From Kaistella carnis (GTDB taxonomy: Bacteria; Bacteroidota; Bacteroidia; Flavobacteriales; Weeksellaceae), in contig NZ_CP034159.1 of assembly GCF_003860585.1 (NCBI RefSeq), positions 1,426,001 to 1,490,000 of the forward strand: a stretch of DNA of 64,000 bases. Reading direction: 5' to 3'. Both the position numbers and the translations under genes were made by a program. The notes under the pieces were generated by a model. It saw only the letters and a list, made by a program, of their open reading frames with translations, did no database searches and was not told where the DNA came from. This document shows positions 1-64,000 of the stretch, piece after piece. Numbering within the stretch: the stretch's first letter is position 1; each line of letters opens with the position of its first letter.

Positions 1-376
1 ATTCATCAGGATTTACTTCTGAAGGCGTCATGGTGTTCTGAATTTTATTTTGATAATATTCATCTGCCAAAAATCTTTCATTAACCTTATCATCTGGAGT
101 ATTTCCATAATACGGCGGATTTCCACCTTTTGGACTCACGAAATCTATTTCGTAACCAGCATCTACTAATACCGCCCAAGGATGCGTAACTTCACCTAAA
201 TAATAACCGGTAGATTCACCAGTGTTTCCTAATTCGCCGTGGCTCGTAACCACGAATAATACTTTTTTGCTCATTCTGTTAGATTTTATTGTTTGTGCAT
301 TTATCATATTAATCCCTAAAAAAAGAATACAACCCGTTAAGAAAATAATCTTGGATAAAAACTTGTTGTGATTCAT
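1..376 (-). CDS. DJ-1/PfpI-family protein, N-terminal part (cut by window edge)
   Basis: This is the first about 125 residues of a gene running off the left edge; the complete second copy lies at 34930-35709. The ATG at 374-376 starts a signal peptide (hydrophobic stretch IIFLTGCILFLGIN, then NAQ). The mature part begins with the beta strand KKVLFVVTSHG typical of Hsp31-like DJ-1/PfpI proteins. The catalytic cysteine region lies outside the window. The stretch is identical to the second copy as far as I can read. It lies downstream of the Crp/Fnr gene on the same strand. Confidence 0.85.
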   Translation of the reverse strand, partial: MNHNKFLSKIIFLTGCILFLGINMINAQTIKSNRMSKKVLFVVTSHGELGNTGESTGYYLGEVTHPWAVLVDAGYEIDFVSPKGGNPPYYGNTPDDKVNERFLADEYYQNKIQNTMTPSEVNPDE

Positions 377-475
377 TTTACTATTGATTTTTAATGATTT
401 GATAGTGCAAAGGTAAATGCACCTCTCCACAAACAACAGGACCTACCTCACAACTTTTTTGTGACCTACATCACA

Positions 476-1039
476 TTACACCGAAAGCCGACTCAAGGTT
501 TCTCTGGAAACACCTAAATATGAAGCGATTAATGTTTTGGGCAATCGTTGTAAAAGTGTGGGATATTGAGAAATAAATTGTTCGTAGCGTTCTTTGGCAT
601 TGCTATTCAGCAGAGACAAAATTCTTCTTTGGAGTGCTATATAACCATTATTAGACTTTTTCCTGAAAAAATGTTCTATTTTATGCATATCTGCACAGAG
701 TTTCTCTCGGTTATAGAGAGACAAAGTAAGTACTTCGGTAGATTCTAATGCATCAATGGTAAAAGTAGCTTCCGTTTGATTAAAATACGCCTGATAATCG
801 GTAATCCACCAATCTTCCATTGCAAATTGCATGATGTGCTCTTTCCCTTCTTTATTCAGGTAAGATGCTTTTAACAAACCATTCATCACAAAATAATCAT
901 TTTGTACGGTATCTCCTTCTTGAATTAAAATCTGATGCTTTTTAAATTTTTTCAAGGTAAAATGAGACAGGATGTACTCGAACTCCTGGTCAGTTAATGG
1001 CGTAATTTTCTCAATTTGACGTCTTAAAATCTCACTCAT
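476..1039 (-). CDS. Crp/Fnr-family transcriptional regulator (copy 1)
   Basis: 187 residues with an N-terminal cyclic-nucleotide-binding-like beta roll (residues about 20-110, including HQILIQEGDTVQNDYFVMNG) and a C-terminal helix-turn-helix (SYLGVSRETLSRLS at the very end). The C-terminus is short for the family but the recognition helix is present. There is no Fnr-type cysteine cluster. It is upstream of and on the same strand as the DJ-1 gene, so it may control that gene or respond to the same stress; this is inference. The identical protein is encoded at 35809-36372. Confidence 0.85.
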   Translation of the reverse strand: MSEILRRQIEKITPLTDQEFEYILSHFTLKKFKKHQILIQEGDTVQNDYFVMNGLLKASYLNKEGKEHIMQFAMEDWWITDYQAYFNQTEATFTIDALESTEVLTLSLYNREKLCADMHKIEHFFRKKSNNGYIALQRRILSLLNSNAKERYEQFISQYPTLLQRLPKTLIASYLGVSRETLSRLSV

Positions 1040-1081
1040 ATTTTTATCATTCTAAATTGCAAACAAAAGAATTGTTGCCTC

Positions 1082-1089
1082 CAAATGTA
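1082..1089 (-). promoter_or_regulatory. Candidate Bacteroidota -7 box for the Crp/Fnr gene
   Basis: The minus strand reads TACATTTG, matching the TAnnTTTG consensus, 43 bases before the Crp/Fnr start. A good -33 TTTG at normal spacing is not evident, so this is tentative. The same site occurs at 36415-36422. Confidence 0.3.
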
Positions 1090-1102
1090 AACTATTGAAA
1101 CC

Positions 1103-1132
1103 AAAAAATCCATCACTCTTGATGGGCTTTTT
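1103..1132. terminator. Small hairpin flanked by A- and T-runs
   Basis: CCATCA (1110-1115) pairs with TGATGG (1120-1125); an A-run precedes and a T-run follows, so it could terminate on either strand. It separates the Crp/Fnr upstream region from the cassette region. The same hairpin recurs at 36436-36465. Confidence 0.4.
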
Positions 1133-1309
1133 AAATATGGTAGATGGAATTCTTATGGATTGTTGGAGAAAACAAAAGCTATAGAATGATATCTTGGTCG
1201 GACCTATTTTTGTGTTTGTGGATTGTAAAAATCAATTGATAAAAGAAATCCGAAAAAGCAGTTTATCATTTTACTGAAACAACAAATAAATATCGCAAAA
1301 AAGTTTTCA

Positions 1310-1438
1310 GGATCTGAAGGAACTAATGCCTCATACAACTCTATTTTTACTGTTAATTCTTTAGCCAAAACTATCACAGCGATGATTGTATTGAAATTGG
1401 TAATCTTAGGAAAATGGAATTTTAACGAACCTATATAA
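1310..1438 (+). pseudogene. Fragment of a serine hydrolase (beta-lactamase-like)
   Basis: The + strand reads FTVNSLAKTITAMIVLKLV and then GKWNFNEPI before a stop at 1436-1438. This resembles the SxxK helix region of penicillin-binding-protein-like serine hydrolases, compare the intact gene at 29306. No start or remainder is seen, so it is probably a decayed cassette whose end (CGTCGTATAA at about 1500) still abuts the attC-like site. The rest of 1133-1500 holds nothing I can identify. The assignment is by eye and tentative. Confidence 0.4.
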
Positions 1439-1500
1439 GTATACCATCCATTAAAATTGTCTCGCAGTTGAAATAAAAATTTTATCTCAAAAAAAAATAC

Positions 1501-1588
1501 GTCGTATAATAACTAAGCTTTAGCTTCGCTCTGTTCACTTCGTTCGGGTCGTTTTGTCTGCAGGACACAAGATGAAAGCCCGTTGAAC
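1501..1588 (+). other. attC-like site, short-hairpin type with internal insertion
   Basis: R'' side GTCGTATAATAAC, then AAGCTTTAGC. A 25-base insertion relative to the other hairpin sites lies before a GTTTTGTC/GACACAAGA stem, and the R' core GTTGAAC is at 1582-1588. It has the same frame as the sites at 3259, 11764, 14252, 30387 and 34032. Confidence 0.5.
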
Positions 1589-1650
1589 GGAAGCTCCGGT
1601 AGTTTTTCAGCAGTATGATGGTTCTCTTATGGGGATATCGTTTTTAGAAT
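1582..1650 (-). mobile_element. Degenerate solo left end of the IS91-like element
   Basis: GTTGAACGGAAGCTCCGG followed by sequence resembling bases 3312-3380 of the intact IS91-like copy (CTTATGG, ATCG, TTTTAGAAT), but no transposase follows. About 70 bases remain. The duplicate lies at 36915-36983. Confidence 0.5.
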
Positions 1651-1768
1651 GTAAATACGTATATAAGTAGTTTTCATCGAAAATTTTAGCGATCAATTGA
1701 ATTTTTTAGCAAGTAGAAAGTTTTCGTATTTTTATACCACTTGCAGAAATACCAAAACGTATCTGCAA
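1650..1768 (+). other. attC-like site (long type A, degraded left arm)
   Basis: The right arm has the type A pattern (AGTAGAAAGTTTTCGTATT, then TTGCAGAAATACC) and ends at the core CGTATCTGC (1758-1766), which lacks one T of the usual GTTATCTGC. The left arm is weaker (GTATATAAGTAG). The first bases of the following cassette, ATCTGCA, complement its end TGCAGAT at 2302-2308. Confidence 0.55.
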
Positions 1769-1782
1769 TATTTCACCAAACT

Positions 1783-2310
1783 ATGTGTAAAGAATTATTT
1801 GACAAATTACGCGCTGATACGGCTGAGCTTTATAAGAGTTATCGTTTAAATCATTTTAGCTTATTTTATATTCACAAATATTATGTAGAAAAAAGTAACG
1901 AGCATACTTTAGAAAATTTTGTAATTGAAGATAAAATCAATGAATCAGTTCGTTTCGATGGTGAGAATATGATTAAGGAAACTTTTGATAATGGTAAGTA
2001 TCAATTTTTAGTTTCTTCATCAGCGATTGTTAATTTTTATCAAATATGGGAAGATAAGTATCGAAAAAAGATCTCGAAAGAAGTAAATATAGATGTTATC
2101 AACAGTGAAGTTTATTACGAACTTAACAAACTAAGACAATCAATTATACATAACAGTCATAGACCAACCCCGGAATTTAAAAAAGTTGCAAGTAATTTTA
2201 AATTCATATTAATAGATGATAAATTAGAACTTACTGTAGAGGAAATTCATAAAATCTATAAAATATTACTGCAGGAAATTGATGATTTAGAAAAAAAGTA
2301 CTGCAGATAA
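1783..2310 (+). CDS. HEPN-like cassette protein (copy 1)
   Basis: 175 residues from the ATG at 1783; an upstream TTG at 1741 lies inside the attC-like site and is unlikely. The protein is helical and charged. Near residue 128 it carries NKLRQSIIHNSHRP, with an R-x4-H motif as in HEPN ribonuclease domains of toxin-antitoxin, abortive-infection and RNA-processing proteins. No other domain is recognised. The stop codon overlaps the attC R'' core (GATAAC). The partner gene usual for HEPN-MNT modules is absent. The duplicate at 37116 differs by Ile to Val next to the histidine. The HEPN call is by motif only. Confidence 0.5.
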   Translation: MCKELFDKLRADTAELYKSYRLNHFSLFYIHKYYVEKSNEHTLENFVIEDKINESVRFDGENMIKETFDNGKYQFLVSSSAIVNFYQIWEDKYRKKISKEVNIDVINSEVYYELNKLRQSIIHNSHRPTPEFKKVASNFKFILIDDKLELTVEEIHKIYKILLQEIDDLEKKYCR

Positions 2311-2430
2311 CATATTTATACAAGCGGGTATGTAGTTTTCGTCGACGATTTTAGCGGTTAATTTAGTTTTTAGCAAGTAGAACGTTTTCGTATATTTATC
2401 CCTCTTACAGAAATACCAAACCGTTACCAG
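2303..2430 (+). other. attC-like site, long type A
   Basis: R'' GCAGATAAC (2303-2311), left arm ATATTTATACAAGCGGGTA, right arm ending TTACAGAAATACCAAACC, R' GTTACCAG (2423-2430). The arms are imperfectly complementary over about 19 bases next to the cores, and pairing continues inward (GTTTTCG with GAACGTTTTCG-type sequence). Confidence 0.7.
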
Positions 2431-2441
2431 TAATTTTAGAA

Positions 2442-3254
2442 ATGAAGAAATTAACCAGGAGGAAATTTATAAAAACAGGAATATTAGCCACAATTGGATT
2501 AGTACTTTTGGACTCACTTTGGTTTGAAAAATATTTAATTGACTGGAATTATTTTGACATCTCAAAATCGGAAAAGAATAAGATAAGAATCATACAAATT
2601 TCGGATTTACATTTAGATCAATTAAGATACTTTCACAAATCTATTGCGAAAAAAATAAATTCAATGAAACCCGATTTAATATTCATCACCGGAGATTCTG
2701 TTGATAAAACAGAAAAAATAGAACATTTGAACTTATTCCTTGAATTAATTGATAATTCGATTAAAAAGTACGCTATAACGGGAAATTGGGAATATTGGGG
2801 AAATGTTAATCTTGAAGAACTTAAAAGTGTCTATTCGAAAAATAATTGCGAATTGTTAATAAACGAGAATAGAAATGTTTCAATAAGAGATCGTGATATA
2901 ACAATAATTGGAATTGACGATTTAATTGGCGGCAATCCTGATTTCGGAAAAGCGACTGAAAATCTAAAAGATACTGAAACAAATATCGTTTTATCACACT
3001 GTCCCGAACAAAGAGATATAATTGCAAAACAAAAAGGAAATTTAAATATTGATCTAGTTCTTTCTGGTCATACTCACGGAGGACAAATTACATTTTTAGG
3101 AATTGTTCCTTTCAAACCTCAAGGAAGTGGAAGATATTTAAAAGGTTGGTATAAAGACTCGGAACCAAAAATGTATATTTCAAAAGGAATTGGAACGAGT
3201 ATTTTACCAATTAGATTTGGGGCAAGAGCAGAAGTGGTAGAAATGGAAATATAA
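2442..3254 (+). CDS. Tat-exported metallophosphoesterase, YkuE/YaeI-like (copy 1)
   Basis: 270 residues. The N-terminus LTRRKFIKTG and the hydrophobic stretch after it form a twin-arginine signal. The calcineurin-like metallophosphoesterase motifs follow in order: SDLHLD (D-x-H), ITGDSVD (GDxxD), GNWEYW (the GNHE motif with Trp replacing His), SHCPE and GHTHGGQ. The fold binds two metals. Loss of the usual GNHE histidine may lower or alter activity, although the asparagine remains. YkuE/YaeI relatives act on phospholipid-type substrates at the membrane; the substrate here is unknown. It is the only gene of its cassette, and the duplicate at 37775 is identical. Confidence 0.85.
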   Translation: MKKLTRRKFIKTGILATIGLVLLDSLWFEKYLIDWNYFDISKSEKNKIRIIQISDLHLDQLRYFHKSIAKKINSMKPDLIFITGDSVDKTEKIEHLNLFLELIDNSIKKYAITGNWEYWGNVNLEELKSVYSKNNCELLINENRNVSIRDRDITIIGIDDLIGGNPDFGKATENLKDTETNIVLSHCPEQRDIIAKQKGNLNIDLVLSGHTHGGQITFLGIVPFKPQGSGRYLKGWYKDSEPKMYISKGIGTSILPIRFGARAEVVEMEI

Positions 3255-3258
3255 AAAC

Positions 3259-3318
3259 TACTGGTAATAACTAAGCTTTCGTTTTGTCTGAAAGACAAGA
3301 AATGAAAGTCCGTTGAAC
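3259..3318 (+). other. attC-like site, short-hairpin type
   Basis: R'' TACTGGTAATAAC (3259-3271), then a hairpin with CTTTCGTTTTGTC (3276-3288) pairing GACAAGAAATGAAAG (3294-3308), then R' GTTGAAC (3312-3318). TACTGGTAA complements the cassette start TTACCAGTA at 2424. The R' doubles as the left end of the IS91-like element. Confidence 0.6.
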
Positions 3319-3390
3319 GGAACCTCCGGTGGCTTTTCCTCCCCAGTTGGTCACCTTATGGAGTTATCGATTTTAGAATTTAGGATAATA

Positions 3391-3421
3391 GAGCAGTTTT
3401 TTAGAAGGACTGCTTTTTTTG
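3391..3421 (+). terminator. Rho-independent terminator in the IS91-like left end
   Basis: AGCAGT (3392-3397) pairs with ACTGCT (3409-3414), followed by a T-run on the + strand. It points with the cassettes and would stop transcription leaving the upstream cassette before it enters the element antisense. Equivalent hairpins occur in the other copies and remnants. Confidence 0.6.
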
Positions 3422-3499
3422 GGAACTGAGGTGAGATTTTTTGAAGCACTCACCGGCTTTTCTTTACTTTTAAGATATAAAATCCCTTACCCACAAAGT

Positions 3500-4606
3500 T
3501 TATTTTGCAGACGAGGCATTGAAAACGGCAAGAAAATCCTGAGGTGGGCCACGTTGTCCGAAAAGTGCGATGGTGATTAAATTTCCTTCCTTGCAACACC
3601 GACATTTTTTAAGCAAAGTTTTCGGTTTTACTTCTGTAATCTGGATTTTTAAATCTGATTGTAAATCCTGAAGTTTTCCACGTTTCCAGGAGCTGCTTAA
3701 AATCCCGTAATGCCTTATTCTCACAAATCTTCGAGGCAAAATATGAAGACTAAATCTGCGCACAAATTCAGTATTCGATAAAGTCATTTCCTTTTTCTGA
3801 CCTTCTTTACGATAATCTTTGTACCCAAAACGAACTTCTTTATCGGTAACTTCTTGGATCCGATGATTACTGATCGCAACTTTGTGGGTGTATCGTCCTA
3901 AATATTCGATCACCTGTTTCGGTCCACCAAATGGTCTTTTGCCATAAACGACCCAGTTTTTGGTGAAGAGTTGATCGATTAAATCCTGGTCTTTAATTCC
4001 GGAAGCTCTTAATAAAGCCACAAACTTTGCCCGAAAAACTTTGCTCATCGCTTTTACACAGAAAAGGTATTTGTCAGATTTTATCTTCGCCCGCCATTTT
4101 CCTTGTTTATTAATGGCGCCACCCGGAACAATGCAGTGCAAGTGAGGATGAAGACTTAAATTCTGTCCCCAAGTATGTAAAATCGCAATCATTCCCAGTT
4201 GGATTCCCTTATTTTTACCAAACTGATTTAATGTTGCCCAAGCCGCTTCAAATAAGGTTTTGTACAATAATGCCGGTTGAGAGATCGCCAAACCATTCAA
4301 CTCTTTAGGAAGCGTAAAAACCACGTGGTAATAACTACACGGCAATAATTCCGCTTCTCGTTTCTGAATCCATTCTTCTCTTTCATGGCCTTGACACCCG
4401 GGAAAATGCCGATTCCGAAATGAGTTGTAACTGATGGAAAGATTACCACAACCATCGCACGCATCAATATGACCTCCCAATGCAGAAGTTCTACAATACG
4501 ATAAAGCGCGAAGCGTTTTTTCCTGATGAACCGTAAAATTCTGAGCCGATAAATTGATTTTACGAATGACTTCTGCTACACTTCCGCCTTTACTTCGGAT
4601 TTCCAT
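3500..4606 (-). CDS. IS91-family HUH (Y1/Y2) transposase, copy 1, damaged zinc finger
   Basis: About 368 residues from the ATG at 4604-4606, which overlaps the end of the recombinase gene, so translation is probably coupled. Order: N-terminal zinc ribbon (CDGCG near residue 44), the HUH motif (HPHLHCIVPGG), and the region with the candidate catalytic Tyr (VIEYLGRYTHK). It would nick and initiate rolling-circle transposition. Compared with copies 2 and 4, two zinc-finger cysteines are Phe (SFRNRHFPGC instead of SCRNRHCPQC), so this copy may be inactive although the frame is open. The C-terminus has a CRCC motif. Confidence 0.85.
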   Translation of the reverse strand: MEIRSKGGSVAEVIRKINLSAQNFTVHQEKTLRALSYCRTSALGGHIDACDGCGNLSISYNSFRNRHFPGCQGHEREEWIQKREAELLPCSYYHVVFTLPKELNGLAISQPALLYKTLFEAAWATLNQFGKNKGIQLGMIAILHTWGQNLSLHPHLHCIVPGGAINKQGKWRAKIKSDKYLFCVKAMSKVFRAKFVALLRASGIKDQDLIDQLFTKNWVVYGKRPFGGPKQVIEYLGRYTHKVAISNHRIQEVTDKEVRFGYKDYRKEGQKKEMTLSNTEFVRRFSLHILPRRFVRIRHYGILSSSWKRGKLQDLQSDLKIQITEVKPKTLLKKCRCCKEGNLITIALFGQRGPPQDFLAVFNASSAK

Positions 4607-5531
4607 TTTTGCTGTACAAAGTAAAAATGGTATCCAAAGGGCTGTGCGGTTTTTGATCCGACAATTGACAGACATGAAGATATTCCATGGTCGACTCAAT
4701 TCTTTCATGACCCAAAAGTTTCTGAACCATAATGATTGAAACACCATCTTCCAATAAATGCGTGGCAAAGCTGTGTCGCAAAGTGTGCGTATGAACAATT
4801 TTGGTAATTCCTGCTTTTTTGCTCACGGTTTTGATGACCCACTGCACGCCGCGCTGACTGTATCTGGAATCAAAATCCGCTTTGCCGGAATCTGGCTGGT
4901 CAATCTCTTCAATATTTCTATTTTGATTTCCATTGAATAAATATTGCGTCGGATTTTCCACGGAAATAAAGGTTTTAAGTCCCCGAATTAAATGTTCGGA
5001 TAAAGGAACATAACGGTCTTTTTGACCTTTACCCTGAACAACATGCAGCATTTGTCGGTCAAAATCCAGATGATGAAGTTCGATATTCCGCACTTCCATA
5101 CATCGAAGCCCACACCCGTAAATCAGACCGATGAGCAGTTTGTGTTTCAGTAACTGCGCCGTTTGCAGCATACGCCAAACTTCCTGACGGCTTAAAATAG
5201 TCGGCAGTTTTTTGACTTTTGGAATGGCTGGAAGATGCAGAAAGCTGTAGGGCAACCCTTCCATTTTCAATAAAAAGCGAAGTCCAAAAACCGTGTGTTT
5301 AAAATAGGTTTGGGAAGGTGTTTTGCTGCGTTGTTGAAGTTCGAAGAGATAATCTTTGATGTCTTCCGGATCCAATTCCGTAGGGATTTTACCGAAATGA
5401 AGCGCAATTGCAGCAACATGCCGGGAATAATTATCAAAGGTTCTGGGACTTTTTCCCTGTATTGAAATATTTCTTTCGAAACGTTGTATCAGTTCAGAAA
5501 AACCTTTAACTTCGCTTGAAGCGCGATTCAA
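4590..5531 (-). CDS. IS91-associated tyrosine recombinase, copy 1
   Basis: 313 residues: N-terminal SAM-like DNA-binding domain (residues about 10-95) and C-terminal catalytic domain with the first Arg in YGCGLRCMEV, Lys in GKGQKDR, HTLRHSF (H-x-x-R), LLGH and the Tyr nucleophile in MEYLHV. The tail HSPLD recalls the SPLD ending of integron integrases. The region between the Lys motif and HTLRHSF is too short for the IntI-specific insertion, so I class it as the recombinase carried by many Bacteroidota IS91-like elements. The ORF begins at TTG; an upstream ATG in frame only with a different A-tract length is discussed in the findings. Confidence 0.85.
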   Translation of the reverse strand: MNRASSEVKGFSELIQRFERNISIQGKSPRTFDNYSRHVAAIALHFGKIPTELDPEDIKDYLFELQQRSKTPSQTYFKHTVFGLRFLLKMEGLPYSFLHLPAIPKVKKLPTILSRQEVWRMLQTAQLLKHKLLIGLIYGCGLRCMEVRNIELHHLDFDRQMLHVVQGKGQKDRYVPLSEHLIRGLKTFISVENPTQYLFNGNQNRNIEEIDQPDSGKADFDSRYSQRGVQWVIKTVSKKAGITKIVHTHTLRHSFATHLLEDGVSIIMVQKLLGHERIESTMEYLHVCQLSDQKPHSPLDTIFTLYSKNGNPK

Positions 5532-5651
5532 AATTTTGTTCGTTCTTAAATCCTCCGGAGATTTTTTTTGTAGCCATTTTAGAGATTTTATTTTATGTTA
5601 TGATCAAACAAAGTTAATAAAACAGCCTCAGGAAAAGCTACCGGAGGTTTA

Positions 5652-5778
5652 GTTCAACACGGGTTTGGCAAAAGTGGCGGTTTAGTGCTCCGCAGACACA
5701 TTTGTGGTTAATCAAAGTTTGGTTCTCCGCATCAACATTTGTGGTGAAAATCGCCACCTTCGCCAAGCCCGAAAACGT
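5652..5778 (+). other. attC-like site, type C, interrupted by IS1182-like element
   Basis: R'' GTTCAAC, left arm GGGTTTGGCAAAAGTGGCGG, right arm CGCCACCTTCGCCAAGCCC, then AAAACGT at 5772-5778. After the insertion the R' continues as ACGTTAGCGG at 7492. Removing the IS1182-like element and one ACGT repeat restores AAAACGTTAGCGG. Confidence 0.65.
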
Positions 5779-7491
5779 CAGTCTGTGAAAAAACCTCCGT
5801 TTATTACTTCAAAAATAGCTAAATTATTTCAATAATACGGGAGGAAATTCGTATATTTAATAATGCAACACATCACAGGAATAGCCCGCAATCAAATGGT
5901 TTTTACAAGTTTAGAAGATTCGATTTCTGAAGATAATTCGGTTCGGTTTGTAGATGCCTTTGTTGAGAATATCGATTTAAAAGCATTAGGTTTTGAACTG
6001 CAAATGCTAAAAACGGAAGGACGACCGAGTTTCAGTACGCAAACATTTCTCAAAATCTATTTGTATGGTTATCTGAATGGACTTCGGAGTTCACGGAAAC
6101 TCGAAAAAGAATGTGTGCGCAATATTGAATTACAATGGCTTTTATTTGGACTTGTACCCAATTACCACAGCATTTCTGATTTTAGAAAAAACAATCCGTC
6201 GGGTTTAAAAAAGCTGTTCAAAGTATTCGTTTCTTTTTTGAAAGATGCAGATCTAATTGCTGGAGAAACCATCGCCATTGACGGTACTAAAAGTAGAGCG
6301 CACAACAGCAAAAAAGCCAATTTTAATCAAAAGAAAATTGATAAACACTTGGCTTATATTGAAGAGAAAACACAGCAATACCTGGATGAATTGGCTCAGA
6401 ATGACGAGAAAGAAAATAGCATGACAATCACTAAGATTCAGGAAAAGATTGAAAGATTAAAGAAAAATAAACTCGGCTACGAAGTCTTAGAAGAAAAACT
6501 AAAAGCAAGTGGCGAACCTCAGATAAGTACTACCGATGAAGATTCACGAGCACTGTTGGTTCAGGGGCAAGTTGTAGAAGTAAGTTATAATATTCAAGCC
6601 GCTGTTGATGCTCAATATAATTTGGTTGTGGCTACACACACCATTAATCGTAATGATCGTAATGCTTTGAGCGCAATTGCAATTGAAGCTAAGGAGAATT
6701 TGGGAATTGAAACATTCACTGCTTTAGTTGACAAAGGTTATCACAATGGTCGGGAAATCACCCAATGCAAAGAGCAAAACATTATCACCATTGTTGCGCA
6801 TCCAGATCAGGGAAAAAGCAACGAAAATGGCACTCAACCAGATTATTTTGTTTCAAAATTCATTTACAATACAGACGATGACACTTACACTTGTCCGGCA
6901 AACCAAGTTTTAAAAACGACGGGACGATGGCACAAGAAAACCCGCGATAGAGACAGCTACGACTTCAAAAAATACCGAACTCCAGCTTGTAAAGAATGTC
7001 CTGTAAAATCACTTTGTACGAGCAGAACAGGAGGCCGAGAGATTGATAGAAGTCAATATGCCGATGCTGTTGCAGAAAACAATCAGCGCTACCAAGCTAA
7101 TGCGCAATTATACCGAAAGCGGCAGGAGATCAACGAGCATATTTTCGGAACAATCAAAAGGCAGTGGGGCTACAATCACACGAATTTAACGGGACTTGAA
7201 AAAGTAAATGGTGAACACAGTTTAATCATGCTGGTGTATAACATCAAACGTGCGATAAATATTCTTGGAGTTCCGGAATTAATTGCCAAATTGAAGAACT
7301 GGAAGTCACCTTACAAAGCGAAAGGTTGTTTTGTTTTTAGACAGACTTGTTTTGCGTTTATTTTAGCCCCATTGGAAAATACATTATCAATTGCAGCATA
7401 AAAAATAGCCGATCTTAAAACGCATTTATTGAGGTGTGGAAGGTTGGTTTTCTTAAGGAATTACTGGAAAGCTGAGTTTATTCACAGCCTG
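5779..7491 (+). mobile_element. IS1182-like insertion sequence, copy 1
   Basis: 1713 bases with imperfect terminal inverted repeats (CAGTCTGTGAAAAAAC at the left; complement of the right end CAGGCTGTGAATAAAC). Flanked by 4-base direct repeats ACGT at 5775-5778 and 7492-7495, which come from the attC R' core. One complete transposase gene. Confidence 0.85.
5863..7401 (+). CDS. IS1182-family DDE transposase
   Basis: 512 residues. The N-terminal transposase domain holds FLKIYLYGYLNGLRSSRKLE. The catalytic core carries IAIDGTKSRAHNS (first Asp) and ALVDKGYHNG (second Asp), followed by a cysteine region (CKECPVKSLC) and EHIFGTIKRQWGY with the distal Glu. The frame is complete. The second copy (17658-20568) is nearly identical in its shared part but is split by an IS256-like insertion. 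Confidence 0.9.
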   Translation: MQHITGIARNQMVFTSLEDSISEDNSVRFVDAFVENIDLKALGFELQMLKTEGRPSFSTQTFLKIYLYGYLNGLRSSRKLEKECVRNIELQWLLFGLVPNYHSISDFRKNNPSGLKKLFKVFVSFLKDADLIAGETIAIDGTKSRAHNSKKANFNQKKIDKHLAYIEEKTQQYLDELAQNDEKENSMTITKIQEKIERLKKNKLGYEVLEEKLKASGEPQISTTDEDSRALLVQGQVVEVSYNIQAAVDAQYNLVVATHTINRNDRNALSAIAIEAKENLGIETFTALVDKGYHNGREITQCKEQNIITIVAHPDQGKSNENGTQPDYFVSKFIYNTDDDTYTCPANQVLKTTGRWHKKTRDRDSYDFKKYRTPACKECPVKSLCTSRTGGREIDRSQYADAVAENNQRYQANAQLYRKRQEINEHIFGTIKRQWGYNHTNLTGLEKVNGEHSLIMLVYNIKRAINILGVPELIAKLKNWKSPYKAKGCFVFRQTCFAFILAPLENTLSIAA

Positions 7492-7539
7492 ACGTTAGCG
7501 GTAATTTTACAACGACACGAAAATAAATGACAACTACAT

Positions 7540-8412
7540 ATGAAAATACTTTTACTAATTTTTATTTTAACTTTAAGTTATTCTTTAAAAGCGCAAAATG
7601 ACCCTGAATTATTTCCTGTAAATGACCGAAAAGTTGGTTTCCTGGGGTATTATCTTGCAGATGGAACTAACGTAGTTAAAGGTCAGTTCTGTACTGCAGG
7701 TTATAATATTGATGGGTATTATATGGTTTCAAAGGCAGAACACGAATATTACGAAGATGGTAGAAGAAAAGAGAATCATATTCCAAATACAGAAAAATTT
7801 GGCTTGTTAAACTCCAAAGGAGAATTTATTATTAATTTTAGTGACAATTACAACTTCGTTGGAGTGGAAAAGGGATTGATATACGTAATCCGAAATAATT
7901 TTTACGGCGTCGTTAATGATAAAAATGAAATATTAGTACCAATAGAATACGAAGAATTGGATATTAAAAAACAAGGGGTTATAATTGCTAAAAAAAACAC
8001 TAAATATGGTATCATTACAAAAGAAAACAAAATTTTAGTTCCATTTATTTATGACAATATTTTTAGTTTTGCTGAAAATGAATTGGCAAACACGTTCTAC
8101 GTTATTGTTTCAAAAGACAATAAAAATGGTATTATAGATAAAAATCATAAATTTATTTTTCGACTTCCAAAAACTGATTTAGTGTTTGTAACCGTAAAGT
8201 CTATTGGAATTAAGAAAGGAAACAAATATAATTTAGTTGACCATAATCTAAAAGCAATATTGCCTAATGATTTTGAAAAAATGTATTTAATAGATGTTGA
8301 AGGAACAGGAATTTATGCAACAAGTAACGGTTATGGATATTACTTTGACATTGATGGGAAATTATTAAAAAAAGAGAAATTAATTGAAGAAGGAATGAAA
8401 ACAGGGTATTAA
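7540..8412 (+). CDS. Secreted WG-repeat-like protein (cassette gene)
   Basis: 290 residues with a signal peptide (MKILLLIFILTLSYSLKAQ). The mature part has repeats of the WG/KWG type: KFGLLNSKGEFIINF, FYGVVNDKNEILVPIEYEE, KYGIITKENKILVPFIYD and NGIIDKNHKFIF, each a short beta hairpin followed by a Tyr/Phe-rich strand. Such proteins are probably binding or surface scaffolds; no catalytic motif is seen. It is the only gene of its cassette, which starts GTTAGCGGTA after the IS1182-like element and ends TACCGCTAATAAC. Confidence 0.7.
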   Translation: MKILLLIFILTLSYSLKAQNDPELFPVNDRKVGFLGYYLADGTNVVKGQFCTAGYNIDGYYMVSKAEHEYYEDGRRKENHIPNTEKFGLLNSKGEFIINFSDNYNFVGVEKGLIYVIRNNFYGVVNDKNEILVPIEYEELDIKKQGVIIAKKNTKYGIITKENKILVPFIYDNIFSFAENELANTFYVIVSKDNKNGIIDKNHKFIFRLPKTDLVFVTVKSIGIKKGNKYNLVDHNLKAILPNDFEKMYLIDVEGTGIYATSNGYGYYFDIDGKLLKKEKLIEEGMKTGY

Positions 8413-8417
8413 AAAAC

Positions 8418-8477
8418 TACCGCTAATAACTAAGCTTTCGTTTTGTCTGAAAGACAAGAAATGAAAGCCTGTTAGAT
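8418..8477 (+). other. attC-like site, short-hairpin type
   Basis: R'' TACCGCTAATAAC (8418-8430), complementary to the cassette start TTAGCGGTA. Hairpin CTTTCGTTTTGTC/GACAAGAAATGAAAG. The R' position reads GTTAGAT (8471) instead of GTTGAAC, because the adjoining IS91-like end is altered. Confidence 0.55.
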
Positions 8478-8681
8478 CCTTTCGCTACGCTCTGGACAGG
8501 CTCACCTCCGGTGGCTTTTCCTCCCCACTTGGTAACCTTATGGAGTTATCGTTTCTAGAATTTAGGATAATAGAGCAGTTTTTTAGAAGGACTGCTTTTT
8601 TTGGGAACTGAGGTGAGGTTTTTTCAGGCACTCACGGGCTTTTTTTTACTTTTAAGATATAAAATCCCTTACCCACAAAGT

Positions 8682-9789
8682 TTATTTTGCAGACGAGGCA
8701 TTGAAAACGGCAAGAAAATCCTGAGGCGGTCCTCGTTGTCCGAAAAGTGCGATGGTGATTAAATTTCCTTCCTTGCAACACCGGCATTTTCTGAGCAGAG
8801 TTTGAGGTGCAAAAACAGTTCTTTTCACTTCTAAACTTTCTTGTAAATCCTGAAGTTTCCCGCGTTTGCAGGAGCTGCTTAAAATTCCGTAATGCCTTAT
8901 TCTTACAAACCTTCGAGGCAAAATATGAAGACTAAATCTGCGCACAAATTCAGTATTCGATAAGGTCATTTCCTTTTTTTTTACCGCCTTTTCTGTAATC
9001 TTTGTACCCAAAACGAACTTCATGATCCGTAACTTCTTTGATGCGGTGGTTGCTGATGGCGACTTTGTGGGTGTATCTCCCCAAGTATTCGATCACCTGT
9101 TTCGGGCCGCCAAAAGGTCTTTTGGCATAGACGACCCAGTTTTTGGTAAAGAGTTGATCTATTAAATCCTGGTCTTTAATTCCGGAAGCTCTTAATAAAG
9201 CCACGAACTTTGCGCGGAAAACTTTGCTCATCGCTTTTACACAGAAGAGATATTTATCAGATTTTATCTTCGCCCGCCATTTGCCTTGTTTATTAATTCC
9301 GCCACCTGGAACAATGCAGTGCAAATGTGGATGAAGACTCAGGTTTTGTCCCCAAGTGTGCAAAATCGCAAGCATTCCCAGTTGGATTCCCTTATTTTTA
9401 CCAAACTGATTTAAAGTTGCCCAAGCCGCTTCAAATAAAGTTTTGTACAATAATGCCGGTTGAGAGATCGCCAAACCATTGAGTTCTTCGGGAAGCGTAA
9501 AAACCACGTGGTAATAACTGCACGGCAATAATTCCTGTTCGCGTTTCTGAATCCATTCTTCTTTTTTATGACCTTGACATTGCGGACAATGCCGATTACG
9601 ACACGAGTTGTAACTGATGGAAAGATTTTCGCAACCATCACACGCATCAATATGACCACCCAAAGCAGCAGTCCGGCAATACGATAAAGCCCGAAGCGTT
9701 TTCTCCTGATGAACCGTAAAATTCTGAGCCGATAAATTGATTTTGCGAAGAACGTCGGCAACACTTCCGCCTTTACTTCGGGTTTGCAT
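8682..9789 (-). pseudogene. IS91-family transposase, copy 2, frameshifted at an A9 tract
   Basis: The frame from the ATG near 9789 retains an intact zinc ribbon (SCRNRHCPQCQG) and the HUH motif HPHLHC. It shifts at a run of nine A residues on the coding strand (about 8976-8984), where copies 1 and 4 read KEGQKKEMTLSN. Downstream the second frame (8682-9023) gives the normal C-terminus. It may be a genuine one-base indel, or could be decoded by slippage; I treat it as a pseudogene. Confidence 0.75.
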
Positions 9790-10714
9790 TTTTGCTGCAT
9801 AAAGCGAAAACGGTATCCAAAGGGCTGTGCGGTTTTTGATCCGACAACTGACAGACATGAAGGTATTCCATGGTGGATTCAATTCTTTCATGACCCAAAA
9901 GTTTTTGAACCATAATGATCGAAACACCATCTTCCAATAAATGCGTGGCAAAGCTGTGTCGCAAAGTGCGAGTATGAACGTCTTTGGTAATTCCCGCTTT
10001 TTTTGAAATCGTTTTGATGACCCATTGAACGCCTCTTTGACTGTATCTGGAATCGAAGTCCGGTCTATTTAAACTTACCTGATCAATCTCTTCAATATTT
10101 CTATTTTGATTTCCATTGAATAAATATTGAGTCGGATTTTCCACGGAAATAAAGGTTTTAAGTCCCCGAATTAAATGTTCGGATAAAGGAACATAACGGT
10201 CTTTTTGACCTTTACCCTGAACAACATGCAGCATTTGTCGGTCAAAATCAAGATGATGAAGTTCGATATTCCTCACTTCCATACATCGAAGTCCACACCC
10301 GTAAATCAGACCGATGAGCAGTTTGTGTTTCAGTAACTGCGCCGTTTGAAGCATACGCCAAACTTCCTGACGGCTTAAAATAGTCGGCAGTTTTTTGACT
10401 TTTGGAATGGCTGGAAGATGTAGAAAATCGTAGGGTAAACCTTCTGCTTTTAAAAGAAACCGCAGTCCAAAAACCGTGTGTTTAAAGTAGGTTTGAGAAG
10501 GTGTTTTTGATCGCTGTTGAAGTTCAAAGAGATAATCTTTGATGTCTTCCGGATCTAATTCCGTAGGGATTTTACCGAAATGAAGCGCTACGGCTGCTAC
10601 ATGCCTGGAATAATTATCAAAGGTTCTGGGACTTTTTCCTTGAATTGAAATATTTCTTTCGAAACGTTGTATCAGTTCCGAAAAACCAGTAACTTCGCTT
10701 GAAGCGCGATTCAA
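9773..10714 (-). CDS. IS91-associated tyrosine recombinase, copy 2
   Basis: 313 residues, complete, with the same motifs as copy 1 (YGCGLRCMEV, GKGQKDR, RTLRHSF, LLGH, MEYLHV). It differs from copy 1 at a small number of positions, mostly in the segment after NIEEID. It overlaps the transposase start. This and copy 1 are the two uninterrupted recombinase frames in the window. Confidence 0.85.
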   Translation of the reverse strand: MNRASSEVTGFSELIQRFERNISIQGKSPRTFDNYSRHVAAVALHFGKIPTELDPEDIKDYLFELQQRSKTPSQTYFKHTVFGLRFLLKAEGLPYDFLHLPAIPKVKKLPTILSRQEVWRMLQTAQLLKHKLLIGLIYGCGLRCMEVRNIELHHLDFDRQMLHVVQGKGQKDRYVPLSEHLIRGLKTFISVENPTQYLFNGNQNRNIEEIDQVSLNRPDFDSRYSQRGVQWVIKTISKKAGITKDVHTRTLRHSFATHLLEDGVSIIMVQKLLGHERIESTMEYLHVCQLSDQKPHSPLDTVFALCSKNANPK

Positions 10715-10835
10715 AATTTTGTTCGTCCTTAAATCCTCCGGAGATTTTTTTTTGTAGCCATTTTAGAGATTTTATTTTATGTTATGATCAAACAAAGTTA
10801 ATAAAACAGCCTCAGGAAAAGCTACCGGAGGTTTA

Positions 10836-10963
10836 GTTCAACATGATATTTCTACTAGCGGGTATGAAGTTTTCATTGAAGATTTTAGCGATTAATCAAG
10901 TTTTCAGTAAGTAGAAAGTTTTCGTATTTTTAGCCCGCCTGCAGAAATACCCAAAGTTAGCAG
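10836..10963 (+). other. attC-like site, long type A
   Basis: R'' GTTCAAC (the IS91-like right end), left arm ATATTTCTACTAGCGGGTATG, right arm TAGCCCGCCTGCAGAAATAC, R' GTTAGCAG (10956-10963). Confidence 0.7.
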
Positions 10964-10973
10964 AAATAGTAAA

Positions 10974-11756
10974 ATGAAAGACCGATACAAAAAGAATCTT
11001 TTTTTTAATGGTAAAAACGAATATTCAAATTCTTACCAAGCCCAAATATTTGAAGACAAAATATTAGAAAAAGAAAATATTACGTTAAATCTTTTTTCTG
11101 TAGATTTTGATAATAATATTTCCACTAAAGAGAAGAAAAAAATAATTGCTGAATGGTTAGAAACTTTACAGATTTTGAACAGAGTAAAATCTTTATCAGT
11201 AAGACATAAAGTTGACAGTACTTTCTTCAATGCAATTTGTCAAATTAAAAATCTGGAGAATTTAGAGATTTGGAATTCTAACATTACTGACATATCTCAA
11301 ATTTCTAAATTAATTAATCTAAAAAGATTGGATTTAAAAGGTTTCTCTAATCTGACTGATCTTTCACCTATCAGTAAAATTCAAAATATTCGAAAATTAT
11401 CAATCGAAAAATGCTTTAAGATAGACAATTATGAACATGTTTCAGAGTTAAAAAATTTAAATGGATTACAAATTAATGGAGACATGTTTGCTCCTAAAAA
11501 ATCAAAATTAAATAATATAGAATTCATCAAATTCTTGAATAATTTAGAGCATTTAGATTTATTAAACTGTAATATTTTAAGTAAAAATTTCACTCCGATT
11601 GCGGATCTAAAAAATATAAGAAGATTAGATTTGGATTCTAAAATTGACGAAGAGGTGAGAAATTCGATTTTGGAAAATAATAAAAATCTTGATTCTGGAT
11701 TTTTTATAGATTGGGATTTTAAAAACAAAAAATTCTATGCCGAAAAGGAATGGTAA
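10974..11756 (+). CDS. Leucine-rich-repeat protein (cassette gene)
   Basis: 260 residues without a signal peptide, so probably cytoplasmic. From about residue 75 it contains leucine-rich repeats of roughly 22 residues: LENLEIWNSNITDISQIS, INLKRLDLKGFSNLTDLSPIS, QNIRKLSIEKC and IRRLDLDS. The family mediates protein binding; no catalytic domain is seen. The cassette begins GTTAGCAGAA at 10956 and ends TTCTGCTAA at 11765, an exact complement. Confidence 0.75.
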   Translation: MKDRYKKNLFFNGKNEYSNSYQAQIFEDKILEKENITLNLFSVDFDNNISTKEKKKIIAEWLETLQILNRVKSLSVRHKVDSTFFNAICQIKNLENLEIWNSNITDISQISKLINLKRLDLKGFSNLTDLSPISKIQNIRKLSIEKCFKIDNYEHVSELKNLNGLQINGDMFAPKKSKLNNIEFIKFLNNLEHLDLLNCNILSKNFTPIADLKNIRRLDLDSKIDEEVRNSILENNKNLDSGFFIDWDFKNKKFYAEKEW

Positions 11757-11763
11757 ACAACTA

Positions 11764-11824
11764 CTTCTGCTAATAAATAAGCATTCGTTTTGTCTGCAAG
11801 ACAAGAAATGAAAGCCCGTTGAAC
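11764..11824 (+). other. attC-like site, short-hairpin type
   Basis: R'' region TTCTGCTAATAAATAAGC (the AAC is AAA here), hairpin TTCGTTTTGTC/GACAAGAAATGAA, R' GTTGAAC (11818-11824), which is also the left end of IS91-like copy 3. Confidence 0.55.
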
Positions 11825-13214
11825 GGAACCTCCGGTGGCTTTTCCTCCCCAGTTGGTCACCTTATGGAGTTATCGATTTTAGAATTTAGGATATTAGAGC
11901 AGTTTTTTAGAAGGACTGCTTTTTTTAGGAACTGAAGTGAGGTTTTTGAAGCACTCACAGGCTTTTCTTTACTTTTAAGATACAAAATCCCTTACCCACA
12001 AAGTTTATTTTGCAGACGAAGCATTGAAAACGGCAAGAAAATCATGAGGCGGTCCACGTTGTCCGAAAAGAGCGATGGTAATTAAGTTTCCTTCCTTACA
12101 ACACCGGCATTTTCTGAGCAAAGTTTGAGGTACAAAAACAGTTCTTTTCACTTCTAAACTTTCTTGTAAATCCTGAAGTTTTCCACGCTTCCAGCAGCTG
12201 CTCAAAATCCCGTAATGCCCTATTCTTACAAACCTTCGAGGCAAAATATGAAGACTAAATCTGCGCACAAATTCAGTATTCGATAAAGTCATTTCGTTTT
12301 TTTCGCCGCCCTTTCGGTAATCCCTGTAGGCAAAACGCACTTCCTTATCCGTTACTTCTTTGATTCGGTGGTTGCTGATGGCGACTTTGTGGGTGTACTG
12401 CCTAAATATTCGATCACCTGTTTCGGGCCGCCAAAAGGTCTTTTGGCATAGACGACCCAGTTTTTGGCGAAGAGCCTGTCCATGAGATCAGCATCTTTAA
12501 TTCCACAAGCCTTTAATGAAGCTGCAAACTTCGCCCGAAATACCTTGCCCAAAGCCTTTACCGGAAAAAGGTATTTATCGGTTCGTACTTTGTCTTTCCA
12601 TTTTCCCTGTTTATTAGTGCCTCCACCGGGAACAATGCAGTGCAGGTGCGGATGAAGGCTCAGTCCACACCCGTAAATCAGACCGATGAGCAGTTTGTGT
12701 TTCAGTAACTGCGCCGTTTGAAGCATACGCCAAACTTCCTGACGGCTTAAAATAGTCGGCAGTTTTTTGACTTTTGGAATGGCTGGAAGATGTAGAAAAT
12801 CGTAGGGTAATCCTTCTGCTTTCAGAAGAAACCTAAGTCCATAAACCGTGTGTTTAAAGTAGGTTTGAGAAGGTGTTTTTGATCGCTGTTGAAGTTGGAA
12901 GAGATAATTTTTGACCTGTTCAGGATCCAATTCGGTGGGTAAAGTTTTAAAATGCAGCGCAATTGCTGCTACATGCCTGGAATAATTATCAAAGGTTCTG
13001 GGACTTTTTCCCTGGATTGAAATATTTCTTTCGAAACGTTGTATCAGTTCCGAAAAACCATTAACTTCGCTCGAAGCGCGATTCAAAATTTTGTTCGTTC
13101 TTAAATCCTCCGGAGATTTTTTTTTGTAGCCATTTTAGAGATTTTATTTTATGTTATGATCAAACAAAGTTAATAAAACAGCCTCAGGAAAAGCTACCGG
13201 AGGTTTAGTTCAAC
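11818..13214 (-). mobile_element. IS91-like element copy 3, internal deletion
   Basis: 1397 bases with both ends conserved (GTTGAAC, GTTCAAC). An internal deletion of about 0.95 kb relative to copy 1 joins the middle of the transposase gene to the middle of the recombinase gene. Confidence 0.8.
12005..13086 (-). pseudogene. Chimeric recombinase-transposase remnant
   Basis: The frame 12352-13086 joins recombinase residues 1 to about 147 (ending LIYGCGL) in frame to the transposase HUH segment (SLHPHLHCIVPGG). The junction lies near 12660. A one-base deletion after VIEYLG then shifts the frame, and the C-terminal transposase piece remains at 12005-12340. The recombinase catalytic residues downstream of the first Arg are lost. 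It is almost certainly inactive. Confidence 0.8.
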
Positions 13215-13336
13215 ACGGTATTTCTACAAGCGGGTATGAAGTTTTCATCGAAGATTATCGCGATTAATTCAATTTTTAGAAAGTAGAAAGTTTTCGTATT
13301 TTTAGCCCGCCTGCAGAAATACCCAACCGTTGTGCG
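13208..13336 (+). other. attC-like site, long type A
   Basis: R'' GTTCAAC, left arm GTATTTCTACAAGCGGGTATG, right arm TAGCCCGCCTGCAGAAATAC, R' GTTGTGCG (13329-13336). The left and right arms are close to complementary next to the cores. Confidence 0.7.
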
Positions 13337-13383
13337 ATATTTTACAAAACATCGTATTAAAATTAAATTCTCTTAAAATATTA

Positions 13384-14244
13384 ATGAAAAATATTCTTTT
13401 AGAAGTCTATTACTTTATAAAAAATCCGACTGACCAAAGAATCGAAAATTGGACTTTCAAAAAAAATGTAAAATATATACTCGTTATTTTATGTTTTGAA
13501 CTTGTTATTAATGCATTAATATTTTTTCCTCTAATATATTTTTTGAATAAAGTAGAACCTATTTTATATGAAATAAGAATAGATTATAATAGTAACACTT
13601 TCTTACAAACATTATTAATCACAGCCTTTCTTGTTCCAATTGCTGAAGAGATGATTTTCAGATATCTATTGCGTTACAATAAACTTTTTTCAAAAATTAT
13701 AGATAGAAATAAATGGAATTTTTTATTTAAAATTCTTGTTTATATATCCATAATTCTTTTTGGATTTGTACATAGTAGTAATTTTGAAAACAGTTCCACA
13801 TTTTTTTACTGTATTTTACCAATTTTAGTATCTACACAATTAATTGGAGGAATTTTTCTAACTTTTTTAAGAGTAAGATTTAATATTTTAACTTCTATTG
13901 TTTCTCACGTTTTATGGAACGGAATATTAACAATTATACCAATATTAATATCCATATTCGAAAAACCATACGAACATATGACAGAGGATTATAAATTAAA
14001 TATTGAATATTTGAATTATAACACAAGTAAACCACAAAAATTCCAAATTGATTCTACTTCTAATAGAATTTTTAAAATAGCTATCGAAGAATATTCTTTT
14101 AACCATATTTTAGACTCTTTATGTCAGTACGAGAGAAATAGAGATGATATTTTAATCAATATGAAAATGGAATCCAAAAAAGGTTTGACTAAGGAAGAAT
14201 TTAAAAAGTTGTTATTGGATTACGACAAAAGCGAATTACATTAA
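13384..14244 (+). CDS. CPBP (CAAX/Abi) intramembrane metalloprotease (cassette gene)
   Basis: 286 residues from the ATG at 13384; a GTG at 13330 lies in the attC-like core and is rejected. Several hydrophobic segments span the membrane. Motifs: IAEEMIFRYLLR (EExxxR), FGFVHSSN (His) and VSHVLWNGI (His), the CPBP glutamic-type protease signature. Bacterial relatives act in prenyl-protein or bacteriocin-related membrane processes. About 95 residues after the last segment form a soluble tail that I do not recognise. Cassette start TTGTGCGATA complements end ATCGCACAA. Confidence 0.8.
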   Translation: MKNILLEVYYFIKNPTDQRIENWTFKKNVKYILVILCFELVINALIFFPLIYFLNKVEPILYEIRIDYNSNTFLQTLLITAFLVPIAEEMIFRYLLRYNKLFSKIIDRNKWNFLFKILVYISIILFGFVHSSNFENSSTFFYCILPILVSTQLIGGIFLTFLRVRFNILTSIVSHVLWNGILTIIPILISIFEKPYEHMTEDYKLNIEYLNYNTSKPQKFQIDSTSNRIFKIAIEEYSFNHILDSLCQYERNRDDILINMKMESKKGLTKEEFKKLLLDYDKSELH

Positions 14245-14251
14245 AAAAACA

Positions 14252-14310
14252 TCGCACAATAACTAAGCTTTCGTCTTGTCCGCAGGACACGAGATGAAAG
14301 CCTGTTGAAC
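14252..14310 (+). other. attC-like site, short-hairpin type
   Basis: R'' TCGCACAATAAC (14252-14263), hairpin CTTTCGTCTTGTC/GACACGAGATGAAAG, R' GTTGAAC (14304-14310). Confidence 0.6.
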
Positions 14311-14491
14311 GGAACCTCCGGTGGCTTTTCCTCCCCACTTGGTAACCTTATGGAGTTATCGTTTCTAGAATTTAGGATAATAGAGCAGTTTTTTAGAAGG
14401 ACTGCTTTTTTTGGGAACTGAGGTGAGGTATTTTCATGCACTCACCGGCTTTTCTTTACTTTTAAGATATAAAATCCCTTACCCACAAAGT

Positions 14492-15598
14492 TTATTTTGC
14501 AGACGAGGTATTAAAAACGGCAAGAAAATCCTGAGGTGGGCCACGCTGTCCGAAAAGCGCGATGATGATTAAATTTCCTTCCTTGCAACACCGACATTTC
14601 TTAAGCAAAGTTTTCGGTTTTACTTCTATAATCTGGATTTTTAAATCTGATTGTAAATCCTGAAGTTTTCCGCGTTTCCAGGAGCTGCTCAAAATCCCGT
14701 AATGCCTTATTCTCACAAATCTTTTGGGCAAAATATGAAGACTAAATCTGCGCACAAATTCAGTATTCGATAAAGTCATTTCCTTTTTCTGACCTTCTTT
14801 GCGATAATCTTTGTACCCAAAACAAACTTCATGATCCGTAACTTCTTTGATGCGATGATTGCTGATTGCAACTTTGTGAGTGTATCTTCCTAAATATTCA
14901 ATCACCGATTTCGGACCACCAAAAGGTCTTTTCGCATAAACCACCCAGTTTTTGGTGAAGAGTTTGTCCATTAAATCCTGGTCTTTAATTCCGGAAGCTC
15001 TTAATAAAGCCACGAACTTTGCCCGAAAAACTTTGCTCATCGCTTTTACACAGAAGAGATATTTATCGGTTCTTACTTTCTTTTTCCATTTTCCATTGTG
15101 ATCAATTCCACCACCTGGAACGATGCAGTGTAAATGAGGATGAAGACTCAGATTCTGTCCCCAAGTATGCAAAATCGCAATCATTCCCAACTGGATCTGT
15201 TCTGTTTTACCAAACTGATTTAATGTTGCCCACGCTGCTTCAAATAAGGTTTTGTACAATAATGCCGGTTGAGAGATCGCCAAACTATTGAGTTCTTCGG
15301 GAAGTGTAAAAACCACGTGGTAATAACTGCACGGCAATAATTCCTGCTCGCGTTTCTGGATCCACTCTTCTCTTTTATGACCTTGACATTGCGGACAATG
15401 CCGATTACGGCACGAGTTGTAACTGATGGAAAGATTTCCACAACCATCGCACGCATCAATGTGACCGCCCAAGGCAGAAGTTCTACAATACGACAAAGCG
15501 CGAAGCGTTTTTTCCTGATGAACTGTAAAATTCTGAGCCGACAAATTGATTTTACGAAGCACATCAGCAACGCTTCCGCCTCTACTTCGGGTTTCCAT
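14492..15598 (-). CDS. IS91-family HUH transposase, copy 4 (intact)
   Basis: About 368 residues from the ATG at 15596-15598, overlapping the recombinase end. The zinc ribbon is complete (CDGCG, SCRNRHCPQCQGHKREEW) and the HUH motif HPHLHC and Tyr region VIEYLGRYTHK are present. Of all copies in the window this transposase looks the most likely to be functional. Residues around GIDHNGKWKKKV differ from copies 1 and 2, so the copies are not all recent. Confidence 0.85.
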   Translation of the reverse strand: METRSRGGSVADVLRKINLSAQNFTVHQEKTLRALSYCRTSALGGHIDACDGCGNLSISYNSCRNRHCPQCQGHKREEWIQKREQELLPCSYYHVVFTLPEELNSLAISQPALLYKTLFEAAWATLNQFGKTEQIQLGMIAILHTWGQNLSLHPHLHCIVPGGGIDHNGKWKKKVRTDKYLFCVKAMSKVFRAKFVALLRASGIKDQDLMDKLFTKNWVVYAKRPFGGPKSVIEYLGRYTHKVAISNHRIKEVTDHEVCFGYKDYRKEGQKKEMTLSNTEFVRRFSLHILPKRFVRIRHYGILSSSWKRGKLQDLQSDLKIQIIEVKPKTLLKKCRCCKEGNLIIIALFGQRGPPQDFLAVFNTSSAK

Positions 15599-16523
15599 TT
15601 TTGCTGCACAAAGCGAAAACAGTATCCAAAGGGCTGTGCGGTTTCTGGTCAGACAATTGGCAAACATGAAGATATTCCATCGTCGATTCTATTCTTTCAT
15701 GACCCAAAAGTTTCTGAACCATAATGATCGAAACGCCATCTTCCAATAAATGCGTGGCAAAACTGTGTCGCAAAGTGTGCGTATGAACAACTTTGGTGAT
15801 TCCGGCTTTTTTACTCACCGTTTTGATGACCTATTGAACGCCTCTTTGACTGTATCTGGAATCAAAATCTTTGGTGTGCGTTGTGGAAGTATCAATCTCT
15901 TCAATATTTCTATTTTGATTTCCATTGAATAAATATTGAGTCGGATTTTCCACGGAAATAAAGGTTTTAAGTCCCCGAATTAAATGTTCGGATAAAGGAA
16001 CATAACGGTCTTTTTGACCTTTACCCTGAACAACGTGCAGCATTTGTCGGTCAAAATCAAGATGATGAAGTTCGATATTGCGCACTTCCATACATCGAAG
16101 TCCACACCCATAAATCAGACCGATGAGCAGTTTATGTTTCAGCAATTGGGCAGCTTGAAGCATGCGCCAAACTTCCTGACGGCTTAAAATAGTGGGCAGT
16201 TTTTTGACTCGTGGAATAGCCGGAAGATGCAGAAAACTGTAAGGTAATCCTTCTGCTTTTAAAAGAAACCGCAGTCCATAAACCGTATGTTTAAAATAGG
16301 TTTGGGAAGGTGTTTTGCTGCGTTGTTGAAGTTCGAAGAGATAATCTTTGATGTCTTCCGGATCCAATTCGGTAGGGATTTTACCGAAGTAAAGCGCTAC
16401 GGCGGCAACATGCCTGGAGTAATTATCAAAGGTTCTGGGACTTTTTCCCTGGATTGAAATATTTCTTTCGAAACGTTGTATCAGTTCCGAAAAACCAGTA
16501 ACTTCGCTCGAAGCGCGATTCAA
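15582..16523 (-). pseudogene. IS91-associated tyrosine recombinase, copy 4, nonsense mutation
   Basis: The frame is complete except for an in-frame TAG at about 15830, where copies 1 and 2 have Trp (QRGVQ-W-VIKT). The truncated protein keeps the first catalytic Arg and Lys but lacks HTLRHSF and the Tyr. A single base change would restore it. Confidence 0.85.
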
Positions 16524-16643
16524 AATTTCGTTCGTTCTTAAATCCTCCGGAGATTTTTTTTGTAGCCATTTTAGAGATTTTATTTTTGGTTGAATAAAAA
16601 CAAAGTTAATAAAACAGCCTCAGGAAAAGCTACCGGAGGTTTA

Positions 16644-16773
16644 GTTCAACACGGTATATAAAAAATAGCGGGTTCTGTGCTAAATTGAAATTTTGGCATA
16701 TTAACAAAATTAGTTAGTTACCGAAAGTTCTCGTTTTTTTCGCCGCTACTTTTCATATACCCAAACGTTGTGG
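16644..16773 (+). other. attC-like site, type D
   Basis: R'' GTTCAAC, left arm GTATATAAAAAATAGCGGG, right arm CCGCTACTTTTCATATAC, R' GTTGTGG (16767-16773). The inner sequence differs from type A. Confidence 0.65.
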
Positions 16774-16877
16774 TGCATTTAAGAAAAATTCGTAATAGCA
16801 TTAAAATTTTAGAAAATAAAGTAATTTTAATAACAATACTTGAGAAATATAACAAGATAAACTGACCGAATTAACCA

Positions 16878-17459
16878 ATGAATAAAAGAACTCTCGAAGA
16901 ACAACGAATTGAATTTTCAAATCAAAAATTTCTCGCTACACCTTTAGCTGGACTAATAGTTTGGACAATTATAGGGTTTGTTGGAATATTTTTCTCTGAT
17001 TTTATAGTAGTTTGGTCAATTTTTATTGGAACAGGTAGTATTGTATATTTAGCTATGTTTATTTCAAAATATACAGGCGAGGATTTCCTCGACAAAACAA
17101 AACCAAAAAACGAATTTGACAAGCTTTTCTTTTTTACGGTTGGACAAGCACTTTTAGCTTATTCTATTGCAATTCCATTTTTTATTATAGATTATTCTTC
17201 ATTGCCTATGACAGTCGGAATTTTGACAGGATTAATGTGGTTGCCATTTTCTTGGATAATTAATCATTGGGTTGGAATTTTCCACGCAACTTTCAGAACG
17301 ACAATAGTTCTTGCACTTTGGTATTTATTACCCGAATATAGATTTATTGCTATACCATTCGCAATTGTACTGATTTATATAATAACAATCGGAATTTTGA
17401 AAAACAGGGGAAATAAAGAAGAAAGTGGGAATAAAAACGCACCACAACACAATATATAA
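16878..17459 (+). CDS. Small integral membrane protein, DUF7010-like (cassette gene)
   Basis: 193 residues with about five or six hydrophobic segments and a charged start (NKRTLEEQRIEFSNQK). The pattern resembles the uncharacterised DUF7010 membrane proteins; I am not certain. No catalytic or transporter motif is visible. The cassette start GTTGTGGTG (16767) is the exact complement of its end CACCACAAC (17440-17448), and the stop lies inside the following attC-like left arm. Confidence 0.6.
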   Translation: MNKRTLEEQRIEFSNQKFLATPLAGLIVWTIIGFVGIFFSDFIVVWSIFIGTGSIVYLAMFISKYTGEDFLDKTKPKNEFDKLFFFTVGQALLAYSIAIPFFIIDYSSLPMTVGILTGLMWLPFSWIINHWVGIFHATFRTTIVLALWYLLPEYRFIAIPFAIVLIYIITIGILKNRGNKEESGNKNAPQHNI

Positions 17460-17567
17460 GCTATGGCTTGGTCAGTCCTCACTTGGAAAATCCTGCGGAT
17501 TTTCCAAAGCCAGTTTTTATCAGGAAAGGTCTGTGCCGAAACACGCCACAGCTCATACACGAAACGT
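17440..17567 (+). other. attC-like site, type B, interrupted in its R' core
   Basis: R'' CACCACAAC, left arm GTATATAAGCTATGGC-like (here ATATATAAGCTATGGC), right arm GCCACAGCTCATACAC, then GAAACGT. An IS1182-like element follows; R' resumes as ACGTTACCAG at 20653. The same type is intact at 22415-22548. Confidence 0.7.
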
Positions 17568-17777
17568 CAGGCTGTGAAAAAACTCAGCTTTCCAATAATT
17601 CCTTAAGAAAACCAACCTTCCACACCTCAATAAATGCGTTTTAAGACCGGCTATTTTTTAGGCTGCAATTGATAATGTATTTTCCAAAGGAGCTAAAATA
17701 AACGCAAAACAAGTCTGTCTAAAAACAAAACAAGTTTTCGCTTTGTAAGGTGACTTCCAGTTCTTCAATTTGGCAAT

Positions 17778-19143
17778 GACACTATCCCGCAAAGTGTGTA
17801 AGTTAAAAAGTTAGGGCTTGGGTTTTATAATCTGAGCCTTTCTTCAAAAATAAGCATAAATTGGTTTAAAACAATACCCCAGTTTTGAATGGGCATGGTC
17901 CATTTCTTAGTTGCTTCTCTGAGAGCAAGATAAACGGATTTTAACACTGCATCATCTGTCGGGAATGACATTTTGTTTTTGGTATATTTTCTTATTTTTC
18001 CGTTCAGATTTTCGATTAAGTTGGTGGTATAGATGATCTTACGGATTTCCAAAGGGAAGTCGAAGAATACCGTCAGTTCATCCCAATTTTCCCTCCAGGA
18101 TCTGATGGCGTAAGAATATTTGGATTCCCATTTTTCGGCAAAGTCCTTTAATGCCGCTTCTGCAGCCTGTTTATTTGGTGCGGTATAAATGTGCTTCATA
18201 TCTGCTGTGAAGGCTTTCCTGTCTTTCCAAACAACATATTTACAGGCGTTTCTGATCTGGTGAACGACGCAAATCTGGGTTTGTGACTCAGGGAAAACAG
18301 AACGTATGGTTTGGGTAAATCCATTGAGATTGTCAGTAGCAGTAATCAGGATATCCTCTACGCCACGGGCTTTAAGATCAGTTAATACACTCATCCAGAA
18401 GCTGGAACTTTCATTTTTTCCAAGCCACATTCCCAAGACTTCCTTTCTGCCCTCGCGGTTCAGGCCCACCGCCAGATAGATGGTTTTGTTGATGACTTTG
18501 GAATTTTCCCGAACTTTAAAAACGATACCATCCATCCACACAATGAGATAAAGATCATCCAAAGGACGGTTCTGCCAGCTCACCATTTCACTTGCTACTG
18601 CACTGGTAATGCGGGATATAGTGGAAGTAGAGACCTCAAAATCGTACATATCCCGAATCTGTTCTTCAATATCGCTTACGCTCATCCCTTTTGCATAAAA
18701 AGAGATGATGACGTTTTCCAAGCCTTCGATTATATTATGTCTTTTAGGAACTAAAGCAGGTTCAAAATCCCCATTGCGGTCTCTGGGAACCTTGATTTCA
18801 GATTCTCCAAAAGAGGATTTTATTTTCTTGATTCCGTGACCGTTGCGGTAATTTCCGTCTTTGGTCTTTTCATGCTTTTCGTTGTCCAGATGGGCATCGA
18901 GTTCAGCGTTTAGCATGTGCTCTACGGCACTTTTATGCAATTGTTTGAAGAAAGACGTCAAGTCTTCTCCACTTTTAAAAGATTTGTAAAATTCTTTGTT
19001 GCTTAATAATTCTTCTTTGTCGATCATAGCTGTATAAAGGTTTAAAAATAGTAAAAAGTTATTTCCGGAAAATTTCCGGGCTTGTAAGGGCCCGAAATTT
19101 TTCAGAATAACTTTTCAACTTACACAGTTAGTGGGATGCTACC
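17778..19143 (-). mobile_element. IS256-family insertion sequence, copy 1 (nested)
   Basis: 1366 bases inserted in the 3' end of the IS1182-like transposase gene. Inverted ends: GACACTATCCCGC at the left and the complement of GTGGGATGCTACC at the right. GGCAAT is repeated on both sides (17772-17777 and 19144-19149). Confidence 0.85.
17825..19027 (-). CDS. IS256-family (mutator-type) transposase, copy 1
   Basis: 400 residues, complete. DDE motifs: [12 protein letters not shown] (Asp), [10 protein letters not shown] (Asp) and [17 protein letters not shown] (Glu). Also [13 protein letters not shown], typical of the family. The second copy at 26521 is the same length but clearly diverged, so these are two related elements rather than a recent duplication. 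Confidence 0.9.
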
Positions 19144-20685
19144 GGCAATTAATTCCGGAACTCCAAGAATATTTATCGCACGTTTGATGTTATACACCAG
19201 CATGATTAAACTGTGTTCACCATTTACTTTTTCAAGTCCCGTTAAATTCGTGTGATTGTAGCCCCACTGCCTTTTGATTGTTCCGAAAATATGCTCGTTG
19301 ATCTCCTGCCGCTTTCGGTATAATTGCGCATTAGCTTGGTAGCGCTGATTGTTTTCTGCAACAGCATCGGCATATTGACTTCTATCAATCTCTCGGCCTC
19401 CTGTTCTGCTCGTACAAAGTGATTTTACAGGACATTCTTTACAAGCTGGAGTTCGGTATTTTTTGAAGTCGTAGCTGTCTCTATCGCGGGTTTTCTTGTG
19501 CCATCGTCCCGTCGTTTTTAAAACTTGGTTTGCCGGACAAGTGTAAGTGTCATCGTCTGTATTGTAAATGAATTTTGAAACAAAATAATCTGGTTGAGTG
19601 CCATTTTCGTTGCTTTTTCCCTGATCTGGATGCGCAACAATGGTGATAATGTTTTGCTCTTTGCATTGGGTGATTTCCCGACCATTGTGATAGCCTTTGT
19701 CAACTAAAGCAGTGAATGTTTCAATTCCCAAATTCTCCTTAGCTTCAATTGCAATTGCGCTCAAAGCATTACGATCATTACGATTAATGGTGTGTGTAGC
19801 CACAACCAAATTATATTGAGCATCAACAGCGGCTTGAATATTATAACTTACTTCTACAACTTGCCCCTGAACCAACAGTGCTCGTGAATCTTCATCGGTA
19901 GTACTTATCTGAGGTTCGCCACTTGCTTTTAGTTTTTCTTCTAAGACTTCGTAGCCGAGTTTATTTTTCTTTAATCTTTCAATCTTTTCCTGAATCTTAG
20001 TGATTGTCACACTATTTTCTTTCTCATCATTCTGAGCCAATTCATCCAGGTATTGCTGTGTTTTCTCTTCAATATAAGCCAGGTGTTTATCGATTTTCTT
20101 TTGATTGAAATTGGCTTTTTTGCTGTTGTGTGCTCTACTTTTAGTACCGTCAATGGCGATGGTTTCTCCGGCAATTAGATCTGCATCTTTCAAAAAAGAA
20201 ACGAATACTTTGAACAGCTTTTTTAAACCCGACGGATTGTTTTTTCTAAAATCAGAAATGCTGTGGTAATTGGGTACAAGTCCAAATAAAAGCCATTGTA
20301 ATTCAATATTGCGCACACATTCTTTTTCGAGTTTCCGTGAACTCCGAAGTCCATTGAGATAACCATACAAATAGATTTTGAGAAATGTTTGCGTACTGAA
20401 ACTCCTTCGTCCTTCCGTTTTTAGCATTTGCAGTTCAAAACCTAATGCTTTTAAATCGATATTCTCAACAAAGGCATCTACAAACCGAACCGAATTATCT
20501 TCAGAAATCGAATCTTCTAAACTTGTAAAAACCATTTGATTGCGGGCTATTCCTGTGATGTGTTGCATTATTAAATATACGAATTTCCTCCCGTATTATT
20601 GAAATAATTTAGCTATTTTTGAAGTAATAAACGGAGGTTTTTTCACAGACTGACGTTACCAGCAATTTCATCCAAAACCTCGTAA

Positions 20686-21633
20686 ATGCAACAAATTTTT
20701 AGAATTTTAATAGTTTCAATCTTTCTTATTTCTTGTGCTTCAAACTCAAAACTTGAAATTGGAAACCATGTCGAGAAAATTGATGGATTAAATATAAATT
20801 ATGAAGTCCGTGGAAAAGGTCCTATTATGTTGGTTGGACACCCGAGTTCAGGAAAAATCGGTTATGAATTAACATTAAAACCACTTGAGGATAATTTCAC
20901 AATAGTTTACTATGATTCTCGTGGAACTGGAAAATCTGATGCCCCAACTAAAATTGAATTTTACAAACCAGAATATTCAGTAAAAGAAATTGAGTTTTTA
21001 AGAGAGAGAATTGGCGCAAACAAAATTTGGCTTTTTGGGCATTCTGACCAAAGTGCGATTGCTCTACAATATGCAGTGGAATATCCAAAAAATATCGCAG
21101 GGCTCATTTTATCAGGAACAAGTTTAGTTGGAACTCAAAACGAATCCATTGAACGAAGGAAAAATTCTGAAAAAAAAAGAATAGCAGAATCTAAATGGTT
21201 TGCAAAAGTCATTGAAGATTGGGACTATATGGTTGCAAAAAATACAACTCTTGATAAAAACGGAAATGACCTTTCTACTGCAAAGACAAAATGGTGGACA
21301 TATAATGAGAAAACCTCGCAGAATGTGATCCCTATTGTATCAGAAATTACAAAAGCAGGAAGAAGAAAACCTGTTGGAAATGAATATTACCTAGAAACTA
21401 GTGATGAAAGAAAAAAATATTTGGAAATTCAGAAGAAAGTTAGGTTCCTTAAAACTAAAGTCTTGATTATTAACGGTAAATACGACACAAATAATCCAGA
21501 GGAGTTTGCTGAGGAATTACATTTTTGGGTTCCCAAATCCACGTTAGTAATCATAGACAAAGCCGGACATTTTCCGTGGATTGAACAACCGACTGAAACA
21601 TTTAAGGAAATAAAAAAATGGTTTCGTGAATAA
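20686..21633 (+). CDS. Alpha/beta-hydrolase lipoprotein (cassette gene)
   Basis: 315 residues. The N-terminus (LIVSIFLISCASN) has a lipobox with Cys17, so the protein is probably membrane-anchored. The alpha/beta-hydrolase fold shows the oxyanion region GHPSSGK, YYDSRGTGKSD, the nucleophile elbow FGHSDQSA (the usual second Gly of GxSxG is Gln), an acid in INGKYDTNNPE and the catalytic His in DKAGHFPW. It resembles proline-iminopeptidase-type hydrolases; the substrate is unknown. The cassette starts GTTACCAGCAATTTC at 20656 and ends GAAACTACAGGTAAC, mostly complementary. Confidence 0.8.
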   Translation: MQQIFRILIVSIFLISCASNSKLEIGNHVEKIDGLNINYEVRGKGPIMLVGHPSSGKIGYELTLKPLEDNFTIVYYDSRGTGKSDAPTKIEFYKPEYSVKEIEFLRERIGANKIWLFGHSDQSAIALQYAVEYPKNIAGLILSGTSLVGTQNESIERRKNSEKKRIAESKWFAKVIEDWDYMVAKNTTLDKNGNDLSTAKTKWWTYNEKTSQNVIPIVSEITKAGRRKPVGNEYYLETSDERKKYLEIQKKVRFLKTKVLIINGKYDTNNPEEFAEELHFWVPKSTLVIIDKAGHFPWIEQPTETFKEIKKWFRE

Positions 21634-21642
21634 AAGAAACTA

Positions 21643-21770
21643 CAGGTAACATATTTCTACAAGCGGGTATGAAGTTTTCATCGAAGATTTTATCGATTAA
21701 TTAAGTTATTAGCAAGTAGAAAGATTTCATATTTTTAGCCCGCCTGCAGAAATACCCAACCGTTATGCGA
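21643..21770 (+). other. attC-like site, long type A, undisturbed
   Basis: R'' CAGGTAAC, left arm ATATTTCTACAAGCGGGTATGAAG, right arm ending CCCGCCTGCAGAAATACCCAACC, R' GTTATGCG (21763-21770). No insertion sequence touches this site, so it shows the native form: cores adjoining arms that pair at about 15 of 19 positions and continue inward. Confidence 0.75.
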
Positions 21771-21863
21771 CATTCCCCACATCAGAATCCGATTAACTTC
21801 TCAAGCTAACGGAATTTTTTGTGGTAATTTTGTTAACTAAAAAATTGGACGTTAGTCGAGATT

Positions 21864-22412
21864 ATGAAAAAAATAACAATACTTATTTTAACTTTTATTT
21901 TAGTGGCATGTTCCACTAAAAAAAATACGCTGGAATCAAATAACAAAAATGGAAATTTTGTTATTAACAAGGACAGTGTAAGTATAATTACACCATATAT
22001 CGAAATAAAGGAAAGGTCAAATTTTTCATTTATTGAGCATCCTGACAAAAGGAAAAACTTAACAGATTTTACAATTCAAACTTTGGAATCAGAATATCCA
22101 AATGCAGAATATATTGAAATCCCTTTTCTATTTAAAGATTATAGAACAATCAATTCGTCATTAGAAAGAGGAATTAGTTATAAAACTGAAAATGCCCCAA
22201 CTGAACTTCTTACGGACAAATATGAAAATTCAATTTTTATATCGATAAATGGTTATTTCGGAGATATAAACAGAGGAGTTATGATGTTGTATGTAATTGA
22301 CAATAAAAATAAAAAGTGGAAAATGATTGAAAGATATGTTTATGATAATAGTCCTTTAGAAACAGACAAAACCAAAAAAAGAATCTTGAAATCATTAGAA
22401 AAACTAAAATAA
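21864..22412 (+). CDS. Small lipoprotein of unknown function (cassette gene)
   Basis: 182 residues with a clear lipoprotein signal (ITILILTFILVACSTKK, Cys17). The mature part is charged and mixed alpha/beta; I recognise no domain. The cassette starts GTTATGCGACA at 21763. Its end reads GTTACACAAC rather than the expected complement, so the end may be recombined. Confidence 0.65.
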   Translation: MKKITILILTFILVACSTKKNTLESNNKNGNFVINKDSVSIITPYIEIKERSNFSFIEHPDKRKNLTDFTIQTLESEYPNAEYIEIPFLFKDYRTINSSLERGISYKTENAPTELLTDKYENSIFISINGYFGDINRGVMMLYVIDNKNKKWKMIERYVYDNSPLETDKTKKRILKSLEKLK

Positions 22413-22414
22413 CG

Positions 22415-22548
22415 TTACACAACAAAGTATATAAGCTATGGCTTGGTCAGTCCTCACTTGGAAAATCCTGCGGATTTTCCAAAGCCAGTTTTTATCAGGA
22501 AAGGTCTGTGCCGAAACACGCCACAGCTCATACACGAAACGTTACCAG
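22415..22548 (+). other. attC-like site, type B, intact
   Basis: R'' TTACACAAC (22415-22423), left arm GTATATAAGCTATGGCTTGG, right arm CCACAGCTCATACACGAAAC, R' GTTACCAG (22541-22548). The inside also holds GGAAAATCCTGCGGATTTTCC, an inner hairpin. It is nearly identical to the interrupted site at 17440. Confidence 0.7.
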
Positions 22549-22629
22549 CGATTTTAATAGCCGTTTCCAAAATAAAATTTGCCTAATTGAAATTAATGTA
22601 ATTACTTTGTGATAACAAAATATAGAATT

Positions 22630-22875
22630 ATGGAATTATCTGTTATAAATATTGGAAACTCGAAAGGAATTAGACTTTCTAAAACTATTCTTGAAAAATA
22701 TAACATTCAGAACAAAATTGAAATTATCCTCGAAAAAGGTTTTATAATTTTGAAACCTAAAGCGGAACCAAGGAAAGATTGGGAAGAAGCATTTAAAGAA
22801 ATGCACGAAAACGGAGACGATCAACTTTTAATTGATGATGTTTTTGAAGACGAAAATTTTGACGAATGGAATTAA
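22630..22875 (+). CDS. MazE/AbrB-like antitoxin (cassette gene)
   Basis: 81 residues from the ATG at 22630. The N-terminal swapped-hairpin domain reads MELSVINIGNSKGIRLSKTI, the usual MazE/SpoVT start, followed by an acidic C-terminal tail (EDENFDEWN) that would cover the toxin. The end overlaps the toxin start by ten bases. It is expected to bind DNA and repress the pair. The cassette begins GTTACCAG at 22541 and also holds the toxin. Confidence 0.85.
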   Translation: MELSVINIGNSKGIRLSKTILEKYNIQNKIEIILEKGFIILKPKAEPRKDWEEAFKEMHENGDDQLLIDDVFEDENFDEWN

Positions 22876-23189
22876 AACAATATCAAATTGTACTGGTTAA
22901 TCTTGATCCAACAATTGGAAGCGAAGTTAAGAAAACAAGACCATGCCTTATTTTTTCGCCAAATGAAATGAATAAATATTTGCAAACGATAGTTATTGCA
23001 CCTATTGGAAGCAGTTCCAAAAATTATCCTACCAGAGTTGAAATTAAAGGAAATAAAACTAAAGGTTGCGTTATGATTGACCAAATAAGAACTGTTGACA
23101 AGCGAAGAATTTCAAAAATTTTTGGAGAATTGTCTGAAAAAGAAATTCAAAAAGTAAAAAGTGTAATAAAAGAAACATTTGTAGATTAA
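22866..23189 (+). CDS. MazF/PemK-family endoribonuclease toxin (cassette gene)
   Basis: 107 residues, full length for MazF. Family pattern: YQIVLVNLDPTIGSEVKKTRPCLI (GSE and KTRP turns), IVIAPIGSS and GCVMIDQIRTVDKRRI. The Arg in KTRP and the region around DQIRTVD form the active site in MazF enzymes, which cut single-stranded mRNA. Toxin-antitoxin pairs are common in sedentary integrons, where they are thought to stabilise arrays; that role is inferred here. Confidence 0.85.
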   Translation: MELKQYQIVLVNLDPTIGSEVKKTRPCLIFSPNEMNKYLQTIVIAPIGSSSKNYPTRVEIKGNKTKGCVMIDQIRTVDKRRISKIFGELSEKEIQKVKSVIKETFVD

Positions 23190-23194
23190 AAAAC

Positions 23195-23555
23195 CACAGG
23201 TAATAACTAAGCTTTAGCTGCGCTCTGTTCGGCTGTGCCTCGAGTCGTTTCGCCTGAAAGACAAGAAACCGAAGGTTCGGCGAAGCCAAATGAATTGATA
23301 AATCACTAAGACCTTTAAAAAATAGAAATTACGAAGTAAAGCCTGTTAGATCCTTTCGCTACGCTCTGGACAGGCTCACCTCCAGTGAGCTTTTCCTCCC
23401 CACTTGGTAACTTTATGGGGTTATGATTTTTAGAATTTAGAATAGTAGAGCAGTTTTTTAGAAGGACTCAGGAACTTTATCAGCAATTAATTAAGTTTTG
23501 CAAGTAGAAGTTTCATTTTTTTATCCTACTGGCATAGATACCAAAGCGTTAGCTG
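23195..23555 (+). other. Composite region: attC-like left end, IS91-like remnant, attC-like right end
   Basis: This 465-base gap holds CACAGGTAATAAC (R'' of the MazEF cassette, 23195-23207), a scrambled hairpin site with about 110 extra bases, GTTAGATCC and the left end of an IS91-like element (23345-23470, close to the copy 2 end at 8471), then a type A right arm ending CCAAAGC-GTTAGCTG (23548-23555). The body of the element and the left arm of the second attC-like site are deleted. Confidence 0.5.
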
Positions 23556-23654
23556 CATGAAAAAAAGCCAGTGTAGGATGTAATGATTTCCCGTTGCTAA
23601 TTGTTTTAATATAGGGAAAAAATTTATTTACAATTAAAAATTTTACTTTCAACA

Positions 23655-25973
23655 ATGTTTAGATTAATTAAACTGCTTACCTTATTAGTGAGCTTAAATA
23701 TTTCTGCACAACAAGAAAATTTAAAAATAAACGGTAAGCTTACGAACAATGATCATCATAAGATTTCATCAGCTGAAATTTATCTTTTTACTGCAAATAA
23801 TGAACTCGTAAGAACCACCATTGTACAAAATGGGAATTTTGAATTTTCCCGACTCAAACCCCGTCAATATTACCTGCAAATTGTATCAAATGATATCACA
23901 CAAAATGAACCCCTGTTTCAGCTTTCCTCCGATCTTACTTTTAATATAATTCTTAAAGAAAAAATTTCCAATCTTGAAGAAGTTCAAATTGCAAGAACTA
24001 GAAATATTTTCAAGGTTCAAAATGGAAATATCAATATTGAGATCGCAAATTCCTCTTTAAGTAAAGTTTCAACATCCACAGATCTATTGGCCAAATTGCC
24101 TTTTATCTACGTAGATGCAAATGGAGAAGGTTTGTCGATGGTAGGCAAAGGCAGTCCACTTTTGTATATTGATAACCAAAAAGTTGATTTCAATGTTTTG
24201 TCTGCCTTATCTGTTGATGAAATTAAATCTGTTGAAATCATCAGAAATCCTTCAGCAAAATATGAAGCAGCAGGAAAAGCGGTGATCAAAATTATATTAA
24301 AAAACAGTAGAAAAGAAGGCTATAAATTAACGCTGAACGAAACAGCTGTATTCAACAAACGTTTCAGCAATAATTTTTCAGCCAATTTTCAGCAGAAAAA
24401 AAATAAAACCGAATGGAAACTAAATGCTGCTTATAATCAAATACAACATTGGGAAAGCAATGGTTTTGATTATTCTGTTCCCGGCAAAAATATTAAGTCG
24501 GACTATATCATTACCTCAATTACCAACCGTCCACAAGTCATTTTAGGCACCAGCTTATATCAGGAATTGAATGATGGAGATAACTTAACATTTACCGTAA
24601 ATGGAAATTTAAGGCCCGATAAAGGTGATAATAATACGGTCACGAACTATGAAGTTAACGGACTGAAATCTCAAATATTAACATTAAATCCGCAGGACAG
24701 AAAAAGAGCGACTATCAATTCTATTTTTAATTATAATAAGCAATTGAAATCTATAAACGCTACTATTTTCACAGGTTTGCAATATACGCGGGAAAGCAAT
24801 AATGTAGATCTGGACTTTTACAACAATATTGATAATTCTGGGTACAATTTTAGCCAGTTTAGAAAACAAAAATATGCAGTGAATGCTTATTCGGGAAGAA
24901 TTGACATCGAGAAAAAAATTAAGGAAAACTACCAATTGGGAATTGGCGGTATTTTTACCAAAGCAGATGCCACGACCAATAATGTTATTGATTATAGAAA
25001 CACAAAACCTTTAGAATATTTTAAATATTTTTTTAATGAAGAAAATTTTGCTTCCTATGCAGAGTTTTCAGGTGAAAAAGAAAAATTAAGTTTTAAGGGT
25101 GGCATTCGTTTGGAAACAACATCCGCAAATGGTTTTTACCAGATCTTGAAGGAGAAAAATATTTCCAGACATTATGTCGATTGGTTTCCGAGCGCAGAAT
25201 TATCCTTTAAACAAAATGAGAATTACATCTATACGCTAAACTTTAAAAAAAGTATTGACAGACCGGGTTATAGTGATCTAGCTTCGGGCGGTTTATACAG
25301 CAGTCCATATGTTGAATATCAAGGGAATCCAGATCTTTTGCCCTCTTACACCAACGAACTTTCAGCAAGCATCAACTTGAAAAAATGGGCAATAAATGCT
25401 TCTGTGTATGAAAGCAAAAACCCCATAGGCTTCGGACTTTTTTATAATGAAAATGAAAATATATCAAAGTTTACTACCAAAAATTTTGACAAAGAAAGTG
25501 GGGCAAGTTTAGGATTGGATGTTCCATTTGAATATAAAATTTTAACTTCCCAGAATAGTTTATCCATCAATTATTCAAAAACAGAAGACCGTCTTGCAGT
25601 TATAAAACAATCCACACCGTATCTTTATCTCTATACAAATAATACGATAAAACTTGGAAAAGGCTTTAATTTTCTTTTAGATGGCACTTGGATTACCAAA
25701 AGAATGCAAGGAATTTATGAGTACAACAAAATGGTATTATTAAATTTGGGATTGACTAAATCAATTTCAAATTTTGACTTCACTTTGCGTTACAATGATG
25801 TTTTCAATCAAAATACATTTGTCCAAAAATTAAGTTATGACAAAATCATAACGAAAGGCAGTTTTTATGGAAATACGCCAACTCTTTCTGTAGGAATAAA
25901 GTACAACTTTGGAAAAGTTTCAAATTCAGAATATAAAGAGAAGCAAATCAATGAAACTGTGGACAGGATTTAA
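23655..25973 (+). CDS. Outer-membrane beta-barrel (TonB-receptor-like) protein (cassette gene)
   Basis: 772 residues. Signal peptide (MFRLIKLLTLLVSLNISAQ), a carboxypeptidase-regulatory-like beta domain (residues about 20-95), a plug-like domain (LLAKLPFIYVDANGEGLSMVGKG through VEIIRNPSAKYEAAGKAVI) and a long beta barrel ending in SVGIKYNFGK. It matches the Bacteroidota outer-membrane beta-barrel family rather than a full SusC. The ligand is unknown. It is unusually long for a cassette gene. The cassette starts GTTAGCTGCATG at 23548. Confidence 0.8.
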   Translation: MFRLIKLLTLLVSLNISAQQENLKINGKLTNNDHHKISSAEIYLFTANNELVRTTIVQNGNFEFSRLKPRQYYLQIVSNDITQNEPLFQLSSDLTFNIILKEKISNLEEVQIARTRNIFKVQNGNINIEIANSSLSKVSTSTDLLAKLPFIYVDANGEGLSMVGKGSPLLYIDNQKVDFNVLSALSVDEIKSVEIIRNPSAKYEAAGKAVIKIILKNSRKEGYKLTLNETAVFNKRFSNNFSANFQQKKNKTEWKLNAAYNQIQHWESNGFDYSVPGKNIKSDYIITSITNRPQVILGTSLYQELNDGDNLTFTVNGNLRPDKGDNNTVTNYEVNGLKSQILTLNPQDRKRATINSIFNYNKQLKSINATIFTGLQYTRESNNVDLDFYNNIDNSGYNFSQFRKQKYAVNAYSGRIDIEKKIKENYQLGIGGIFTKADATTNNVIDYRNTKPLEYFKYFFNEENFASYAEFSGEKEKLSFKGGIRLETTSANGFYQILKEKNISRHYVDWFPSAELSFKQNENYIYTLNFKKSIDRPGYSDLASGGLYSSPYVEYQGNPDLLPSYTNELSASINLKKWAINASVYESKNPIGFGLFYNENENISKFTTKNFDKESGASLGLDVPFEYKILTSQNSLSINYSKTEDRLAVIKQSTPYLYLYTNNTIKLGKGFNFLLDGTWITKRMQGIYEYNKMVLLNLGLTKSISNFDFTLRYNDVFNQNTFVQKLSYDKIITKGSFYGNTPTLSVGIKYNFGKVSNSEYKEKQINETVDRI

Positions 25974-25985
25974 TGCAAAAATTGA

Positions 25986-26421
25986 AAAGCAGATGCAGAT
26001 TTTCAGTGGGAAGCAAATGAGAAGTTAAGTAAACTTCTAAAACATTACGGTGAAAAGATGCCTGATTATTTTGGTGGTGGATTCATAGACGAAAAAGGAA
26101 ATTTAGTTATAAATATTAAAGGAAAATTGGAAAATGGTAAAGCAAAAGTTATAAAAATTATAGGAAGTAATAAAATCCGATTTCAGAGTACAAAGTATTC
26201 GAATAAGGAATTGAATAATATTATGGATTATCTAAATAATTTTGCACAAAAGCCTGAAAAAAAAAATAACATCTAATCTCTCCGGCTGGTCACAAATGGA
26301 AGATCATATTGAAGTTTGCTTTAAAAAAATGGATAAAAATAGTGAAGCAGATTTTAGAAAATATATTTCAAATTCAGAGGCTATTCGTTTTAGGGAATGT
26401 GGGGAATTCCAATTTAATTAG
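25986..26421 (+). pseudogene. Frameshifted hypothetical gene
   Basis: One frame (25986-26276) reads FQWEANEKLSKLL, MPDYFGGGFIDEKGN and FAQKPEKK; a one-base shift after an A-run at about 26262 leads into GWSQMEDHIEVCFKKMD and FRECGEFQFN, stop at 26419-26421. Together they would give roughly 145 residues. I do not recognise the family. A related decayed fragment lies at 41315-41515 (FAQKPENKN, MENHVEVCFVKM, FKECGRIRLE). Confidence 0.6.
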
Positions 26422-26470
26422 TTTTAGGCGCAAAAATGAACTAAAAACTGTGGCTAAAGAAGGTATATCT

Positions 26471-27838
26471 GACACTGTCCCGCAAAGTGTGTAAGTTGAA
26501 AAGTTTAAGACTTGAGTTTTTTATAACTTGAGCCTTTCTTCAAATATAAGCATAAATTGATTTAATACGATTCCCCAATCTCGAATCGGCATTGTCCATT
26601 TTTTTGTTGCTTCTCTTAAGGCAAGGAAAACTGACTTTAAAACCGCATCATCAGTAGGAAAAGACATTTTATTTTTAGTATATTTTCTTATTTTTCCGTT
26701 GAGATTTTCTATTAAATTGGTGGTGTAAATGATTTTACGGATTTCCACCGGAAATTCGAAAAATACCGTTAATTCATCCCAATTATCTCTCCAGGATTTG
26801 ATGGCATACGAATATTTAGATTCCCATTTTTCTGCAAAATCATTTAAGGCGGCTTCTGCGGCTTGCTTGGTGGGAGCGTTGTAAATGTGTTTCATGTCGG
26901 AAGTAAAGGCTTTTCTGTCCTTCCAAACTACGTATTTACAAGCATTTCTAATCTGATGCACCACGCAGATCTGAGTTTGAGATTGTGGGAAAACACTGCG
27001 AATAGTTTGGGTAAATCCATTGAGATTATCCGTTGCAGTGATCAGTATATCTTCTACGCCACGTGCTTTTATGTCAGTTAAAACGCTCATCCAAAAACTG
27101 GAACTTTCGTTTTTTCCAAGCCACATTCCCAGAACTTCTTTTCTTCCATCCCGTCTTAAACCAACGGCAAGATAAATGGTTTTGTTGATAACTTTTGAGT
27201 TCTCACGGACTTTAAAAACAATTCCATCCATCCAAACAATGAGGTATAAATCCTCTAGTGGCCGATTTTGCCAAGCGACAATCTCACTGGAAACCGCATT
27301 GGTAATCCTGGATATTGTGGATGTTGAAACATCAAAATCATACATTTCCTTGATCTGATCTTCAATATCACTTACACTCATTCCTTTGGCATAAAATGAG
27401 ATGATAACATTTTCCAAACCTTCAATAATATTATGCCTTTTGGGAACTAAGGCTGGCTCAAAAGTACTTTCCCTATCCCGCGGAACTTTAATTTCATCTT
27501 CGCCAAAAGAGGTTTTTATCTTCTTGGTTTGATGGCCATTGCGATAATTTCCGTCTTTTGTTTTTTGATGTTTCTCGGTATCCAGATGGTCATCTAATTC
27601 GGCTTCGAGCATATGTTCTACGGCTCGTTTGTGCATTGTTTTGAAGAAAGAGGTTAAATCTTCTCCACTCTTGAAGGATTTGTAGAAATCCTTGTTGTTT
27701 AATAATTCTTCTTTGTCGATCATAACTGTATAAAGTTTAAAAATAGTAAAAAGTTATTTCCGAAAAAGTTTTGAGCTTTTGAAGGCTCAAAATTTTTCAG
27801 AATAATTTTTCAACTTACACAGTTAGTGAAACACTACC
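26471..27838 (-). mobile_element. IS256-family insertion sequence, copy 2
   Basis: 1368 bases; left end GACACTGTCCCGC, right end GTGAAACACTACC. Perfect 8-base direct repeats GTATATCT at 26463-26470 and 27839-27846. The target lies in the left arm of an attC-like site. Confidence 0.85.
26521..27723 (-). CDS. IS256-family (mutator-type) transposase, copy 2
   Basis: 400 residues, complete, with the same DDE motifs as copy 1 ([27 protein letters not shown]). It differs from copy 1 at many conservative positions (for example [20 protein letters not shown] against [20 protein letters not shown]). Confidence 0.9.
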
Positions 27839-27960
27839 GTATATCTATTAGCGGGTCGGAAGTTCCTATCATGAAGATTTCTGCTAATTGTTCAATTTGT
27901 TATATTTACAAAGATCATTTATAAAAAGTCCCCGCCAACAGAAATACCCAACCGTTAGCG
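27839..27960 (+). other. attC-like site interrupted by IS256-like element (right part)
   Basis: Left arm GTATATCTATTAGCGGGTCGG and right arm CCCCGCCAACAGAAATACCC, then R' GTTAGCG (27954-27960). The start of the left arm (GGTATATCT) is on the far side of the element at 26462-26470. The original R'' there is degenerate (GTGGCTAAAG). Confidence 0.6.
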
Positions 27961-27988
27961 GTCAGGCTAAAAGACAACCCGTAACAGA

Positions 27989-28456
27989 ATGGAATACTTA
28001 GTAAAAGACGAAATATTAGAATTGAAATATCAACCAGGCAAAGGTGCGTGGACTTACCATATCCAAATTCCAAACACGAAACACATAGTTGGAAAATGGG
28101 GTTCAATGAAAGTTTCAGGCACTATTGACAATTATAAAATTGAAAGTATCAACCTCGCAAAACTAGGTGACGAAGACAAACTAATTTCCATCAACGACAA
28201 AATCAGAAAAGCGATAAATAAAAGCGGTGGCGACAAGGTTACAGTGACACTTTGCCTATTGACTACAAAAGAACAAATTACCGAAAAAGAAATCTTAGAA
28301 ACATTCAAAGGAGAAGGGGTTCTGAAAGCCTTCAAAAAGTTGACTAACGAAGAACAAAAAGAAATTATTGGAAAAATTGCTTCTACCAAATCGGAAGAAA
28401 AACAAATTAAAGTGATTTTGAAATTTATTGACCAATTAAGTAAAAGCAATGATTAA
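27989..28456 (+). CDS. DUF1905/YdeI-like protein (cassette gene)
   Basis: 155 residues: an N-terminal DUF1905 beta domain (GKGAWTYHIQIP, GKWGSMKVSGTIDNYKIES, VTVTLC; residues 1-90) and a C-terminal helical YdeI-type 'bacteriocin protection' segment (AFKKLTNEEQKEIIGKIASTKSEEKQIKVILKF). The biochemical role is not established. The stop overlaps the next start by eight bases, so the two genes form a small operon in one cassette. Confidence 0.75.
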   Translation: MEYLVKDEILELKYQPGKGAWTYHIQIPNTKHIVGKWGSMKVSGTIDNYKIESINLAKLGDEDKLISINDKIRKAINKSGGDKVTVTLCLLTTKEQITEKEILETFKGEGVLKAFKKLTNEEQKEIIGKIASTKSEEKQIKVILKFIDQLSKSND

Positions 28457-29126
28457 GCAGACATCACTTGACTTCCTTTCAAATCTTAAACTAAACAATT
28501 CAAGAGAATGGTTTGAGCAAAATAGGGACTTGTACGAAAATTATAGAAGTGACATACTTCAATTGACTGAAAATCTTTTGAAAGAATTATCCAAGATTGA
28601 TAACGCAATTTTACAAGCCAACTTAGACCCTAAAAAGTGCTTGACGAGAGTAAACCGAGATTTAAGGTTTTCAAAAGATAAGACACCTTACAAAAATTAT
28701 GTCTTAATTGTTTTTAACAAGAATTACCCGCAGCCAAACAAGGCAGAATATTTTATTCACATAGAACCATAAAATTGTTCGGTTGGTGGTGGAGTTTGGC
28801 AGACAACGCCTGAGTATTTAAAGAAAATTCGTCAAGAGATTGATTATTCATTTACAGCCTTCAACAAAATCATAACCACTTCTGAATTTCAAAAAACATT
28901 TCCTAACGGAATACAAGGTGTTGGAAAACTCAAAAAAATGCCATACGGCTATGACGATACTAATCCGGCAAACGAACTTCTGAAAATGAAAGGATTTTGC
29001 ACCAAAGAACCGCTCAATGACAAGGTATTAACAAGTAAAGACTGTATTAAAACTGTAATGGACTTTTACAAAACAACAAAACCAATTATTGACTACATAA
29101 ACAAAGCAATTGAGTATGACGAATAA
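28449..29126 (+). pseudogene. DUF2461 (TIGR02453) family gene with one in-frame stop
   Basis: Residues 1-107 (LDFLSNLKLNNSREWFEQNR to KAEYFIHIEP) match the N-terminal half of DUF2461. A TAA at 28770-28772 interrupts the frame. The same frame continues without shift as NCSVGGGVWQTTPEYLKKIR through to 29126 and supplies the rest of the domain. A single substitution would restore a protein of about 225 residues. Confidence 0.8.
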
Positions 29127-29135
29127 AAAGCCCGA

Positions 29136-29278
29136 ACCGCTAATAACTAAACTTTCGTTTTGCAAAAGCGGGGGCTTCATACTTCTATGACAGTGAAGTG
29201 CTAAATTCAAACTTTGTGCATCTAATGAAGTTTAGTACTGAAAATCCCCGCCTTCGCAAAGCGGCAAAACGTTAGCTG
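29136..29278 (+). other. attC-like site, hybrid type
   Basis: R'' ACCGCTAATAAC and AAACTTTCG as in the short-hairpin type, but the body is a long hairpin: CGTTTTGCAAAAGCGGGG pairs with CCCCGCCTTCGCAAAGCGGCAAAACG. R' GTTAGCTG at 29271-29278. The R'' complements the cassette start TTAGCGGT at 27955. Confidence 0.65.
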
Positions 29279-29305
29279 TAAGTGTCCAAAAAATCACGTA
29301 TCAAA

Positions 29306-30379
29306 ATGAAATATTACTTTTTTTTTCTAATCATTTTATCTTTAAATTTAACTGCTCAAAATTTTGAGAATTCAATTAAAAAAACAGAGAAATTAGTTGA
29401 GAAATTTCAAGACAAAAATAAAATTCCAGGGATTGCTGTTTCAATTTCCTATAAAGATAAACTTATCTATTCAAAAGGATTTGGAGTTTCAAATTTAGAA
29501 ACAAAAGAACCAATTGATCCGTCGAAAACAAAATTTAGAATTGCAAGTATGACAAAAAGTCTAACTGCATTAACTATCGGAAAATTAATGGAAATGGACT
29601 CCATCGACATTAATAAAAGTGTATATTCATACCTGAAAAAATTACCCAAGAAAAAATATGACTTTACAGTTAAAGATGTTGGCGGACATTTGGCTGGAAT
29701 TATAAGAGTTCCATCTGGAGAAAGATACGATTGTAAAAATACATATTCACAAGCGGATTTTTATAACTCTTTTGAAAATGATGATTTACTTTTTGAACCA
29801 AAAAAACAATTGAGTTACAGTAATTACGGATATAAATTGCTTGGTTTGATAATTGAACAACAATGTGGAGACAATATTACAAATTGTCACCGAAAATTAA
29901 TTTTAAATAAATTGAATCTTGACAATATAACTCCCGATTCTAAAAATAACGAATCTTTAAACAATAATTTTTACATTGAAGAAAAAGGACAAAATGTTTT
30001 AGCTCCTTGTCTGGATTGCACATTCAAACACGCTCAAGGTTGTTACATTTCTACATCTGAAGACATTATTAAATTAGCTAATGGAATAATTTATAAAGAC
30101 CGATTATTAAAAGAAGAAACGATTAAAGAACTCATTAAAACTCAAGAAACACTTGATGGAAAAAAAACAGGTTATGGGTTTGGTTTTTCTTCAAGAAGAG
30201 ATTTTTATGGGAATTATTATTTTGGACATAATGGAGGTTATCAAGGAACGACAACAGAATATAGAATATATCCAAAAGAATCACTTGTAATTACCGTTTT
30301 GACAAATAAAAGTGGAGATTTTAGATTAGATGATTTGTTAAATGAAATAGGTTTTCAATTTATTGAGCAAATTAAATAA
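29306..30379 (+). CDS. Secreted serine hydrolase, class C beta-lactamase-like (cassette gene)
   Basis: 357 residues from the ATG at 29306; the GTG at 29282 would add eight residues before a good signal peptide (MKYYFFFLIILSLNLTAQ). Motifs: ASMTKSLTAL (SxxK), LSYSNYGYKLLG (YxN) and GHNGGYQGT (third box, HxG type). The family includes class C beta-lactamases, DD-peptidases and esterases; true beta-lactamase activity is not shown. Cassette start GTTAGCTGTA and end TACAGCTAA are exact complements. Confidence 0.85.
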   Translation: MKYYFFFLIILSLNLTAQNFENSIKKTEKLVEKFQDKNKIPGIAVSISYKDKLIYSKGFGVSNLETKEPIDPSKTKFRIASMTKSLTALTIGKLMEMDSIDINKSVYSYLKKLPKKKYDFTVKDVGGHLAGIIRVPSGERYDCKNTYSQADFYNSFENDDLLFEPKKQLSYSNYGYKLLGLIIEQQCGDNITNCHRKLILNKLNLDNITPDSKNNESLNNNFYIEEKGQNVLAPCLDCTFKHAQGCYISTSEDIIKLANGIIYKDRLLKEETIKELIKTQETLDGKKTGYGFGFSSRRDFYGNYYFGHNGGYQGTTTEYRIYPKESLVITVLTNKSGDFRLDDLLNEIGFQFIEQIK

Positions 30380-30386
30380 TAACACC

Positions 30387-30446
30387 TACAGCTAATAACT
30401 AAGCTTTCGTTTTATCTGCAAGACAAGAAATGAAAGCCTGTTGAAC
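30387..30446 (+). other. attC-like site, short-hairpin type
   Basis: R'' TACAGCTAATAAC (30387-30399), hairpin CTTTCGTTTTATC/GACAAGAAATGAAAG, R' GTTGAAC (30440-30446). Confidence 0.6.
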
Positions 30447-31320
30447 GGAACCTCCGGTGGCTTTTCCTCCCCAGTTGGTAACCTTATGGAGTTATCGTTT
30501 TTAGAATTTAGGATATTAGAGCAGTTTTTTAGAAGGACTGCTTTTTTTGGGAACTGAGGTGAGATTTTTTGAAGCACTCACCGGCTTTTCTTTACTTTTA
30601 AGATATAAAATCCCTTACCCACAAAGTTTATTTTGCAGACAGAATTTGGGTAACGAAAAGAAAATCCTGTGGCGGACCTCTTTGTCCGAAAAGGGCGATG
30701 GTGATCAAGTTTCCTTCCTTGCAACACCGACATTTCTTAAGCAGCGTTTTGGGTGTTACCTCCGGGATCTTGATCTTTAAATCGGATTGCAGAGCATGGA
30801 ATTTCCCACGTTCCCAGCTGTACTTTGAAGCATTCGCCAGATTTCTTCACGGCTTAAAATAGTGGGAAGTTTTTTCACTTTTGGAATCGCGGGAAGATGG
30901 AGGTAGCTGTAAGGCAAGCCTTCGGTTTTTAGCAAAAACCGCAGGCCGTAAACGGTATGTTTAAAGTACGACTGAGAAGGGGTTTTTGATCGCTTTTGAA
31001 GTTCAAAAAGGTAATCTTTGATGTCTTCCGGGTCTAATTCGGTAGGGACTTTACCGAAATGAAGCGCTAAGGCTGCAACGTGACGGGAATAATTATCAAA
31101 GGTTCTGGGACTTTTTCCTTGAATTGAAATATTTCTTTCGAAACGTTGTATCAGTTCCGAAAAACCTTAACTTCGCTTGAAGCGCGATTCAAAATTTTGT
31201 TCGTCCTTAAATCCTCCGGAGATTTTTTTTTGTAGCCATTTTAGAGATTTTATTTTATGTTATGATCAAACAAAGTTAATAAAACAGCCTCAGGAAAAGC
31301 TACCGGAGGTTTAGTTCAAC
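30440..31320 (-). mobile_element. IS91-like element copy 5, remnant
   Basis: 881 bases with both ends present (GTTGAAC, GTTCAAC) but most of both genes deleted. About 200 bases of the transposase 3' end (to about 30825) are joined to the recombinase 5' third (about 30826-31190). A missing T near 31168 also shifts the recombinase frame. It is non-coding now. Confidence 0.8.
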
Positions 31321-31443
31321 AAGCTATTTCTACAAGCGGGTATCAAGTTCTCATCGAAGATTTTAGCGGTTAATTAAGTTTTTAGCAAGTAGAAAGTTTT
31401 CGTATTTTTAGCCCGCCTGCAGAAATACCAAACCGTTATCTGC
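31314..31443 (+). other. attC-like site, long type A
   Basis: R'' GTTCAAC, left arm CTATTTCTACAAGCGGGTAT, right arm TAGCCCGCCTGCAGAAATACC, R' GTTATCTGC (31435-31443). Confidence 0.7.
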
Positions 31444-31544
31444 AATCCCCCTACCATGAAAAACAGTTGAGTTTTCGTGCTAACGAAGAAAATAATCCCA
31501 CCCAAAAGCAATTTTTTTTACCTTTATACTGCTCCTTGAAAAGA

Positions 31545-31640
31545 CCGGTTTAAGCAATGGTGTTTAAAAAACCCGTCTGCAATTCAGGTAAGATTGCACA
31601 AAAGTCTTTGGTAGTAATACTTCAGACGGTGTTAGTTTTT
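31545..31640 (+). ncRNA. Possible IS110 guide (bridge) RNA region
   Basis: The about 260 bases before the IS110-like gene have no ORF. CCGTCTG (31573-31579) pairs with CAGACGG (31623-31629) and encloses a second hairpin GCAAT/ATTGC (31579-31597). IS110-family elements are known to transcribe a structured guide RNA from a non-coding end. That this is such an RNA is inference from position and fold; the boundaries are approximate. Confidence 0.35.
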
Positions 31641-31743
31641 AATGGTGAGTCCGCCAAAAGCAGATATCCCGATCAGAATAATTTCAAATTTAGCAAAGTG
31701 CAATCCTTGGAGTTTTTATTGGTTTAATTTAAAAAATTAAGAC

Positions 31744-33101
31744 ATGGAAATTAAGAAGCAGATTTCACTCGAAGTGGTACATCCCAATGCGTGTGGAATA
31801 GACATTGGCAGCCGCAGCCACTGGGCAGCTGTAGGGCAAAATGCGCAGGATGTAAAAGAATTTGGGGTGTACAGCCAAGATCAGCTCGAGATGTGTAACT
31901 GGCTACACTCAAAAGGTGTTACCTCCATTGCAATGGAATCCACCGGAACTTACTGGCAAAACCTATTTTCCACTTTGGTGGGCCAGGGTTTTGAGGTGAT
32001 TTTGGTGAATGGCAGACAAACCAAAAACATCAAAGGAAAAAAGACCGACATTAAAGATTGTCAGTGGATACAGAAACTGCATTCTCTCGGGCTTTTGAGT
32101 GCCAGTTTTTTGCCAGATTCGGACACGGATACTGTACGGACCTATTCCAGACACCGGCAGAATCTGCTGAAGCAATCCGCATCATGCGTCAGGAGAATTC
32201 AAAAATACCTTCGGTTGATGAATATGCGGTTAGAAGTCGTGGTAAGGGATGTAGTTGGTCTTACCGGATCATCGATTATTGAGGCTTTTTTAAATGGTGA
32301 GCATCAAGGTGAGGACTTGGCAAAACTCCGTCATTATAATTGCCGGAAATCAGAGGAAGAAATTGCAAAAGCCCTCCAATTTAAGGGTCGTAAAGATTAT
32401 CTTTTCGCTTTACAACAGGAATGGAACTCCTATAAACACCTTCAACAGCAAATCACAGAGACAGATTTACAAATTGATCAACTGCTGAAAGAACTCATCG
32501 ATAAAGACGACCATAAGAAACAGCATACCATTGAAAAAAAAAGCACAAGCGAAAAAACAAAAATGCGGTAAGCCAAACGGATATGAATTTAATTGCTTAC
32601 CAATACTTCGAAGGTGTAGATCTGATGGCTATTGAAGGGGTAAGTCAGGGATTGATTATGACCCTTATTGCTGAAATCGGATTAGACTTTATTAGGAAAT
32701 TCCCCACTGCTAAACAGTTCACGGCATGGCTTAGGCTTGCGCCAAACAACAAGATAAGCGGCGGGAAAGTCTTGTCTCATCACATTCCAAAAGGAAGTTC
32801 AAGACTAAAAATTGCTTTTCGAACCACGGCCAATGCCATAGGGAATCTGAAAGAAGGCTGGCTTGTTGACTTCTTCAAGAGGATCAATTATAAAAAAGGA
32901 CGAGCCACTGCTGTGACTGCCTTGGCCAGAAAACTGGCAGTCATTATTTGGAATACGCTGGTGAAAGGTCAGAACTACAATCCACCAACACAATACCTTT
33001 TCCTTGACGAAAAAAGAAAGATGGGAATGGTAAAGAGGATTCAAAAACAAATTACTAAATTTGGTTTGACTAATGAAGATCTAAGTTTTATAACCAACTG
33101 A
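31744..33101 (+). pseudogene. IS110-family transposase split at an A9 tract
   Basis: The first frame (31744-32571, 275 residues) has the DEDD RuvC-like domain: CGIDIGSRSHWAAV (first Asp), AMESTGTYW (Glu) and GKKTDIKDCQWIQ (Asp pair). The second (to 33101) has the Transposase_20 domain (AIEGVSQGLIMTLIAEIG, FTAWLRLAPNNKISGGK) with the conserved Ser region. The frames differ by -1 at nine A residues (32534-32542). Ten A residues would fuse them into about 450 residues. It could be a pseudogene or a slippage-decoded gene. The element ends are not resolved. Confidence 0.75.
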
Positions 33102-33154
33102 TTTTCAATAAATAAAATTAACGTTAGTCAGAATAATATTACGACCATGCAACA

Positions 33155-34009
33155 ATGAAATTACCTGACGACATAGAAACAAATATCTTACTACGGAACA
33201 ACTCTCCGATGGATGACTTTTTGGGACTATCACCGACTGAAATTCATCATTTACTTTACGACACATTTGGCGACAAATCTCCAATTCAATTTCATGAAGG
33301 TATTGACGGCAAAACCCTCGACCAAATTCCTATTTTTAGAATTGTAGAAGATTATTTGAAAATAATTCAACGTGACAAACAAATTAAGCTGACACCTCTC
33401 GGAGCATTACCGAAGAAAGTAATGGTAGAACTTTACGACAAGAGATATTTGCTCGAAGAACATATAGAAAACGGCATAACTAAACTTTGGAGAGAAGAAG
33501 ACAGTATTTCCATCAGGAGTGCAAGACTGACAGTCGAACTTGCAGGACTTGTAAAAAAAATATCAGGTAAACTAACTTTGACAAAAACAGCAACCAAACT
33601 TCTTGAGACTAACAATCGCTTACAAATATTCAAACAGTTTTTTAAAGCGTTTACAGACAAGTTTCTTTGGAGTTTTAATGACGGTTATCCGGAACAACCA
33701 ATCGGACAACTGGGTTGGGCATTTTCAATAATTATGCTTGACAAATATGGCGACCAACCACAAACGGTTGACTTTTATGCTGACAAATATTTAAAAGCAT
33801 TTCCAAAATTCATTACGTTTTTCCAACCTGACTACTCTACTCCTGAAAGACAATTTTTTAGATGTTACGGTGTTCGGACTTTTGACAGATTTTTACTTTG
33901 GTTCGGTTTCGTAACAGTTGATAAACAGAAAATATTTTTAGATTTAGACACTGATAAATTTAAACGAACAGATTTGGTGCAAAATATTATCAAAATTGAC
34001 GACCAATGA
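33155..34009 (+). CDS. Hypothetical protein (cassette gene)
   Basis: 284 residues, no signal peptide or membrane segment. The N-terminus reads NNSPMDDFLGLSPTEIHHLLYD, a pattern I have seen in uncharacterised proteins but cannot name with confidence. The middle (KLTPLGALPKKVMVELYDKR, SARLTVELAGLV) looks like winged-helix-type helices. It lies after the IS110-like element in a cassette starting GTTATCTGC at 31435. Its end (TGCTGCTAATAAC) does not complement that start, so the original start of this cassette was probably lost. Confidence 0.6.
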   Translation: MKLPDDIETNILLRNNSPMDDFLGLSPTEIHHLLYDTFGDKSPIQFHEGIDGKTLDQIPIFRIVEDYLKIIQRDKQIKLTPLGALPKKVMVELYDKRYLLEEHIENGITKLWREEDSISIRSARLTVELAGLVKKISGKLTLTKTATKLLETNNRLQIFKQFFKAFTDKFLWSFNDGYPEQPIGQLGWAFSIIMLDKYGDQPQTVDFYADKYLKAFPKFITFFQPDYSTPERQFFRCYGVRTFDRFLLWFGFVTVDKQKIFLDLDTDKFKRTDLVQNIIKIDDQ

Positions 34010-34031
34010 TAATGGACAGAGAAAGAATTAC

Positions 34032-34119
34032 TGCTGCTAATAACTAAGCTTTAGCTTCGCTTTGTTCACTTCGTTCGGGTCGTCTTGTCCTAAGGACAGT
34101 AGATGAAAGCCCGTTGAAC
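34032..34119 (+). other. attC-like site, short-hairpin type, last of the left array
   Basis: R'' TGCTGCTAATAAC, insertion as at 1521-1545, stem CGTCTTGTC/GACAGTAGATGAAAG, R' GTTGAAC (34113-34119). Confidence 0.55.
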
Positions 34120-34220
34120 GGAAGCTCCGGTAGCTTTTCTTGAGCTTCAGTGGATTATCCACGGAAAATTTTAAAGATATTGAAGAGACTTCTAGAAGAA
34201 TCTCTTTTTTTGGTCGTTTC
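34113..34220 (+). mobile_element. Diverged solo left end of IS91-like element with terminator
   Basis: GTTGAACGGAAGCTCCGGT, then a terminator-like hairpin: AGAGA (34184-34188) and TCTCT (34201-34205) followed by T-run (to 34211). It parallels the end of copy 1 but differs strongly in sequence. The following 34221-34446 has no gene or structure that I can support, except a stray ATAACGTTAAAC at 34242. Confidence 0.4.
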
Positions 34221-34446
34221 CATTTTTTAGTAACTTTCTACAATAACGTTAAACTCTCCTAGGAATCGGATGAAATATTTTATGATGAACAAATTCTGAT
34301 GGGGGAGAACATTACAAAATTGGCTGACTTTCGATGATTAACATTAACGTTATTTAACATCTTTTGTATTTTTAGTTTGATTAGGAAAACCTATTTTTGT
34401 TAGAAAGAGTTGAAGAACACTCTTAATAACATTAAAATTTTAAATT

Positions 34447-34740
34447 ATGGAAAAGTTTGCAATATTAGCTAGAGTAGAAGCAAAACCGGGTAAAGAAAAT
34501 GACGTATTGGAATTCCTAAAGTCAGCCTTACCACTTGCGGAAGGTGAGCCAGGAACCGTAAGATGGTATGCTTTACAAATCGGTCCTTCTACTTTTGGAA
34601 TATTCGATACTTTCGGAACTACAGATGCAAGAGATGCTCACTTGAATGGTGAGATTGCAAAGGCTTTAATGGCCAATGCTTCTGAATTACTTGCTAAAGA
34701 ACCTGTACTTGAAATGGTAGATCTACTAGCAGTAAAGTAA
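34447..34740 (+). CDS. ABM-domain (antibiotic biosynthesis monooxygenase-like) protein
   Basis: 97 residues, one ferredoxin-like ABM domain (KFAILARVEAKPGKENDVLEFL, FGIFDTFGTTDARDAHLNG). Related proteins are small dimeric monooxygenases or haem/quinol-binding enzymes; the substrate is unknown. It lies outside the cassette array as judged by its own terminator, and convergent to the DJ-1 gene. Confidence 0.8.
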   Translation: MEKFAILARVEAKPGKENDVLEFLKSALPLAEGEPGTVRWYALQIGPSTFGIFDTFGTTDARDAHLNGEIAKALMANASELLAKEPVLEMVDLLAVK

Positions 34741-34770
34741 GCAATCGAACACAAATTTTTAATACAGTTA

Positions 34771-34807
34771 AATGGAGCAAGGCATTTCCCCGGCTCCATT
34801 TTTTTAT
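34771..34807 (+). terminator. Terminator of the ABM gene
   Basis: AATGGAGC (34771-34778) pairs GCTCCATT (34793-34800), followed by T-run. Confidence 0.8.
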
Positions 34808-34887
34808 ATCATTTTGTGAAAGGTTGAACCTTTGCTGTGTATACAAGATTTATCTTGATTATTCAAAGAAAATTTTAATTTCGCATA

Positions 34888-34918
34888 AAAAAAAGAGACT
34901 GAAAACAGTCTCTTTTCT
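34888..34918 (-). terminator. Bidirectional terminator at the end of the DJ-1 gene
   Basis: AAAAGAGACTG (34891-34901) pairs CAGTCTCTTTT (34906-34916), with an A-run on the left that gives a T-run on the minus strand. It serves the convergent DJ-1 gene. Confidence 0.75.
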
Positions 34919-34929
34919 ATTCTTAACTA

Positions 34930-35709
34930 TTAGAGTTTTTTAAGTTCTTCTAAAACAGCTTCGCCAACTGCATGAGCAGATTGAGGATTTTGTCCTGTTA
35001 CCACTCTTTCGTCTACGGTAACGTGTGTTTGCCATAAACCAGATTTTTCAAACTTGGCTCCACGTTCTATTAATTTAGATTCTAATCTAAATGGAACCAC
35101 TTCATCTAATTTAACCGCAGCTTCTTCTTCGTTGGTGAAAGCATTGATTTTTTTGCCATCTACCAAGTATTTTCCATTGCTGAGTTTAATATTCACCAAT
35201 CCAGCAGGACCGTGACAAACCGCACTTACGATTCCATTTTTTTCGTAGATTTTTTGTGCGATTACTGCCAATTCTTCATTATCTGCAAAATCCCACATCG
35301 TACCGTGACCTCCAGCATAAAGAATCCCCACATATTCATCAGGATTTACTTCTGAAGGCGTCATGGTGTTCTGAATTTTATTTTGATAATATTCATCTGC
35401 CAAAAATCTTTCATTAACCTTATCATCTGGAGTATTTCCATAATACGGCGGATTTCCACCTTTTGGACTCACGAAATCTATTTCGTAACCAGCATCTACT
35501 AATACCGCCCAAGGATGCGTAACTTCACCTAAATAATAACCGGTAGATTCACCAGTGTTTCCTAATTCGCCGTGGCTCGTAACCACGAATAATACTTTTT
35601 TGCTCATTCTGTTAGATTTTATTGTTTGTGCATTTATCATATTAATCCCTAAAAAAAGAATACAACCCGTTAAGAAAATAATCTTGGATAAAAACTTGTT
35701 GTGATTCAT
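34930..35709 (-). CDS. DJ-1/PfpI-family (Hsp31-like) exported protein
   Basis: 259 residues from the ATG at 35707-35709 (a longer frame to 35769 is unlikely). Signal peptide, then a type 1 glutamine-amidotransferase-like fold: VLFVVTSHGE, VGILYAGGHGTMWDF and the nucleophile elbow VSAVCHGPAG with Cys and His. Hsp31-like members act as glyoxalases or chaperones under stress; export is less common. It is on the same strand as and downstream of the Crp/Fnr gene. Confidence 0.85.
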   Translation of the reverse strand: MNHNKFLSKIIFLTGCILFLGINMINAQTIKSNRMSKKVLFVVTSHGELGNTGESTGYYLGEVTHPWAVLVDAGYEIDFVSPKGGNPPYYGNTPDDKVNERFLADEYYQNKIQNTMTPSEVNPDEYVGILYAGGHGTMWDFADNEELAVIAQKIYEKNGIVSAVCHGPAGLVNIKLSNGKYLVDGKKINAFTNEEEAAVKLDEVVPFRLESKLIERGAKFEKSGLWQTHVTVDERVVTGQNPQSAHAVGEAVLEELKKL

Positions 35710-35808
35710 TTTACTATTGATTTTTAATGATTTGATAGTGCAAAGGTAAATGCACCTCTCCACAAACAACAGGACCTACCTCACAACTTTTTTGTGACCT
35801 ACATCACA

Positions 35809-36372
35809 TTACACCGAAAGCCGACTCAAGGTTTCTCTGGAAACACCTAAATATGAAGCGATTAATGTTTTGGGCAATCGTTGTAAAAGTGTGGGATATT
35901 GAGAAATAAATTGTTCGTAGCGTTCTTTGGCATTGCTATTCAGCAGAGACAAAATTCTTCTTTGGAGTGCTATATAACCATTATTAGACTTTTTCCTGAA
36001 AAAATGTTCTATTTTATGCATATCTGCACAGAGTTTCTCTCGGTTATAGAGAGACAAAGTAAGTACTTCGGTAGATTCTAATGCATCAATGGTAAAAGTA
36101 GCTTCCGTTTGATTAAAATACGCCTGATAATCGGTAATCCACCAATCTTCCATTGCAAATTGCATGATGTGCTCTTTCCCTTCTTTATTCAGGTAAGATG
36201 CTTTTAACAAACCATTCATCACAAAATAATCATTTTGTACGGTATCTCCTTCTTGAATTAAAATCTGATGCTTTTTAAATTTTTTCAAGGTAAAATGAGA
36301 CAGGATGTACTCGAACTCCTGGTCAGTTAATGGCGTAATTTTCTCAATTTGACGTCTTAAAATCTCACTCAT
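35809..36372 (-). CDS. Crp/Fnr-family transcriptional regulator (copy 2)
   Basis: 187 residues, identical to the protein at 476-1039 (cyclic-nucleotide-binding-like domain plus C-terminal helix-turn-helix). The same candidate -7 box lies upstream at 36415-36422 and the same small hairpin at 36436-36465. Here the complete downstream DJ-1 gene is visible. Confidence 0.85.
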   Translation of the reverse strand: MSEILRRQIEKITPLTDQEFEYILSHFTLKKFKKHQILIQEGDTVQNDYFVMNGLLKASYLNKEGKEHIMQFAMEDWWITDYQAYFNQTEATFTIDALESTEVLTLSLYNREKLCADMHKIEHFFRKKSNNGYIALQRRILSLLNSNAKERYEQFISQYPTLLQRLPKTLIASYLGVSRETLSRLSV

Positions 36373-36642
36373 ATTTTTATCATTCTAAATTGCAAACAAA
36401 AGAATTGTTGCCTCCAAATGTAAACTATTGAAACCAAAAAATCCATCACTCTTGATGGGCTTTTTAAATATGGTAGATGGAATTCTTATGGATTGTTGGA
36501 GAAAACAAAAGCTATAGAATGATATCTTGGTCGGACCTATTTTTGTGTTTGTGGATTGTAAAAATCAATTGATAAAAGAAATCCGAAAAAGCAGTTTATC
36601 ATTTTACTGAAACAACAAATAAATATCGCAAAAAAGTTTTCA

Positions 36643-36771
36643 GGATCTGACGGAACTAATGCCTCATACAACTCTATTTTTACTGTTAATTCTTTAGCCA
36701 AAACTATCACAGCGATGATTGCATTGAAATTGGTAATCTTAGGAAAATGGAATTTTAACGAACCTATATAA
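36643..36771 (+). pseudogene. Fragment of a serine hydrolase (copy 2)
   Basis: Duplicate of 1310-1438 with two base changes (Glu to Asp, Val to Ala: TAMIALKLV). Both copies stop at the same place. Nothing else is recognisable between 36466 and 36833. Confidence 0.4.
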
Positions 36772-36833
36772 GTATACCATCCATTAAAATTGTCTCGCAG
36801 TTGAAATAAAAATTTTATCTCAAAAAAAAACAC

Positions 36834-36921
36834 GTCGTATAATAACTAAGCTTTAGCTTCGCTCTGTTCACTTCGTTCGGGTCGTTTTGTCTGCAGGACA
36901 CAAGATGAAAGCCCGTTGAAC
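36834..36921 (+). other. attC-like site, short-hairpin type (duplicate)
   Basis: Same as 1501-1588; R' GTTGAAC at 36915-36921, followed by the same solo IS91-like left end (36915-36983). Confidence 0.5.
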
Positions 36922-36982
36922 GGAAGCTCCGGTAGTTTTTCAGCAGTATGATGGTTCTCTTATGGGGATATCGTTTTTAGAA

Positions 36983-37101
36983 TGTAAATACGTATATAAG
37001 TAGTTTTCATCGAAAATTTTAGCGATCAATTGAATTTTTTAGCAAGTAGAAAGTTTTCGTATTTTTAAACCACTTGCAGAAATACCAAAACGTATCTGCA
37101 A
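36983..37101 (+). other. attC-like site, type A (duplicate)
   Basis: Same as 1650-1768 with one base change in the right arm (TTTTTAAACC); ends in the same shortened core CGTATCTGC. Confidence 0.55.
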
Positions 37102-37115
37102 TATTTCACCAAACT

Positions 37116-37643
37116 ATGTGTAAAGAATTATTTGACAAATTACGCGCTGATACGGCTGAGCTTTATAAGAGTTATCGTTTAAATCATTTTAGCTTATTTT
37201 ATATTCACAAATATTATGTAGAAAAAAGTAACGAGCATACTTTAGAAAATTTTGTAATTGAAGATAAAATCAATGAATCAGTTCGTTTCGATGGTGAGAA
37301 TATGATTAAGGAAACTTTTGATAATGGTAAGTATCAATTTTTAGTTTCTTCATCAGCGATTGTTAATTTTTATCAAATATGGGAAGATAAGTATCGAAAA
37401 AAGATCTCGAAAGAAGTAAATATTGATGTTATCAACAGTGAAGTTTATTACGAACTTAACAAACTAAGACAATCAATTGTACATAACAGTCATAGACCAA
37501 CCCCGGAATTTAAAAAAGTTGCAAGTAATTTTAAATTCATATTAATAGATGATAAATTAGAACTTACTGTAGAGGAAATTCATAAAATCTATAAAATATT
37601 ACTGCAGGAAATTGATGATTTAGAAAAAAAGTACTGCAGATAA
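37116..37643 (+). CDS. HEPN-like cassette protein (copy 2)
   Basis: 175 residues, identical to the protein at 1783-2310 except Ile to Val beside the motif histidine (LRQSIVHN). The R-x4-H motif is retained. The stop again overlaps the R'' core. The ATG at 37116 is chosen for the same reason as in copy 1. Confidence 0.5.
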   Translation: MCKELFDKLRADTAELYKSYRLNHFSLFYIHKYYVEKSNEHTLENFVIEDKINESVRFDGENMIKETFDNGKYQFLVSSSAIVNFYQIWEDKYRKKISKEVNIDVINSEVYYELNKLRQSIVHNSHRPTPEFKKVASNFKFILIDDKLELTVEEIHKIYKILLQEIDDLEKKYCR

Positions 37644-37763
37644 CATATTTATACAAGCGGGTATCTAGTTTTCGTCGACGATTTTAGCGGTTAATTTAGT
37701 TTTTAGCAAGTAGAACGTTTTCGTATATTTATCCCTCCTACAGAAATACCAAACCGTTACCAG
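37636..37763 (+). other. attC-like site, long type A (duplicate)
   Basis: Same as 2303-2430 with two base changes (GGGTATCTAG in the left arm, CCTCCTACAG in the right). Confidence 0.7.
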
Positions 37764-37774
37764 TAATTTTAGAA

Positions 37775-38587
37775 ATGAAGAAATTAACCAGGAGGAAATT
37801 TATAAAAACAGGAATATTAGCCACAATTGGATTAGTACTTTTGGACTCACTTTGGTTTGAAAAATATTTAATTGACTGGAATTATTTTGACATCTCAAAA
37901 TCGGAAAAGAATAAGATAAGAATCATACAAATTTCGGATTTACATTTAGATCAATTAAGATACTTTCACAAATCTATTGCGAAAAAAATAAATTCAATGA
38001 AACCCGATTTAATATTCATCACCGGAGATTCTGTTGATAAAACAGAAAAAATAGAACATTTGAACTTATTCCTTGAATTAATTGATAATTCGATTAAAAA
38101 GTACGCTATAACGGGAAATTGGGAATATTGGGGAAATGTTAATCTTGAAGAACTTAAAAGTGTCTATTCGAAAAATAATTGCGAATTGTTAATAAACGAG
38201 AATAGAAATGTTTCAATAAGAGATCGTGATATAACAATAATTGGAATTGACGATTTAATTGGCGGCAATCCTGATTTCGGAAAAGCGACTGAAAATCTAA
38301 AAGATACTGAAACAAATATCGTTTTATCACACTGTCCCGAACAAAGAGATATAATTGCAAAACAAAAAGGAAATTTAAATATTGATCTAGTTCTTTCTGG
38401 TCATACTCACGGAGGACAAATTACATTTTTAGGAATTGTTCCTTTCAAACCTCAAGGAAGTGGAAGATATTTAAAAGGTTGGTATAAAGACTCGGAACCA
38501 AAAATGTATATTTCAAAAGGAATTGGAACGAGTATTTTACCAATTAGATTTGGGGCAAGAGCAGAAGTGGTAGAAATGGAAATATAA
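37775..38587 (+). CDS. Tat-exported metallophosphoesterase, YkuE/YaeI-like (copy 2)
   Basis: 270 residues, identical to the protein at 2442-3254: Tat signal RRKF, then SDLHLD, GDSVD, GNWEYW, SHCPE and GHTHGG. It is the last cassette gene before the core chromosome. Confidence 0.85.
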   Translation: MKKLTRRKFIKTGILATIGLVLLDSLWFEKYLIDWNYFDISKSEKNKIRIIQISDLHLDQLRYFHKSIAKKINSMKPDLIFITGDSVDKTEKIEHLNLFLELIDNSIKKYAITGNWEYWGNVNLEELKSVYSKNNCELLINENRNVSIRDRDITIIGIDDLIGGNPDFGKATENLKDTETNIVLSHCPEQRDIIAKQKGNLNIDLVLSGHTHGGQITFLGIVPFKPQGSGRYLKGWYKDSEPKMYISKGIGTSILPIRFGARAEVVEMEI

Positions 38588-38591
38588 AAAC

Positions 38592-38652
38592 TACTGGTAA
38601 TAACTAAGCTTTCGTCTTGTCCGCAGGACACGAGATGAAAGCCTGTTGAAAC
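38592..38652 (+). other. attC-like site, short-hairpin type, at the array/chromosome border
   Basis: R'' TACTGGTAATAAC as in copy 1, but the hairpin is the CTTTCGTCTTGTC/GACACGAGATGAAAG version seen at 14252. R' reads GTTGAAAC with one extra A. Confidence 0.55.
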
Positions 38653-38772
38653 GGAACCTCCAGTGGTTTTTCCTCCCCAGTTGCTCACCTTATGGAGTTA
38701 TCGATTTTAGAATTTAGGATATTAGAGCAGTTTTTAAGAAGGACTGCTTTTTTTGGGAACTGAGGTGAATCC
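38645..38772 (+). mobile_element. Solo left end of IS91-like element
   Basis: About 125 bases matching bases 3312-3435 of copy 1, including the AGCAGT/ACTGCT terminator hairpin and GGGAACTGAGGTGA. Similarity then stops and the EamA gene region begins, marking the right border of the accessory region. Confidence 0.7.
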
Positions 38773-38796
38773 TTCAGAGAAATATTTTAAACAACA

Positions 38797-39711
38797 TTAA
38801 AGCTTGGTTATAGACCCGGTCGAATTTTTCGGTATTTTCTTTTCCCGGATCAAATATACACTCAATAAAATCAATATCCCACCCAATGCATACCAAATGG
38901 TAAACTGTTCATTATCCAGTACACCCCAAATCACTGAAACTACCGGTATTAAAAGTGAAATCGTACTTGCAAAAACAGCAGAGGTATCCTGAACAAGTTT
39001 GAAAAATAAAAACATGACCAAAGTGGTACTTATGACCGTTAAAAATACCAGATAACCTAATGCTGTGAGTGTTTCGTTTTGGGTATAATCAATATCTGTA
39101 AAAAAACCTGAAAATCCTAAAATCAAAAGAGACGGCACCATCCAAACTGTATAGATTCCTGTTGATATATCGGTCGATTTAATGTGGCTTAGTTTTTTTT
39201 CAATAATAAGAGCTGCAACAGCGTACAATGCCGAACCTATCGTTAATAAAATGGTATAATAAAGATGACTTTCGCCAGTTCCCGAATTAGACGAATATAC
39301 TAAAACAATAGCACCTACAAAACCAATTATTGCTCCCGCGTATTGAATCATCTTATTTCGAATTCCAAATAAAAAAGCACCTAGAATGAGTGTAAAAATA
39401 GGGTCTAATGCATTAATGATTCCTGCTAACGAGCTGCTTACACCCTGTTGTGCAATGGGAAAAATAAAGACGACCAAAAAGTTGCCAAATAAACCGGAGA
39501 GGGCAATCCAAAAAATATCCTTTTTCGTCATTTTTTTCAAGGCGGGGAATCCAATAAATGATAAAATAAGTCCTGATAATCCCGCCCTAAAGGCTCCAAT
39601 TTGATAAGGGTCAAAGACTGGTAAAGATTTTTTAATAAGGATAAAAGAAGAACCCCAGGTTATGGATATGATAATGAGTAAAAAATATTTGTTCTGAATG
39701 AATTGCCTCAT
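38797..39711 (-). CDS. EamA-family (DMT superfamily) transporter
   Basis: 304 residues with ten hydrophobic segments in two EamA repeats (ITWGSSFILIKKSLP near the start; AVFASTISLLIPVVSVIWGVL in the second half). Members export metabolites or amino acids; the substrate cannot be read from sequence. It is the first core gene beyond the array and transcribed toward it. Confidence 0.85.
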   Translation of the reverse strand: MRQFIQNKYFLLIIISITWGSSFILIKKSLPVFDPYQIGAFRAGLSGLILSFIGFPALKKMTKKDIFWIALSGLFGNFLVVFIFPIAQQGVSSSLAGIINALDPIFTLILGAFLFGIRNKMIQYAGAIIGFVGAIVLVYSSNSGTGESHLYYTILLTIGSALYAVAALIIEKKLSHIKSTDISTGIYTVWMVPSLLILGFSGFFTDIDYTQNETLTALGYLVFLTVISTTLVMFLFFKLVQDTSAVFASTISLLIPVVSVIWGVLDNEQFTIWYALGGILILLSVYLIREKKIPKNSTGSITKL

Positions 39712-39893
39712 AAATAGGTTGAATTTTTGTTAGATTGGCAAATTTAATTTTTTTTATTTGGTAGCGGGTTTACCAATGTCGTTTAATTAGTTTTTTTCTC
39801 TTCGATTTCAGATATTGTAACCCTTTTTTCGATTAATAGGTAGAAATTCTCTGCCTCTTGTCTCTACCCTAACACTTTTATACACCTTATCAT

Positions 39894-41138
39894 TTAATCA
39901 TTCCACCAGAGAATAAAATCATCAATTTTCGCATTTAAAGGGATGCTGTTGGTGTTTACGCTTTTAGTTTTAGCATTCCACCAATCTTTGGATAATTTGG
40001 ATTTTGCAATAGAAAAACTCGCATGAATTTCATTTACAGTGAGCACAATGTGCCCTTCGGTAGGTTCAATTTTAGTTATAGGATATGCCTTTTTAATATC
40101 AGCATACGTTGAATTTTTGCTGATTCCTTTTTCGGTTTTAAAAAAAGGACTGTTGATCAAGACTCTGTTGATTTTTTGATTCACCTTACCGGTATCTTTA
40201 GGGCTTAGTGTAAAAAGAAGTTGGCTATCAGGGCTGGATATTTCGTAATTGCTATAAACATCATCTGCAAATTCGCCGTGTTCAACTTTTTTGTTAATCT
40301 GGGCATTAGGGATGGTCTGCAATACTTCAGCAATCGTATTTTGATTGGTATAAGCGCCAATGCTGTTTGCCGCAACCCTGTTTTTAAGGTACTTTCCTGC
40401 CAGTGAGCCGCCACCCCCGCAATACTGCATCATCGCAAAACGCTCATCAAATTTTTCAGTAAATACGTCTACTCCTAAATTGTCGTGAGAAGGAGCAATG
40501 TACATCAAGACTGCTTCATTTTTTGCCAGATCCTTTTTACCCGCAATATTCACCCACAGCGTATCTTTTTTCAACATTCCGATACCGGAAAAACGGCAGT
40601 TCTCTTGGTCTTTTACGGGAGATGACGAAAAAATAATTTCATATTGCTCCCCTTTGGGAATAATAGAAAGGGTCTCCGTATAATTTCCTTTTTCCTCATG
40701 ATAAGTTTCATACACCCCTTGGTAGGAAAACTTCTGTTGCTTCTTTAATTGGTACAACGCTTTCAGACTACCGGTATTGGGTTTCATATCACTTCCCAAA
40801 AGTGTTAATTCATTTTTACCTGTTAAAAAATGCAAAGGCTTTCCCTCTTCTTGAATGGTTAAGATATGGTCTTTGATGGTATAGTTTCCTTCAGAAGTAA
40901 AAGCAGCATCTGCTTTGCCAGCATAAACGGTTTCATATCTAAAAGTTTTATCCTCATTCAGAATCAGAGAAACCTCAATACCACTACAGTCGGCACAGGG
41001 GTAAGTTCCTTTGTAAACTCCCTGATCATCTAAAGCATATTCCGCTGACTGTTGCCCTTTTGGCGTTTCTTGTTTTTTAGCTTTGCTACATGCAGTGAGT
41101 GCCAATAAAACGATAATAATATAAAGAAAGTTGCGCAT
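39894..41138 (-). CDS. NlpE-like lipoprotein with DUF1131-like C-terminus
   Basis: 414 residues. Lipoprotein signal LALTACSKA. Residues about 35-125 form an NlpE N-terminal domain (GVYKGTYPCADCSGIEVSLILNEDKTFRYE) with the family CxxC. The C-terminal part (GISKNSTYADIKKAYPITKI, VNEIHASFSI) resembles DUF1131 envelope lipoproteins; this second assignment is less certain. NlpE proteins sense envelope or copper stress in enterobacteria; the role in flavobacteria is unknown. Confidence 0.7.
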   Translation of the reverse strand: MRNFLYIIIVLLALTACSKAKKQETPKGQQSAEYALDDQGVYKGTYPCADCSGIEVSLILNEDKTFRYETVYAGKADAAFTSEGNYTIKDHILTIQEEGKPLHFLTGKNELTLLGSDMKPNTGSLKALYQLKKQQKFSYQGVYETYHEEKGNYTETLSIIPKGEQYEIIFSSSPVKDQENCRFSGIGMLKKDTLWVNIAGKKDLAKNEAVLMYIAPSHDNLGVDVFTEKFDERFAMMQYCGGGGSLAGKYLKNRVAANSIGAYTNQNTIAEVLQTIPNAQINKKVEHGEFADDVYSNYEISSPDSQLLFTLSPKDTGKVNQKINRVLINSPFFKTEKGISKNSTYADIKKAYPITKIEPTEGHIVLTVNEIHASFSIAKSKLSKDWWNAKTKSVNTNSIPLNAKIDDFILWWND

Positions 41139-41314
41139 AATTAATTGTTATTTTTAAAATTTCGATTTAGGCATGGGTGTACACAAAAACTGCGCCGCTA
41201 CACAATTATAAAAAAAAATTATTCATGTAAATTGTACAGTTATAGCGGCTAAAAGGCAAGATTTTTATCCGAGGTAAGGAGATTGCCTAAGATCTTTTTT
41301 CGTCACGCAAACGA

Positions 41315-41515
41315 TGTGACTATCTAAACGAGTTTGCACAAAAACCTGAAAATAAAAACTACATGGATAACCTTTAGGTCTGATCGACTATGGAAAATCA
41401 TGTTGAAGTCTGTTTCGTCAAAATGAACGAAAATAGCCAAAATGAATTTAGAAAAAACATTCTCAATTCTGATGCAATTCGTTTTAAAGAGTGTGGTAGA
41501 ATACGTTTAGAATAA
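41315..41515 (+). pseudogene. Remnant related to the broken gene at 25986-26421
   Basis: The + strand reads CDYLNEFAQKPENKNYMDNL, two stops, then MENHVEVCFVKMNENS and AIRFKECGRIRLE, stop at 41513-41515. It aligns with the C-terminal part of the pseudogene in the cassette array. The rest of 41139-41596 contains nothing else I can support apart from a terminator. Confidence 0.55.
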
Positions 41516-41548
41516 TATCATCTTCAATCTTAAAATAAAATCACTCTC

Positions 41549-41584
41549 AAAAGGCCGTTTCCAGAGAAACAGCCTTTTCTTTTA
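41549..41584 (-). terminator. Terminator of the M1 peptidase gene
   Basis: AAAAGGC-GTTTC pairs GAAAC-GCCTTTT around a four-base loop, with A/T flanks suitable for both strands. Confidence 0.75.
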
Positions 41585-41596
41585 GAACAAATTCGA

Positions 41597-44107
41597 TTAT
41601 TTATACGCTTCAATCGTTTTATTGATCAAGTCGATTTGCTTGTTTATAGTAGGACTGGAAGGATTGGCTTTTAAGACCATCATTTTCTTCGCAAGACCAT
41701 CTTTCAGAATTTGCACAATCATCATTTTCGCCTGTGGATTATTGCCGATCTGGCCCTTAACCTGCGTTAAAACTTGGGTCAAATTCTCTGTAGCTTTTAA
41801 GTTATCGGAACTCATGATCCAGTTGAAACCCTCTTCTGCAGAAGCTCCCAATTCCGGTTTCTGAAATTTCAGGAACGGATAAAATGCAACCGTCGCAGCA
41901 ATAGCGGGCATTTGCTTTTCAATTTTATTTTTTACAATGATGGGTAAAAGTTCTAAAATTAAATCGTCACTGGCGCCATTTAAATCTACTTTCTCTGCCA
42001 ACACCACCACTCTTGCCGGATCTACCGCTGCGATTCCCGTAAGTGAATTCGCCTTTACGGAATTGGAAACCGCATTCAATCCTTTTTCGAAAAGTGGAAG
42101 GTATTTCTTATCTTTTGTTTTTCCCAAAGCCGCGATTGCAGCGCCCTGAACCAATGTTTTCGGATCATTGGCAGCCAGTTTTTCAACTTCCGAAAGCGCA
42201 GCTTTTGCGTGGTCTGTCTTTGATAAATCCAAACCACTCAAAGCTTTCATTCGGATTCTGAAGTTCGAATCTTTTAAAGCAGCGATCAAAGTTTTTAAAG
42301 CAACCGGATTTTTAGAAACCTGATCCACTGCATTTTCTACGGCTTTGTATCGGCTCAAAAACTCTTTAGAATTCTGATACTGCATCAAATATTGCTCCGG
42401 TGTTTTGGTATCGGTAAACTCTCCCAACACTACTCCGTCTGCATTAATATTGACTAACTCAGGATTTTTACTCACCGTAAAAGTAAAATCATTCTTCTCT
42501 TTGGCACTTACCCATACGTTTTTACGGGAAGGCTTTCCATTTTCATAAATGTCGATCGCCAAAGGAAACTGAAAATTCTTCCCAAGCTGCGTTTGGTTTA
42601 TGGTAATGGTCACCTGTTTTTTTACAGGTTCAAAAGTTGTGGTGTAACCAACTTTCGGATGTCCACTGTCAAAATACCATTGATTAAAAAACCAGTTTAA
42701 ATCTTTACCGGAAACTTTTTCTAGAGACAGGCGCAGTTGATGGGCTTCACCCGTTCCATATTCGTGGGTTTTCAAATAATCATTCAGACCTGCAAAAAAA
42801 GCATCGTCGCCCAAGTAATTGCGAAGCATGTGAAGAATCGCGCCTCCTTTGTTATAAGAAACGCCATCAAACATATCTTCGCGGGAATGATAATTAAAAC
42901 GCACCAAATCTTTTGTGGGGCTGGAAGGATCCATCAAATAACCTTGAATCTCCTTCATCATACCATAGTCAGCAAGGTCTTTTCCGTATTTATGTTCGTT
43001 CCAAAGGTATTCTGAATAGTTGGCAAACGATTCATTTACTGTAAGGTTGCTCCAGCTTTCTGCCGTAACCAGATCACCAAACCAATGGTGAAACAATTCA
43101 TGCGCAATGGTACTTTCCCACCTGTTTTCATCAATTAAGTCGCCGGGTTTTTGCTGAGCAGATTCCTGGTGAAGAGTCGCAGTTGTATTCTCCATCGCCC
43201 CGGAAACGTAATCTCTGGCGGTGATTTGGGCATATTTAGACCACGGATAGTCGTAGTTTAATCTTTTTGAAAAGAACTCCATCATTTCCGGAGTGTTTCC
43301 AAAAATCTGTCTTGCATAAGGTTCATATTCCTTTTCTACATAATAATCCACAGGAATATTTCTCCATTTATCCTTTACAACCGCATAATCTCCTACGCCC
43401 ATGAAAAATAAATATGGAGCATGTTTTTTATCCATCACCCAGTGATCGGTTCGCAAACCATTGCTTTCTTTGGTTGATGATTTCATTAAACCATTTGATA
43501 ATGTTACGTACTTATCAGGAACGGTCATGTATATTTCCTGCGTAGTTTTTTGGTTCGTTTTGTCGATGGTTGGAAACCAAACCGAGCTTGATTCTGTTTC
43601 TCCCTGAGTCCAAATCTGCGTTGGTTTATCAGGATCAGTTCCTTGAGCATTAATAAAATAAAGACCTTTCGCATCAGTGATTGCGGCGCTTCCCTTTTGT
43701 GTTATTTCATTTGGACGAGCCGTATATTTGATGTACACCGTATAATCCTGATTTCGATTGTAGATTTTATCGAGATTAATTTTGAGCATATCATCTTTAT
43801 ACTCGTATTTCAAAGGAGTTTTGCTTCCGTTTTTATCCAACGCAACTTCATGAATCAGCATGGCCTTCGCATTCAAAACCAAAGAATCGGTTGGATAGAA
43901 ATATGGCGACGCAGTTAACCATTCTTCTCCACCCATTTGTTCTTTTTGGTAATCGAAATTCACTTTTAGTTTCGTATGTTTCAGTTCGGTCATTTTGGTG
44001 TGCGACGCTCTGTACACTTCGGTTCTTCCGGAAGTTTCAGTTTGGGCAAAAACATTTCCCGAAAATAAAATTCCGAGTAAACTAATGGAGATGATCAGCT
44101 TTTTCAT
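41597..44107 (-). CDS. M1-family zinc aminopeptidase, exported
   Basis: 836 residues. Signal peptide (LIISISLLGILFSGNVFAQ). Peptidase M1 domain with the substrate-binding GAMENTT motif and the zinc site HELFHHW followed 18 residues later by Glu in NLTVNESFANY. The C-terminal half contains HEAT-like helical repeats (LAAL, KALSGLDLSK, AAIAALGK). It would trim N-terminal residues from peptides in the periplasm. Length and motifs are normal. Confidence 0.92.
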   Translation of the reverse strand: MKKLIISISLLGILFSGNVFAQTETSGRTEVYRASHTKMTELKHTKLKVNFDYQKEQMGGEEWLTASPYFYPTDSLVLNAKAMLIHEVALDKNGSKTPLKYEYKDDMLKINLDKIYNRNQDYTVYIKYTARPNEITQKGSAAITDAKGLYFINAQGTDPDKPTQIWTQGETESSSVWFPTIDKTNQKTTQEIYMTVPDKYVTLSNGLMKSSTKESNGLRTDHWVMDKKHAPYLFFMGVGDYAVVKDKWRNIPVDYYVEKEYEPYARQIFGNTPEMMEFFSKRLNYDYPWSKYAQITARDYVSGAMENTTATLHQESAQQKPGDLIDENRWESTIAHELFHHWFGDLVTAESWSNLTVNESFANYSEYLWNEHKYGKDLADYGMMKEIQGYLMDPSSPTKDLVRFNYHSREDMFDGVSYNKGGAILHMLRNYLGDDAFFAGLNDYLKTHEYGTGEAHQLRLSLEKVSGKDLNWFFNQWYFDSGHPKVGYTTTFEPVKKQVTITINQTQLGKNFQFPLAIDIYENGKPSRKNVWVSAKEKNDFTFTVSKNPELVNINADGVVLGEFTDTKTPEQYLMQYQNSKEFLSRYKAVENAVDQVSKNPVALKTLIAALKDSNFRIRMKALSGLDLSKTDHAKAALSEVEKLAANDPKTLVQGAAIAALGKTKDKKYLPLFEKGLNAVSNSVKANSLTGIAAVDPARVVVLAEKVDLNGASDDLILELLPIIVKNKIEKQMPAIAATVAFYPFLKFQKPELGASAEEGFNWIMSSDNLKATENLTQVLTQVKGQIGNNPQAKMMIVQILKDGLAKKMMVLKANPSSPTINKQIDLINKTIEAYK

Positions 44108-44152
44108 TTATTTATATAATTTGTTATTTTAAAGAATAAACCTTTAAAAGAT

Positions 44153-44377
44153 TTAGGATTTTTTATTGACAAAAGTTTCGAATAAATCATTCACAAAAGA
44201 TTCATAGTCGCCACTTTTCAACTGTTCTTTACTTTTATTCACCGCTTTTTTCAGATCACTTTCCTCATTTTCATGATTGATGATTTCCACAGATTTTATG
44301 CCTTTAATTTGAATTAAAAGCTCCGTCAATTTGCCAAGATCTGCGTTTTCTTCGAGGTTGATTTTTAAAGATTTCAT
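44153..44377 (-). CDS. Small hypothetical protein
   Basis: 74 residues from the ATG at 44375-44377 (MKSLKINLEENADLGKLTEL); a longer frame to 44437 has an unlikely N-terminus. The layout (a short beta-alpha-beta start, then KAVNKSKEQLKSGDYESFVNDLFE) resembles small antitoxin-like DUF2683 proteins, but no toxin is adjacent. It is close to the M1 peptidase gene on the same strand. Confidence 0.6.
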   Translation of the reverse strand: MKSLKINLEENADLGKLTELLIQIKGIKSVEIINHENEESDLKKAVNKSKEQLKSGDYESFVNDLFETFVNKKS

Positions 44378-44412
44378 TGAATGATAGGTATATAATTTAA
44401 AAGAAAAGTTAC

Positions 44413-44440
44413 AAAAAAAGTGAAGCTTTAACTTCACTTT
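44413..44440 (-). terminator. Terminator of thyA
   Basis: On the minus strand AAGTGAAG pairs CTTCACTT, followed by a T-run (44420-44414). Confidence 0.7.
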
Positions 44441-44508
44441 GGTTTTTCATTTTTTCAAACCTGTACATTTGAAACGTTATCAAAGATTTTGAACTTTGAA
44501 AACGTAAA

Positions 44509-45303
44509 TTAAATCGAAACCGGCGCTTTAATTCCGGGATCTGGTGAATAATTTTCTAACGTAAAATCTTCGAAATCAAAATCGAAAAGATCTTTAATTT
44601 CTGGATTCAATTTCATTGTTGGTAAGGTCTTCGGAGTTCTGGAAAGCTGTGTATGAACCTGGTCAAAATGATTATTATAAATATGAACATCACCGAAAGT
44701 GTGAACATAATCGCCTACTTCTAAATCGCAAACTTGTGCAACCATCATTAATAAAAGCGCGTAACTCGCAATATTAAAAGGAACTCCCAAAAATACATCT
44801 GCACTTCTTTGATACAACTGAAGTGACAATTTTCCATCGGCTACATAAAACTGAAACAAAGCGTGACAAGGCGCCAAAGCCATGTTCGGGATTTCCGCAG
44901 CATTCCAGGCGGAAACGATTAATCTTCGCGAATCCGGATTTTTTTTGATTTGATCAATGACTTCGGTAATCTGATCAACTACTTTTCCGTTGGCACCAGT
45001 CCAACTTCTCCATTGTGCACCGTAAACAGGACCGAGATCGCCGTTTTCATCCGCCCATTCATTCCAGATTGAAACGCCGTTATCATTCAAATATTTAATA
45101 TTCGTATCGCCTTTTAAAAACCAAAGCAATTCATAAATAATCGATTTCAAATGGACTTTTTTGGTCGTCACCATCGGGAAACCTTTTGAAAGATCGTAAC
45201 GCAGTTGGTAACCAAAAACGCTTCTGGTTCCGGTTCCGGTTCGATCGGTTTTATCTGTTCCGTTGTCTAAAATATGTTGAAGGAGGTCAAGGTAATTTTG
45301 CAT
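44509..45303 (-). CDS. thyA: Thymidylate synthase
   Basis: 264 residues, the same length as the E. coli enzyme. It methylates dUMP to dTMP using methylene-tetrahydrofolate. Motifs: [12 protein letters not shown] near the start, catalytic Cys in [12 protein letters not shown], the dUMP-binding [20 protein letters not shown] and the [12 protein letters not shown] stretch. The C-terminus APVSI is the conserved tail. Own terminator downstream. Confidence 0.97.
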
Positions 45304-45376
45304 TGAAATTAATTTGAAGATGTGATAATGGGCTAATTTGAAAATGTAAATTCTCAGAAAAGATCAGTTTTCAAAT

Positions 45377-45817
45377 TTACCAAATTTTTAGAATTTTTTG
45401 CTTAAGATTATTTAAAGAAAATTCTTCTTCTTTTTTCTTTCCGTTTAAGGCTTTGCCTAAAGGACTTTCCGTAGAAATGACAAAGATCTTCTTTCCATTA
45501 AAAGTAATATCACCTAATGAAACGGCGATGTAAAAAAATCCTTTATCAGTTTGCACTAAACTTCCCAAACCGATTTTTTGATGAAGATTGGTGTTGAGTG
45601 TTTTTAAAGAATTCCCCGCCTGAATATTTTCATTGAGCTGAACCTGAAGATTGTTGATTTCCTGCTGAACCATTTCCCGGGAGGTTTCATATTTATCACC
45701 CATCGAACTTTTGGTTTCGTTATTTGATGCTCGAGTTTCAGATATCATTCTTTCTAAAGTTGCGATCTTTTCTGAAAGTCTACCCTGTATAATTTGAAGG
45801 ATTTCGGATTTGTTCAT
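45377..45817 (-). CDS. GreA/GreB-like coiled-coil protein
   Basis: 146 residues: an N-terminal coiled coil (LSEKIATLERMISETRASNNE, EINNLQVQLNEN) and a C-terminal GreA/B-type FKBP-like segment (IGLGSLVQTDKGFFYIAVSLG, ISTESPLGKALNGKKKEEEF). The SPLGKAL motif is that of transcript-cleavage factors. Flavobacterial relatives are often labelled otherwise; here I rely on the fold pattern. Binding to RNA polymerase is inferred. Confidence 0.65.
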   Translation of the reverse strand: MNKSEILQIIQGRLSEKIATLERMISETRASNNETKSSMGDKYETSREMVQQEINNLQVQLNENIQAGNSLKTLNTNLHQKIGLGSLVQTDKGFFYIAVSLGDITFNGKKIFVISTESPLGKALNGKKKEEEFSLNNLKQKILKIW

Positions 45818-45871
45818 TTTGATTTATTTCGAAACCCTTCCAGCCTCTAAAAAGCCGAAAGGGTTCTAACA

Positions 45872-47221
45872 TTATTTTTCCATCACTGCATATCCGCCAA
45901 CCGGCAAGTAAAAACTTTTATCTTTTGCAAAATCTTTCACCGGACCGGAAAAAACATTTTTAAATATTCCGGAAACATTTTCATCATCGATCGTAAAAGA
46001 AACATTTTCTTTGGAGAAATTTAAAACCGTTAAGACCTCATCTTTTCCATTCTTTCTAACGTAAGCCATGACTTTATCATCTGCAGAAGTCTTTAGAATT
46101 TGAGTTGATGCCACAGGATCGCCACCTCGCAAGGCAGGATTACTGGTTTTTAAAGTCAATAAAGTCTTATAGAAATCGTGCAGTTCATATTTACCATTCC
46201 ACGGAATTGGATCTTTCTCGAAAAACTCCAGACGTTTGGTCTTCAAAGGTAATTCCTGACCATTATAAATCAGCGGAACTCCATTCCAAGTCACTGAAAA
46301 TACTGCTAAAGGTAAAGCCAAATCCCCATACTTTTCATACTCAGTTCCATTCCATGTATTTTCATCATGATTGCTGGTAAACCAAGCTCTCATGGAAGAA
46401 TCACCGATATTAGAATATCTTGTCAACAAATTCTTTAGGTCTGAAAAAGAAACTTTTCCTTCATTGTAGTCTTTTGTTTTATGCATCCAAGTCCAAACGT
46501 AACTGGCGTCAAAGACTTTCCCATATTCCGGATTATCGAGTTCATCAAATTCCCCTAAAAAGAAAAGGGGTTTTATTTTCTCTACTTCAGGCCGCGCCTG
46601 TTCCCAGAAATCGACTTCAACCCAACTTGCAAGGTCACAACGGAATCCATCAATATTGGTTTCTTTCACCCAAAATTTCATGGCATCGATCATCGCCTGT
46701 CGCATTTGTGGATTTGAATAATCGAGTTCAATGATATCATCCATTCCGGAAGCGATATGGAATTTACCATCCTCGTCTTTTAAATAATATTCGGGATGAG
46801 ATTTGGTCCAGACATGATCCCAGCCGGTATGATTTGCCACCCAGTCGATAATCACTTTGAAACCCATTTTGTGTGCTTCATCTACCAAATGTTTAAAGTC
46901 CTCCATCGTTCCGAATTCCGGGTTAATGGCGGTATAATCATGAGCTGCATATTGACTTCCCATGGTTCCTTTTTTGACTTCCTGAGAAATCGGCGTAATC
47001 GGCATGAACCACAAAGTTTTAACGCCCATTTCTTTTAAACGGGGCATTTCTTTTTCAAAGGCACGGAAAGTTCCTTCCGGAGTATATTGTCGAACATTGA
47101 CTTCGTATATATTCGTGGTATGCTTCCACTCGCTGGGTAAATCCATTTTTTTTGTATTTGTTTGCGTGCTGCAGGAAATCACTCCCAAGCCTAAAATTGC
47201 TAAAAGCATAAGTCTTTTCAT
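45872..47221 (-). CDS. GH13 alpha-amylase-family lipoprotein
   Basis: 449 residues. Lipoprotein signal (LAILGLGVISCSTQ). The GH13 barrel has the conserved regions DWVANHTGWDH (region I), GFRCDLASWV (II, nucleophile Asp), FLGEFDE (III, acid/base Glu) and FTSNHDENTW (IV, Asp). It would hydrolyse alpha-1,4-glucans or maltodextrins at the cell envelope. No Sus-type partners are next to it. Confidence 0.92.
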   Translation of the reverse strand: MKRLMLLAILGLGVISCSTQTNTKKMDLPSEWKHTTNIYEVNVRQYTPEGTFRAFEKEMPRLKEMGVKTLWFMPITPISQEVKKGTMGSQYAAHDYTAINPEFGTMEDFKHLVDEAHKMGFKVIIDWVANHTGWDHVWTKSHPEYYLKDEDGKFHIASGMDDIIELDYSNPQMRQAMIDAMKFWVKETNIDGFRCDLASWVEVDFWEQARPEVEKIKPLFFLGEFDELDNPEYGKVFDASYVWTWMHKTKDYNEGKVSFSDLKNLLTRYSNIGDSSMRAWFTSNHDENTWNGTEYEKYGDLALPLAVFSVTWNGVPLIYNGQELPLKTKRLEFFEKDPIPWNGKYELHDFYKTLLTLKTSNPALRGGDPVASTQILKTSADDKVMAYVRKNGKDEVLTVLNFSKENVSFTIDDENVSGIFKNVFSGPVKDFAKDKSFYLPVGGYAVMEK

Positions 47222-47333
47222 AGGTGAAGATTTAGGGCAAATATATTGTTTATTATTGAAATTTTGACAGCCGTAAAAGCGCTTTATTACTTTTCAAAAG
47301 AAGAATAAGCTCCTTTACACTCCTTACTTCCAT

Positions 47334-47358
47334 AAAAAAACCCCGATATTTCGGGGCT
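47334..47358 (-). terminator. Terminator of the pRiA4b ORF-3-like gene
   Basis: CCCCGA/TCGGGG stem with an AATA loop and a T-run on the minus strand. Confidence 0.85.
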
Positions 47359-47377
47359 TATATTCTAGTGTTGCTTA

Positions 47378-47950
47378 TTAATCCAAATCATCATCAAAAG
47401 CATCGTCAATGAAATCATCGTCCTCATCATCAAAGGTTTCGTCATCTTCATCTTCAAAAGCAGTAACGTTGAATTCATCTTCAAAACTTGGGAAATCGTC
47501 TACCGCAGGAATTACGCCATTTCTTTTAGCTTTCGCAGCGGTTCTGTTTGGTGCTTTCAATGGCATTTTGCCAAAACGGAAAACCGTAATCGGATAATTA
47601 ACGGCGGGTTTCTCATCGATCACTTCAACCAATTCGACGAAAAATTCCCAAAGGTCCATAAAACCATACTGAAAGTGAATTTTGTCTCCCGGTTTTTCAA
47701 AAACTTCGGTCAGGTAAACATCAGACATAATTTCTCCTTCGCCATCATCACTCATGTCTTCCAGTGGTACAGATCTCATGACCACGCCCTCTTCGTCTAA
47801 GATATTAAATAGAGACAAATCTTCTCCCATCAGCGAGAATGCACTCTTGATCCCTAAATGCAGATTCCAAAGCGTTTGTTTGCATTTGATTTCTACATCT
47901 CTGAAAATATCTTCTTTGGTGTCTAAAATAATTCGGAGTTTATAAACCAT
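47378..47950 (-). CDS. Plasmid pRiA4b ORF-3-like protein
   Basis: 190 residues. The N-terminal domain (VYKLRIILDTKEDIFRDVEIKCKQTLWNLHLGIKSAF, then GDKIHFQYGFMDLWEFFVELVEV) matches the pRiA4b ORF-3 family. The last about 35 residues are almost all Asp and Glu (FDDEDDDFIDDAFDDDLD). Function is unknown; the family is common in chromosomes of this group and needs no plasmid. Confidence 0.8.
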   Translation of the reverse strand: MVYKLRIILDTKEDIFRDVEIKCKQTLWNLHLGIKSAFSLMGEDLSLFNILDEEGVVMRSVPLEDMSDDGEGEIMSDVYLTEVFEKPGDKIHFQYGFMDLWEFFVELVEVIDEKPAVNYPITVFRFGKMPLKAPNRTAAKAKRNGVIPAVDDFPSFEDEFNVTAFEDEDDETFDDEDDDFIDDAFDDDLD

Positions 47951-48082
47951 TATTACTTTAAATTTTTACGATTATTTTTTAGTTGTATTTGTTCGGGTAC
48001 AAATATAAAACAATTGAAATATGGCAAGAAAAATAATGATGTCTTTTTATTTAAAAAGTTTTGCTTACATTTTGGCGCTGCC

Positions 48083-49114
48083 TTAAATGGCTTTTTGTAG
48101 AGAGAAACTAAACTTTGTCCCTTCCAGATACACACTTTCTGCAGTAATGTTTTCCTGGTGTGCTTCCAATATATGTTTTACGATGGCCAATCCTAATCCG
48201 GAGCCACCATCATTTCTGTTCCTGCTGGATTCTACACGGTAAAACCGCTCGAAAATACGGGTCAACATTTCGGGTTTTATTCCCATTCCATTGTCCTCAA
48301 CATCCACTAAAACTTTGGCGTTCTTAAGGCTCGTTCGTACAGTGACCGTTGCACTTTCGCGATTGGAATAATTGATAGCGTTGGATATGAGATTCATTAA
48401 AACCTGTGATATCTTTTGGCGGTCTGCATGCACAAACATTTGATTCGATGTCGTTTGAAGGACAATTCGCGTGTTTTTATTCTGAGCTTCCAGATCCAGC
48501 AGATCGATCATTTCACGGATGAGTTGATTTAAATCAAATCTGCTTTGGTTTAAAGTAATTTCGCCACTTTCGAACTGATTGATCATATCCAGATCTTTTA
48601 CAATGTTAAGCAAGCGTTCCAATGATCGGTCAATCCGTTCCAGATATTTATCGCGAATGGACAGATTCTCCACGCCACCTTCCAATAAAGTATCTACATA
48701 ACCCTGAATGGTGAAAAGTGGCGTTTTCAGCTCATGCGAAACATTTCCCATATACTCCTTACGATACGTTTCCATTTCTTTCATGGTATCGATTTCGGTC
48801 GTATTCTTTAAATTCAGATCAGAAAATCTTTGACTTAATTCTTTGAAATTAAGATCAGCTTCTTCATCTCTGATTTCTTCAGGTAAAATGGTGGAAATTT
48901 TTTTTATTTGTCTTTTCCCATAAAAATTAAAGAGGAAATCAACGACGAGATAATTAATCACGGCCATCACCACAAAACTAAGGAGCAAGATCCAGTAAAA
49001 TTCCTGCGCGGTCGTAGAAAATTTCTCTTTCGCTTCATCAAAAATTAACGCCAGCAAAAGCATGACTGCGGTGAGGACAAGGGACGCCAAAAGAGTAAGC
49101 CGTTGAAATTTCAT
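48083..49114 (-). CDS. Sensor histidine kinase, PhoR-like
   Basis: 343 residues from the ATG at 49112-49114. Two N-terminal membrane segments with a very short outside loop, then the dimerisation/phosphoacceptor helix (His in GNVSHELKTPLF) and the HATPase domain with N, G1 and G2 boxes (MNLISNAINYSN, VEDNGMGIKPEM, GGSGLGLAIVKHI). The lack of a sizeable periplasmic sensor fits PhoR, which senses through partners. It is 42 bases downstream of the regulator gene on the same strand. Confidence 0.85.
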   Translation of the reverse strand: MKFQRLTLLASLVLTAVMLLLALIFDEAKEKFSTTAQEFYWILLLSFVVMAVINYLVVDFLFNFYGKRQIKKISTILPEEIRDEEADLNFKELSQRFSDLNLKNTTEIDTMKEMETYRKEYMGNVSHELKTPLFTIQGYVDTLLEGGVENLSIRDKYLERIDRSLERLLNIVKDLDMINQFESGEITLNQSRFDLNQLIREMIDLLDLEAQNKNTRIVLQTTSNQMFVHADRQKISQVLMNLISNAINYSNRESATVTVRTSLKNAKVLVDVEDNGMGIKPEMLTRIFERFYRVESSRNRNDGGSGLGLAIVKHILEAHQENITAESVYLEGTKFSFSLQKAI

Positions 49115-49156
49115 GGTGCTGGTCAATCGATCTTAAAAATTGCGAGATTTATAAAG

Positions 49157-49834
49157 TTACACAACTAATTTATAACCAATTCCCTTTAAAGTCTGAATGG
49201 TATGAATGCCCAGTTTCTCACGGAGACGGCGGATATGAACATCAATCGTTCTTTCTCCAACCACCACTTCATTTCCCCAAACTTTTTCTAAAATTTCTTC
49301 TCTCTTAAAAACTTTTTCGGTGTTGGAAGCCAATAAATATAAAAGATCAAATTCTTTCTTTGGCAAAAAATACGGCTGACCTGCTTTGGAAACTTTTACA
49401 TTGTCTTTATCAATAATTAAATCGCCAATGGTAATCATTTTGGAATGTTGACCCACGGTGGAACTCAGTTGCAACAACGCATTTATTTTGGAGGTGAGAA
49501 TTTTGGGTTTGATGAGTTTTACGATATAATCATTGGCACCCGCCTGAAAACCTGCTAACTGAGAAAACTCCTCACTTCGCGCAGAAAGAAAAACAATCAA
49601 GGTTTTTTGCAGTTCCTTTATCGTCCGTAATTCTGTGCAGGTTTCGATACCATCTTTTTCCGGCATCATGACATCGAGTAAAATAAGATCAGGTATAATT
49701 TCTTTGGCTTTCTGAATGCCTTCATTTCCATTGTTGGCTGTGGTTACGATATAACCTTCTTTTTCCAGATTATAAGAAAGGAGTTCTAAAATATCTTCTT
49801 CATCGTCTATTAAAAGAATTTTCTTCTGATTCAT
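49157..49834 (-). CDS. OmpR/PhoB-type response regulator
   Basis: 225 residues. Receiver domain with acidic pocket LIDDEED, phosphoacceptor Asp in LILLDVMMPEKDG and a Lys in IVKLIKPK. The C-terminal winged helix (LPKKEFDLLYLLASNTEKVFKREEIL, then RTIDVHIRRLREKLG) binds DNA. It is the first gene of an operon with the kinase and divergent from the TonB receptor gene, which it may control (inference). Confidence 0.88.
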   Translation of the reverse strand: MNQKKILLIDDEEDILELLSYNLEKEGYIVTTANNGNEGIQKAKEIIPDLILLDVMMPEKDGIETCTELRTIKELQKTLIVFLSARSEEFSQLAGFQAGANDYIVKLIKPKILTSKINALLQLSSTVGQHSKMITIGDLIIDKDNVKVSKAGQPYFLPKKEFDLLYLLASNTEKVFKREEILEKVWGNEVVVGERTIDVHIRRLREKLGIHTIQTLKGIGYKLVV

Positions 49835-49860
49835 TATTCATTGTTTATCCTTTCAAAATT

Positions 49861-49876
49861 AATCATTTAAATGATT
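49861..49876. promoter_or_regulatory. Perfect 16-base palindrome in the divergent promoter region
   Basis: AATCATTTAAATGATT is its own reverse complement. It abuts a minus-strand TAATTTTG (49854-49861), which fits the TAnnTTTG -7 box for the regulator gene. A dimeric regulator such as the adjacent response regulator could bind it. The rest of 49835-50026 shows no other clear signal. Confidence 0.4.
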
Positions 49877-50026
49877 CCAAAATCAGCAAGAATGAATATT
49901 CATATTAAATTAACATTGAAGCCTTTTTGTTAAAACAATCGTAAAATAAAATTAAAACTGACGAAACACCATTTGCAGTCATAATTTCTTCCTTTGTCCC
50001 GAAAGAAATCTAACCAAAAAGAAGAA

Positions 50027-52621
50027 ATGAAAATCAGAAAACTGGGTCTTGCACTCGTTATACTAAATGTCTCTGCGACTTACCTGTACGGACAGGTTAC
50101 GGTAAACGACAGTTTAAGCAAGGAAAGAAAAATTGAAGGAGTAACGATTAAAAGTTCCGCAAATAAGAAATCAGAAAGCGCTCTCTTGGTGGATCAAAAG
50201 AAAGCCATTATCCAAAAACAATCAATGGGTTCTGAAGAAATTTCCCGAAAAGGAATTTCAAATATCGAACAGGCTTTGGTAAAAGTGACCGGAATCACCA
50301 GCGTTGAAGGACGAGGTTTATTTGTAAGAGGTTTAGAAGACCGTTATAATACTTTGCTAATTAATGGATTGGGCTCACCATCAAATAATCCTTTTCAGAA
50401 AATCATTGCTTTGAAACAATTCCCAACCGATGTTGTGGGAAAACTGAATATCTACAAAACTTTTAATTCTAATCTATATGCGGATTTTGCGGGAGCGACT
50501 TTCGATATTGAAACTCTAACTTACGAAAAACCATTTTCTAAAATTGAATTTGGAATAGGAGTGAATACTTTGAGTACGTTTAGAAATGATTTTAAAATTA
50601 ATCCAAACGCGAATTCTATCGAAGGTTATGTGGGTTTGAATTCGAGAGACAAACAATTGCCAGATGAAGTAAAAGGCTATCGACCATCAAGTTACAATTT
50701 TAATGCAAATCAGTCCCGAAATTCTTTTGGCGAAGGCTGGAATGTAGATAATATTAAATCTTTACCGAATACGAGTTTGGGTTTTACGACGGCTCAGAAA
50801 TTTAAAATCGGTGAAACTTCAAACTTAGGTTTTCTCTTTTCATTAAATCAAGGAAACCATTATGAATACAAAGATGGCGTAAAAAACCAGTTTCGTTTAA
50901 ATGGAAATTCGATTGATTATAATAACAACCTCAACCGAAAAGAATATACCTATGAAACCGAATCATCTGTCCTGTTAGGTTTAGGTTTTAAAAATAAAGG
51001 GACCGCCATTAATTTAAATGGATTTTTTCTTCAAAACTCCGAGAACCTTATTCAGGATTATTTAGGATTTAGAAATGGAGAAACGAATAATCAGCAGTTT
51101 ATCCGCGTGAATCAACAGGATATTTCAAGGTTTACAGATCTGCAGTTAACAGCGTCACAAAAAATCAACGACAGACATTCTCTAAAAGCCGGCGCAAGTT
51201 GGGTGAACAATTTCTATCAGCAACCAGACCGTAAAATCATGTACGGACAACCTGGTGAAGGAAACGATATTAATTTATCTTTTGGTGGAAACAATTTACT
51301 GCGACAATATCTGGATGTAAATGGTAAAAACTACTTTTCAGCATTTGCGGAATATGCGTTAAACCTTGGAGAGAAAGGTGATAAAAAAGATTATCCGTGG
51401 CAATTGGCAATTGGGTATAATGGTTTTGCAGATGTTCGAAATACGTCTTACCGATTTATTTATTCTGTTTTAAATGATCCTTCGCAATCACAGGTTACGG
51501 TTGATAGAGATACGCCGCAAGCGATTTTTGATCAGTCGATTTTAAATGGAACCTACCATTATCGCGAAGGTTCAACGTCGGAATATAAAAACAATTTGTA
51601 TCAGTTTGTGAATGCGGGTTACCTTAACATTAATTATAAACCGTCGGAATTGTGGGACATTTTAATTGGCGGAAGAGTTGAAAATAACATCAACATCACG
51701 AGATACAAACCGATCAGTGTTGGTATTAATGACAATTTCGATAATATCACCAAAAACCAATATTATATTCTCCCTTCTTTGTCGGTTAAGCGTGCTCTGA
51801 ATGAAAAATCGAATATCCGTTTTGCAGCCAGTAAAACCATTACAAGACCGATTCTTATTGAATATATGCCAATCACTTATATCAATCCGGACAACGAAAA
51901 TATCTTTGGAAATAAGGATCTGAGCAATAGTGAAAATTATAATATTGATCTGAAATATGAAATGTTCCCAAGCAATAAAGAAATGTTTGCGGTCAACCTT
52001 TTTGCAAAGAAAATTGATAATGCAATTGAGCGTTCTTACATCGCTTCCGGAAATTCAAACGGACAAACAATTACCTTCTTTAATGCTAAAACAGCAACAT
52101 TAGCCGGTGTTGAACTGGAAGGAATACTTTCATTAAACAGAATCAGTGAATCGTTATCACGGTTTACCTTAGGAGCCAATACAACAATTATGTATTCCGA
52201 TGTAGAACGAAGCGCAGATCAGAATAAAGAAACCGATGTGGAAGCCAACAGAAAACGTGCTTTGCAAGGAGCTGCGCCCTGGACCGTGAACGCAGACTTG
52301 AAATACGAATACAAAAACAGTCAAAATTTAACCAAAACGTACTCCTTAGTATATAATGTTTCCGGTAAAAAGATTTACGGCGTTGGTTTCTCCCAACTCG
52401 ATAATATTTTCGAAATGCCTTTCCATCAACTGGATTTCGTTTACAATAATCAAATCTCTAAAAACTGGAACGTAAAACTGACCATTCAAAATTTATTGAA
52501 TTCAGAATATCAACTGAAACTGGGCGACAAAAGTTTAGTTCAGGTTCAGGAAAGTTCCCTGATGATGGAAAATTATAAAAAGGGAACTTCATTTAATATG
52601 ACCGTTGGTTACACTTTCTAA
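50027..52621 (+). CDS. TonB-dependent outer-membrane receptor
   Basis: 864 residues from the ATG at 50027. Signal peptide (LGLALVILNVSATYLYGQ), plug domain (GSEEISRKGISNIEQALVKVTGI, FVRGLEDRYNTLLINGLGSPS) and a 22-strand type barrel ending in SFNMTVGYTF. It has no carboxypeptidase-regulatory domain. The next gene encodes a surface lipoprotein 33 bases downstream. Divergence from a PhoBR-type pair suggests import of a phosphate-containing nutrient; that is inference. Confidence 0.88.
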   Translation: MKIRKLGLALVILNVSATYLYGQVTVNDSLSKERKIEGVTIKSSANKKSESALLVDQKKAIIQKQSMGSEEISRKGISNIEQALVKVTGITSVEGRGLFVRGLEDRYNTLLINGLGSPSNNPFQKIIALKQFPTDVVGKLNIYKTFNSNLYADFAGATFDIETLTYEKPFSKIEFGIGVNTLSTFRNDFKINPNANSIEGYVGLNSRDKQLPDEVKGYRPSSYNFNANQSRNSFGEGWNVDNIKSLPNTSLGFTTAQKFKIGETSNLGFLFSLNQGNHYEYKDGVKNQFRLNGNSIDYNNNLNRKEYTYETESSVLLGLGFKNKGTAINLNGFFLQNSENLIQDYLGFRNGETNNQQFIRVNQQDISRFTDLQLTASQKINDRHSLKAGASWVNNFYQQPDRKIMYGQPGEGNDINLSFGGNNLLRQYLDVNGKNYFSAFAEYALNLGEKGDKKDYPWQLAIGYNGFADVRNTSYRFIYSVLNDPSQSQVTVDRDTPQAIFDQSILNGTYHYREGSTSEYKNNLYQFVNAGYLNINYKPSELWDILIGGRVENNINITRYKPISVGINDNFDNITKNQYYILPSLSVKRALNEKSNIRFAASKTITRPILIEYMPITYINPDNENIFGNKDLSNSENYNIDLKYEMFPSNKEMFAVNLFAKKIDNAIERSYIASGNSNGQTITFFNAKTATLAGVELEGILSLNRISESLSRFTLGANTTIMYSDVERSADQNKETDVEANRKRALQGAAPWTVNADLKYEYKNSQNLTKTYSLVYNVSGKKIYGVGFSQLDNIFEMPFHQLDFVYNNQISKNWNVKLTIQNLLNSEYQLKLGDKSLVQVQESSLMMENYKKGTSFNMTVGYTF

Positions 52622-52654
52622 CTCAAATTTAAATCTCATAAAAAATAAAAAGAA

Positions 52655-53878
52655 ATGAAAAAAAACATTTTAACTTTAGTATCGCTGGCCCTGGTTTTAT
52701 CGGTCACCTCTTGTACGGTAGACATTCGTGAAGATAATGACATGCCAACAAACACCGGCGGAAATCAACAAACAACCGGAAATGTGATGGATGGTTCCGG
52801 AACTTTAACGGGAGAAATCTCAAAAGACCTTTTGATAAAAAAAGGAAATTATATTCTGAAAGGTATTGTAAAAGTAGGATCCGGAGCAACGCTTACCATT
52901 GAACCGGGTGCAACATTTACCGCAACCACGAGCGATGTGAGCGGATTGGTCATTTTAAAAGGAGCAAAAATTAATGCGGTTGGAACGGCAGATTTACCCA
53001 TTGTTTTCACCTCTGATAACAAAACGCCGGGAGATTGGGGCGGTGTAACTTTGTATGGTGACGCACCAATTAAAGCCTTAAACGGCGCAACAACGGCACT
53101 TTCCGAGGATGGAAATAATCAATATTACGGTGGCTCTGATGCGAATTCAAACTCCGGAACCATGAAATTCGTAAGAGTGGAATATGGCGGACGTAAAATT
53201 GGCGACGGAACTTCGGAAACGAACTCGATGACTTTTTATGCAGTTGGTGCCGGAACGACTTTAGAAAACTTAGTCGCATACAAAGGAACCGATGACGGTT
53301 ACGAATTTTTCGGTGGAACGGTAAGTGCTAAAAATCTAATTTCTTACGGAAATTACGATGATGCTTTTGACTGGCAGGATTCCTGGAGCGGACAAAACAA
53401 TTCCAACTGGTTTGCTTACCAAACGGGAATTGGTAATTTCGGAATGGAAATCGAAGCCTCTTCAAACGCAGATAATATCGCACCGAAAGTGAGCAATATC
53501 ACTTTGATGAGAGCCGCAGGAACTTTACCTGAAGTGTCAGGTTCCGCAGAAGTTTCAGCCATTCAGTTTAAAAAACAGGGAACCGGAATTTTCTCCAATG
53601 TCTATATCGATGGGTACAAAAACACGGGCGGGAAAAATGCCTTTGCAGTATTAATCCAGGATTTAGCCACTGAAACGAGCCAATTGGCAACGGGTAAAAT
53701 TAAAGTTGAACCGCTATTTACAACAGCCAACAACGATAATCAATTAAAATTTGGATACGGCTTCACGTCAACAAATCCATTAACCTACACCAATGCTACA
53801 ACGGTAACCAAAGTTTCTATGGTTGGTGGTGCTTGGGCAACGGTAAACGGTCAAAACTTACTTGCGCCACTTCAATAA
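52655..53878 (+). CDS. Beta-helix-like surface lipoprotein, partner of the TonB receptor
   Basis: 407 residues. Lipoprotein signal (LALVLSVTSCTVD). After a low-complexity linker (NTGGNQQTTGN) the sequence shows right-handed beta-helix character: LTIEPGATFTATT, GLVILKGAKINAVGT, WGGVTLYGDAPI, LENLVAYKGTDDGYEFFGGT. Such lipoproteins often accompany TonB receptors and capture ligand. No catalytic motif is visible. A terminator follows. Confidence 0.7.
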   Translation: MKKNILTLVSLALVLSVTSCTVDIREDNDMPTNTGGNQQTTGNVMDGSGTLTGEISKDLLIKKGNYILKGIVKVGSGATLTIEPGATFTATTSDVSGLVILKGAKINAVGTADLPIVFTSDNKTPGDWGGVTLYGDAPIKALNGATTALSEDGNNQYYGGSDANSNSGTMKFVRVEYGGRKIGDGTSETNSMTFYAVGAGTTLENLVAYKGTDDGYEFFGGTVSAKNLISYGNYDDAFDWQDSWSGQNNSNWFAYQTGIGNFGMEIEASSNADNIAPKVSNITLMRAAGTLPEVSGSAEVSAIQFKKQGTGIFSNVYIDGYKNTGGKNAFAVLIQDLATETSQLATGKIKVEPLFTTANNDNQLKFGYGFTSTNPLTYTNATTVTKVSMVGGAWATVNGQNLLAPLQ

Positions 53879-53903
53879 ATTCTTCATTTTTTCATATCAA
53901 ATT

Positions 53904-53940
53904 AAAAGGGCTTTTCAATATTTTGAAAAGCCCTTTTTTT
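53904..53940 (+). terminator. Bidirectional terminator
   Basis: AAAAGGGCTTTTCAA pairs TTGAAAAGCCCTTTT, followed by T-run; it lies between the lipoprotein gene and the convergent barstar-like gene. Confidence 0.85.
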
Positions 53941-54233
53941 TATTCTGTATCCTCGTCTTCGTATTGCTCCAGATAGTATGCGAAAGAAAAATCTTCAAGT
54001 TCCTCATCGGCATCTTCTAAAGTCGTGAGCAAATCTTCGAAATCTTCGAGTTGTTCCACGCTCATATTTACGAATTCGATATGTAAAGGAAGTTCTACAA
54101 ATCCGGTAATCGAATCGTAAAGCGCATCCAGATTATCGCCAAAAGTTTCGGGCAGTTTTAATTTTTCTTTCAACTGATCGAAGAAATCTTCCATATCTCC
54201 GATTTCTGTAAAGTCTATATATACGGTGTTCAT
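53940..54233 (-). CDS. Barstar-family ribonuclease inhibitor
   Basis: 97 residues: VYIDFTEIGDMEDFFDQLKEKLKLPETFG-NLDALYDSITGF is the barstar pattern (strand, helix, then the GxNLDALyD segment that plugs the nuclease active site). The C-terminus is strongly acidic. It protects the cell from the barnase-like enzyme encoded just upstream (54437) on the same strand; a gap of about 200 bases with a small repeat separates them. Confidence 0.88.
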   Translation of the reverse strand: MNTVYIDFTEIGDMEDFFDQLKEKLKLPETFGDNLDALYDSITGFVELPLHIEFVNMSVEQLEDFEDLLTTLEDADEELEDFSFAYYLEQYEDEDTE

Positions 54234-54304
54234 ATTTTTAGGTTGTGGGTTTTAGGTAGTAGGTTTTGGTTCTAAAGTTTATTAATCTAAAGTGAAAATC
54301 TATT

Positions 54305-54382
54305 TTTAACGCAAAGACGCAAAGTTTTTTCTATTTTATTTACAAAAAAATTACGATCGCAACGGCGCTTCGCATAGCAAAG
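54305..54382. repeat. Intergenic repeat, copy 1
   Basis: TTTAACGCAAAG, then CGCAAAGTTTT and CGCATAGCAAAG. It resembles 55931-56020, and a fragment occurs at 60350-60362. It probably belongs to a small family of non-coding intergenic repeats. Confidence 0.5.
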
Positions 54383-54436
54383 GGAAATACACCAGCATTT
54401 GACTTGGCTCTTTTTACTTTTTACCTTGCTCTTATC

Positions 54437-54961
54437 TTACTGCTTTTCAAAACTCTTGTAATGATTCTTTGTCAGCCAAACTTCTCCATTTTTGGTGAAA
54501 ACGATTCGGTCGGCATTTCGGTTTCCGCAGTTGTAATTGACGTCGGCTTCGAAATATTTATTTCCGGAAGGAAGGGTTTTTTCCCGGTTGCTGAAATTAT
54601 CACCGCCAATTGCTCTTCCGGGAAGAACATCGCAAAGATTTCCTTTTGAGGCAACCCAACCCTGTTTCCGTGCTTCACCTTTTGTGATATAATAATCCGG
54701 AAGTCGGTGATTGGATTTCACGTAATTAATGACGGTATTTTCATTCGTGAGTTCATCAATATTTCCGGAGAAATTTGGTGATGTTGAAGTTTTATTTTCT
54801 TTAAAGTTTTCATTATTATTTGCATTAATGGAAACCTCCGAATTGATGACCTCTTTATTTTTCTTTTCAATACGGTAATTGTTAATCAGATACATCGCCA
54901 GAAATGCCGTGAGCAATCCGATGATGAAAAATAGGAAGAGTTTTATGTTTTGTTTGTTCAT
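54437..54961 (-). CDS. Barnase-family ribonuclease
   Basis: 174 residues from the ATG at 54959-54961. One N-terminal membrane or signal segment (LFLFFIIGLLTAFLAMYLI), a low-complexity linker, then a complete barnase domain: NHRLPDYYITKGEARKQGW, SKGNLCDVLPGRAIGGD, FSNREKTLP, EADVNYNCGNRNADRIV and KNHYKSFEKQ. The catalytic Glu (in EADVNY), Arg (in ADRIV) and His (in KNHYKSF) are all present, as is the substrate-binding Lys (KGEA). It cleaves RNA; the membrane anchor suggests surface display or export toward rivals. Confidence 0.9.
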   Translation of the reverse strand: MNKQNIKLFLFFIIGLLTAFLAMYLINNYRIEKKNKEVINSEVSINANNNENFKENKTSTSPNFSGNIDELTNENTVINYVKSNHRLPDYYITKGEARKQGWVASKGNLCDVLPGRAIGGDNFSNREKTLPSGNKYFEADVNYNCGNRNADRIVFTKNGEVWLTKNHYKSFEKQ

Positions 54962-55072
54962 ATGATTCAAATGTTACTTCTTGTTTTAGATAGCGTTCGT
55001 CCGGAACCTGGCTTTCTTTCTTATTAATTGCTACACAGATAACGTTCCTAAGGAACGCTCTTAAATCTCCAA

Positions 55073-55864
55073 TCAATTGCGCCATTCTTCCGGAATATTG
55101 CAAACCGGAATGGGTTGAATTTTATGTTGCGCCGCACGATTCATTCTCTGGAAAATTTTGAAAACTTCTAAATCCCGTCCTGAATAATCTGCTTCTGTTT
55201 TGGTTCCCCACTCTTTTTGGATTTTCTCCAATTCCGGATATGTTGCGCCAATCTGCTGTTCATCGGTTCGGGCTTCATCCCACAATCCGTCTGCCGGAAT
55301 GGCATTTTGAATGGATTCTACAAGATCTAATGATTTTGCCAAAGCGTAAACTTCAGTTTTATACAAGTCTGCAATCGGGGAAACATCTACTCCACCATCG
55401 CCGTATTTGGTAAAAAAACCAACTCCGAAATCTTCGACTTTATTTCCGGTTCCGCAAACGAGAAGACTGTTGATTTGTCCATAATAATATAAAGTTAACA
55501 TTCTCAAACGGCTTCTGGTATTCGCAAACGCCAATTTTTCCGCAGGAAAGTCTTCATCTTTAACATCGAAGGTTTTATAGAGTTCTTCAAATGCTGGCGT
55601 CAAATTAACGGAAATTGCTTCAACATTTGAGAACCGTTTTTTCAAATATTCCATGTGTTCCCAGGCACGATTTACTTCATCTTGATTTTGACGGATCGGC
55701 ATTTCAATTAACAAAGTTTTTAAACCTGTCATTGCACACAGCGTAGAAACGACCGCGGAATCAACTCCGCCGGAAACTCCCACTACATATCCTTTTACAT
55801 GTGCCTTTTCAGCGTAATCTTTGAGCCAAGTAACGATTCTTTCTGTTATTTTATCTGTTTGCAT
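55073..55864 (-). CDS. nadE: NH3-dependent NAD synthetase
   Basis: 263 residues. It converts nicotinic acid adenine dinucleotide to NAD using ammonia and ATP. The PP-loop VGVSGGVDSAVV binds ATP; YYGQINSLLVCGTGNKVEDFGVGFFTKYGDGGVD is the NAD-synthetase signature. There is no glutaminase domain, so ammonia is the direct donor. Confidence 0.95.
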   Translation of the reverse strand: MQTDKITERIVTWLKDYAEKAHVKGYVVGVSGGVDSAVVSTLCAMTGLKTLLIEMPIRQNQDEVNRAWEHMEYLKKRFSNVEAISVNLTPAFEELYKTFDVKDEDFPAEKLAFANTRSRLRMLTLYYYGQINSLLVCGTGNKVEDFGVGFFTKYGDGGVDVSPIADLYKTEVYALAKSLDLVESIQNAIPADGLWDEARTDEQQIGATYPELEKIQKEWGTKTEADYSGRDLEVFKIFQRMNRAAQHKIQPIPVCNIPEEWRN

Positions 55865-55930
55865 TTAATCTTTTCTTTATTTAAAATCTTATCTAAAAAT
55901 ATTCGTACTAAATTTAATGGTCATGGTCTT

Positions 55931-56020
55931 TTTAACGCAAAGAATCGCAAAGTTTTCTTTACAAAAATGCTGTTTTTCACTTTTCTTTTAAGGTCGCAAA
56001 GGCGTTCCACTTAGCAAAGT
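55931..56020. repeat. Intergenic repeat, copy 2
   Basis: TTTAACGCAAAGAATCGCAAAG, then GTCGCAAAGGCG and CTTAGCAAAG; similar order to 54305-54382. Confidence 0.5.
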
Positions 56021-56032
56021 TCGCAATAGCTT

Positions 56033-56581
56033 TTACATCTCTGAATATTTTTCTTTCTTTAGTTCATACCAAAAACACGTGGCGTTATCGAGTGGATCAA
56101 CGAAAGCTCCGACTGATTCAAAGCCCAATTTGTCTTTCAAAATTTTATTGGAATCCAAGTTTTCAATATCGGCACAGGCGTAAATGACTTCTAAATTTAT
56201 TTCATTAAAACCATAATCCAAAACGGCTTTTCCTGCTTCAGTGGCGTAACCTTTTCCCCAAAACTCCGGTAAAAAACGATATCCTAATTCGTATACATTT
56301 TTAAAACCGTTGATGGGTTCGGTCAATAATTTTAAACCGCTCCAGCCAATGAGTAGATTGGATTCTTTTTCAATGACTGCCCATCTCGCGATTCCATTTT
56401 CGTGATATTGTTTTCGAATTTTATTAATGGTTTCTTCAGATTCCTCCAATTTCGTCACCGGTTTTACGCCGATGTATTTCATGACTTCCGGATTGCTGTC
56501 CAGTAAAAATATTCTGTCAACATCTTCAGTAACAATTTCTCTTAAAATAAGTCTGGATGTTTCAATGAATACTTTTGCCAT
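56033..56581 (-). CDS. GNAT-family N-acetyltransferase (RimJ/RimL-like)
   Basis: 182 residues: TSRLILREIVTEDVDRIFLLDSNPEVMKYIG start, ELGYRFLPEFWGKGYATEAGKAVLDYGF with the acetyl-CoA-binding Q/RxxGxG/A-type loop (WGKGYA), and NLDSNKILKDKLGFESVG. It acetylates an amino group of an unknown acceptor. Divergent from gldB with about 40 bases between the starts. Confidence 0.88.
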   Translation of the reverse strand: MAKVFIETSRLILREIVTEDVDRIFLLDSNPEVMKYIGVKPVTKLEESEETINKIRKQYHENGIARWAVIEKESNLLIGWSGLKLLTEPINGFKNVYELGYRFLPEFWGKGYATEAGKAVLDYGFNEINLEVIYACADIENLDSNKILKDKLGFESVGAFVDPLDNATCFWYELKKEKYSEM

Positions 56582-56624
56582 TAATTTTCCTTATTTTTGC
56601 GTTTCAAAATTCGATGTAAAAATA

Positions 56625-57605
56625 ATGAAGTTTTTTAGATATCTCCTGTTTTCTTCCGCATTCCTGTTTGGAATGAATTCGTGTAAAAAAGATCCCAAAG
56701 AACTTTGGAAAGTTGAGATTAAAAATCCTGTAGAAAAAGCCGATGTTGCGGATATTTCAAAGGAGTTTTATGATGGCGCGGTTACTTTAGCAACATTTAC
56801 ACAAAAATATCCATGGTTTCAAGGAACAGTGCCGGATGAGGATTTTGCAGTCCGACGTGCCGATCCGGAAGAAGCTGCGATTTACAAAGAAGCAATTTCT
56901 AAAATTGACGTTCAGAAACTAAGCAGTGAGTTGGGTACTCTTTTTTCACATATCATGTATCATTTTCCAGAATTTAAGGCACCAAAGGTTTATTTATACT
57001 CCTCTGCTTTGCAAGGAATAATGGAGCCGATTTTTTATCAATCCGAGGAAAATCTACTTTTCATTGACGTGACCGGTTTTATGGGCAATAACAATCCTAA
57101 TTATAAAGGTTTGGAGCAATATTTCCAAGTGAGTATGAATCCTAACAACATTCTGCCGAAAGTTTCAGAAACTTTTGCTAAATATTTTGTGCAGCCGAGT
57201 GTGGATCAGCAGAAATTTATAGACCAACTTATTTACGAAGGTAAACTGATGACTTTGCAGGACGCTTTTTTACCAAATGAACCCAATTATCTGAAAATAA
57301 GTTATACGCCAGCACAGTACGAATGGGCAGCAGAAAACGAAGCCAATATCTGGAATTTCTTTGTAGAAAACAATCTGGTATTTAGTGATGACGTACGGTT
57401 AAAAGAGCGTTTTATAAAACCCGGACCGTTTTCAAAATTCTATACCGAAATTGATAACGATTCTTCGCCGCGCGTGGGAATTTATACCGGATGGCAAATT
57501 TGCAAGAAATTCTATCAGGAAAATCCCGACACCAAATTGCCCGATTTTCTAAAGATGAATGCACAGCAAATTTTTAATCAAAGCAATTACAAACCAAAGA
57601 ATTAA
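56625..57605 (+). CDS. gldB: Gliding-motility lipoprotein GldB
   Basis: 326 residues from the ATG at 56625; the frame extends upstream but only in antisense to the acetyltransferase. Lipoprotein signal (FLFGMNSCKKD). The body matches GldB (WKVEIKNPVEKADVADIS, KYPWFQGTVPDEDFAVRR, EWAAENEANIWNFFVENNLVFSDD, GPFSKFYTEI). GldB is needed for flavobacterial gliding and is linked to the type IX secretion apparatus. gldC follows, as in other flavobacteria. Confidence 0.9.
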   Translation: MKFFRYLLFSSAFLFGMNSCKKDPKELWKVEIKNPVEKADVADISKEFYDGAVTLATFTQKYPWFQGTVPDEDFAVRRADPEEAAIYKEAISKIDVQKLSSELGTLFSHIMYHFPEFKAPKVYLYSSALQGIMEPIFYQSEENLLFIDVTGFMGNNNPNYKGLEQYFQVSMNPNNILPKVSETFAKYFVQPSVDQQKFIDQLIYEGKLMTLQDAFLPNEPNYLKISYTPAQYEWAAENEANIWNFFVENNLVFSDDVRLKERFIKPGPFSKFYTEIDNDSSPRVGIYTGWQICKKFYQENPDTKLPDFLKMNAQQIFNQSNYKPKN

Positions 57606-57713
57606 TTAAAATTTTTCTTTAAATAATATAATCTTTAAAATTATGAAATCGCATTTAACTCTATTTTTTAGTAAAATCGATTCCATATGACTTTAAAAAA
57701 TAAAAATCTACAT

Positions 57714-58040
57714 ATGAAAAAGACTCAGATTACCATAGATGTCGAGCTGGATGAAAACAACGTTCCGGAAAAAATGATGTGGAATGCCCAGGACGGTGGC
57801 ATTGAAAAAGAAGAGACGAAAGCCACCATGATCTCTGTTTGGGATGATAAAAGAAAGGAAGCTTTAAGAATTGATCTGTGGACGAAAGATATGCCGGTTG
57901 ATCAAATGAAAATGTTTATTCATCAAATCTTAATTTCTATGGGAAATACCTACGAGAGAGCGACCGGAGAAGAAGATGTTGCATTCTGGCTGGAACAAAT
58001 GGCGGAAGAATTTGCACAGAAAGCTGCGATTAAAATGTAA
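57714..58040 (+). CDS. gldC: Gliding-motility protein GldC
   Basis: 108 residues from the ATG at 57714 (MKKTQITIDVELDENNVPEKM). The sequence (WNAQDGGIEKEETKATMISVWD, LRIDLWTKDMPVDQMKMF) matches GldC, a small soluble protein that supports gliding. The gldB-gldC order is the known arrangement. Confidence 0.9.
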   Translation: MKKTQITIDVELDENNVPEKMMWNAQDGGIEKEETKATMISVWDDKRKEALRIDLWTKDMPVDQMKMFIHQILISMGNTYERATGEEDVAFWLEQMAEEFAQKAAIKM

Positions 58041-58087
58041 AATAAATTTAACGATACGTCGTATTTTAAAATAAAAAAATAAAAAAA

Positions 58088-59227
58088 ATGAACTTCAATA
58101 CCAAAGTAATACACGGTGGTCAGCACCACGAGTCGGCAACAGGATCTGTGAATGTTCCAGTGTTTTTAACCTCAACATTTGCGCAGAAATCACCAGGCAT
58201 TCATTCAGGTTATGAATATTCCCGCGCTGCAAATCCAACACGACAAGCTTTAGAAGACAGTTTAGCTTCAATTGAAAATGGTGCGAGAGGTTTGGCATTT
58301 GGATCTGGGTTAGCTGCAATCGACTGTGTTTTGAAATTATTAAATCCCGGAGATGAAGTTATTTCTGTAGACGACTTGTACGGTGGAAGTTACAGAATGT
58401 TCACCCGATTATTTGAGAAATACCAGCTGAAGTTTACGTTCGTAAATTTTGATGATGTTTCAAAAATCGCAGATGTAATTACGGACAAGACAAAATTAAT
58501 CTGGCTGGAAACTCCGACCAATCCATTAATGAAACTGGTGGATATCAAAGCCGTAACGGATTTGGTGAAAGGAAGAGATATTTTGGTTGCCGTTGATAAT
58601 ACTTTTGCAACTCCGTATATTCAAAGACCAATCGATCTAGGAGCAGATATTGTCATGCATTCTGCAACAAAATATTTAGGCGGACATTCCGATGCAATCG
58701 CAGGGGCACTAGTTGCAAAAACAGCAGAACTTGGCGAAAAATTACATTTTATTCAGTTTGCAAGTGGCGGAATCTTAGGTCCACACGACTCTTACTTAGT
58801 TTTAAGAGGAATTAAAACGTTGGCTTTAAGAATGCAACGACATTCAGAAAACGGATTGGTTGTTGCCAAATACTTAGAGAATCATCCAGCTGTTGATAAA
58901 GTTTTTTATCCAGGATTGGAATCGCATCCAAAGTTTGAGTTAGCAAAAAGACAAATGAGAGAATCGGGCGGAATGGTTTCGTTCACCTTTAAATCAGGAA
59001 AAAAAGAAGATTCCATTAAATTTTTAGAAAAAGTAAAAGTTTTCACTTTAGCAGAATCTTTAGGTGGAGTTGAATCATTGGCGAATCATCCGACCTTGAT
59101 GACGCATGCTTCTATTCCGGCAGAAAAACGAGCAGAATTAGGTATTACCGATGATTTAGTTCGACTAAGTGTTGGAATCGAGGACAAAGAAGATTTGTTG
59201 GCAGATTTGGAAAGAGCTTTCGGATAA
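58088..59227 (+). CDS. Cystathionine gamma-synthase / gamma-lyase family enzyme
   Basis: 379 residues, PLP enzyme of the trans-sulfuration family. Motifs: YEYSRAANPTRQALE, FGSGLAAID, VDDLYGGSYRMF and the PLP lysine in MHSATKYLGGHSD; SLGGVESLANHP and VRLSVGIED close the protein. It acts in methionine/cysteine metabolism (cystathionine formation or cleavage); the exact reaction cannot be fixed from sequence. Own terminator downstream. Confidence 0.9.
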   Translation: MNFNTKVIHGGQHHESATGSVNVPVFLTSTFAQKSPGIHSGYEYSRAANPTRQALEDSLASIENGARGLAFGSGLAAIDCVLKLLNPGDEVISVDDLYGGSYRMFTRLFEKYQLKFTFVNFDDVSKIADVITDKTKLIWLETPTNPLMKLVDIKAVTDLVKGRDILVAVDNTFATPYIQRPIDLGADIVMHSATKYLGGHSDAIAGALVAKTAELGEKLHFIQFASGGILGPHDSYLVLRGIKTLALRMQRHSENGLVVAKYLENHPAVDKVFYPGLESHPKFELAKRQMRESGGMVSFTFKSGKKEDSIKFLEKVKVFTLAESLGGVESLANHPTLMTHASIPAEKRAELGITDDLVRLSVGIEDKEDLLADLERAFG

Positions 59228-59250
59228 TCGAAAAAACTTTATAAAAATAA

Positions 59251-59284
59251 AACCTTCAAGTTATTAAAGCTTGAAGGTTTTTTT
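59251..59284 (+). terminator. Terminator after the trans-sulfuration gene
   Basis: AACCTTCAAG (59251-59260) pairs CTTGAAGGTT (59270-59279), followed by T-run. Confidence 0.85.
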
Positions 59285-59296
59285 ATAATTTTGAAT

Positions 59297-59809
59297 ATGA
59301 CAGAATTTCAAAAATATATTCAAAGATACCTTGATCTCATTTCAAGTGATAATTGGCTCGAAGAAATGAAAAATTCGGGAAATCAAACTATGGAAATTTA
59401 TCAGCAATTTTCTGAACAGCAATCTGATTTCGCTTATGCAGAAGGAAAATGGAGTTTAAAAATTCTATTGCAACATCTCATCGATGCGGAACGAATATTT
59501 GTATATCGTGCTTTAAGGTTTTCCAGAAAAGACCAGACAGAATTGGCAGGTTGGGATGAAGAATTATATGCAAAAGAATATCATCTTGAAGAAATTTCTA
59601 TTAAAAATTTACTTTCAGAATTTGAGAGTTTGCGAAAATCAACGATTCATTTTTTTGAACATCTAAATCAAAACCTTCTTTATCAAACGGGAGTTGCAAA
59701 TAAGAATGAAATCTCAGTTGAAATTATTGGGAAATTAATTGTGGGTCATAATATTCACCATCTCAACATTATCAAAGAAAGGTATTTGCCAATTCTTAAT
59801 CAGATTTAA
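59297..59809 (+). CDS. DinB-family protein
   Basis: 170 residues from the ATG at 59297. Four-helix DinB-like fold with metal-type histidines: KWSLKILLQHLIDAERIFVYR, RKSTIHFFEHLN and VGHNIHHLNIIKERYL. DinB-like proteins are thiol-transferase or hydrolase related; the substrate is unknown. Six bases separate it from the next gene, so they are likely co-transcribed. Confidence 0.85.
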   Translation: MTEFQKYIQRYLDLISSDNWLEEMKNSGNQTMEIYQQFSEQQSDFAYAEGKWSLKILLQHLIDAERIFVYRALRFSRKDQTELAGWDEELYAKEYHLEEISIKNLLSEFESLRKSTIHFFEHLNQNLLYQTGVANKNEISVEIIGKLIVGHNIHHLNIIKERYLPILNQI

Positions 59810-59814
59810 TACAA

Positions 59815-60192
59815 ATGAATTGCCCTTGTTGCTCAGGAAAAACCTACGAAGACTGCTGTAAACCATTTCATAGTGGTAAAAAAAATGCACCGACTGCTGA
59901 GACCTTAATGCGCTCTCGATTTTCCGCCTTTGCAATTCCAAATGGAATCTATTTAATAGAAACCACTTTACCTTCAAAAAGAAAACTTCACAATACCGAA
60001 GATTTGCAGGAATGGGGAGAAATCAATGAATGGACGAAACTGGAAATTGTAAAAACGCCCAACATCAACCAAGTAGAATTCAAAGCATTTTATACCGATG
60101 AAAACGGAAAACAACAAGTTCATCATGAACTTTCTACTTTTCGAAAACTGAATGATCGTTGGTATTATGTTTCGGGGAAATTTTTAGATTAG
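59815..60192 (+). CDS. YchJ-like SEC-C protein
   Basis: 125 residues. The start CPCCSGKTYEDCCKPFH is the SEC-C zinc motif, followed by the YchJ middle (APTAETLMRSRFSAFAIPNGIYLIETT) and an NTF2-like end (RKLNDRWYYVSGKF). Function is unknown; the family is widespread. The 176 bases after it show nothing except a fragment of the intergenic repeat. Confidence 0.88.
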   Translation: MNCPCCSGKTYEDCCKPFHSGKKNAPTAETLMRSRFSAFAIPNGIYLIETTLPSKRKLHNTEDLQEWGEINEWTKLEIVKTPNINQVEFKAFYTDENGKQQVHHELSTFRKLNDRWYYVSGKFLD

Positions 60193-60368
60193 ATTTTTTA
60201 AGAATAACAGTCAAAAAAATAATTCCCTTTTCTGAGTGAAATCGAAGATTCGACGAAGTCAAACGCCATTATCTCATTTATTTATTGATTTTAATGGAAT
60301 AGATGAATCTTTGATTTGCGCCCTTTATTTTTGAACAATAATTACATTAAACCTTTGCGTTAAAAAAA

Positions 60369-60617
60369 TTATTCTTTTAATCTTTCCTCTTTCTTTTTCT
60401 GTCTTAAAACATACAGATACAAACTTTCCACTTTGGTTCTGGCCCAATCTGTTTTTCGTAAAAATTTCAAAGAAGATTTAATACTCGGATTATCCGTAAA
60501 ACATTTGATGTTAATCTGCTCGCCGAGTTCTTCAAAACCCTCGTAATATTCTACCAGTTCTTCAAGAATTGCATCTAAGCGTTTTCCGTGTAAAGGATCT
60601 TTTGATTTCTGTTCCAT
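60369..60617 (-). CDS. VF530-family (DUF2132) DNA-binding protein
   Basis: 82 residues: KDPLHGKRLDAILEELVEYYEGFEELGEQINIKCFTDNPSIKSSLKFLRKTDWARTKVE is the whole VF530 fold. Structural work on the family suggests DNA binding; the target is unknown. Confidence 0.9.
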   Translation of the reverse strand: MEQKSKDPLHGKRLDAILEELVEYYEGFEELGEQINIKCFTDNPSIKSSLKFLRKTDWARTKVESLYLYVLRQKKKEERLKE

Positions 60618-60757
60618 AATTATTGGTAAAAATAAGGATTTTACAATTCACAATTCACAAAACAATTCTGCTTCTTTAACAAAAAATATCAAGTTTAAAT
60701 TGATTAAAACTTCACGTACCAATTTCAAATCCTCTTTTTGTTTCTTACATTTGAGAT

Positions 60758-61963
60758 ATGAAAATTCTGCATACCGCCGATTGGCATTTGGGTAAACGTT
60801 TAGACCGTTTTTCGCGTTTAGAGGAACAAATTTTAGTGATGAACGAAATCGTTCAGATTGCCGACGAAGAAAACGTTGATCTGGTTTTGGTGGCCGGCGA
60901 TTTATTCGATAATTTCAATCCGAGCGTTGAGGCGATTGAACTTTTTTATAAAACACTTAAACGGTTATCTCAGAATGGAAAACGTCCCGTAATCGCTATT
61001 TCCGGAAACCATGATTCCCCCTATTTAATTGATGCTCCGGATCCTTTAGCACGGGAATGCGGAATTATTTTAATCGGACATCCGAAAGCAAAAGTAACTC
61101 CTTTTCAACTTCAAGATTTTGAAATTTCAAATTCAGTGGAAGGTCTGATTGAATTAAAACTCAAAAACCACGATTTCCCAATTCGAATTGTACATACCGC
61201 TTTTGCCAATGAGATCCGGTTAAAAGAATATTTCGGTGAAAATAAAGAAGAAGCACTCAATCAGGTTTTGGCCGAAAACTGGGCAACTATTGCTGACGAA
61301 TTCTGTGATGAAAATGGCGTCAATATTCTGATGGCTCATTTGTATATGAACAAAAGAGGCGCACCAGTTCTGGAAGAACCAGACGGTGAAAAACCCATCA
61401 AAATCGGAAATGCTGATTTGATTTATTCGGATACGATTCCTTCACAAATTCAATATACGGCTTTGGGACATTTGCACGCTTTTCGAAATATTGGAACGGA
61501 AGAAAAACCGGTTGTTTATTCGTCTTCACCGTTGTGCTACAGTTTTAGTGAAGCCGGTCAGACGAAATATGTTTCGATTATTGAAGCCAAACCGAATCAA
61601 AATGTTTCTTACGAAAAGATTGCCTTGAAAAATGGAAAATCTTTGGTCCGTAAAACTTTTGATGAGGTTGAAAAAGCGATAGAATGGTTGTCTGAAAATC
61701 AGAATACGTTCGTCGAACTTACTTTAGAAAGTGAAACGTACTTAAAAGCGGAAGAAAGAAAAATGATCAATAATGCGCATCACGGAATTGTGCATCTTAT
61801 TCCGAAAGTTAAAAATCAGGAAATCAATCAAAAGCAATTGTACGATATCAATCTCGATCAGGACATTCAGAGTTTATTTAAAGATTATTTTAAATCTAAA
61901 AACAATGCGCAGGAACCCAATGAAGACTTACTCAATTTGTTTAACGAAATTTTAAATGCATAA
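60758..61963 (+). CDS. sbcD: Nuclease SbcCD subunit D (Mre11-like)
   Basis: 401 residues. Metallophosphoesterase motifs: HTADWHLGKRLD (D-x-H), LVAGDLFDNFNP (GDxxD), ISGNHDSPY (GNHD) and ALGHLHAFR (GHxH). With SbcC it removes hairpins and protein-blocked DNA ends. A TAnnTTTG-like box (60746-60753) lies only five bases before the ATG, so the transcript might be leaderless if that box is used. sbcC begins three bases after the stop. Confidence 0.95.
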   Translation: MKILHTADWHLGKRLDRFSRLEEQILVMNEIVQIADEENVDLVLVAGDLFDNFNPSVEAIELFYKTLKRLSQNGKRPVIAISGNHDSPYLIDAPDPLARECGIILIGHPKAKVTPFQLQDFEISNSVEGLIELKLKNHDFPIRIVHTAFANEIRLKEYFGENKEEALNQVLAENWATIADEFCDENGVNILMAHLYMNKRGAPVLEEPDGEKPIKIGNADLIYSDTIPSQIQYTALGHLHAFRNIGTEEKPVVYSSSPLCYSFSEAGQTKYVSIIEAKPNQNVSYEKIALKNGKSLVRKTFDEVEKAIEWLSENQNTFVELTLESETYLKAEERKMINNAHHGIVHLIPKVKNQEINQKQLYDINLDQDIQSLFKDYFKSKNNAQEPNEDLLNLFNEILNA

Positions 61964-61966
61964 GAA

Positions 61967-64000
61967 ATGATTCCTATTCAATTGACTTTAGAAGGTTTGT
62001 ATTCTTATCAGGAGCGCCAAACAATCGATTTTACAGCATTGACAGACGCTGGTTTATTTGGAATTTTCGGCTCCGTTGGTTCGGGTAAATCTTCGATTTT
62101 AGAAGCGATTACTTTTGCGCTTTATGGCGAAACTGAAAGACTGAATTCTCGCGACAAGCGTGCTTACAATATGATGAATCTGAAATCGAACCGATCTTTT
62201 ATCGCGTTTGATTTCATGAATTTTGAAAATAAAAAATTTCGGGCAACACGTGAATTTAAGAGGAATTCTAAAAATTTCGAAGATGTAAAATCTCCAAATC
62301 TGATTTTATATGAATGGAAAGACGAGAAATGGATTCCGCTGGAAAGTTCCAGTACGGAAGAAATTATTGGATTGAGTTACGCAAATTTCAAACGGACCAT
62401 CATTATTCCACAAGGTCAGTTTAAAGAATTCATAGAACTCGGTGCCACGGAACGAACCAATATGATGAAAGAAATTTTTGGTCTTCATCGTTTTGATTTG
62501 CAAAATAATGTCTCCGCATTAAACATTAAAAACAAATCTGAACTCGATAAGTTGGAAGGTGAATTAAAAGGTTTTGAAGAAGTAACTAAAGAACAGATCT
62601 TAGTTCAAACTGAAAAATTAAAACTGGAGAAAATTCATTTTAATGAAACTGAAAACAATTTTAAAAAAATTGATCAACATTATCAACAACTTAAAAATTT
62701 AAAAACAGATTTTCAAATTCTGAAACAGAAGAAAGAAGACTTCGCAAAATTATCGGAGAGAAAATCGGCAATCGATGCTTTAGAAGTAAAAACAGAACTA
62801 TTTGACCAAGTTTTTAGAATTTTCAATCCGTTGGTTTTAGAGAAAAATAAACTGCAAAAAGAAATTTCAGGCCAGAAAAAGGAAAAAGAAAATCAGGACG
62901 AACTTTTAAAGAAAATTGAAACTGAAGTTAAGTCGCTTAATGAACAGTTAAAATTAATTCTTCCAAAATATGAAGCCTTGAATGAATCCAAAATTCAGGA
63001 AAATGATTTGAACTTAATTTTGCAAATGTTGCAGTTTTCTGAAGAAATAAAAACACTAAAAGACCGCACTAAAGATGGTTCAAAACAGGTAAAAGAAGTT
63101 GAGCAAAACATTAAAAACATTCAGCAACATATTAAAGATCTTTCTGAAAAATCAGAGTTATTAAAATCTCAAAAATTAGAATCGAATCTTTTGGTAACTG
63201 TTGGAAGTTGGTTTTCAGAAAACAAAAAACTGAAAGAAAATCTGGGAATTCAAACTAAAAAAATTGAAGAACTTCAAATCAAAATCAATGATATTTCAAT
63301 TGAATTAAAACCTTTTAAATTTAATGTTGAAACATTTAATGAAGATTTTAAAGTAAAAAATGAAGCATTAGAAATTCACAAAAAAGAACTTTCCGAAAAG
63401 AGAACGCATCTGGAAGTTCAACAAAAGTTAGCACATTTTTCAAGTGATTTGCATGATGGCGAATCCTGTCCGCTTTGTGGCGCTTTGGAACATCCGAATA
63501 TTGTTGCTTTCGAAGATGTTGAATCTGAACTGCATTTAATTTTAAAACAACTTGAAAATGCGGAAAATCAACAGAAAGAACTTCAGAAGAATTTAGGAGA
63601 AATTGAAAAAATCCTTTATCGAAAAAAAACTTTTGAAGATCAGTTGAAAGCGGAACAGGAAACATTCAGCCAAATAAAAATTCAACTTGATAAGCATCAG
63701 CGGGATTTTATCTGGAAAGAATTCAACGCAGAAAATGAATCTGAATTTGAAAAGAAACGTCTACAGTCTTTTGGTATCGAAAAGCAAATTGAAGAATTAG
63801 GTCAATCCATTTCAACCGAGCAGAAAAACCAAGAAAAAGAGCGAGAAACCTTGGAAAAATACAGCAAGGTTTTGGAAGAATTTAAACTGAAAGAAGCGCA
63901 AAAAGAAACGCAGATTAATTCTAATCTTTCCAATCTTAAAGTTTTAAACTGGAATGATTATGAGGAAAAATCAATAAATGAAGTCGAAGCATCTTTGCAT
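61967..64000 (+). CDS. sbcC: Nuclease SbcCD subunit C (Rad50-like ATPase), 3' end outside window
   Basis: The frame opens at the ATG at 61967 and is still open at the window end (678 codons). Walker A is FGSVGSGKSSILEAITFALYG; the Q-loop is RTIIIPQGQFKEF. Long coiled coils follow, with the zinc-hook CPLCGALEHP (CxxC) near residue 500. The protein is an SMC-like ATPase that works with SbcD. The C-terminal Walker B half lies beyond the window. Confidence 0.95.
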   Translation, partial: MIPIQLTLEGLYSYQERQTIDFTALTDAGLFGIFGSVGSGKSSILEAITFALYGETERLNSRDKRAYNMMNLKSNRSFIAFDFMNFENKKFRATREFKRNSKNFEDVKSPNLILYEWKDEKWIPLESSSTEEIIGLSYANFKRTIIIPQGQFKEFIELGATERTNMMKEIFGLHRFDLQNNVSALNIKNKSELDKLEGELKGFEEVTKEQILVQTEKLKLEKIHFNETENNFKKIDQHYQQLKNLKTDFQILKQKKEDFAKLSERKSAIDALEVKTELFDQVFRIFNPLVLEKNKLQKEISGQKKEKENQDELLKKIETEVKSLNEQLKLILPKYEALNESKIQENDLNLILQMLQFSEEIKTLKDRTKDGSKQVKEVEQNIKNIQQHIKDLSEKSELLKSQKLESNLLVTVGSWFSENKKLKENLGIQTKKIEELQIKINDISIELKPFKFNVETFNEDFKVKNEALEIHKKELSEKRTHLEVQQKLAHFSSDLHDGESCPLCGALEHPNIVAFEDVESELHLILKQLENAENQQKELQKNLGEIEKILYRKKTFEDQLKAEQETFSQIKIQLDKHQRDFIWKEFNAENESEFEKKRLQSFGIEKQIEELGQSISTEQKNQEKERETLEKYSKVLEEFKLKEAQKETQINSNLSNLKVLNWNDYEEKSINEVEASLH

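Follow-up and report, generated by a model that had tools for sequence, protein, structure and literature searches.

The window analysed here, a 64,000-nucleotide stretch of the Kaistella carnis chromosome, carries an array of gene cassettes interrupted by mobile elements. As counted in a preliminary description made from the sequence, the array comprises 13 different cassettes, two of them in two copies, all on the + strand. Separators running from AAC through a hairpin to GTT lie between them, close to where that description had placed them. The cassette genes are as follows (the evidence is given in brackets).

1741..2310, +, gene of 189 aa, no family (ORF list, Pfam search)
2442..3254, +, metallophosphoesterase (Pfam PF00149)
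7540..8412, +, WG-repeat protein (PF14903)
10974..11756, +, leucine-rich repeat protein (domain search)
13330..14244, +, CAAX protease-like protein, Rce1 (PF02517)
16878..17459, +, DUF7010 protein (PF22765)
20686..21633, +, alpha/beta hydrolase (PF00561)
21864..22412, +, gene of 182 aa, no family (domain search)
22609..23189, +, two-gene cassette, second gene MazF/PemK-like (PF02452 for 22866-23189, none for 22609-22875)
23655..25973, +, TonB-dependent receptor-like protein (PF14905)
27989..28772, +, two genes, DUF1905 and DUF2461 (domain search)
29282..30379, +, serine hydrolase of the beta-lactamase fold family (PF00144)
33155..34009, +, gene of 284 aa, no family (domain search)
37074..38587, +, duplicates of the genes at 1741..2310 and 2442..3254 (ORF list, self-comparison)

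The layout of the two-gene cassette at 22609..23189 is that of a toxin-antitoxin pair. In the cassette at 27989..28772, the DUF2461 match covers the first half of the family only. A 3' attC site of the TonB-dependent receptor-like cassette (23655..25973) was looked for and not found. The duplication extends beyond the two cassettes, since window positions 1-3434 are a second, gap-free copy of 35334-38767 with 87 differences in 3,434 positions.

A covariance model trained on 43 attC sites from related genomes, none of them from this genome, gave 12 attC matches with E<=1e-3 for the window, their E values ranging from 7e-4 to 1e-23. Every one of them lies on the bottom (minus) strand; they are listed here.

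2305..2429, -, attC (66.5 bits, E 1.5e-13)
5652..5783, -, attC, R' split at AAC/GT by an IS1182-like element (84.5 bits, E 5.5e-18; junction sequence)
10836..10962, -, attC (88.9 bits)
13208..13335, -, attC (107.6 bits, E 1.2e-23)
16644..16773, -, attC (88.3 bits)
17442..17572, -, attC, R' split by an IS1182-like element (27.1 bits, E 7e-4; junction sequence), 98% like the site at 22421
21644..21768, -, attC (93.9 bits)
22417..22547, -, attC (39.3 bits, E 7e-7)
27826..27960, -, attC (95.5 bits)
29146..29277, -, attC (77.8 bits)
31314..31441, -, attC (103.2 bits)
37638..37762, -, attC, copy of 2305-2429 (67.1 bits)

In 11 hand-delimited window cassettes, R' and R'' agreed within their own cassette at 5.00 of 6 variable positions versus 2.54 between cassettes, a match reached by 0 of 20,000 permutations; the TonB cassette (R'' not found), the first cassette (degenerate R') and the duplicates were omitted. 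Model and ends thus bear out the proposed cassette array, with ends specific to each cassette. A search of the window against Rfam at the gathering threshold gave no matches, a result informative for attC only if Rfam holds an attC family.

The preliminary description had confined the array to 1501..38652, which proved too narrow: leftward it runs on to about C1:1402169, and the sites at 1511 and 38602 belong to mobile elements (see below). The right array, which contains the window array, spans C1:1402169-1464768, about 62 kb. Genome-wide (3.23 Mb), the model gave 30 attC matches at E<=1e-3, 28 of them in C1:1319011-1463762 and two near 452 kb. With at least two attC sites, and with Int1 as the closest integrase at a distance of about 44 kb, the right array fits the definition of a CALIN, and the label given to the window array beforehand stands: it is a CALIN.

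The array is interrupted by five IS91-like copies, two elements (5777..7493 and 17566..20654) that we take to be IS1182-like, one IS110-like element and two Mutator/IS256-like transposase genes. The mapped IS91-like and IS1182-like elements are listed here.

3268..5657, -, IS91-like copy 1, both genes open, inserted at YAA^C (junctions); tyrosine recombinase gene TyrR at 4590-5531 and Y2 transposase gene at 3500-4606 (PF00589, PF04986, PF14319, NF033538)
8427..10841, -, IS91-like copy 2, 90% identical to copy 1, TyrR open, Y2 broken into two frames (ORFs, junctions)
11774..13213, -, IS91-like copy 3, internal deletion (similarity, junctions)
14260..16649, -, IS91-like copy 4, one stop in the TyrR frame (similarity, junctions)
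30396..31319, -, IS91-like copy 5, internal deletion (similarity, junctions)
5777..7493, +, IS1182-like element in an attC crossover (PF13751, PF05598; ends)
17566..20654, -, IS1182-like element in an attC crossover, enclosing a Mutator/IS256-like gene at 17825-19027 (ends)

Positions 17823-18122 are 84% like 26519-26818, whose gene matches PF00872. The IS91-like element encodes a tyrosine recombinase and an HUH transposase, the latter a Y2 transposase with the zinc-binding domain characteristic of the IS91 family (NF033538, 406.8 bits). IS91 family members target the tetranucleotide GAAC/CAAG; this element uses YAA^C instead, entering the attC R'' box between AA and C. YAA^C insertion was found at 20/20 left ends in this genome and at 20/20 relatives' loci with a left end, and each mapped left end is preceded by YAA, supplied either by an R'' box or by the end of a further copy. 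Its ends, GTTGAAC...GTTCAAC, make the element itself cassette-shaped. These elements, and with them the TyrR genes that they carry in the window, had escaped the preliminary description, and the predicted circle junction of the element reads TTTAGTTCAA/TAACTAAGC. The first 14 nt of the attC at 29146..29277 resemble the left terminus and are possibly the scar of such an element. Sites of the type AACTAAGCTTTCG..GTTGAAC (type A) were considered as short attC and rejected, since the flanks of 20 copies identify the site as the IS91-like left end; sites of this kind, including those at 1511 and 38602 close to the array limits of the preliminary description, are left ends or their remnants, not attC, and may act as mini-attC.

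The preliminary description had reported no integrase and proposed a genome-wide search for intI and attI. Its statement is correct for the window and, as regards canonical IntI, for the whole genome, where a TIGR02249 search listed 34 places, none above the cut-off. It does not extend to the genome as such: two other tyrosine recombinases, Int1 (361 aa, C1:1357313-1358398, 68 kb left of the window) and Int2 (369 aa, C1:1326541-1327650, 98 kb left), head other arrays. Int1 heads the left array in divergent orientation and adjoins an attI-like site, TTGCGTATATTTGAGA/GTT, which by its likeness would be an attI; the array of Int2 lies downstream and is co-directional. An array-head integrase with a putative attI is lacking in the window array; two further arrays of this genome, and arrays of relatives, have one. 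Neither protein belongs to the IntI family, with TIGR02249 scores of 178.9 (Int1) and 205.2 bits (Int2) against a cut-off of 265, and in sequence alignment both lack the roughly 42-residue additional domain (I2 helix) of IntI. The K box and HxLRHS lie 65 aa apart in 38/40 Int1 proteins (those measurable) and in 108/120 database homologs (measurable, among the matches listed), 66 aa in the six measured of 11 Int2 proteins, and 107 aa in 19/19 IntI. In a phylogeny, Int1, Int2 and IntI formed separate clades; the branching order of IntI, Int1/Int2 and the IS91 TyrR is unsure because of long branches.

Relatives show the same association. At least one attC site was found on the array side of 32/40 Int1-homolog loci (17/20 and 15/20 in two batches; in the second, 7 of the 15 positives hold one site only), the threshold of the stem scan having been fixed after inspection of the data. 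Among the eight loci without attC, four have less than 300 bp before the contig end; the Int1-type loci L070, L099, L101 and L106 held none in about 12 kb of array side each. In a shuffle control of the first batch of 20, 51/54 shuffled array sides gave no site and 3/54 one. Int2 loci carried attC on the 3' side, in integrase direction, in 10/12 cases, the two misses having less than 700 bp there, and the covariance model found sites in 10/11 Int2 loci versus 0/20 canonical IntI loci. An attI-like end is common to 13 aligned Int1 loci of 41, and TGCGTATAT of attI occurs exactly in 20/41 Int1 upstream regions. The end match recurred in 122 cassettes from 24 relative loci (4.98/6 own versus 2.76 cross; 0/2000 permutations). 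Int1/Int2-type integrases occur in 58/149 genomes (this one counted), all 58 with attC matches; attC matches are still found in 40/91 genomes without an Int1/Int2-type match at E<=1e-60, so another recombinase might serve these genomes. As the genomes are related, these counts are not independent. Int2 is also present on two Chryseobacterium plasmids; the model found attC sites in one of the two plasmid stretches and none in the other. Outside the order, the scan gave a match in 13/18 Int1-like loci, about 9 of them convincing by eye; no convincing attC was found for the Int1-like genes L212-L214.

The flavobacterial sites differ from canonical attC in their stems. A pair of bottom-strand G.T wobbles with a 3-bp spacing was present in 131/160 flavobacterial versus 1/64 canonical sites. 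Stem gaps, the sign of the extrahelical bases of canonical attC, occurred in 29/160 versus 64/64, the former count possibly omitting bulged sites since the stem scan penalizes bulges; the scan picked up canonical sites in 13/20 canonical loci, a set that had no shuffle control. The 3-bp signature was scored in 7/12 window sites; of the other five, two are interrupted by an IS and were misread in the scoring, two have a 5-bp spacing and one has a single pair. It was found in 10/13 left-array sites of the genome, in 27/41 Int2-array sites (12/41 with a gap) and, outside the order, in 10/33 sites of Int1-like loci. Upon folding, the bottom strand was more stable in 141/160 flavobacterial versus 37/64 canonical sites; in a folded top strand, the wobble positions would be A.C mismatches. 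The strand preferred by the covariance model is also the bottom one. Int1/Int2 may use this strand, and the wobbles may mark it in place of the extrahelical bases and I2 helix of IntI systems.

We consider it likely that the window array belongs, as the part without an integrase, to an integron system with non-IntI recombinases, in which Int1/Int2-type enzymes insert cassettes at attI. We regard this system as a class of integrons separate from the IntI family; its activity we infer. A cassette would be a circle with a folded bottom-strand attC hairpin; a tyrosine recombinase of the Int1 or Int2 type would recognize and recombine this hairpin, inserting the circle at attI beside the integrase gene. 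The CALIN might have been parted from its integrase by rearrangement or off-site insertion; IS91-like elements inserting into attC remodel it.

An ordinary CALIN, its cassettes made by canonical IntI elsewhere and stored here, with Int1/Int2 as unrelated neighbours, appears unlikely. According to the part of the IntegronFinder 2.0 survey that deals with them, CALINs are common (PMC9024848), and IntI scored above cut-off in 105/395 sampled genomes of the phylum. However, among 108 genomes listed with an IntI match at E<=1e-50, one is of the same class and none of the same order or family (the class share of the 395 is not given), while the local attC type occurs in 98/149 relatives; the attC model's failure at canonical IntI loci and the array-head position and shared attI-like end of Int1 also argue against this origin. 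Quite improbable is a spread of cassettes by the tyrosine recombinase and HUH transposase of the IS91-like element, with the array as a by-product. Its mapped ends coincide with attC R'' boxes and are cassette-shaped, and all 15 TyrR matches in this genome (at least 71% identity) lie within 137 kb. However, only 34/197 family genomes contain the element (E<=1e-80), attC matches being commoner, and arrays L058 and L059 show no copy in their first 12 kb. That the repeats are terminators or extragenic palindromes between transferred genes is hardly credible: hairpins do stand between genes, but terminators would not be expected to show cassette-specific end complementarity, conserved strand polarity or array-head recombinases.

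The integron reading with Int1/Int2-type enzymes bears on a domain considered necessary for cassette capture and absent from all other proteins, according to the sections of two articles that treat it (PMC7790495, PMC9668308), and used as a selection criterion in integrase surveys, as stated in passages of two articles (PMC9229058, PMC2426708). Since the array-head enzymes, in this genome and in relatives, lack this part that is taken to define IntI, gene capture may run a second way; whether recombination of folded single-stranded cassettes came about, or was re-tooled, for a second time, with Int1/Int2 devoid of the I2 helix reading the polarity of attC hairpins without extrahelical bases from the two wobbles, seems to us evenly balanced. 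If such enzymes run integrons, domain-based surveys miss a whole class. The IntegronFinder 2.0 survey, in its account of the phylum, gives one complete Bacteroidetes integron, that of Salinibacter ruber M1, besides Chlorobi/Ignavibacteriae (PMC9024848), in contrast to the 58/149 genomes with integrase and attC reported here. Review passages name Bacteroidota among integron-bearing phyla (PMC8618304, PMC9668308). For Chryseobacterium indologenes, integron In31 with catB3 is named in one article (PMC9366087), and a passage of another reports no integrons by IntegronFinder 2.0.5 in 12 Thai isolates (PMC12382657). Among the matches listed in the open-access literature, preprints excluded, we found neither Int1/Int2-type integrases nor attC-targeting IS91-like elements described for Flavobacteriia. 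The choice of attC strand without extrahelical bases becomes testable in this system.

The arrays resemble the sedentary chromosomal IntI integrons of Vibrio, Xanthomonas and Salinibacter in having attI, a divergent integrase, co-oriented cassettes, and attC hairpins whose R''/R' cores have complementary own ends. They differ in an integrase without the additional domain/I2 helix, in attC sites mostly without extrahelical bases and with two G.T wobbles, and in a second integrase family upstream of co-directional arrays. Like a CALIN, the window array has attC sites and no integrase within 40 kb; unlike a CALIN, it shares its genome with integrase-headed arrays of the same attC type. IS1111-attC elements and group IIC-attC introns use attC as a target, as do the mobile elements here, with the difference that an IS91-like/TyrR element occupies R'' and an IS1182-like element R'. 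The zinc-finger Y2 transposase likens the former to the IS91 family and ISCR, from which its extra tyrosine recombinase gene and its left ends after YAA set it apart, and its creation of new cassette structure at attC recalls ISShvi3 beside an attC site, as presented in part of PMC9229058.

The Kaistella carnis genome, a single contig (C1) of 3,230,102 bases on which the window occupies positions 1426001-1490000, contains two integrase-headed cassette arrays and an oppositely oriented cluster of attC sites lacking an integron integrase (CALIN). A whole-genome search with the integron-integrase model TIGR02249 returned 34 places, none of them above the cut-off, and such weak matches mean little, because below-cut-off matches were also obtained in 14 of 14 control genomes. 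The top places are two tyrosine recombinase genes, Int1 and Int2, located in the same 145-kb region about 68 kb and 98 kb to the left of the window, respectively. The arrangement is as follows.

C1:1357313-1358398, plus strand: Int1, 361 aa; divergent, heading an array of minus-strand cassettes
C1:1326541-1327650, minus strand: Int2, 369 aa; array on its 3' side
C1, about 1319-1326 kb and 1335-1357 kb, minus strand: the two integrase-headed arrays
C1, about 1402-1464.8 kb, plus strand: CALIN, mostly inside the window, opposite in orientation to the integrase-headed arrays

One cassette gene of the Int1 array, encoding 534 aa (C1:1346895-1348499; positions 895-2499 of fetched locus L023), matches fused AriAB of the PARIS anti-phage system (442 bits). 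Judged by this match, the array carries a putative defence gene as a cassette.

Window positions 1-40000 read as plus-strand gene units that start with GTTRNNN, end with NNNYAAC, and are followed by long imperfect hairpins. In 11 window units, whose limits were set by hand, the start and end of the same unit agreed at 5.00 of the 6 variable positions, versus 2.54 for starts and ends taken from different units, a result equalled in 0 of 20,000 permutations. Own-end complementarity was likewise high in the relatives (4.98 of 6 versus 2.76 in 122 cassettes from 24 loci, 79 of them perfect) and extended to R' positions 10 and 12, with position 11 nearly always unmatched. A covariance model built from the bottom strands of 43 sites in related genomes detected 30 attC sites genome-wide at E<=1e-3, 28 of them within C1:1319011-1463762 and 12 in the window, every one of these on the minus strand; the E-values are rough, and both the scan threshold and the training sites, which came from the same family, were our choice. 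The opposite-strand reading of the same places scored far lower (e.g., 31.7 versus 114.9 bits), and thus the attC sites of this genome share the asymmetry of those of its relatives. The remaining two of the 30 sites, distant from the main region at C1:451834-452884, form a small second CALIN. Inside the array, a block at window 34140-36823 comprises an ABM-domain gene and DJ-1-like and Crp-like genes, the latter two assigned by eye; it reappears truncated at the left edge (window 1-1500), which implies that a duplication of about 35 kb lies within the extent of the array. An IS110-like transposase gene in two frames (window 31744-33101; family assigned by eye) lies behind the attC site at 31314.

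Matches to Int1 at E<=1e-60, with the Int1 and Int2 families counted together, were found in 58 of 149 genomes, including K. carnis. The covariance model matched attC sites in 98 of these 149, namely in 58/58 with and 40/91 without such an integrase match, counts that are not independent since the genomes are related. Two sets of 20 Int1-family loci were subjected to a stem scan that extended at most 12 kb towards the array, at a threshold of 32 fixed after inspection of test segments. At least one attC site was present in 17 loci of the first set and 15 of the second, 7 of the latter having a single site. The non-array side contained attC in 1/20 (one orientation scanned) and 3/20 loci, and shuffled array sides, a control run with the first set, gave no site in 51 of 54 cases and one site in 3. 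Four of the eight loci without attC (L062, L064, L102, and L109) have less than 300 bp to the contig end. The other four (L070, L099, L101, and L106) yielded no attC in about 12 kb by either stem scan or covariance model and resemble In0 elements, i.e., an integrase without attC; L099 nevertheless keeps the attI motif. An attI-like end, TTGCGTATATTTGAGA followed by GTT or a close variant, precedes the first cassette in 13 aligned Int1 loci, and exact TGCGTATAT is present in 20 of 41 Int1 upstream regions.

In the Int2 family, attC sites lie on the 3' side, in the integrase direction, in 10 of 12 loci (stem scan), and both remaining loci have less than 700 bp on this side; the 5' side gave at least one scan match, on either strand, in 6 of 12. 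Int2 also occurs at 95-98% identity on two Chryseobacterium plasmids. On NZ_CP041688.1, cassettes with attC follow Int2, and the cassettes of this plasmid integron (positions 5000-18500; L217) include a group II intron gene and an IS110 transposase gene. The covariance model found no attC in the Int2-containing stretch of NZ_CP094530.1 (positions 26000-41000; L218), where a restriction-modification-like cluster flanked by two IS91-like/TyrR elements lies downstream of Int2.

Comparison of the stem arms of attC sites from Int1-headed arrays with those behind canonical IntI in other classes of the phylum (64 sites from 13/20 loci, stem scan) revealed a distinct stem signature. It consists of two positions, spaced by exactly 3 bp, at which the left arm has A and the complement of the right arm has G, and it was found in 131/160 flavobacterial and 1/64 canonical sites. 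All 64 canonical sites carry unpaired extra bases within the first 20 stem columns, versus any gap in 29/160 flavobacterial sites, although the scan penalises bulges, so that bulged flavobacterial sites are perhaps under-counted; bulged canonical sites were still returned. The signature pairs are G.T wobbles in the bottom strand and A.C mismatches in the top strand, and the fold is more stable for the bottom than for the top strand in 141/160 flavobacterial versus 37/64 canonical sites. In the 43 aligned bottom strands, signature bases G22 and G25 are among the few positions outside the core conserved at 90% or more. Sites of Int2 arrays showed the signature in 27/41 and a gap in 12/41 cases, and the model trained on Int1 arrays detected attC in 10/11 Int2 loci and in 0/20 canonical IntI loci. 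In K. carnis, the signature is present in 10/13 sites of the left arrays and 7/12 in the window; the five others comprise two cut by insertion sequences, whose boundary was misread by the script, two with 5-bp spacing, and one with a single pair. Outside the order, 395 genomes of the class provided 18 Int1-like loci, 13 with scan matches (about 9 convincing by eye), and the signature occurred in 10 of their 33 attC sites.

Two mobile elements are inserted in the core boxes. All four copies found of an IS1182-like element lie in the R' crossover, with AAC/GT at seven of the eight ends and CAC/GT at one.

Window 5777-7493: IS1182-like copy
Window 17566-20654: IS1182-like copy
C1:1351472-1353188: IS1182-like copy
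C1:1406606-1408322: IS1182-like copy

An IS91-like element encoding a tyrosine recombinase (TyrR) and a Y2 transposase is present in the window in five copies, numbered left to right.

Copy 1: both genes open
Copy 2: TyrR open, Y2 split
Copy 4: stop in TyrR
Copies 3 and 5: internally deleted

All 20 left-end motifs found in the genome are preceded by YAA (YAA followed by TAACTAAGC), including one within another copy's right end and some that no complete element follows. Right ends (TTTAGTTCAA followed by C) continue by eye into an attC arm in 13/15 cases, the other two leading into another copy's left end and other sequence, respectively. The element was detected at E<=1e-80 in 34/197 family genomes, and its ends were read at one locus each in 29 other genomes. 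There, a typical attC arm followed 25 of 29 right ends by eye, and other sequence followed four (L164, L167, and L179, which are alike, and L180); in 20 loci, the first-listed left-end motif always followed YAA, and a second motif in L167 followed TAT. Left ends after YAA and right ends running into attC arms indicate that the R'' box is the target of this element, with insertion taking place between AA and C. Once joined, its two ends would give TTAGTT-CAA-TAACTAA, a palindrome that would suit a tyrosine recombinase, and we infer that the element circularises. In the attC site at window 29146-29277, a 14-nt element-like left terminus, similar to one in L153, precedes an otherwise normal arm and is perhaps the scar of an excised element.

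The array architecture, the sites, their polarity marks, and the enzymes are direct observations. We propose that Int1 and Int2 might insert cassette circles at attI via exchange of the folded bottom strand, with polarity set by the wobbles or by the R-L internal loop. It is possible that both enzymes also act on double-stranded sites, or that they require a partner. Among proteins of solved structure, IntI4 (2a3v) and one that is XerC-like come closest to Int1 by sequence. Int1, Int2, and IntI formed separate clades in a tree of 38 rows, the deeper branching order of which is uncertain. The catalytic anchors are spaced by 65 positions in Int1 (38 of 40 measured), as in 108 of the best 120 of 7243 database homologs found, and by 66 in Int2 (6 of 11 measured); the spacing is 107 in 19/19 IntI and 69-73 in two Xer proteins. 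An alignment of 5 Int1, 3 Int2, 2 Xer, and 6 IntI rows contains a block present in IntI and absent from Int1, Int2, and Xer, which from its sequence appears to be the additional domain carrying the I2 helix. PMC7790495 describes this domain as docking extrahelical bases, as necessary for cassette capture, and as a feature that no other protein has.
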